Source of the DNA: a virus
Virus record (IMG/VR): IMGVR_UViG_3300034198_013875
Location: 1 to 24,168 of that record
DNA: 24,168 nt
Direction: 5' to 3' (one strand)
Part shown: positions 1-24,168 of the stretch, piece after piece
Position numbering within the stretch: the first letter of the stretch is position 1
How the letters are laid out: each line of letters starts with the position of its first letter
Notes under the pieces: generated by a model
The model's input: the letters and a program-made list of their open reading frames with translations, nothing else
Told to the model about the DNA's origin: nothing
Databases searched by the model: none
Program-made: the position numbers and the translations under genes

Positions 1-84
1 ACTCCAACAGCTTCTGACGGAACTCCAACAGCTTCTGACGGAACTCCAACAGCTTCTGACGGAACTCCAACAGCTTCTGACGGA
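1..84 (+). repeat. 21-bp tandem repeat, four identical copies, running off the left edge
   Basis: Bases 1-84 are four perfect copies of a 21-bp unit encoding TPTASDG in frame. The array stops at 84, where the unit's first codon is followed by divergent sequence. The copies match at every base, including third codon positions, which points to recent expansion or ongoing homogenisation by slippage or recombination. The upstream extent lies outside the window. Confidence 0.95.
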
Positions 85-456
85 ACTAGAAACGCTATCA
101 ATGGAAGACAGACCTCTTATGGCTATGTAGGAGATCTTTATTCAGACCGTAGGAGTGCTAAGGGTATTGGCGCATTTGTTCCTGACGCAGAAGAAGCTAA
201 AATTAAAAATGGACAATACTCTGATTATAAATTAAGAGCAGGAGATATCGCAGTATCTTCAGATGTCGAATCTTCATTCCGAAAAGGAGGAATTTCTCCT
301 GGTCAAAATGTTACAGTAAATTATGCAGACGGAACAACACACACCGGAAGATGGATGGATCGAACTGCCGACTATCTATCAAATCGAGTGGATTTATATT
401 CCCCTAATGGACCGAATTCCAGAGATGGTGCAAAGATTACTTCATTTTCAAAATAA
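1..456 (+). CDS. C-terminal part of a phage virion protein with heptapeptide repeats (5' end outside window)
   Basis: The reading frame is open from base 1 to the TAA at 454-456, so only the last 151 residues are present. The visible part starts with four exact copies of the heptapeptide TPTASDG. A globular domain of about 120 residues follows, containing GYVGDLYSDRRSAKGIGAF, then GDIAVSSDVES, then WMDRTADYLSNRVDLYSPNG. The order of a GD(I)AVS segment, a Gly/Val-rich strand and a late D-R-T-A-D...RVDLYSP segment recalls small double-psi beta-barrel domains (RlpA/3D type). This is a pattern impression, not a firm assignment. The Thr/Ser/Pro/Asp-rich repeats look like a flexible linker or stalk. 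It lies 20 bp upstream of another same-strand structural gene, so a tail or baseplate role is the simplest inference. An alternative is a secreted or lytic virion-associated protein. Confidence 0.7.
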   Translation, partial: TPTASDGTPTASDGTPTASDGTPTASDGTRNAINGRQTSYGYVGDLYSDRRSAKGIGAFVPDAEEAKIKNGQYSDYKLRAGDIAVSSDVESSFRKGGISPGQNVTVNYADGTTHTGRWMDRTADYLSNRVDLYSPNGPNSRDGAKITSFSK

Positions 457-476
457 TTTTGAATTAAATAGATAAA

Positions 477-2486
477 ATGGATTATCCCGGAAAATATAAC
501 AATGATGTTTCAGAAAATGAAGAAATCTTTAAGGATAAGGTAGTTATCAATCAACCCGCAGGAAATATCGAATTTGTAAATACTAAAGATTCTGAAAGTG
601 TTGCAATTACTCATAAAAATGGAGGATTTGCTAAATTTGATAAATTTGGTTTGGACGTTTTGACAACAGTCGATAAACGGGAACATGTGATGGGAGATAC
701 CTTACTGACTATCAATGGTAAACAGACCCAACTAATCGATGAAGGTTCTGAAACGATTACATTAGGAGATACTTTACAAAGTGTGGGAGATGTCGATAAA
801 TGGAAAGCTCCTATGGTCGAAATTAAAAAAGCTCAACGGGAATTACATGACTCTAAAAGACTTTTTGAAGTAAAACGAACAGGCAAAAAGAATTCCATCG
901 ATCAAGCCCCTGATCAAACAAAATCAGGAAGTCATACTGCATGTCCCACTAATAAAAACAAATCAAAAATTTTAACAACTTCTGATGCTACAGTTACGGT
1001 AGCGGAAAAAAATGTTATGCCCCGTCAAAAAATTATCGAAATTACCGACAATGTTGACGAATATAAAATAGTTGTAGGAAGTGAAGATCGTTGTATGACT
1101 TGTTGGGGGAAGCTATTAAGTCCTTCCACACAAGATGGTAATTGGGCAACAGAAGGAGAAAAGCAAAAAATTGCCCAGAAACGGGAAGAAGTTCAGAAAA
1201 AAATTCATCAATATGAAAAACAATTAGGTCAAAATAAATCCCCTAACGGAGGATCTTCCATTCAAACTATTTCTAAAAATCTTGTAACTAATGTTGGACT
1301 GGTCTTCAACGATTTTGAATCTTTTAGAAAAGATCCCGCAGGAAAATTAGTTCCTTGTGGAGTTAAAATTGATCCGTTAGGAACGACTGTTTATACCCAA
1401 TATCGGGAAACCTCGTTAGTCGAACATGTTGATGTAGAGAAATTCCCCGGAGGTTCTTATGATCTTAATATTTCTGACGGATGGAAAGTTACTACAGGAT
1501 CTAATGGGATCGATCTTAAAACCACCGGTCCACTAACTACTTTTGGAACTATTGTCCACATGACAGGAGAGCAGATTTCTATTGGTTCCAGAGGGGAATT
1601 ATCCATGGAAGCTGAACGAATCGATCTAACTGCTGATGTTATTTCATTACGTCCTAAAAAATTATCCAGACAACTGGAAACAGGGGGACAATCAGAAGAA
1701 GAACAGCAAGTATTAATTGATGGAAATCTGAATGTCGGATTGAATGCAGTAGTTCGTGGAGGATTACATGTTGAAGGCGAATTGACCACTCATCACATTA
1801 CTGCACCTTGTGAATATCAAATTACAGAAACTGATTTTGTATGGGGGAACCAAAAACCTCCCACTAGTTTTGGTCCATGTCTTCCCGGATTAAATGGAGT
1901 TAAGGACACTTCACAACCTGATGCTTGTGCTACAGATTTCCCTAAATCGACTACCTATGCCACTCTACTCCCCGGAGCATTAATAGGATATGCTATAGGC
2001 GAAGACAGCAATGGTGACAGTCATTGCTTACAGGTATATTCTCTCCTCTCGGAGAATTTTGCACAAGTTGATCCACATTTCCATTATTTCAAAAATGTTC
2101 CTTTAAAATTATTTCAAAATGACTCAGAAACTGAAGTAACGGCAGGATCAGTTGGAGGAAGCAACACAACAACGTCTCACGATGCTGTAAGAGTCGTAGG
2201 AGCACGCAATAACTGGACTAAGCCAGTATTGCCGAGTCCAGTTATCAATTCAAAAACAGAAAATACTGTTATTTCTAAACTAGGAGGGGATGCGTGTGAA
2301 CCGTTATCAATCAATAAATCCGATTGGAACGAACCTGCTCAAAATGACTCTTTACCAGATGGTGAAGGAGTTAGAACTTCTAAATATACCGATCAAGAAA
2401 TAAAGCAAAGAATTGCTCAGATTGAAAAAGATCTGGAATCTAAATACACTGAACTTAAAAAGGCATTGTCGGAACTAAAATCCTAA
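477..2486 (+). CDS. Baseplate/tail-associated virion protein, VrlC-like (669 aa)
   Basis: This is a long, beta-rich, glycine-rich protein without a signal peptide. Residues about 315-395 form short alternating strands (L-x-I-x-x-G-x-x-V type), as in the repetitive beta structures of phage spike and baseplate proteins. Residues 410-450 contain LIDGNLNVGLNAVVRGGLHV and then ELTTHHITAP. Residues 532-545 contain DPHFHYFKNVPLKL. An H-x-H followed by (K/R)N-x-P-L is typical of VrlC-type and related baseplate proteins of T4-like marine phages, and the two His could bind metal. The last 35 residues are a charged helix suited to coiled-coil assembly. The ATG at 477 follows an A-rich leader with no Shine-Dalgarno. 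The gene ends tail-to-tail with the first - strand gene, sharing bases 2483-2486. The structural role is fairly safe; the exact family is from memory of motif order. Confidence 0.55.
   Translation: MDYPGKYNNDVSENEEIFKDKVVINQPAGNIEFVNTKDSESVAITHKNGGFAKFDKFGLDVLTTVDKREHVMGDTLLTINGKQTQLIDEGSETITLGDTLQSVGDVDKWKAPMVEIKKAQRELHDSKRLFEVKRTGKKNSIDQAPDQTKSGSHTACPTNKNKSKILTTSDATVTVAEKNVMPRQKIIEITDNVDEYKIVVGSEDRCMTCWGKLLSPSTQDGNWATEGEKQKIAQKREEVQKKIHQYEKQLGQNKSPNGGSSIQTISKNLVTNVGLVFNDFESFRKDPAGKLVPCGVKIDPLGTTVYTQYRETSLVEHVDVEKFPGGSYDLNISDGWKVTTGSNGIDLKTTGPLTTFGTIVHMTGEQISIGSRGELSMEAERIDLTADVISLRPKKLSRQLETGGQSEEEQQVLIDGNLNVGLNAVVRGGLHVEGELTTHHITAPCEYQITETDFVWGNQKPPTSFGPCLPGLNGVKDTSQPDACATDFPKSTTYATLLPGALIGYAIGEDSNGDSHCLQVYSLLSENFAQVDPHFHYFKNVPLKLFQNDSETEVTAGSVGGSNTTTSHDAVRVVGARNNWTKPVLPSPVINSKTENTVISKLGGDACEPLSINKSDWNEPAQNDSLPDGEGVRTSKYTDQEIKQRIAQIEKDLESKYTELKKALSELKS
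2209..2245. repeat. 11-bp perfect inverted repeat within the virion gene
   Basis: ATAACTGGACT (2209-2219) and AGTCCAGTTAT (2235-2245) are exact complements with a 15-base loop, inside the coding region of the 669-aa protein. No T run follows, so it is not a terminator. It may be chance or an mRNA structure. Confidence 0.6.
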
Positions 2487-2815
2487 TAATCTGATTCGTC
2501 TCCTAAAATTCCAGTTTGATCAACAAAATCTCCCAATGCATCAGATAGTGCACGATATTCCAATTCTGATTCCGAATGAATTAACGAGATAGATCCTCCA
2601 TGTATATCAAACCCAACAATGATATAACAATCCATATACTCTGACATGGATCTCATGACATTTTCTCCAAATTTTTTACGTTCAGATACCGTTGTAGGTT
2701 TTCCTTTTTTTCTAGGCTTTGGAACTTTAGGGTCCGAACTAGCTAAGATATGTTCAATTTTAGCAAGATCGGCTTTTGAAGGCTCATTAGAATCGGGTAA
2801 TGATTTTGAATCCAT
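2483..2815 (-). CDS. Hypothetical phage protein (110 aa)
   Basis: The function is not recognised. The N-terminal 45 residues are Lys/Pro/Ser-rich and probably disordered. The rest looks like a small alpha/beta domain, with the strand YIIVGFDIHGGSISLI and then the acidic helix ALGDFVDQTGILGDE. Small phage proteins with a 'D-x-x-I-V-G-F-D-x-x-G' strand followed by an 'AL...L' helix are common near T4-like replication genes, but no function is assigned to them here. It is the last gene of the - strand block. Its TAG overlaps the TAA of the convergent virion gene, and it starts 10 bp after the preceding 185-aa gene. No Shine-Dalgarno is visible. Confidence 0.7.
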   Translation of the reverse strand: MDSKSLPDSNEPSKADLAKIEHILASSDPKVPKPRKKGKPTTVSERKKFGENVMRSMSEYMDCYIIVGFDIHGGSISLIHSESELEYRALSDALGDFVDQTGILGDESDY

Positions 2816-2825
2816 CTAGTTATAT

Positions 2826-3383
2826 TTATTGTTTTGTTTTGGAAATCTTAAATAGGAAATTTCCCTTTCCGCTTCCATAATATTGGTCCAATTCATCATA
2901 TTTGACATTTGTTGCAACAATTTTATCAGTGTTATAGTTATACACAGACACATTAATATTATCGTGCATTGTCAACTTTTTATAAATGGCATACCCCTGT
3001 CCTGTATGTAAATTGTCCGAAAGGATGTATTCAAAATATCGCAAAATTACCTTATCATATACATCATCCATATATATCGGAGTTTGTGAAAGTCGAACAC
3101 ATTTACTTATTTCCAATCCGTCATCATCTGTAATATCTCCAGTTATCTTATAATCAGGATCATCATCTCTTACGACATAAATCTCTACATAAGTTTCCAA
3201 ATTAAATAGATATATGTCAAAATCAGTAATTCCGATCTTCAATGTTTCTATTAATTTGTAATTATGTCTGTTTTTATTCCATACATCTAGTTCATAATCT
3301 ATATCTACCCGCATAGGTTTAGCAGGAACAGACATCTCTCGGAACAGAATTTTCTTTATATATTTATCAAAAAATGGAGTCAT
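2826..3383 (-). CDS. Hypothetical protein (185 aa)
   Basis: No family is recognised. The sequence is acidic and rich in Tyr, Asp and Ile, with many short beta strands (for example FDIYLFNLETYVEIYVV near residues 54-70). A Gly-rich C-terminal segment ends in FLFKISKTKQ. There is no signal peptide or membrane segment. An internal Met at residue 17 is an alternative start, but the longer form leaves only 3 bp after the preceding gene, which fits the tight packing here. It belongs to a run of four small genes downstream of the MazG-like gene. Confidence 0.6.
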   Translation of the reverse strand: MTPFFDKYIKKILFREMSVPAKPMRVDIDYELDVWNKNRHNYKLIETLKIGITDFDIYLFNLETYVEIYVVRDDDPDYKITGDITDDDGLEISKCVRLSQTPIYMDDVYDKVILRYFEYILSDNLHTGQGYAIYKKLTMHDNINVSVYNYNTDKIVATNVKYDELDQYYGSGKGNFLFKISKTKQ

Positions 3384-3386
3384 AAT

Positions 3387-3734
3387 CTATTCAGAAGTAA
3401 CTGGAGTTTCATATCGTGTTCCATATTTTGGATGTTTACGAATTAAACCGTGGTCATTAAGAAATTCTGCAAGATCATCAAGATCGTTAAATTTCTTCCA
3501 TGTATGGGAACTTAAATAACGTCCTCCATCATAGATATGAAAAGTCTCATCTTTGAAACAAGTCAATAAAATTGACATTCCGTTATTGTCGATAATGCAC
3601 GACCATTTACGGGAATCCTTTTCAGTATATGGAATAATATCCAATTTCTCTGAAGTTTCAATTTTATCCACGGAATATCCCATATCCCGAAGACGTTTGA
3701 TACAATATGATTTTGTGGTAATTTTATTTGCCAT
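3387..3734 (-). CDS. Hypothetical protein, paralogue of the neighbouring 95-aa gene (115 aa)
   Basis: The start chosen is the ATG at 3732-3734 (MANKITTKS). An upstream in-frame TTG at 3749 would extend it by five residues but would overlap the preceding gene, whereas the ATG lies 4 bp after that gene's stop. The function is unknown. Residues 41-70 contain SR-x-W...IID...ILLT...F-H-I-Y-D-G. The same order and spacing recur in the adjacent upstream gene (SR-x-W...LID...ILVT...FDIFYGD), so the two appear to be tandem duplicates. The C-terminal half is a charged helix (DLDDLAEFLNDHGL) with a basic tail. Confidence 0.6.
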   Translation of the reverse strand: MANKITTKSYCIKRLRDMGYSVDKIETSEKLDIIPYTEKDSRKWSCIIDNNGMSILLTCFKDETFHIYDGGRYLSSHTWKKFNDLDDLAEFLNDHGLIRKHPKYGTRYETPVTSE

Positions 3735-3738
3735 ATTT

Positions 3739-4026
3739 TTAGAATTCAAAAGTAAAAGTAGGAACTTCCCGCCCGGTAGTGATCAGTTCCAAGGTGTCAT
3801 AAATCTCATCAATTTCTACATCACTCAATACGCTATCGCCATAAAAAATATCAAAGTATTGAGTTCCTAATTCATATTTGTTTACGTGATAAGTGACTAG
3901 GATGTTAGAAACTCCTCGATCAATCAATGCAGTCCAGCATCGGGAATCTGCATAATTATAAATTAAATCCAGTTTGTGGATATGATGGGTTTTTTGAACG
4001 TTGTTTGCAAATGTCGGATAGTCCAT
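3739..4026 (-). CDS. Hypothetical protein, tandem paralogue (95 aa)
   Basis: This is a small acidic protein of unknown function. Residues 28-64 (SR-C-W...LID...NILVT...YFDIFYGD) match the core of the next gene downstream in order and spacing, indicating duplication followed by strong divergence. The C-terminal part (DVEIDEIYDTLELIT) replaces the longer helix of its paralogue. It starts 12 bp after the MazG-like gene ends. The leader is A-rich (TAAAAACTAAACTAT before the ATG) without a Shine-Dalgarno. Confidence 0.6.
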   Translation of the reverse strand: MDYPTFANNVQKTHHIHKLDLIYNYADSRCWTALIDRGVSNILVTYHVNKYELGTQYFDIFYGDSVLSDVEIDEIYDTLELITTGREVPTFTFEF

Positions 4027-4038
4027 ATAGTTTAGTTT

Positions 4039-4389
4039 TTAGAATTTTTTACCACCTTCAGCAAGGCGGGCTTCGTGAGTATGATCCTTTCTGATAGAAT
4101 TATACAACATCTTATCGTCAAATGCGCCTTGAATATCATAACCAAATCCTCCACAATAATCCAGAATTCGAATAATTGCATCTGCAAGTTCTACTTCTGC
4201 ATTTCGACGTAAAATAAGATGTGGGTCAATCAGATTTTTCCTCTCTCCTTCCAATGCTTCAGAGATTTCAGAGTGAATAAGCGCGATAAGTTCGGCTTTA
4301 TTACGTTCAATAGGTTCTCCGGTTGCGGGATCTTGCCACCATTTAATATTTGCCTGATGGACTTTTTGGGCTAGTTCGTTTAAGTTCAT
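4039..4389 (-). CDS. MazG-like nucleotide pyrophosphohydrolase (116 aa)
   Basis: This all-alpha NTP pyrophosphohydrolase fold normally converts NTPs or dNTPs to the monophosphate plus pyrophosphate and needs Mg2+. The metal-binding signature is visible: a first helix ELIALIHSEISEALEGERK with the E-x-x-E pair, and a second helix VELADAIIRILDYC with E-x-x-x-D. The ending KMLYNSIRKDHTHEARLAEGGKKF type (residues about 93-116) is typical of phage MazG-like proteins. The N-terminal KWWQDPATGE segment is also usual. It lies 2 bp downstream of the clamp gene, so it is probably co-expressed with the replisome. It may adjust nucleotide pools or hydrolyse alarmones such as (p)ppGpp; the substrate cannot be read from sequence. 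Confidence 0.85.
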   Translation of the reverse strand: MNLNELAQKVHQANIKWWQDPATGEPIERNKAELIALIHSEISEALEGERKNLIDPHLILRRNAEVELADAIIRILDYCGGFGYDIQGAFDDKMLYNSIRKDHTHEARLAEGGKKF

Positions 4390-4391
4390 AA

Positions 4392-5138
4392 TTATTTTAA
4401 TAGAGGAGTTGTAATGTATTTTAAATTTGCATTGGGGTTTTTGATTTCGATATACATGACACCATTGTCATTGAGTTTCATCGAAAAATCATTTTTTCCT
4501 TTAAGAACCAGACGTAAAATATCTGCATCATAGATCTTTTTGGGAATTGGAGTCTTTACGTCTTCTGCAACTAATACACTAATATCATCGGTGTGGTTGG
4601 AGGTGGAAACCTTATCTCCAAAATAAAAATACAACAGTTCGTTCTCTTGTTCCAAATAAAATTTACAATTATCAGAAGATAAATCCAAGGCTTTCTTAAT
4701 GTTAGACACCTTATCTGCCGTAATATTGATGGTATGATGAGTTACATACTTTTTAAAGTTATTGACACTAAATTTTGGAACTGATACTAAATTATTATCT
4801 AATAATCGAATATTGAATTTGATGTCTTTGGTATTAAAGGAGCAGCACGGAGAATTAGTGTCTTCACCAATCGAAAGTTCGATAAATGTGCTATCTGACT
4901 TTGTGCATTGAATACCCTTTGTTAATTTTGATACATTAATACTAAATCTATCCAGTGGATCAACAATAGTTAATGGACGATATGTATTATACAATGTTAT
5001 TGTGTTCGATTCTGTAGATGATAGAGAATATAAAATATCATCTTCTGTAAAAATAGACACTTTACCACTTTTGGTAATTTCATTGATCGGATTGATGAAA
5101 TAGTTTATAAATTCTTTAGGATTGATCTGAATTTGCAT
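4392..5138 (-). CDS. Sliding clamp, gp45/PCNA-like (248 aa)
   Basis: This is the probable DNA polymerase processivity clamp. It has the repetitive alternating-strand character of the PCNA/gp45 fold: an N-terminal helix (PKEFINYFINPINEI), strands through residue 110, and a second half opening with NFKKYVTHHTINITADKVSNI. The ending, with YDADILRLVLKGKNDFSMKL and then MYIEIKN followed by KYITTPLLK, resembles the last domain of phage clamps (D-A-D-x-L-R and Y-x-x-P-L). Its length is slightly above T4 gp45 (228 aa). Its first 23 bases overlap the end of the 200-aa Q/P/H-rich gene, implying translational coupling. The polymerase in this window ends in a peptide that could dock on such a clamp. Identity by direct sequence similarity is weak, so the call rests on fold pattern, size and context. 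Confidence 0.6.
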   Translation of the reverse strand: MQIQINPKEFINYFINPINEITKSGKVSIFTEDDILYSLSSTESNTITLYNTYRPLTIVDPLDRFSINVSKLTKGIQCTKSDSTFIELSIGEDTNSPCCSFNTKDIKFNIRLLDNNLVSVPKFSVNNFKKYVTHHTINITADKVSNIKKALDLSSDNCKFYLEQENELLYFYFGDKVSTSNHTDDISVLVAEDVKTPIPKKIYDADILRLVLKGKNDFSMKLNDNGVMYIEIKNPNANLKYITTPLLK

Positions 5139-5718
5139 CAGGAGATTCTACGGTTGGGGTTGGATTTAAAACGGATAATAATTGATCTATAGATAGCTTA
5201 AGCGATGCAATATCTTTAGTCAACTTTTTAAGTGTAGTTTTTTGAGACTTAATTTCTCTAATTAAGGCTTCCCGGAATTCTCCCTCATCTGCTAGATATT
5301 GCTTTTGTCCAGAATAGTCAGGAACGGCAAATCCATCCATTTGAGCAACATGCGAACCTTGTGGATGAATTCCTTGAGGAATATATTGTTGTGCATACTG
5401 TTGAGGAAGTGTTGCTAATGGAGCATTACTAGGAGGAAGAACACCTTCAGGAATATTTGGATAATCAGATGGTTGATTATAAATGGGATGTTGTGTATAT
5501 TGTGGAGGCGAAACCTGTTGATATTGTTGAGGATGCTGAGGATGCTGAGGATGCTGATAGTGTTGAGGAGGTCCTTGAGGACGTTGTTGCTGTTGCGGTC
5601 CATTCAAGAAATTCCTAAAATCAGTCCTTCGATAAGGAATGTCACCACCTTTCATCATACTGTGCATGGTTTTATCCAAAGAAGCGGCTAAAAAAGCTAT
5701 GTCTGTATCTTCGTTCAT
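5116..5718 (-). CDS. Q/P/H-rich low-complexity protein with C-terminal helix (200 aa)
   Basis: No known family is recognised. Residues 1-35 look folded (MNEDTDIAFLAASLDKTM...). Residues about 36-120 are a disordered Gln/Pro/His/Tyr-rich stretch including four QHP-type triplets in a row. Residues 145-190 form a charged heptad-like helix (EFREALIREIKSQKTTLKKL...DQLLSVL) that could make a coiled coil. The tail is Ser/Asp-rich. The disorder-plus-coil layout suggests a scaffold, tether or condensate-forming accessory factor, but that is inference. It overlaps the clamp gene by 23 bp and is the first gene after a promoter-like sequence (TTGAAA-N17-TAAATA) ending five bases before its ATG. Confidence 0.65.
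   Translation of the reverse strand: MNEDTDIAFLAASLDKTMHSMMKGGDIPYRRTDFRNFLNGPQQQQRPQGPPQHYQHPQHPQHPQQYQQVSPPQYTQHPIYNQPSDYPNIPEGVLPPSNAPLATLPQQYAQQYIPQGIHPQGSHVAQMDGFAVPDYSGQKQYLADEGEFREALIREIKSQKTTLKKLTKDIASLKLSIDQLLSVLNPTPTVESPDANSDQS
5529..5557 (-). repeat. Short 9-bp tandem repeat encoding HPQ
   Basis: Roughly three copies of a 9-bp unit (CTGAGGATG on the + strand) lie in the Q/P/H-rich gene and encode the repeated H-P-Q. Imperfect copies flank it. The unit length keeps frame, so slippage would change protein length without disrupting it. Confidence 0.75.
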
Positions 5719-5723
5719 ATCAA

Positions 5724-5752
5724 TATTTAGCCGCTTCTCGAATAATTTTCAA
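5724..5752 (-). promoter_or_regulatory. Putative promoter for the 200-aa gene and clamp operon
   Basis: On the - strand, TTGAAA (5747-5752), a 17-bp spacer and TAAATA (5724-5729) lie in the 37-bp gap after gp32. Only five bases (TTGAT) separate the -10 from the ATG. The -35 is five of six to consensus; the -10 is weak. Confidence 0.45.
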
Positions 5753-5755
5753 CTA

Positions 5756-6640
5756 TTAGTCTTTCAATAGTTCGTCCAATTCATCAACTTCTTCGGAAGA
5801 AGCTGAAGTTTTTGAAGTCGGACTGAGGTGAGGAATTTCATCTTCATCCAGATCTCCGTCAGATGTTGCACTGTTGCCAAACCAAAGAGTATCAAGGATC
5901 TTACGAATCTCTTCTGTAGATTTGACTTCAGGGACGAATTCGGTTAGATCATAGGCAGACTTAAGAATCTCATCGATCTTGGCAGGAGTTAGGCCAAGAC
6001 TTTCGGCATCGTCAAATTTGGCAGCATAGCTATTAAAACCGGCCTTATCAGTAACTTTGATAATAAGACTTCGGCCTTTTTCGGAAAGATCCAATGCCTT
6101 GGTTCCGATTTTTTTAGCCATATCACCAAAAATAGCTTCTTGGATAGTCTTATAGATGTCAGATACTGCATTACCATCTTTATCTACTTGTGCGGCATAT
6201 TTCACGGCGACAACAGATCCGATTTTCGCCTTGGCTTCGGCATCATCGCCATCCACGGAGACTAGATAAGCATTCACTTCCTGTTTACGGGAAGGAATGA
6301 GCTTATAGGACCGCTTTTTACCTTCTTCATCACCCTGTTCTTTAGCCTTGGAATAAACTGCCCATTGGGTAGTTTTGAACAGATCATCTTTGATCCCAGC
6401 ATCTTGTGGAGAACGACCACAATATACATAAGATCCGTCAATAATACTCGGGAATCCGATTTCTTTCCATGACACAAATGTGTTATCCACATCATTGATA
6501 TTCGGAATGAGACGGAGAGTATAGGTGTTACCTTTTTTGAAGGTCAGCACCCGTGGATCTTTGGTTCCAGCTTTTTCTTTGTTGACTTTAACTTCTTCGA
6601 CTTGTTTTACTTTGTTTAGGATATCTTCTAGATTTAACAT
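5756..6640 (-). CDS. gp32-like single-stranded DNA-binding protein (294 aa)
   Basis: This protein coats ssDNA at the fork and recruits recombination and helicase factors. The start is taken at MLNLEDILNKVKQ (ATG 6638-6640). An upstream in-frame ATG at 6694 would add 18 residues overlapping the previous gene and is less likely. The T4 gp32 layout is visible: a basic N-terminal segment (residues 11-24), an OB-fold core beginning RVLTFKKGNTYTLRLIPNIN (30-49), a second core half with KKIGTKALDLSEKGRSLIIK (176-195) and GFNSYAAKFDD (201-211), then a Ser/Thr linker and an acidic tail ending DELDELLKD, matching T4's DLDDLL end. Length is close to T4 gp32 (301). It has a single Cys (C74), so the His/Cys3 zinc site of T4 gp32 is absent. 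It lies between the loader candidate and the clamp operon. Confidence 0.85.
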   Translation of the reverse strand: MLNLEDILNKVKQVEEVKVNKEKAGTKDPRVLTFKKGNTYTLRLIPNINDVDNTFVSWKEIGFPSIIDGSYVYCGRSPQDAGIKDDLFKTTQWAVYSKAKEQGDEEGKKRSYKLIPSRKQEVNAYLVSVDGDDAEAKAKIGSVVAVKYAAQVDKDGNAVSDIYKTIQEAIFGDMAKKIGTKALDLSEKGRSLIIKVTDKAGFNSYAAKFDDAESLGLTPAKIDEILKSAYDLTEFVPEVKSTEEIRKILDTLWFGNSATSDGDLDEDEIPHLSPTSKTSASSEEVDELDELLKD

Positions 6641-6669
6641 ATATTTTATTTTTAGTTTATTTAATTTTA

Positions 6670-7368
6670 TCAGCGAACCAGAATTGATCCGCATGTAATA
6701 CTTATATCACAGTGTTTGTTTTGATGCAACTTCTTTTGTAGATAATCTTCTATTTTGTTTCTGATAAAAGTTAAAGAGTCTTCGGTTTTTTGACTGGCAT
6801 TATATTTATTATATAATGAATTCAGACTAATATCTGATCCAAAATAAAGATCAAATTCATCAGAAGGCAAATTATATAATAGATCATAAAATCCCGGAAT
6901 ACTGAAGATGACATACCAAGACAATTTATGTTCTTTCAAATGAATCAAACAGTCATTCTGAGACACTGAACAATAACTAACGTATTGACTCAATTTAATA
7001 TTCTTGGAGACACAAAACTCTGCAATGAATTTATAAGAACTCTTAATAAAGTCCATCTGTTCTTCAGGATTTCCGCTATTTAAAACCTTAAAATATGCAA
7101 TACATGTGGAGATACCCTTGGAACTGGCAAAGAATTTTAAATCATAAAATTTTTTTTCATCAGTATAAATTTTGTAAGGTGCATCAAAATAAAGATTACT
7201 CAGAAATGCCGGATACCGCTTAAACACATTCTCTAATTTCTCCAAATATGCAATTTTCTCTATACTCAAATCGTCAAATTTCTTCTTGGCCTTAAACGGT
7301 TGATTGTTATTAATCCTATATGCTCTTAGATATAAATTATAAATTTGTTTTTGAATGTCACTTATCAT
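6670..7368 (-). CDS. Helical protein, possible gp59-like helicase loader (232 aa)
   Basis: This Lys/Tyr/Phe-rich, mostly helical protein has no recognised catalytic motif. The N-terminal half starts QIYNLYLRAYRINNNQPFKA and continues with basic helices (KKFDDLSIEKIAYLEKLENVF). The C-terminal half has IFSIPGFYDLLYNLPSDEF. T4 gp59, which loads the gp41 helicase onto gp32-coated DNA, is also small (217 aa), basic and all-helical, with an N-terminal YxLYL-type helix, and is encoded beside gene 32. Here the gene sits directly upstream of gp32 and two genes downstream of the helicase. The loader idea rests mainly on size, composition and position, so it is tentative. Its ATG overlaps the TGA of the zinc-ribbon miniprotein (ATGA), implying coupled translation. 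Confidence 0.35.
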   Translation of the reverse strand: MISDIQKQIYNLYLRAYRINNNQPFKAKKKFDDLSIEKIAYLEKLENVFKRYPAFLSNLYFDAPYKIYTDEKKFYDLKFFASSKGISTCIAYFKVLNSGNPEEQMDFIKSSYKFIAEFCVSKNIKLSQYVSYCSVSQNDCLIHLKEHKLSWYVIFSIPGFYDLLYNLPSDEFDLYFGSDISLNSLYNKYNASQKTEDSLTFIRNKIEDYLQKKLHQNKHCDISITCGSILVR

Positions 7369-7535
7369 TTTTTCTTATCACTGCTTTTATTTTTACATAC
7401 TGAACATTTCCCCAATTTTCCAACTAAATTTGCATCACATATATTGCACCAGTGATATCCTAATTTAGCAACTAATGAAGTTTCTCGATTGGTCATGACA
7501 TATTCATCATCTTTTTCGAAAATCTCCCGTTTCAT
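7365..7535 (-). CDS. Zinc-ribbon miniprotein (56 aa)
   Basis: This small ORF runs from the ATG at 7533-7535 to the TGA at 7365-7367. It encodes 56 residues with two CxxC knuckles (CNIC at 30-33, CSVC at 44-47) separated by ten residues, and a Lys-rich tail. The paired CxxC spacing is a zinc-ribbon signature; many such phage proteins bind nucleic acid or bridge proteins, but no specific role can be read here. Support for expression is positional: it begins immediately after the stop of the 87-aa gene (7536) and its stop overlaps the next start in an ATGA junction, filling an otherwise empty 167-bp gap. Confidence 0.75.
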   Translation of the reverse strand: MKREIFEKDDEYVMTNRETSLVAKLGYHWCNICDANLVGKLGKCSVCKNKSSDKKK

Positions 7536-7799
7536 CTATTTTATCTTTTTGGTTTTATTTAGCACAGGATACCGGTGAGCTAAATATTCTATAATCGAAT
7601 ACCACGATGTTTCAGACAGATCAATTAAAGATTGTTGCAAAACTGGGTGTTTCTGAAGAATAATAAACATCGTAACACAAGAGACTGGTTTATTGGAAAA
7701 TAATGTGATCAAACTTCCGAATTTATTAACAGTTTCTTCCAGTTCTTGATTAATTAAATGAGTGTTGGCACATGGGGACGAGAAATCATCAGGAATCAT
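7536..7799 (-). CDS. Hypothetical protein (87 aa)
   Basis: This is a mostly helical small protein with a hydrophobic centre (FGSLITLFSNKPVSCVTMFI, residues about 27-46). It is a possible buried core or weak amphipathic segment rather than a clear membrane helix. The C-terminal part is WYSIIEYLAHRYPVL followed by a basic tail KTKKIK. No family is recognised. It starts 5 bp after the helicase stop and abuts the zinc-ribbon gene, so it is probably co-translated with replisome genes. Confidence 0.6.
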   Translation of the reverse strand: MIPDDFSSPCANTHLINQELEETVNKFGSLITLFSNKPVSCVTMFIILQKHPVLQQSLIDLSETSWYSIIEYLAHRYPVLNKTKKIK

Positions 7800-7804
7800 T
7801 GATT

Positions 7805-10195
7805 TTATTTACCATTCGTCAATAAGGAATCCAAGTCTAAAATTTCTGATAATTTTTTATTTCCAGATACTGCTACGGATGCATCAGGAATAGCACCATC
7901 GTCATCATACATTCGCAAGGTGCTATAATCAATTCTCAAATATCCGTCCATATTCTTTGCACCGTCGCGACTTTTTTTTCCACAAAATCGAATGATATTT
8001 CCTTCCCGATCTTCATCAGTCTGCCAGATATTAACATGTCCATCCATATCCTGAATGCTGTCCCAGCTTCCTGCAATGGCATCTAAACCGGGATTGGACG
8101 CTTTATGGCTTCCTCTATTCAATTGAGCAACTGTAAGCACAGGAGCATTATGCATGTAAGATAATCCACGACACTCTTGGATCAATACCTGAAGTTCAGA
8201 ATGCTTGGAATGCTGCACAGTAGATGGTTTCAATAATGCATGTCCATCGATACAAATTAGATCAGGGACAAATCCCTTTTTATCCTTAAGTTTTTTGAGA
8301 TATGCATGAATATTTTTAGGAGAAACCCCTTTTGTTGGAACTTCTTTGACAATTAATTTAGATTTATGTTTAGCAATAAATTCCTTTATATACCTCTTAT
8401 AGTTTTCAATGTCATTGATCAGAGAAGATATTGCAATACCAGTCAGCATTCCTGAAATTCTCTTAGCATATCTCATTTCTGACATCTCAGGTGATATGAT
8501 AACGACATTTTTATCCTGCATTATAACATTTAATGCGATATTCGCCAGACAGATACTATTATGGGTCACGAGGAAATCATTAGTCAAATATAAATGATCT
8601 TGCGCATCTACCGTAATACACATCGCTTCCTCTTCGGAATGATCTTCAATAGATAAAATTGTATTATGCACAAATTCACGTTTATTTTTACCAAATTCAA
8701 ACAATCGTTTAGATTTTCGAGATATTAAATTTAATTTTTGTTTTAAATGATATGGAAATCTAATCCTGACTTTATGATAAACTCTAGGTTCTCCTTTATA
8801 TTTTTTAATATGGCTGGATACTTTAGCATTTCCGCCCAATGATCTGACAATAAATGCTAATTGGTTAATCATACGTTCGTTTTTTAATAAAATCTCAATC
8901 GTAGATCCTTTACTGACAAACCCGTCAGTATCGATGAAACCATCTAATAAATGAAACCTATTCTCTACTGAGGAATACAAATATTCTTCTGGAATAAATT
9001 TAGTGTCTGACTTAGTATACGTTAGCCCCATTCGATATATTTCATCATTTAACAGATTACCTTTAATCTTACGATCAATTCTGCTAATGTCAGTAGTGCG
9101 TGATCCTGACAATTTAAGATTATATGGTAATAATTTCAGAAACTTAGATATGCATTCTTCATCAAAATTAGTAAATGATATATGATTATGAATAGACAAT
9201 CCTCCGTCACCTAGCAAGCATCCCATGACATATGGGTGAACTATATGCATCGTATTGTTATTAAATTCTACAGGATCGCATAGAGGAATTTGCAATCTTA
9301 ATTTATATGTTGAATAGTTTTCAATTTTAAATTTAATAACTTCAGTAGACAGCGTATCATAACGCATCTTAGGAGAATTCCAGACGGTCCATAAATGTTC
9401 AGGACAACATAAGGTTTCCCGACCATCCATAAATTTAACTTTATAGATTTTTTTAATTCCTTGAGGATGAATATGAGTAATATTTACAGGTTTACCATTT
9501 TTTCCAAATACTGTATCCCCAACTTTTAAATCACCAAAACGTTTTTCACCATCAGGAGTTCTAATAATCAATGAACATGGTTGCGCTTTTCCGACGTTGG
9601 TTTCTCCGCCAATATCATAAATGGCCTTTCCTTCTTTTTGAAATCCACCTCCAAATGCATCATCCAGAGATGGATATCCTGTAGATATAACAGATTCAGT
9701 TTCTTGAAGATATTTAACAACTCTATGATTATCCTCAAAATAATCCAACCCTAAATTATCAATTAAAGTAACAGCATGAATCTTCTCTGATTCTTTTTGA
9801 ATATCGTCCAGATCAAATTCTTTTTTACTGGCTTTGAAATCCAGAATCTTCTCTGTCAGCAAACCATACTTGCGTTGTTTAATAAAGTATTCAGTATTGG
9901 CAATTAATTCTTCTTCGCTGAATGCCCCATCAAGTTCCCTGATATATCCGACAACCTTTTTCAAGGAGTCTTTCAATGACACTGTATTAACTCTCAATTT
10001 AAGTTCTGTAAGAGTTGGCACGATATTTCGTTCCAAATAAAACGTCTTGATGATGTCAATAATATCAGCAATTGCTGAATCTTTGAACAAATCTTTGTCC
10101 AAATAATCAATGATACTGGCAATGTAGACAGATTCTCGTTTTAATGTATGTTGAATTATAATTTTTTCAAAGAAATCCAGATCGATTTTGGCCAT
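7805..10195 (-). CDS. DnaB/gp41-like replicative helicase precursor containing an intein (796 aa; extein 453 aa)
   Basis: This hexameric 5'-3' helicase unwinds DNA at the fork and works with a primase. Residues 1-150 are the helical N-terminal domain. The RecA-like domain opens with STGYPSLDDAFGGGF (171-185). The Walker A motif G-E-T-N-V-G-K ends at K203 and is completed by S547 after an inserted intein (residues 204-546). Further motifs are VVIISPEMSEMRYAKRISG (564-582, motif H1a region), Walker B LICIDG (646-651), VLTVAQLNRG (686-695, the sensor Gln segment) and GKKSRDG (739-745, an arginine-finger type loop). Without the intein the length is 453, close to T4 gp41 (475). The gene lies between the 99-aa and 87-aa unknowns, downstream of UvsX. 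Helicase activity requires protein splicing, because the intein splits the P-loop. Confidence 0.93.
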   Translation of the reverse strand: MAKIDLDFFEKIIIQHTLKRESVYIASIIDYLDKDLFKDSAIADIIDIIKTFYLERNIVPTLTELKLRVNTVSLKDSLKKVVGYIRELDGAFSEEELIANTEYFIKQRKYGLLTEKILDFKASKKEFDLDDIQKESEKIHAVTLIDNLGLDYFEDNHRVVKYLQETESVISTGYPSLDDAFGGGFQKEGKAIYDIGGETNVGKAQPCSLIIRTPDGEKRFGDLKVGDTVFGKNGKPVNITHIHPQGIKKIYKVKFMDGRETLCCPEHLWTVWNSPKMRYDTLSTEVIKFKIENYSTYKLRLQIPLCDPVEFNNNTMHIVHPYVMGCLLGDGGLSIHNHISFTNFDEECISKFLKLLPYNLKLSGSRTTDISRIDRKIKGNLLNDEIYRMGLTYTKSDTKFIPEEYLYSSVENRFHLLDGFIDTDGFVSKGSTIEILLKNERMINQLAFIVRSLGGNAKVSSHIKKYKGEPRVYHKVRIRFPYHLKQKLNLISRKSKRLFEFGKNKREFVHNTILSIEDHSEEEAMCITVDAQDHLYLTNDFLVTHNSICLANIALNVIMQDKNVVIISPEMSEMRYAKRISGMLTGIAISSLINDIENYKRYIKEFIAKHKSKLIVKEVPTKGVSPKNIHAYLKKLKDKKGFVPDLICIDGHALLKPSTVQHSKHSELQVLIQECRGLSYMHNAPVLTVAQLNRGSHKASNPGLDAIAGSWDSIQDMDGHVNIWQTDEDREGNIIRFCGKKSRDGAKNMDGYLRIDYSTLRMYDDDGAIPDASVAVSGNKKLSEILDLDSLLTNGK
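8558..9586 (-). other. Class 3 intein with LAGLIDADG homing endonuclease in the helicase P-loop (343 aa)
   Basis: The intein runs from A204 to N546 of the helicase, between K203 and S547 of Walker A; joining these gives GETNVGKS. Splicing block A is AQPCSLIIRTPDGEKRFGDL and block B is TLCCPEHLW (H267, W269). Block F is MCITVDAQDHLYL (C526 replacing the usual Asp) and block G is FLVTHN (T544, H545, N546). There is no nucleophile at position 1 (Ala). Together with W at B:12, C at F:4 and T at G:5, this is the published signature of class 3 inteins, in which the block F Cys starts splicing. The two DOD endonuclease motifs are present: MGCLLGDGG (324-332, catalytic D330) and LLDGFIDTDG (416-425, catalytic D422 or D424). 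The endonuclease looks intact, so homing may be active. Confidence 0.9.
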
Positions 10196-10223
10196 TAGAT
10201 AGTTTCGTATATGTGATTAATTT

Positions 10224-10523
10224 TTATTCTTTAAAATACTCAATTCCTAGTAAATTGCTTTCAATAGATTTTCCGGTAATAAATTTCTTAACAAACCATG
10301 CATGAAACATCCCCGGATCGATTACGACATCCGGGGATGTTTTTGTATAACTGGATTTTACCATACATGCATCGTATAATTCTGCAATAGTCAATTGTCC
10401 AGATTTTTCAGTATCTTCATTTCTCCATCGAAACGCAATATCGTGTTCATTCGGAATATTAATTCGTTGAATACGAGGTTTGTCAATTAATTGACCAGTT
10501 GATTTGATTATTGCATATATCAC
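10224..10523 (-). CDS. Hypothetical protein (99 aa)
   Basis: This is a small protein of unknown function. Strands IYAIIKSTGQL and IQRINIPNEHDIAFRW suggest a beta-rich N-terminal half. The middle (GQLTIAELYDACMV) is helical. The last third contains DVVIDPGMFHAWFVKKFITGKSI. Its start overlaps the UvsX stop by four bases (ATGA type), so it is translationally coupled to UvsX. Its coding sequence carries a perfect 14-bp hairpin at 10305-10342, listed separately. There is a 28-bp AT-rich gap before the helicase, in which no promoter of the local type is visible. Confidence 0.65.
   Translation of the reverse strand: MIYAIIKSTGQLIDKPRIQRINIPNEHDIAFRWRNEDTEKSGQLTIAELYDACMVKSSYTKTSPDVVIDPGMFHAWFVKKFITGKSIESNLLGIEYFKE
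10305..10342. repeat. Perfect 14-bp inverted repeat (hairpin) inside a coding region
   Basis: AAACATCCCCGGAT (10305-10318) and its exact complement ATCCGGGGATGTTT (10329-10342) flank a 10-base loop. The core is GC-rich in an AT-rich genome. On the + strand it is followed by more T (10341-10344 are TTTT), which gives terminator form for antisense transcription. On the sense (-) strand the 3' arm ends in TTT and then CATG, so it is a weaker terminator but a strong mRNA structure. Confidence 0.85.
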
Positions 10524-11545
10524 AGTGCATATTTTTTCTCCACTTTATCACAGAACTCAACATCAGTCAAGAAGGATTCCATGATTTCTTCATCATCTTC
10601 GATATCTGCCCGACGCTTTACCACATCGCCTTTTACCGAATACCATCCTTGTTTTTCGGAAGTAATGTATCCGAACTCTTGAGCCAATTCGAAGATACCA
10701 GAATATCGGCTAATACCATCGGCAAAAGTCACATAGATTGGAAATGTAGAGTTCTCCCGGACATATCGGGAAAGTGCAGCACGAAGCGTAAATTTAAATC
10801 CTGCAAGAACATCTTTGGTTTTTGTTTTACCATCAATAGTAATTTTTTCAGATTCTTTTTCTTGTGCTTTAGAAATAAAGTGTAATGCTTGTGCCGCATA
10901 TTGTGCTCCTCTACCTCCTGATGCAACTTCTTTGGAATACATCTCCTGAGTTTCATATGAATGATTCACCACAATCATCGGGATCTGCTTAATAGCTGCT
11001 TCTCCCGTAATAATTCGGAAAAATGATTTAATTGCCTTTGCCCGAGTCATGTCCGATACTTGTTTATTGTCAATTGCATCATTAGTTTCCTTATCTGATC
11101 GCAACATACCCAGAGAATCGATGCAAATCAGAACATTATCGCCTTCCGAAATATCGTTCATCAGATTTGCGCAATCAGTCTTCAATTCTTCAACAGAACG
11201 AATGGGTCGGTGATCGATCTTGGAAGTATCGATTCCTGCTTGTTCGAAATATTCAGGAGTAGAACCTAATTCACTATCATATAAAACTACAATGGCATCT
11301 TTACCTTCATTTTCCTTCTGAAAACCTTTCATAATCTCAATCATGAAATTAGTTTTGAAGTGTTTTGGAGGAGCAGCAATTTGATAGATGCCTCTGGGAA
11401 GTCCTCCATGGATTTTCCCGGACAATGCCACATTCAACAAAGGAATGTTAGTCTTAATGTATTTTTGATTATTGAAATATTTGCTATTTTTGAGAATTTC
11501 AGGTTTAAGGATAGTATTCTTACGAAGTTTGTCGAGTAATGCCAT
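10520..11545 (-). CDS. uvsX: UvsX/RecA-like recombinase (341 aa)
   Basis: This protein catalyses strand exchange for recombination-dependent replication and repair. The start is the ATG at 11543-11545 (MALLDKLRKN); a longer frame back to 11575 would run through the promoter-like sequence and is unlikely. The P-loop region is GIYQIAAPPKHFKTNF (52-67), matching the atypical T4 UvsX form G-P-S-K-S-F-K-S, with K64-T65 as the nucleotide-binding pair. Other hallmarks are VVLYDSELGSTPEYF, then a VLICIDSLGML Walker B, then SDMTRAKAIKSFFRI and IPMIVVNHSYETQEMYSKEV, all very close to T4 UvsX. The DNA-binding loop region contains SGGRGAQYAA. A terminator and a promoter-like element lie directly upstream, so it heads a transcription unit running into the helicase. 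Confidence 0.95.
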   Translation of the reverse strand: MALLDKLRKNTILKPEILKNSKYFNNQKYIKTNIPLLNVALSGKIHGGLPRGIYQIAAPPKHFKTNFMIEIMKGFQKENEGKDAIVVLYDSELGSTPEYFEQAGIDTSKIDHRPIRSVEELKTDCANLMNDISEGDNVLICIDSLGMLRSDKETNDAIDNKQVSDMTRAKAIKSFFRIITGEAAIKQIPMIVVNHSYETQEMYSKEVASGGRGAQYAAQALHFISKAQEKESEKITIDGKTKTKDVLAGFKFTLRAALSRYVRENSTFPIYVTFADGISRYSGIFELAQEFGYITSEKQGWYSVKGDVVKRRADIEDDEEIMESFLTDVEFCDKVEKKYAL

Positions 11546-11550
11546 ATATA

Positions 11551-11579
11551 AACTTACCCTATACATACATTCCAATCAA
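11551..11579 (-). promoter_or_regulatory. Putative promoter for uvsX
   Basis: TTGATT (11574-11579), a 17-bp spacer and TAAGTT (11551-11556) on the - strand are followed by TATAT and the ATG. It begins two bases after the terminator hairpin of the upstream unit, which is where a new promoter would be expected. The same TAARTTTATA-N-ATG ending occurs before gp46. Confidence 0.5.
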
Positions 11580-11580
11580 C

Positions 11581-11616
11581 AAAAAAGCCCACATATTTGA
11601 CTATGTGGGCTTTTTT
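11581..11616 (-). terminator. Rho-independent (bidirectional) terminator after the Hc1-like gene
   Basis: AAAAAAGCCCACATA (11581-11595) pairs perfectly with TATGTGGGCTTTTTT (11602-11616) around a 6-base loop, giving a 9-bp mixed stem flanked by A6/T6 tracts. Read on the - strand, it starts 13 bp after the stop of the Hc1-like gene and ends in six U, a textbook intrinsic terminator. The symmetry allows function on both strands. Confidence 0.93.
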
Positions 11617-11629
11617 GGATATGATACAA

Positions 11630-11869
11630 TTATGCAGATTTTGCAGCTTCCTTGGCTTCTGCCAGGGCGGTCTTTGCTTCCTGTAGTTCTTTGCGAACAA
11701 CTTTGAGAAGCTTCGCCAAGGCGGATGCACTCTTACGCGCACGGGCAACAGCAGATGCAGTTCCTTTGGTTCGGAATTTAATTGCATCAGAAACGAACGT
11801 CTTGAAGAGTTCGATGCTAAGTTTTTCATTATCAGATAATGTATCAGTTGGTGTGTTTTCGTTTTCCAT
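11630..11869 (-). CDS. Hc1-type histone H1-like protein (79 aa)
   Basis: This small protein has an acidic N-terminus (MENENTPTDTLSDNEK) and a basic, Ala-rich helical remainder (FRTKGTASAVARARKSASAL, then LLKVVRKELQEAKTALAEAK). The run of T/S-A-x-R-A-R-K-x-S-x-x-L-x-K-L-x-K-x-x-R-K resembles the Hc1 histone H1-like family, also found as small proteins in phages and Bacteroidota. It may compact or coat phage DNA. The start is MENENTP at 11867-11869, 4 bp after the previous stop; an upstream extension would overlap that gene. It is the last gene before the terminator at 11581-11616. Confidence 0.55.
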   Translation of the reverse strand: MENENTPTDTLSDNEKLSIELFKTFVSDAIKFRTKGTASAVARARKSASALAKLLKVVRKELQEAKTALAEAKEAAKSA

Positions 11870-11873
11870 AAAG

Positions 11874-12137
11874 TTATTCAATTGTATCACATCCGTATTT
11901 GCACGGGTCGCTCGGCTCACAGGCACATGGATTTGGTTGAGATTTAACATCTTTTGATTTTTCAGTTTCGGACAATGATATAAAATTTTCTACAGTATCA
12001 TCGTCCCACCCCAAATATCGAGTTAAAAGAAAGTTAAGAGGAAAGTTTTTGTAAGCATGAACAGTCACAATATCGGTAAGAAGTTGGAACTCTTGATGGT
12101 TGATTTGTAATTCGTCTAGTGTCAATTGTTTAGTCAT
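11874..12137 (-). CDS. Hypothetical protein with C-terminal Cys cluster (87 aa)
   Basis: Residues 1-60 are helical and acidic (LTLDELQINHQEFQLL; LLTRYLGWDDDTVENFISL). The last 18 residues contain four Cys in the arrangement C-x-C-x6-C-x3-C (PCACEPSDPCKYGCD), which could bind one metal ion. No family is recognised. It lies 4 bp after the Sm-like gene and 4 bp before the Hc1-like gene, so it is probably part of the same transcript. Confidence 0.6.
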   Translation of the reverse strand: MTKQLTLDELQINHQEFQLLTDIVTVHAYKNFPLNFLLTRYLGWDDDTVENFISLSETEKSKDVKSQPNPCACEPSDPCKYGCDTIE

Positions 12138-12141
12138 AATA

Positions 12142-12510
12142 TTAAAAGAGTTTTACGATGTTGTCAGTTTTTTCAGGAGCAGAAGCAGGAAGTGGAACCT
12201 TGTTACTAATTGCTTTATAATTATCCACCACATTCTTGGACAATTCCAAATCGTAATGGAGCAATGCAGATTTTTCTAATGTATACAGAATATCCACATT
12301 AGGATCAGCGAGTAAATTCCGAATATTAACAGCAGGAGCAAGAGACAACATTTCTACAGGAATAAAATTAATATTGATCTGACCATTTACTCCATTAATC
12401 CCCAAAAATGCCGGGTTCCTCACCACAATCACCTTTTCATCTTCAGATACTACAGTAACAACCAGTAGTTCACTGATATTCTTCAAAATTCCTACAATTT
12501 TTTCTTCCAT
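12142..12510 (-). CDS. Sm-like fold phage protein (122 aa)
   Basis: The N-terminal 55 residues are strand-rich (LLVVTVVSEDEKVIVVRNPAFLG type, residues 15-37), with the V-x-N-P-A turn. They are followed by INFIPVEMLSL and a later strand-helix ending in ...VVDNYKAISNKV. This order (opening strands, R/K-N-P, an F-x-P segment, a charged strand, a Y-containing helix) resembles small Sm-like proteins found in T4-like marine phages. Those are suspected of RNA or protein binding, but no function is established here. A promoter-like sequence (TTGAAA-N18-TAGTAT) ends four bases before the ATG in the 43-bp gap, suggesting it heads the short unit Sm-like / 87-aa / Hc1-like / terminator. Confidence 0.45.
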   Translation of the reverse strand: MEEKIVGILKNISELLVVTVVSEDEKVIVVRNPAFLGINGVNGQININFIPVEMLSLAPAVNIRNLLADPNVDILYTLEKSALLHYDLELSKNVVDNYKAISNKVPLPASAPEKTDNIVKLF

Positions 12511-12514
12511 GATA

Positions 12515-12544
12515 ATACTAATTTTTATCGTATAGTCATTTCAA
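12515..12544 (-). promoter_or_regulatory. Putative promoter for the Sm-like / Hc1-like unit
   Basis: TTGAAA (12539-12544), 18 bp, TAGTAT (12515-12520) on the - strand, then TATC and ATG. The -35 is five of six and the -10 four of six to consensus. It lies in one of the few real intergenic gaps and opens a unit that closes with the terminator at 11581-11616. Confidence 0.4.
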
Positions 12545-12553
12545 GTAAATTTT

Positions 12554-12814
12554 TCACTTTTTGTAAGTTTCTTGAATATTTCTTGAACTATACGTGTTGA
12601 AGAACTGAAGGAGATCCTGATACTGAGTCTGAAGTTCAGAATATACCTGAATAAAAGACTTCTCTTCGTGTTCAATCAACCGATGCATCTCCTCCTTACT
12701 GATCCATTTCTTGGAAAAATAATCTTCCCGAATTATTTCAATATCTCTGATGTTAAAGATAATGTCATAGTATCTTTTAAGTTTAGCCAAAAATGTCTTC
12801 AAGCGAGAGTTCAT
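12554..12814 (-). CDS. Hypothetical helical protein downstream of polymerase (86 aa)
   Basis: This is a basic, helical small protein (MNSRLKTFLAKLKRYYDIIF...KKWISKEEMHRLIEHEEKSF). No family is recognised. Two starts are possible: ATG at 12836-12838 (94 aa) or ATG at 12812-12814 (86 aa). The shorter is preferred because its leader (CTAAAAAACAAC) is A-rich like others here and the overlap with the polymerase 3' end is smaller (32 bp). The overlap with the polymerase implies coupled translation and perhaps a polymerase-associated role, but that is inference. Confidence 0.55.
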   Translation of the reverse strand: MNSRLKTFLAKLKRYYDIIFNIRDIEIIREDYFSKKWISKEEMHRLIEHEEKSFIQVYSELQTQYQDLLQFFNTYSSRNIQETYKK

Positions 12815-15359
12815 GTTGTTTTTTAGGATTTGGAACATGCCATTTCAGTGCATTAAATATAGGTTCTAGGCAAAGAGTTACACATTTTTCGAACATTCTT
12901 TCATGATCAACTTCCAAATTAAATTCTTCAGGAAGATCATCTAAAAAGGCAATTCCATCAATATCGTGTATGTTCGGTTTCACATACACCATTTTAATCT
13001 TCTTACCCTCTGTAATATATGCATATTTATTCTCTAAATTCAACTTCTTCAATAAATGATTGTAATACAATGACCATTTAACATGTCTTGGACATCCCTT
13101 GGCAGTATCAAATCCTGTAGATGCCCATTTATTCAGGACTTTGATAGATGATCGAGTGGCGACATCATATGTAGGTAATTGAAAGAAAGAATCATACGAT
13201 TTGAAAAAGATCTGTTCTGCCTTTTTTCTATCAGGAGACTCAAAAATTCCCCGAACAATACTCTTTGTAACAGCTTTGGTATTTTCTGAAAATGTGGATT
13301 TAACTACTGACAATCCTTTATATTTGAATTTATCCATCTTAACACCTTCAGAATTTTTGATATGCATAACATAATGTTTCTTTGCTACCCAAATTGCACG
13401 AGGACATACTGACTCTCGTTTAAATTCAAATCTACAGTCCTCAGAATTCCAAGTCTCTTTAGCCCATTTATTGACTCCTAAGTTTAAGTTAATTGTAATA
13501 TCTTCGTCGATCATATTAAACTTGGGAGTTAAATCTCCTAAACCATCTATCACGGCAGTATCCAATTTTTTCAATATATCATCTATACATAAAACCAAAC
13601 TGTCCGTATCAGCGGTAATCACTCTATCGGCATCTGCCAATTGCCAATGTTCCGTCATAAACTTATTAGCAATTCTTTCACTCTCTTTAATCAATGCCTG
13701 ACCTGTCATGGTAATACTCTTTCCACAATCCAAATCATATAATGCAAAAAATCGATTAGCCAGTGCACCATAAGTAGAATTCAAAAGAATCTTATATAGG
13801 TATTGTTCAACATCCAATCTATCCGCAATTCCTTTTTTCTGTTTATACTCCGTCGAATCTTTAGGAATGTCAATCAATTCATTCTCTAACTTTAGCATCC
13901 GTCCTTTTACTGATTTGCGCTTTTGGTATAATTCATCGACGAATTCTGCACATAATCCTTTCTTGGTTTGATCAAAAATAATTCCTGCGGCACTCAGACA
14001 CCAATTCTTTTTCTCCAGAATCTCTCTAAAACGATTAGCAGGAATATCTACCATCGTATTTCTCTTAAACAAATAGACTGCAATATTATCGTCAGTTCTA
14101 TTCATTATTTTACCGACCTTTGTTTCAGGAGAAATATTCAATGTAATGATAGTATTCGGATATAGGGAGTTTAAATCCATTACCATAATATTGTCGTATA
14201 ATCCCGGTTCTGGATCTTTTACATATCCTCCGGGAATTTTCTCATGCTCCCCATTATCTTGAGTAGAGATGATCTGGTTTTTCAGTAATCCCTGTTTTGC
14301 AATAATCCCTGTGATGATTGCTACTTTTCCCAATGCCTTATCCAAATTGCAGAATCCACTAAATGCCGAAAACTTCGCCACCTCCAAATAGCGCTTCTTA
14401 TCTTCCAACATTACCAGAAGTTTAACATCCCATATATTATAATTGATGAACCGATCCCATTCTTTATATGCCATATCCTGTAACGAATCACTGCCATGAT
14501 CCAATTTTCCAATTCCTAACTCTGCTTGACATACAAATTCCAAACCATCACTCTCCCGTTCTCCCGGTGTAAATGTTTTATATAAAACCATGTAGTCAAG
14601 ATGTGAAATTCCTCCAATATCATATTCGATATAGGTCTGTGCGAATTTATTCTCCTTTTCATGACCCTTAATATAATCCACAGGAGATAATTGTGAAGAT
14701 TTCCCTTCCCCCAAGACTTTTTCCATTCTATGGACAATATAAGGAAGGTCAAAAGAATAACTATTAAATCCTACTAATAGATCAGGATAATTAGCCCGCC
14801 AAAATCTCACGAACCTCTTCAACAAATCGGTTTCAGTTTTACAATAATCATAAACAATTTCTTCCGGTTCAATATCCTTGAGATGATCCTTACAGGAATA
14901 ATGATCATACGGTTTAATTCCCCAAACATAATACTTCAATGTCTTGGTGTCATAAATCGTGATGGAGGTGATGGGAAATTTAGCATCTTCGGCATGGGGA
15001 AATTCATCTGCAATTACTTCAATGTCATAATAAAAAATTCGCAATGCCTTTGCAGTAAGTTCCGAAATATCCTTTTGATAATAATTTTCCAAAAGATACT
15101 GTTGAGTTGTTGGGAGGTTGAAATATTTCTTACCCTTGTAGGTCTTTAGGAATTCATATCTATTCCATTCAGAATCAAATTCCCGCTTAATTAAAGGAAC
15201 ATCGTCAATCCCATAGGCATCAATTCGTTTTGATTCTACCGTGGGAATATACAGATAAGGTTTGAAATGAACCTTTTTATAAACCGATTCGTCATTCTCG
15301 TCATAGGTCCAATGATGGATGATGGATTTTTTCTTATCAAAAAAGATGTTTCGAAGCAT
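12783..15359 (-). CDS. Family B DNA polymerase, gp43-like (858 aa)
   Basis: This is the replicative polymerase with proofreading. The 3'-5' exonuclease motifs are Exo I FYYDIEV (D112, E114), Exo II GFNSYSFDLP (D204) and Exo III YNIWD (Y307, D311). Polymerase motif A is MDLNSLYPN (D395), motif B is KILLNSTYG (523-531), and motif C is ITADTDSLV (D584, D586). All catalytic residues are intact. The length is near T4 gp43 (898). The C-terminus, HELSLEDIFG, parallels the clamp-binding tail of T4 gp43 (L-F-D-M-F), suggesting a PIP-like contact with the clamp encoded at 4392-5138. The ATG lies five bases after the -10 of a promoter-like sequence facing away from the + strand 113-aa gene. No Shine-Dalgarno of normal strength is present. 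Confidence 0.97.
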   Translation of the reverse strand: MLRNIFFDKKKSIIHHWTYDENDESVYKKVHFKPYLYIPTVESKRIDAYGIDDVPLIKREFDSEWNRYEFLKTYKGKKYFNLPTTQQYLLENYYQKDISELTAKALRIFYYDIEVIADEFPHAEDAKFPITSITIYDTKTLKYYVWGIKPYDHYSCKDHLKDIEPEEIVYDYCKTETDLLKRFVRFWRANYPDLLVGFNSYSFDLPYIVHRMEKVLGEGKSSQLSPVDYIKGHEKENKFAQTYIEYDIGGISHLDYMVLYKTFTPGERESDGLEFVCQAELGIGKLDHGSDSLQDMAYKEWDRFINYNIWDVKLLVMLEDKKRYLEVAKFSAFSGFCNLDKALGKVAIITGIIAKQGLLKNQIISTQDNGEHEKIPGGYVKDPEPGLYDNIMVMDLNSLYPNTIITLNISPETKVGKIMNRTDDNIAVYLFKRNTMVDIPANRFREILEKKNWCLSAAGIIFDQTKKGLCAEFVDELYQKRKSVKGRMLKLENELIDIPKDSTEYKQKKGIADRLDVEQYLYKILLNSTYGALANRFFALYDLDCGKSITMTGQALIKESERIANKFMTEHWQLADADRVITADTDSLVLCIDDILKKLDTAVIDGLGDLTPKFNMIDEDITINLNLGVNKWAKETWNSEDCRFEFKRESVCPRAIWVAKKHYVMHIKNSEGVKMDKFKYKGLSVVKSTFSENTKAVTKSIVRGIFESPDRKKAEQIFFKSYDSFFQLPTYDVATRSSIKVLNKWASTGFDTAKGCPRHVKWSLYYNHLLKKLNLENKYAYITEGKKIKMVYVKPNIHDIDGIAFLDDLPEEFNLEVDHERMFEKCVTLCLEPIFNALKWHVPNPKKQHELSLEDIFG

Positions 15360-15364
15360 AACCT

Positions 15365-15393
15365 ACTATACCACAATTTACAAGACTTGACAA
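15365..15393 (-). promoter_or_regulatory. Putative promoter for DNA polymerase
   Basis: TTGTCA (15388-15393), exact 17-bp spacer, TATAGT (15365-15370) on the - strand, each hexamer five of six to sigma-70 consensus, followed by AGGTT and the ATG. The -35 overlaps the -35 of the divergent promoter. Confidence 0.65.
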
Positions 15394-15414
15394 GTGGTAT
15401 GTTTATGATAAATT
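15387..15414 (+). promoter_or_regulatory. Putative promoter for the + strand 113-aa gene
   Basis: A perfect TTGACA (15387-15392), 16-bp spacer and TAAATT (15409-15414), then seven bases to the ATG at 15422. It lies within a palindrome, ACTTG-A-CAAGT (15385-15395), so both strands present a -35-like hexamer. A second inverted repeat, ATACCAC (15368-15374) / GTGGTAT (15394-15400), spans the region and could be an operator. Confidence 0.55.
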
Positions 15415-15421
15415 ACTGTAT

Positions 15422-15763
15422 ATGAAAATGATGGGAATTGAATTTGACGAATCAAAATTTAAAAAACGTAAAGGTTTTGGAAATATAGTAATTGACCAAG
15501 AAATGTTTAAATTTAATTGGGCAAATACTGATAATGGTCCGTTGTTAATACTGTATAATACGGATGGGTTAAAAATTGAAATCCCGTATACTGTGTGGAC
15601 GAACAGTGTAGAGCATTGTCAAGAATTCTTAAACACTAAATCTCATCAATGTCATACATGGCACGGAAAACACAAAAAAGGGCCATGCTTTGGAAGATGG
15701 GGAAAAGCAGAAGCGGCTGAAATGTATCGAAAATATAAAATTTCTCAAGAAACTAAAAATTAA
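15422..15763 (+). CDS. Lone + strand small protein with His/Cys cluster (113 aa)
   Basis: This is the only rightward gene between 2487 and the right edge. The function is unknown. Residues 20-60 are strand-rich (GNIVIDQEMFKFNW, GPLLILYNTDGLKIEIPYTVW). Residues 75-89 contain H-x-C-H-x-x-H-x-x-H-x4-C, a plausible metal site. The C-terminus is a charged helix (KAEAAEMYRKYKISQE). It has its own promoter, divergent from and overlapping that of the polymerase. Its 3' end overlaps the end of the convergent GT-B gene by 11 bp. The setting suggests a regulator or an independently acquired gene with separate timing; this is inference. Confidence 0.65.
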   Translation: MKMMGIEFDESKFKKRKGFGNIVIDQEMFKFNWANTDNGPLLILYNTDGLKIEIPYTVWTNSVEHCQEFLNTKSHQCHTWHGKHKKGPCFGRWGKAEAAEMYRKYKISQETKN

Positions 15764-17093
15764 CAAATTGTTTCGGATTGTTCTTTACAAATGACGCATT
15801 CTTCTTTCTCTCCTCCGATCCGTAATCAGTCGTGTAGATCAAATTATATTCATCCAAATGATCTTGAATAAAATATTGTTCAGAATACTTTCTGGAAAAA
15901 TCTGATGCTTCTAAATAAGAAGATTCTGTCTTAAGAACATCTGCCAACATCTTAAACATTTCCTCTGAAGTATCAAATAGATATTTCCATCCGTTAAAGT
16001 TATAACAATCCAGATTTTGTGCAATACAAGGAATTCCCTGAGAACCAGATTCGGTTAATTTAATATTGGCTTTGGCACGGGAAAATTCATTATTTGCTAA
16101 AGGTGCAATACATGCATTGACATTCAGTTCTTTAAGTTTTTGCGGATATTCAGAGATTGCACACCATTGATGAAATTCAATTCCACTTCCAATAAATTGT
16201 CGCAATTTCAAAGGAAGTGCTCCGAAAAATACCCATTCATATTTTTTATGAATTAAAATATCCTGAGCAATAGCATCTACAACGTGTCCAAAATCATCCT
16301 TTTGGTCTACTTTATTAGCAACATCAAAATGCGTTCCGCTACCTGCATACAAAATTCTGGGTTTAGCCTTATGTTTGTAGTATCGTTTAGTCAATTTGCT
16401 TCTATCGTAGTCAATATCGAATAATCCTTTAGGGAGATAATTGGGAAGAACTGTAATTTTATGATAATCTAGACGATCTTCATAAATATTTTTCATTTTG
16501 TCAGAAGGCAAAATAAATTCATCACAGAGATGCACGATTTCCTTCACAATAATTTCAATTTTAGGATCTTGGAAAGCATCACCGCAAACGTTATATGGAC
16601 TAATAAGATTAGCAAAAATCACGTCGTCCAACTCGAATATGATCCTAAATCCTTTACCAGTTTTTTCCTTTAATTGATCAGATACATCCCGTAAGAATTT
16701 CACAAAATCCCGCTGAATGTCAGTGCATTGTCGTTGCAATCTAACTGCATCAATTCCGCGATAGAAATTAGCATCTGTGACCATTTGATACAAAGTCATG
16801 ATAACAGTCTTGTTGTGTGCCAGAAGCTCATCACCGGGCCAGATCATGCGCCAAAAAGCACATCCTGATTGATCTGCACAATAATGGATAACTCTAGGAA
16901 GTCCTTCTCCTGGTGGACGGATATCAAAATCTTTTTTCTGTTGATATTCCGACAATTTAAGCATCAACGATCCGAAGGCTTTAGGACCATAAGGATTTCC
17001 AAATGGAAATGAAATATTAGTAGATTCCACAACGGGAACTGGTTTTACTTCTGGAATTTTCTTGGAAGAAGAATTGGATATAATTGATGGCAT
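15753..17093 (-). CDS. GT-B type (GT4-like) glycosyltransferase (446 aa)
   Basis: This is a probable nucleotide-sugar dependent glycosyltransferase; donor and acceptor are unknown. After a disordered 25-residue N-terminus, the first Rossmann-like domain includes GLPRVIHYCADQSGCAFWRM (64-83) and RIIFELDDVIF (150-160). The linker DEFILPSDKMKNIY and the second domain start PRILYAGSGTHFD (245-257) have the usual GT4 order. The donor-site segment is IAPLANNEFSRAKANIKLTE (329-348), followed by SGSQGIPCIAQN, the classic E...G-x-P-x-x-A region. It starts 16 bp after gp46 ends, preceded by a TTGAAT-N16-TAAATA promoter-like sequence. It might modify phage DNA, virion or host surface glycans. Confidence 0.8.
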   Translation of the reverse strand: MPSIISNSSSKKIPEVKPVPVVESTNISFPFGNPYGPKAFGSLMLKLSEYQQKKDFDIRPPGEGLPRVIHYCADQSGCAFWRMIWPGDELLAHNKTVIMTLYQMVTDANFYRGIDAVRLQRQCTDIQRDFVKFLRDVSDQLKEKTGKGFRIIFELDDVIFANLISPYNVCGDAFQDPKIEIIVKEIVHLCDEFILPSDKMKNIYEDRLDYHKITVLPNYLPKGLFDIDYDRSKLTKRYYKHKAKPRILYAGSGTHFDVANKVDQKDDFGHVVDAIAQDILIHKKYEWVFFGALPLKLRQFIGSGIEFHQWCAISEYPQKLKELNVNACIAPLANNEFSRAKANIKLTESGSQGIPCIAQNLDCYNFNGWKYLFDTSEEMFKMLADVLKTESSYLEASDFSRKYSEQYFIQDHLDEYNLIYTTDYGSEERKKNASFVKNNPKQFVNF

Positions 17094-17099
17094 TGCATT

Positions 17100-17127
17100 T
17101 ATTTAAATATCAATATGCATCATTCAA
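17100..17127 (-). promoter_or_regulatory. Putative promoter for the GT-B glycosyltransferase
   Basis: TTGAAT (17122-17127), 16 bp, TAAATA (17100-17105) on the - strand, six bases before the ATG. The -35 lies in the 3' end of the gp46 gene. The -10 is weak, so support comes mainly from the geometry shared with other starts in this window. Confidence 0.35.
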
Positions 17128-18852
17128 CCTAGTAATATGATTTTCTTTAATTAAATCAATTATTTTACATCCTGCATCATCTATATTGGACTTCTTATGG
17201 GTGACAATTATATAACAATCATCCACATTTTCTTTCAGAAGTTCAACAATGTCCATCATGCCCCTTGAGCAAATGGAACCATCAAGAATCTCGTCCATTA
17301 CTGTGACATTAATATCTACATTACTTTGCATCTTCCTGATATCCCTGAATGCAAATAACATGGCAACATCAACCCGTTTAGCCTCTCCACCACTTAAGCT
17401 TCCATAAGAATAATCTTCTCCTTGTAAAGTTTTGAAATTCTCTTCGAAAAATTCGTCAAAACATACTTTATAAGGAGAATGAAGTCTGGAAAGATAATAA
17501 TTGATCCGTGCATTCAATGTATCAATGACTTTATGAATAACAATCGATTTAATCCCCGTAGGAGATGCCGCCTCTTTAATGAGTTGAGCAATTTTTGAAG
17601 AATCTATCAACTCCGACAATTCTCCTTCTACTATAACAATCTGGCTTTCTCCTTTTTCTATTTTTTCCGAGAAAGGATTGACATTATCTACAAGTCTCTT
17701 CTGTTCGTTAATCAATGAATCTATTTCTGACTGACTTCTGACGAACTTCTGCTGTTCGACATTAAGCAGTTTAATAGTATCAGAATTCTTTCTTATAGTA
17801 ATTTTGTCGGAACTGATTTTAGACTCCACCGTCGAAATAGCACTAGTCATCTTCTTAATACTGTCGTCTGACTCTAAGATCAAACTTCTCAAATCCGCTT
17901 TTTCTTTATCAATTTCTTCCTGATTGTGTTCTTCATAAGGTCGTTTACATGAAGGACATCTATCTAATTTTCCTTGCAATTTATCTAACTGAGATTTTTT
18001 ATGATTCCTATCAGATTGCAAGTCAGATAATTTTACATTGGCTTTTTTTATTTTTTCCTGTTTCTCTTCGACACTTAAATTACATAAGGTAATTTCTTCC
18101 TGTAATTTATCGACTTCTTCTGTGGTATCCAGAGGTTGCAAGGATTTCAGTTCATCGATCTTGGTCTGAATTCTAACAAACTCGTCCTGTTGTCTACGAA
18201 CATGCTGATCAAAATACAGTCTGTCATTCTCCAAATTTCTTTTAAGAATGTTCAGTTCCTGAAATTTCATGGATCGTTTGTCATCTGCTGCCTTGCTTTC
18301 CTCTTTGGCAATTTTCAAAAACTCCGCAAATGCCTCCAATCCTAGAATCCCTTCAACAAACTTAGTTTTTAGATCTTTCTTTTGATTCAGAAATGACAGA
18401 GAGTCCTTGGAAGACATTACAATCGTATTGGTGAATACAGTTTTGGATATTCCGATACGTTCGATAATGTCCTTATTTGTTTCAGTAATAGTCTTGGTGA
18501 ACTTGTCCGAATCTCCATTAACCGTAAGAACCAGTTTATTAGGAGATAAACCACGGGCAATATGAATCTCATCATCATTGACCTTTAACCATCCTTCGAC
18601 AATACAAGTTTTATTAGTCCATTTGTTCTTGATTAGCTTCTGATTAATATCCCGATAGGTTTCCCCAAAAAGCAAAAAGGACAACGATTCAACAATTAGA
18701 GAAGTTTTACCAACTCCATTATATGAATCATCATCCTTATTGTAACCAGTAACAAAAGTTATCCCTTTATCAAAGGTGATTTCTATTGGCGAATCCCCAT
18801 AAGATAAAAAATTACGAACTCTTATCTTTTGAAATTCAACAACTTTACTCAT
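17110..18852 (-). CDS. gp46/SbcC/Rad50-like recombination exonuclease subunit (580 aa)
   Basis: This ATPase subunit of the gp46-gp47 (Rad50-Mre11) nuclease resects DNA ends for recombination. The Walker A region (G36 to S51) is ITFVTGY, then an extra acidic stretch, then NGVGKTS. Two long coiled coils (about 185-290 and 310-420) flank the zinc hook CPSC (299-302). The C-terminal ATPase half has the signature SLSGGEAKRVDVAMLFAFRD (485-504), Walker B VTVMDE (516-521) and the H-loop VTHKKS (550-555). The last parts parallel T4 gp46 (signature followed by R-I-D-I-A-L-L-F, and L-D-E-V-F-D-G-S). No Mre11/gp47 partner is encoded in the window; it may lie outside. A promoter-like sequence lies just upstream. 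Confidence 0.93.
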   Translation of the reverse strand: MSKVVEFQKIRVRNFLSYGDSPIEITFDKGITFVTGYNKDDDSYNGVGKTSLIVESLSFLLFGETYRDINQKLIKNKWTNKTCIVEGWLKVNDDEIHIARGLSPNKLVLTVNGDSDKFTKTITETNKDIIERIGISKTVFTNTIVMSSKDSLSFLNQKKDLKTKFVEGILGLEAFAEFLKIAKEESKAADDKRSMKFQELNILKRNLENDRLYFDQHVRRQQDEFVRIQTKIDELKSLQPLDTTEEVDKLQEEITLCNLSVEEKQEKIKKANVKLSDLQSDRNHKKSQLDKLQGKLDRCPSCKRPYEEHNQEEIDKEKADLRSLILESDDSIKKMTSAISTVESKISSDKITIRKNSDTIKLLNVEQQKFVRSQSEIDSLINEQKRLVDNVNPFSEKIEKGESQIVIVEGELSELIDSSKIAQLIKEAASPTGIKSIVIHKVIDTLNARINYYLSRLHSPYKVCFDEFFEENFKTLQGEDYSYGSLSGGEAKRVDVAMLFAFRDIRKMQSNVDINVTVMDEILDGSICSRGMMDIVELLKENVDDCYIIVTHKKSNIDDAGCKIIDLIKENHITRLNDAY

Positions 18853-18857
18853 CTATA

Positions 18858-18886
18858 AATTTACATCATACTTACACGGAACTCAA
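18858..18886 (-). promoter_or_regulatory. Putative promoter for gp46
   Basis: TTGAGT (18881-18886), 17 bp, TAAATT (18858-18863) on the - strand, then TATAG and ATG. The -35 sits within the last codons of the 69-aa gene. The last 14 bases before and including the ATG match the uvsX start at all but two positions. Confidence 0.45.
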
Positions 18887-19081
18887 GGAATTCTGAACAA
18901 TAGCAAGTTCTTCTTTGGTAATTTTCTTATTAATAAAATTCTGAAGTGCTTCAGAAAGCAATCGGAACTTTTCCGCAGAATTATCAGGAGGTGCGGTAGA
19001 CTCGGTATAGGTAGAGGGAGGGGCAGCATATCCTGATGGAGCGGAAGGAGCAATATTAAAAACGCGAGATGTAGTCATCAT
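18872..19081 (-). CDS. Hypothetical small protein (69 aa)
   Basis: The N-terminal 35 residues are Ala/Pro/Ser/Thr-rich and probably disordered. Residues 36-69 are two helices (SAEKFRLLSEALQNFINKKI; KEELAIVQNSL) of a kind seen in small oligomerising phage proteins. No family is recognised. The first Met pair (MM) leaves either as start. It is preceded by a 37-bp gap holding TATAAT three bases before the ATG, and lies 19 bp before gp46. Confidence 0.55.
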   Translation of the reverse strand: MMTTSRVFNIAPSAPSGYAAPPSTYTESTAPPDNSAEKFRLLSEALQNFINKKITKEELAIVQNSLSSV

Positions 19082-19084
19082 AGA

Positions 19085-19116
19085 ATTATATTTAATTTTA
19101 AAAATTCAGCATTCAA
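19085..19116 (-). promoter_or_regulatory. Possible promoter for the 69-aa gene
   Basis: A perfect TATAAT (19085-19090) lies three bases before the ATG on the - strand. The nearest TTGA-type hexamer, TTGAAT (19111-19116), is 20 bp upstream, longer than usual. The AT-richness of the gap makes a chance TATAAT likely, so confidence is low. Confidence 0.3.
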
Positions 19117-19118
19117 CA

Positions 19119-19988
19119 TCATTCGATATATTTAATTTGATTGTCATGATGAATGTTCATAGAATCGAAGAAAGTTTTCTGAATCAACTGTTCGTCTTTC
19201 TGTGGTTGCAGAAATGCTCCCCAAGGTTTTCTTTTACATAAATTGTTCTGTAGATTATGGAACATAATATTATTAGCAATTTTCAATAATGGATTAGATG
19301 CATGCACGGATTCGTTCCAAGTCTTTTCGGGACAATCTGTAGTAACCGCAGCAAGACCATGATGAATGTGCAATCCCATTATGGGAAAATTATTAGCAAT
19401 ATGGTATTTCTTCCCAAACATCACCATCAAACCTGCATAATCTACATCAAACACAGGTTTTCCGATAACAAAAGGATGATCGAAATATCCTTTAAACTCA
19501 TTCCACCAAGATCTTTTGAATGAGAAAATATCATACCCTGCAATTTCTAAACGCACAGGCACCACTTTTTCGTCTAAAACATCTTGGAAAGAGATAATAT
19601 CTTGAATATCTAATCTCGGACTTGCCAGACAATCAGGTTCTTCTTTTATGATATATTCAATAAGTCTAGGAAGTAAAATAACATCAGAATTGGTATATAC
19701 TAAATATTCGTTATCAGTCAACTTAAATCCTTCTTCGATCATTTCAAATAATACTGGAAGTTTTTTGATAGAATTAGGTTCCCAAGTTTTGGAGGATTGT
19801 TGCAATACAAAAGAAGTTTGGATACCTGCATAATGATCTGTAAAGGTATCAAATTCGTCTTCAAATTGTAGATTATAGATATCAAGCACATCAGGAAATA
19901 GATTCTTCAAATGCCTCCAAGATTCTACTGCAACCATCTGTCGGTGATAATCGGAAAAAGTGTTTGAGATTAAAGTTATTCTAGCCAT
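19119..19988 (-). CDS. GT-A type glycosyltransferase-like protein (289 aa)
   Basis: The N-terminus ITLISNTFSDYHRQMVAVESW fits the opening strand and helix of a GT-A fold. Residues 94-104 (EYLVYTNSDVILL) carry an N-S-D in the place of the DxD metal/nucleotide-sugar motif. Later segments GYDIFSFKRSWWNEF (151-165) and GLHIHHGLAA (205-214) could contribute acceptor and metal contacts (H207, H209, H210). It resembles phage and bacterial proteins annotated as family-unassigned glycosyltransferases. It starts 5 bp after the 141-aa unknown and is one of four glycosyltransferases in the block. Substrate unknown. Confidence 0.6.
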   Translation of the reverse strand: MARITLISNTFSDYHRQMVAVESWRHLKNLFPDVLDIYNLQFEDEFDTFTDHYAGIQTSFVLQQSSKTWEPNSIKKLPVLFEMIEEGFKLTDNEYLVYTNSDVILLPRLIEYIIKEEPDCLASPRLDIQDIISFQDVLDEKVVPVRLEIAGYDIFSFKRSWWNEFKGYFDHPFVIGKPVFDVDYAGLMVMFGKKYHIANNFPIMGLHIHHGLAAVTTDCPEKTWNESVHASNPLLKIANNIMFHNLQNNLCKRKPWGAFLQPQKDEQLIQKTFFDSMNIHHDNQIKYIE

Positions 19989-19993
19989 ATAAA

Positions 19994-20419
19994 TTAGGTC
20001 AAATTATAAAACTGTGCCACGTCTTTATGATTAAGATGATTTCGAGCATCTTCAAAAGATGCTATAATTTCATCTTTGGTCGCTTCTTGATACGATAAAT
20101 CAGTAAAATATGTTAATCTTATATGTAACTTACCGTCTTTTTGCACATAGTGATCGTAATATTTGATCGTGACTTTGCCAAACTCTTTGATCAAGCTTTC
20201 GAAATTGCGTAAAATATCCTGAACTGATTCGACCACCATGCTTTGCACTTCGTATAATCGTCTTTGCATGGGAAAATTTCCATGATTTTCAGGATCTGGA
20301 TATAGAAATGCATATAGTCCTACTGGAGCTAGGGCATTCATCCACGATACTGTTGCTCCTGCAATTATAGCAAGGTCTTTAATATCCTGTTCAGTTATGT
20401 CTTTAAGTTCTTTTTGCAT
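19994..20419 (-). CDS. Hypothetical protein (141 aa)
   Basis: No family is recognised. Residues 1-30 form helices with a small hydrophobic stretch (DLAIIAGATVSWMNALAPVG). The centre is a long helix (RLYEVQSMVVESVQDILRNF). The C-terminal half has alternating strands (KVTIKYYDHYV, KLHIRLTYFTDL) and a terminal helix. Its first 17 bases overlap the end of the upstream GT2 gene, indicating coupled translation. Its position between two glycosyltransferases suggests an accessory role, unproven. Confidence 0.6.
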   Translation of the reverse strand: MQKELKDITEQDIKDLAIIAGATVSWMNALAPVGLYAFLYPDPENHGNFPMQRRLYEVQSMVVESVQDILRNFESLIKEFGKVTIKYYDHYVQKDGKLHIRLTYFTDLSYQEATKDEIIASFEDARNHLNHKDVAQFYNLT

Positions 20420-21149
20420 ATTTTAAAGTTATTTCTTTCATTTTTTCATAGAATTCATCCAAATTAGGTGGATCAAATTCGTTAATCGCTTTCCCCCATT
20501 TATCTTTCAAATAATGATGTCCTGCAACTACCCGTTCTTCGTATTGAGCTTTACCACTGATAGTGGATTCTCCATCATCAACTAGTTTCAAATATTTTTC
20601 CAAATTTGCAGGAGACACAAAGATACGAAAAGCCGGAAGAAATCCTAATTTCTCTCCCTGTAATTCCAGATCTACATGTTCCCATGCATTGATATACTTA
20701 GTATCAAACCGAATATCTTTCAAGAAGTCTTTATGAAAATATGAAAAATTGGCTTCCGTATGATAATTTAGATAGGCTTCAAATTTGGGAAATGATGCCT
20801 TGGCAAAACGTGGTTGTCGGTAATCGTTCCAATTGAAATGCAATAGTCCACTTTCTTTGGAAAATTCAATACAATATTGCCATACCCGATTATCAGTTAC
20901 TAAACAATCGTCCTCCAGAATCCACAGATGATCACAACCTTTTTCCAGAAGCTTTTCAATTGCCCAATTTTTACAAAATCCGACCCCTTTATTTTCGGTC
21001 AATTGGTAAAAGTCATAATTGGGGATTTTAGTATATTTTGGCGTTCCGCCATCTTTGACCAAAACAATATGATCAACATTTTTTATAGATTCTAGAATCT
21101 TATAAAAATTGTCTGGACGGTTATATGTAATTATTGCAACTCCAATCAT
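20403..21149 (-). CDS. GT2-family glycosyltransferase (248 aa)
   Basis: The fold is GT-A. The opening strand and nucleotide-binding segment is IGVAIITYNRPDNFYKILES (2-21). Next come VLVKDGG (29-35), NKGVGFCKNWAIEKLL (53-68) and the DxD-equivalent LWILEDDCLV (75-84; E79, D80, D81). The probable catalytic segment is AWEHVDLELQ (155-164). These elements recur in the same order in the GT2 gene at 22452-23300 (AIITCNREEF, MEDDV, AEHLDHY), so the two are paralogues. The acceptor is unknown. It starts 4 bp after the 47-aa gene and overlaps the next gene by 17 bp. Confidence 0.82.
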   Translation of the reverse strand: MIGVAIITYNRPDNFYKILESIKNVDHIVLVKDGGTPKYTKIPNYDFYQLTENKGVGFCKNWAIEKLLEKGCDHLWILEDDCLVTDNRVWQYCIEFSKESGLLHFNWNDYRQPRFAKASFPKFEAYLNYHTEANFSYFHKDFLKDIRFDTKYINAWEHVDLELQGEKLGFLPAFRIFVSPANLEKYLKLVDDGESTISGKAQYEERVVAGHHYLKDKWGKAINEFDPPNLDEFYEKMKEITLKYAKRT

Positions 21150-21153
21150 GTTC

Positions 21154-21297
21154 TTAAATTTCGTAATCTACATTTCCAGTATAAAATGGTCTAATTTTGA
21201 TTAGATCTGAAATATCAATGCTACCTATAATATTGACCAATTTACAAGCTTTCCAAAAACTCAATTTACTCAAATCGATATCGACGCAATATCTCAT
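21154..21297 (-). CDS. Small protein coupled to the AAA+ ATPase (47 aa)
   Basis: This ORF runs from the ATG at 21295-21297 to the TAA at 21154-21156. The sequence begins MRYCVDIDLSKLSFWKACKL and ends in a Tyr/Asp-rich tail (NVDYEI). The ATG overlaps the TGA of the AAA+ gene (ATGA), and the stop is 4 bp before the GT2 start, so it fills the gap exactly. No motif is recognised. The junctions are the main support. Confidence 0.6.
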   Translation of the reverse strand: MRYCVDIDLSKLSFWKACKLVNIIGSIDISDLIKIRPFYTGNVDYEI

Positions 21298-22439
21298 ACT
21301 CCAAAACCCACCTTTCTAACTTGTTTTTTAGTTCCAAACACATTTTCATCATTATAAATTTCTGCAAGGGTCATTTTCTTCTTAGGAGGATCTTGACCGT
21401 GTAAAGATTTAAATAAATTAACAGTCTTAGCTTCACTAAGTTCATCAAATTTATACTTTAAGAACGTTCTTCCCTTTCTGGTCAAGGCATAATCGATTCG
21501 ATCTTCAGGAGTATTGAATGTAGCAATGATCTTAAAGTTTAAAACATCCGCCATGATTCCGTCACATATATTCAACAGGATAGAAATGGCACTATTATCA
21601 CCATGTTCTTCTCTGGATAAAAGAATTTTCTCAGCATCCTCGATAATTAGTAAACTTTCCTTTTCCTTTTTGATGACAGGAAGGAATGAAGGATCTCCGA
21701 TACTCTGCACAAAATAAGGAGGAATATAAATCTTCTTTACATCTGAATTAGAGTTTAACAAATGTTTGATATAATTAGTTTTTCCAGAACCATGAATGCC
21801 GTGCAGAAGAACTAATTTATTATTTGGAGTTGAGAAGTCACCTATCCAACCACCAATTTTTTCATGAACTTCTTTAAAATCGTCATTGTAATGATTTTCC
21901 AAATCCAAATCATACGATTTGACTTTATGCGGAGTCAGAATAATATTGCTATATTCATCCTTCTCAAATAGTAAAACCTTCCCTTTATTTTCGTTATGAT
22001 CCTTTACCCCAAACTTATCATAAATTTCATATGCAACGCTGGTATTAATAAATGGATCATACCAAATACTATTTCCAATATTTTCCGAAGACAATTCGTC
22101 ATCTCCCGGATAGGAACTTTCTGCATCAGAAATTTCTAGAATAATTCGATGAACCGCATGTCTAAACATAACTGAATGCTTAGTTTCTCTACAGAAATGA
22201 CTCTTGGAAATAATAATAGAGAATCCTTTGCCAATTAAATACTTGGCAAATTCTTCAAATCTACCAGACTTATATTCCAAATAAATATGAGAAGGGATTT
22301 TATTAAACATCAGCACATAAACAAACTCCTGGGAAGAGGATACATCCCGATTGAGCATGAATTTACTATTATTGGAAATATCAATATTTTGTTCTTCGAT
22401 AATTGCTCCCCATGCTTTAAGCTGTTCAATTAAATTCAT
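21294..22439 (-). CDS. AAA+ ATPase, BCS1-like (381 aa)
   Basis: The N-terminal 200 residues are an alpha/beta domain without recognised motifs (it includes EFVYVLMFNKIPSHIYLEYK). The AAA+ module has Walker A LLHGIHGSGKTNYI, Walker B SLLIIEDAEKIL, sensor 1 FKIIATFNT and an arginine-finger segment YALTRKGRTF. The order and the 'N-T...R-x-G-R' ending resemble BCS1-type and related phage AAA proteins rather than gp44 clamp loaders. The role is unknown; remodelling of a protein complex is the family's general activity. A strong promoter-like sequence (TTGACA-N16-TATATT) ends five bases before the ATG, and the gene is coupled to a 47-aa ORF. Confidence 0.8.
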   Translation of the reverse strand: MNLIEQLKAWGAIIEEQNIDISNNSKFMLNRDVSSSQEFVYVLMFNKIPSHIYLEYKSGRFEEFAKYLIGKGFSIIISKSHFCRETKHSVMFRHAVHRIILEISDAESSYPGDDELSSENIGNSIWYDPFINTSVAYEIYDKFGVKDHNENKGKVLLFEKDEYSNIILTPHKVKSYDLDLENHYNDDFKEVHEKIGGWIGDFSTPNNKLVLLHGIHGSGKTNYIKHLLNSNSDVKKIYIPPYFVQSIGDPSFLPVIKKEKESLLIIEDAEKILLSREEHGDNSAISILLNICDGIMADVLNFKIIATFNTPEDRIDYALTRKGRTFLKYKFDELSEAKTVNLFKSLHGQDPPKKKMTLAEIYNDENVFGTKKQVRKVGFGV

Positions 22440-22444
22440 GCAGT

Positions 22445-22472
22445 AATATATCTATGCTTGATCTGATGTCAA
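22445..22472 (-). promoter_or_regulatory. Putative promoter for the AAA+ ATPase unit
   Basis: A perfect TTGACA (22467-22472), 16-bp spacer and TATATT (22445-22450) on the - strand, followed by ACTGC and the ATG. It overlaps the 3' end of the upstream GT2 gene. The -35 is full consensus and the -10 five of six. Confidence 0.55.
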
Positions 22473-23300
22473 ATTTAATAATGGTTTTTGTGAATAATGT
22501 TGTTCTAAGAAGTTCAGACGTTCTTGAACTTCTTCAACGGTCGAGTCTTTTACTTCTGTCGGATAGACATGATATTTTTCCTTAAAAATCCCCCAACTAG
22601 TCGAAAAGTTCTTCATAAAGTCTTTATTATTCCGAATTACACTTTGCGCATGGTTTGAATCAATATCAGCGAGATATTCAAAGGAGTTTTCGATATCAGG
22701 GAAATACCAATAGTTACAGCCAAGTCCTTTATTGTAGGCATTGAAATAATGATCGAGGTGTTCCGCAGCATTAATATAACTTTCGTTCATATAACCAATA
22801 TGTTTCAGGGTATTGGCATGATACAGAACGAATGCATGAAGACTGTGTTTGTAGAGATCCACTTTATGGGCCGTATACTGCACTTCCAAGCGTTTAATGG
22901 GAGTCCCGTCTTCTGCTACGTTTCCACCTCCAATACCTCCATGGGTGGCATACGAGAGTTGTCCTGCCCATAGTCCCGAATCCATTGCAGTCTCAATATA
23001 TTTTTGGAAAACTTCATTATTTTTGACAACAACATCATCTTCCATTAAAAATAGAAATTCATATCCTGCATTTTTCATTTCCCGCAAGGCAATATTTTTA
23101 GCAATTCCTACTACCGTCGGATTTCTATTACATTGGAGAATTTTTACATTTTTAGGAGTATTTTTAAATTGTCCTCCTGCATTAACTACAAAGATCTTAT
23201 CAACCGCATCACGATCAATACTATCCAGTGCTTTATGTAAAAATTCTTCCCGATTACAAGTAATAATCGCGACTGCTGTTTGTTTTTTAAATCTGTTCAT
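22452..23300 (-). CDS. GT2-family glycosyltransferase, paralogue (282 aa)
   Basis: This is a GT-A fold transferase. The opening is AVAIITCNREEFLHKALDS (9-27), then IFVVNAGG (36-43). The acidic metal motif is FLFLMEDDVVV (82-92; E87, D88, D89). A Gly-rich insert, YATHGGIGGGNVAEDG (117-132), follows, then the likely catalytic INAAEHLDHYF (176-186). The EDD and E-H-x-D pair match the GT2 gene at 20403-21149. The extra Gly-rich loop and the longer C-terminus distinguish it. It starts 2 bp after the exonuclease gene ends, so they are probably co-transcribed. Confidence 0.85.
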   Translation of the reverse strand: MNRFKKQTAVAIITCNREEFLHKALDSIDRDAVDKIFVVNAGGQFKNTPKNVKILQCNRNPTVVGIAKNIALREMKNAGYEFLFLMEDDVVVKNNEVFQKYIETAMDSGLWAGQLSYATHGGIGGGNVAEDGTPIKRLEVQYTAHKVDLYKHSLHAFVLYHANTLKHIGYMNESYINAAEHLDHYFNAYNKGLGCNYWYFPDIENSFEYLADIDSNHAQSVIRNNKDFMKNFSTSWGIFKEKYHVYPTEVKDSTVEEVQERLNFLEQHYSQKPLLNLTSDQA

Positions 23301-23302
23301 GT

Positions 23303-23809
23303 TTAAATTTTTAAAATATTCATTAAATGATTAGCTTGAGATATAGCATCATCCAATGCATTATGATAAGTTCCAGTTCTTTCAATTTTCGTAGTAGGAT
23401 CAAGTAATGCCTTTACGGTTCTATAACATCTATCATTGGAATATTTCCAAGGTCTGGGACAATCGATCAGATCGTATGCACATGTCAATAAAGTATTATC
23501 AAACCCAACCCCATTTCCCCACATTTCACATTCTGAATCTCCGATCCAATCAGCAAAATTTAGTAATGCATCAACAATACCCTCTTCCGACTTGATCATT
23601 TCCAACCGAGCAGCATCACTCTGCTTCATCCACCAAATAATCGTAGATACGTCGATAGTCATACCTATTTTTACACAACTCTTCATATTGATAGTTGTGT
23701 AAAAATTGTCGAGAATTTTACCTTCTCCGAATTTTACAGCACCAATCGAAGCAATTACCGATCCCGGAGTATTTCCGAGAGTTTCCAAATCTAACATTAT
23801 TCTGGTCAT
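23303..23809 (-). CDS. DnaQ-fold 3'-5' exonuclease, DexA/Rv2179c-like (168 aa)
   Basis: This is a DEDD-type nuclease. Exo I is IMLDLETLGN (D7, E9), Exo II is NGVGFDNTLL (D104), and Exo III is TYHNALDDAISQA (H149, D153/D154), the DEDDh arrangement. The G-S-V-I-A-S-I-G-A-V-K-F segment after Exo I and the IIWWMKQS segment (57-64) are characteristic of the phage exonuclease A / Rv2179c-like group. It is shorter than T4 DexA (227 aa). It may degrade RNA or ssDNA during takeover. No promoter of the local type is visible in the gap before it. Confidence 0.9.
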   Translation of the reverse strand: MTRIMLDLETLGNTPGSVIASIGAVKFGEGKILDNFYTTINMKSCVKIGMTIDVSTIIWWMKQSDAARLEMIKSEEGIVDALLNFADWIGDSECEMWGNGVGFDNTLLTCAYDLIDCPRPWKYSNDRCYRTVKALLDPTTKIERTGTYHNALDDAISQANHLMNILKI

Positions 23810-23832
23810 ATATCAACAATATCTATTTGTAT

Positions 23833-24064
23833 TTAAGTGGTTTTTGACACGTATTCATCAAGAATCCTAGATAAAAGTTCTCTAGGTTTAATTTCTTCCT
23901 TCCCCTTCCTGCCATTTATCTGCCCACATCCATCCTAAAGTTCTTCGTTTGGAACCTCTGGAAAGAATGGTAATTACTGGAACTGGCAAGGAATTTTCGC
24001 ACAATCGTTCATTGAAAAAATCAAATGCCTGATAAAGAAGTTCTTGAATTTTAATAAGTTTCAT
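23833..24064 (-). pseudogene. Frameshifted and truncated SprT-like remnant
   Basis: The ATG at 24062-24064 opens a 58-codon frame that stops at 23888-23890. The beginning, with ELLYQAFDFFNERL, then LPVPVITI and TLGWMWADKW, matches the start of SprT-like metallopeptidase-type proteins (helix, N-E-x-L, L-P-x-x-x-I-T, L-G-W). The reading continues sensibly in the +1 frame after the G4 run at 23907-23910, as KPRELLSRILDEYVSKTT, to a TAA at 23833-23835. Removing one G would restore a 77-residue product. The catalytic HExxH helix expected further on is missing in either case. It could be a decayed gene, a sequencing indel or a frameshift-expressed product. The start is coupled (ATGA) to the small membrane protein. 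Confidence 0.5.
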
Positions 24065-24159
24065 GCGTTAGTTACTAAAAGATAAATTAAACGAAAGATG
24101 CCCAACAAAATAACACCAGCAATTACTGGAAGACCGTAGTTATATAAAAGTTTACTCAT
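24061..24159 (-). CDS. Small single-pass membrane protein (32 aa)
   Basis: This short ORF reads MSKLLYNYGLPVIAGVILLG and then IFRLIYLLVTNA. A hydrophobic helix spans about residues 10-29, with one Arg near the middle-to-end, typical of phage mini membrane proteins. Its TGA overlaps the next ATG (ATGA), which supports real translation. The upstream region lies at the window edge. Confidence 0.5.
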   Translation of the reverse strand: MSKLLYNYGLPVIAGVILLGIFRLIYLLVTNA

Positions 24160-24168
24160 ACACAACGA

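Follow-up and report, generated by a model that had tools for sequence, protein, structure and literature searches.

Two classes of promoter-like boxes abut the start codons of uncultivated T4-like phages and suggest leaderless mRNAs

One leaderless phage transcript, beginning directly with its AUG, is the cI message of phage lambda. Lambda is also where leaderless initiation was originally discovered (PMC3160421), and leaderless genes of the Deinococcus-Thermus group and of Actinobacteria carry a -10 motif next to the open reading frame (PMC12340547, PMC3160421). In T4 the core of the late promoter is TAAATA, and the late box spans -13 to -6 (PMC1524935). A survey of pelagimyophages searched for late promoters without success (PMC7029224). 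Our literature search returned no paper on genome-wide leaderless expression in T4-type phages, and the available part of the source on Thermus phage P23-45, a possible precedent, makes no mention of leaderless mRNAs in it.

Here we analyze a 24,168-nt stretch of viral DNA (the window) together with related viral contigs, which form a group of uncultivated T4-like viruses of bacteria. Window and relatives together encode a T4-type polymerase, UvsX, gp46/47, gp55 and gp18/gp19/gp23, with the virion genes and gp55 contributed by the relatives and not by the window. UvsX identity within the lineage is as low as 49%, and tRNAs were absent from the lineages scanned except for ten in contig G024. 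Searches for a host gave no relative with a UvsX profile against GTDB contigs, and matches of only 37-39%, in unrelated bacteria, with a sugar-enzyme query; the SbcC-like protein used as a query for relatives gave no matches. We scored 701 predicted gene starts in ten genomes (the window included) against shuffles and internal ATGs, using our own unpolished gene calls, in which some starts are possibly misplaced. Five contigs (G020-G024) were held out and added only once the motifs were defined.

A sequence-only reading of the window had listed nine promoter sites lying against start codons. All nine are present at the coordinates given, with boxes that end 4-7 nt upstream of the start codon and spacers of 16-18 bp. 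The sigma-70-like pairs are as follows.

11551..11556, minus strand: TAAGTT, -10-like, 5 nt before the ATG of uvsX (10520-11545); TATATT/TATAAT at 4-7 nt in relatives
11574..11579, minus strand: TTGATT, -35-like, uvsX, directly behind the terminator T-run; TTGAAA/TTGAAT in close relatives, likewise just behind a terminator
11581..11616, no strand assigned: hairpin GCCCACATA/TATGTGGGC with A6/T6 flanks, an intrinsic terminator (self-match)
12515..12520, minus strand: TAGTAT, -10-like, 4 nt before the ATG of gene 12142-12510; (G)TTAATAnT at about the same distance in relatives
12539..12544, minus strand: TTGAAA, -35 of gene 12142-12510; TTGAA/TTGATT in all relatives
15365..15370, minus strand: TATAGT, -10, 5 nt before the ATG of the DNA polymerase gene (12783-15359)
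15388..15393, minus strand: TTGTCA, -35 of the DNA polymerase gene
15387..15392, plus strand: TTGACA, -35 of gene 15422-15763; overlaps its counterpart in the divergent polymerase promoter
15409..15414, plus strand: TAAATT, -10, 7 nt before the ATG of gene 15422-15763, a gene sought in relatives and not found
18858..18863, minus strand: TAAATT, -10, 5 nt before the ATG of the SbcC/gp46-like gene (17110-18852)
18881..18886, minus strand: TTGAGT, -35 of the SbcC/gp46-like gene; TTGAAA/TTGAAG in relatives
22445..22450, minus strand: TATATT, -10, 5 nt before the ATG of gene 21294-22439 (ATPase-like); matched in relatives G001, G007 and G013
22467..22472, minus strand: TTGACA, -35 of gene 21294-22439; TTGACA in G007 and G013

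The uvsX promoter is the site described earlier as directly following a terminator, and it does lie right behind a perfect hairpin and T-run at 11581-11616, which ends 35 nt before the ATG and leaves room for a promoter only; relatives carry different hairpins in the same place. Likewise, two sites are indeed divergent (genes 15359(-) and 15422(+), 62 bp apart) and two carry a full TTGACA (15387-15392 and 22467-22472). The claim that no T4-type late promoter occurs at these starts was wrong, as three of the nine boxes are TAAATA (5724-5729, 17100-17105 and 19089-19094), and the same box stands at three unlisted window starts (477, 2815 and 7799).

465..470, plus strand: TAAATA late-like box, 6 nt before the ATG of gene 477-2486 (669 aa); retained 5-9 nt before the ATG in orthologues
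2823..2828, minus strand: TAAATA late-like box, 7 nt before the ATG of gene 2483-2815; ATAAATACATAT-ATG in several orthologues
5724..5729, minus strand: TAAATA late-like box, 5 nt before the ATG of gene 5116-5718; CTAAATA at 5-6 nt in 9/9 relatives
5747..5752, minus strand: TTGAAA, -35-like, 17 bp before the TAAATA box of gene 5116-5718; relatives retain TTGA(A/T)
7806..7811, minus strand: TAAATA late-like box, 6 nt before the ATG of gene 7536-7799; GTTAAATA/ATTAAATA across all relatives
17100..17105, minus strand: TAAATA late-like box, 6 nt before the ATG of gene 15753-17093 (glycosyltransferase-like); relatives retain TTTTAAATA/CTTAAATA, with TTTTAAGTA in G018
17122..17127, minus strand: TTGAAT, -35-like, 16 bp before the TAAATA box of gene 15753-17093; TTGAAT/TTGAAA in all relatives, but inside the upstream coding sequence or at its end
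19089..19094, minus strand: TAAATA late-like box, 7 nt before the ATG of gene 18872-19081; retained in G001, G007, G013 and G018
19111..19116, minus strand: TTGAAT, -35-like, 16 bp before the TAAATA box of gene 18872-19081; TTGAAA in G001 and G007, absent in G013/G018

The TTGAAA and TAAATA elements of gene 5116-5718 may possibly constitute a dual early/late promoter. Among 32 curated window starts, ten have an abutting TTG.../TA... pair (1.8 in dinucleotide shuffles, maximum 7 in 300) and six have TAA(A/G)TA 3-9 nt upstream (0.5 in shuffles, maximum 3). A position-free scan of the window for sigma-70 promoters gave 99 hits vs 86 +/- 9, which is not a significant enrichment, and thus the signal is purely positional.

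Across the ten genomes, about half of all genes have a promoter box approximately 5 nt before the start codon, so the pattern is much broader than the nine listed cases and extends to a genome-wide, SD-free programme; these genome counts are not independent because the lineages share ancestry. One class of box is sigma-70-like, with TTGACA-like and TATAAT-like hexamers separated by 16-18 bp; its TTGA(C/A)A + TATAnT form ends 2-9 nt upstream of 70 of the 701 starts, with a mode of 5 nt (5.6 in shuffles and 6.5 at internal ATGs), and its -35 falls about 27-30 nt before the start codon, at promoter spacing. The other class is T4-late-type TAA(A/G)TA, which ends 3-9 nt upstream of 229/701 starts with modes of 5 and 6 nt, where internal ATGs predict 2. 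The leading TA of a TATAAATA-like octamer is weakly retained and TAAGTA is a common variant. The classes barely overlap (222 starts late only, 78 sigma-70 only, 7 both), and 145 of the 701 starts (about 21%) are without either a box or a close upstream gene. The distance peak at 5-6 nt is sharp and stands at approximately 10-100 times expectation. Motif-to-start distance, scored against shuffles in relatives including the held-out contigs, was the check proposed by the sequence-only reading, and enrichment was found: late-box enrichment was repeated in G020-G024, and the -35 peak was repeated, more weakly, in G023.

Orthologous promoters are retained across lineages while their flanks diverge. 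Polymerase promoters in some relatives lie behind terminators with no room for a leader, like that of uvsX. Additionally, in 8 lineages the ATGs of one divergent gene pair lie just 25-33 bp apart; in most of these lineages the gap contains two facing late boxes, and gaps of this size strongly limit leader length. The expected initiator, a pyrimidine and then a purine at the predicted +1, agrees with gaps of 5 and 8 nt and, for the purine only, 9 nt, with no clear fit at gaps of 6 or 7 nt.

The two classes also divide by gene function. Scoreable replication genes have sigma-70-like and late-type boxes in a ratio of 27 to 0, while scoreable structural genes have a late box only in 18 cases vs sigma-70 only in 1 (27:0 vs 1:18, Fisher p = 7e-12). 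A homologue of the gp55 late sigma (phrog_234) is encoded by six relatives (G001, G013 and G021-G024) vs 0/14 cellular controls, and none was seen in the 24-kb window fragment. Profile searches recognised no gp45 or gp33 homologue, and a candidate clamp at 4392-5138 had no profile, family or PDB match and a poor predicted model. SD motifs are at or below background for every start class (3-9% of starts vs 11% at internal ATGs), as compared to 65-84% in the T4 late region. The controls (T4, cyanophage, Campylobacter phage and others) are rich in SD motifs, and any enriched late boxes in them are found 10-30 nt upstream; CP81 (a Campylobacter phage, 26% GC) and Mosig (33% GC), which are equally or more A/T-rich, have no late-box enrichment at 3-9 nt. 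Leaderless genes are marked by a -10 element some 10 bp ahead of the start together with a lack of SD, and this combination was found here.

We consider it very probable, on the basis of comparative sequence analysis, that the abutting boxes are genuine promoters of two classes giving leaderless mRNAs, and leaderlessness of the boxed genes is strongly indicated. The distance peak and the T4 spacing bear out the earlier reading of these genes as likely leaderless, with the amendment that the promoters fall into two classes, of which one is T4-late-like. As the T4 box lies at -13 to -6 (PMC1524935), a 5-nt gap puts +1 on the A of the ATG, and transcription would start on, or within a few nt of, this base. 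The two classes would presumably be temporal, with host RNA polymerase transcribing replication and metabolism genes from sigma-70-type promoters (TTGA(C/A)A, 16-18 bp, TATAnT) and virion genes being read after a gp55-type late sigma redirects host polymerase to TAA(A/G)TA boxes. With no Shine-Dalgarno sequence, ribosomes would load at the 5'-terminal AUG; within tightly packed operons, the downstream genes would rely on coupling for translation. A phage-encoded bS21 as the cause was sought in the lineage and none was found; HTVC008M carries one.

An alternative that we regard as unlikely is that these are real promoters whose transcripts start a few nt upstream and carry very short leaders of 1-10 nt. 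The gaps do span 3-9 nt, and at gap-8 and gap-9 late boxes the bases at the sixth nucleotide fit a start there with a 3-4 nt leader; however, the modes of 5-6 nt agree with a +1 on the ATG or immediately beside it, exactly in the case of 5 nt by T4 spacing (PMC1524935). Such transcripts would functionally be nearly the same as leaderless ones, with which they overlap, because no SD would fit. It is quite improbable that the boxes are instead a translation-initiation signal, such as the non-SD ribosome-binding element inferred for Bacteroidota. Generally A/T-rich starts and the absence of SD at every start class would suit such an element, but it does not account for the split of TAAATA and -35/-10 pairs by gene function, the near exclusivity of the two classes, the promoter spacing of the -35 or the presence of gp55. 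Moreover, tightly packed genes mostly lack boxes, while boxes are retained directly behind terminators and in the 25-33 bp divergent gaps.

Mis-called start codons, with true starts downstream and ordinary leaders, are a very improbable explanation. Some of the unpolished calls were wrong (that of uvsX in the window, for example, was placed at 11566 and not at 11545), but orthologues share start positions, UvsX similarity starts within the first three residues, and wrong starts would blur a 5-nt peak, not create one. That A/T-rich upstream regions simply give TATAAT-like words anywhere has a negligible probability; the generic promoter scan of the window fits this notion, but it is refuted by the positional enrichment over both shuffles and internal ATGs and by the A/T-rich controls CP81 and Mosig.

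Returning to leaderless promoters of two classes, we lean slightly toward a broader proposal that this deep T4-like lineage may express its whole genome without SD initiation, with each unit, early and late, beginning at a promoter-fused 5'-terminal AUG and the rest being coupled. If true, it would follow that the host is SD-independent or that the phage controls ribosome choice. If the architecture is confirmed, gp55-dependent late transcription, a model system, would have been welded to the start codon in one lineage, promoter choice would become start-codon choice with SD-based translational control removed, and hosts would be predicted to translate leaderless mRNA efficiently. Since the box would then fix the start codon, it would provide a strong handle for annotating such phages. 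A start-abutting architecture may also explain why late-promoter searches in related marine phages fail, as in the pelagimyophage survey (PMC7029224), although HTVC008M has TAAATA exactly 5 nt upstream at several ATGs.

Among known systems, T4 late promoters (gp55/gp33/gp45-dependent, TATAAATA at -13 to -6) share with the boxes described here the TAAATA core, no requirement for a -35, use at virion genes and, in relatives, a gp55 homologue. In contrast, most boxes in the T4 late region stand 12-28 nt upstream of the ATG, and a leader and SD are present, whereas here the distance is 5-6 nt, SD is absent, conservation does not include the first T of TATAAATA and TAAGTA is common. In the first 50 kb of the T4-like Pelagibacter phage HTVC008M, about 8 genes carry TAAATA, mostly as TATAAATAG, at a distance of exactly 5 nt from the ATG, but SD motifs lead most of the other genes of this phage and an abutting sigma-70 class is absent from it; Mosig EXVC030M has a single start with TAAATA at exactly this distance. 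Leaderless genes of Deinococcus-Thermus and Actinobacteria are alike in having a -10 a few bp before the open reading frame and no SD, but these are cellular genes with TANNNT, with little need for a -35 in Deinococcus, while the phage genes have full -35/-10 pairs and a second, phage-sigma class. Finally, lambda cI also has a transcript starting from the AUG, but as a single gene and not as a genome-wide plan.

The 24,168-base record is probably a genome fragment, and it encodes a T4-type replication block together with an exonuclease and several glycosyltransferases:

5756-6640: gp32-like SSB
7805-10195 (-): DnaB helicase
10520-11545: UvsX
12783-15359: DNA polymerase
17110-18852: SbcC/gp46-like protein

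Among named relatives even the nearest are distant (polymerase ~31% to cyanophages; UvsX ~42-44% to Campylobacter, Klebsiella and Stenotrophomonas phages), and closer relatives are found only among uncultivated viral contigs. A 21-base unit (ACTCCAACAGCTTCTGACGGA) forms tandem repeats at the contig end (1-85). The DnaB product carries an intein-like insertion at roughly residues 190-550 that matches LAGLIDADG/homing-endonuclease and Hint; in the related contigs G002, L015 and L017 the product is of similar length, and in G013, G007 and others it is ~450 aa without the insertion. The polymerase gene of contig G017 is in two parts ~1.5 kb apart (14764-18890), which suggests an inserted element. 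Contig G024 has ten tRNA genes at 5780-7844, and an interval between them may contain an open reading frame; the other lineages scanned yielded no tRNAs.

The sequence-only reading had placed promoters about five bases before the ATG at nine gene starts of the window and proposed leaderless mRNAs, and all nine sites are present where it had located them. Of 32 curated starts in the window, 10 have an abutting pair (1.8 in shuffles) and 6 have TAA(A/G)TA 3-9 nt upstream (0.5 in shuffles). Promoter-like pairs irrespective of position show no significant enrichment there, and their special feature is position only. The same reading saw no T4-type late promoter, which has to be corrected: TAAATA boxes make up three of its nine sites (those of starts 5718, 17093 and 19081), and the same box also stands before starts 477, 2815 and 7799.

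These boxes hold their place in alignments of the sequence upstream of orthologous genes, which drew on up to ten relatives. In close lineages uvsX retains TTGAAA-17-TATATT/TATAAT ending 4-7 nt before the ATG, and dnaB of the relatives has TTGACT-17-(G/C)ATA(A/G)T at 5-8 nt, a pair not found at the window's own dnaB. The pairs of polymerase, SbcC, 12510 and 22439 are retained in most close lineages. The TAAATA boxes of 477, 5718, 7799, 17093 and 19081 are likewise retained. At uvsX, and at polymerase in some relatives, the -35 starts directly after a terminator T-run, leaving no room for a leader.

Contig genes were predicted with our own simple codon-based caller and k-mer enrichment was scored immediately upstream of 333 starts. 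TAAATA was the top k-mer (96 versus 6.6 expected), ending at 5 nt in 42 cases and at 6 nt in 31, and TTGA(C/A)(A/T) peaked 27-30 nt upstream. Because these words came from the first contigs, five more distant contigs (UvsX identity 64-49%), fetched after the words were found, served as held-out data; they reproduced the late-box result (for example, 42 versus 1.9 expected in G024) and the -35 peak, which was weaker in G023. In ten pooled genomes the late box precedes 229 of 701 starts, where the rate at 2822 internal in-frame ATGs would give 2.0; a sigma-70 pair ends 2-9 nt before 70 starts (shuffles give 5.6 and internal ATGs 6.5), at exactly 5 nt in 30 of them. By a looser criterion 332 of the 701 starts have an abutting box and 224 more overlap the previous gene or lie within 6 nt of its end, leaving 145 (21%) without explanation. 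This positional result is not weakened by the relatedness of the lineages or by our gene calls, which instead limit the passage from promoter position to leaderless translation.

Shine-Dalgarno (SD)-like tetramers precede 3% of boxed, 9% of tightly packed and 4% of remaining starts, versus 11% of internal ATGs and, in the T4 late region, 84% (spaced) and 65% (packed). In eight lineages one divergent pair, whose larger gene is orthologous in all eight and whose partner is confirmed in five, has only 25-33 bp between its start codons, with late boxes facing each other in most (in contig G022 the gap reads GTACTTATTTATCGGATAAATATAAAAA). Such a gap cannot hold two promoters and two ordinary leaders unless the promoters sit inside the opposite genes. 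In contig G001 a near-palindromic 33-bp gap (1254-1286) separates two divergent GTG starts, and a TAAATA box lies 5 nt ahead of either one.

The two promoter classes divide by function among genes that could be recognised from their resemblance to proteins of T4, HTVC008M or C48C1. Replication genes have 27 sigma-70-only and 0 late-only starts and structural genes 1 and 18 (Fisher p = 7e-12, not a strict probability as the lineages share ancestry), a comparison restricted to genes with a clear box, which many replication genes of the distant lineages do not have. A homologue of the late sigma gp55 is encoded by contigs G001, G013, G021, G022, G023 and G024 and by none of 14 cellular control genomes; no gp45 or gp33 was recognised. 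In T4 the late box occupies positions -13 to -6, counted from the transcription start (PMC1524935), so that a 5-nt gap sets +1 on the A of ATG. The initiator-base pattern agrees with gaps of 5 and 8 nt and partly 9 and is ambiguous at 6 and 7, and thus some transcripts may carry a leader a few nucleotides long.

The evidence is best read as leaderless transcription from two kinds of promoter, in which replication genes would be transcribed from host sigma-70 promoters and virion genes from gp55-directed ones, ribosomes would load on the 5'-terminal AUG independently of SD, and translational coupling would serve inside operons. In this scheme the precise 5' ends, the binding of TAAATA by gp55, the timing, any dependence on a clamp and the mode of translation are inferred.

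Leaderless phage mRNAs are known as single cases, and the open-licence literature searched yielded no report of a T4-type phage with leaderless expression across its genome. Among cellular organisms, leaderless genes whose -10 adjoins the reading frame are an established feature of Deinococcus-Thermus and occur commonly in Actinobacteria (PMC12340547, PMC3160421). The abutting arrangement is absent from the control phages T4, S-MbCM6, C48C1 and Campylobacter CP81 and from the distant contig G010; CP81, at 26% GC, is more A/T-rich than the window lineage. A survey of pelagimyophages was unsuccessful in predicting middle and late promoters (PMC7029224). In the first 50 kb of the isolated Pelagibacter phage HTVC008M, TAAATA, mostly as TATAAATAG, ends 5 nt before the ATG at ~8 genes and an SD precedes most other starts, a mixed state on which the literature searched held no comment. 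We read these boxes as leaderless-looking late promoters, mixed with SD-led genes.
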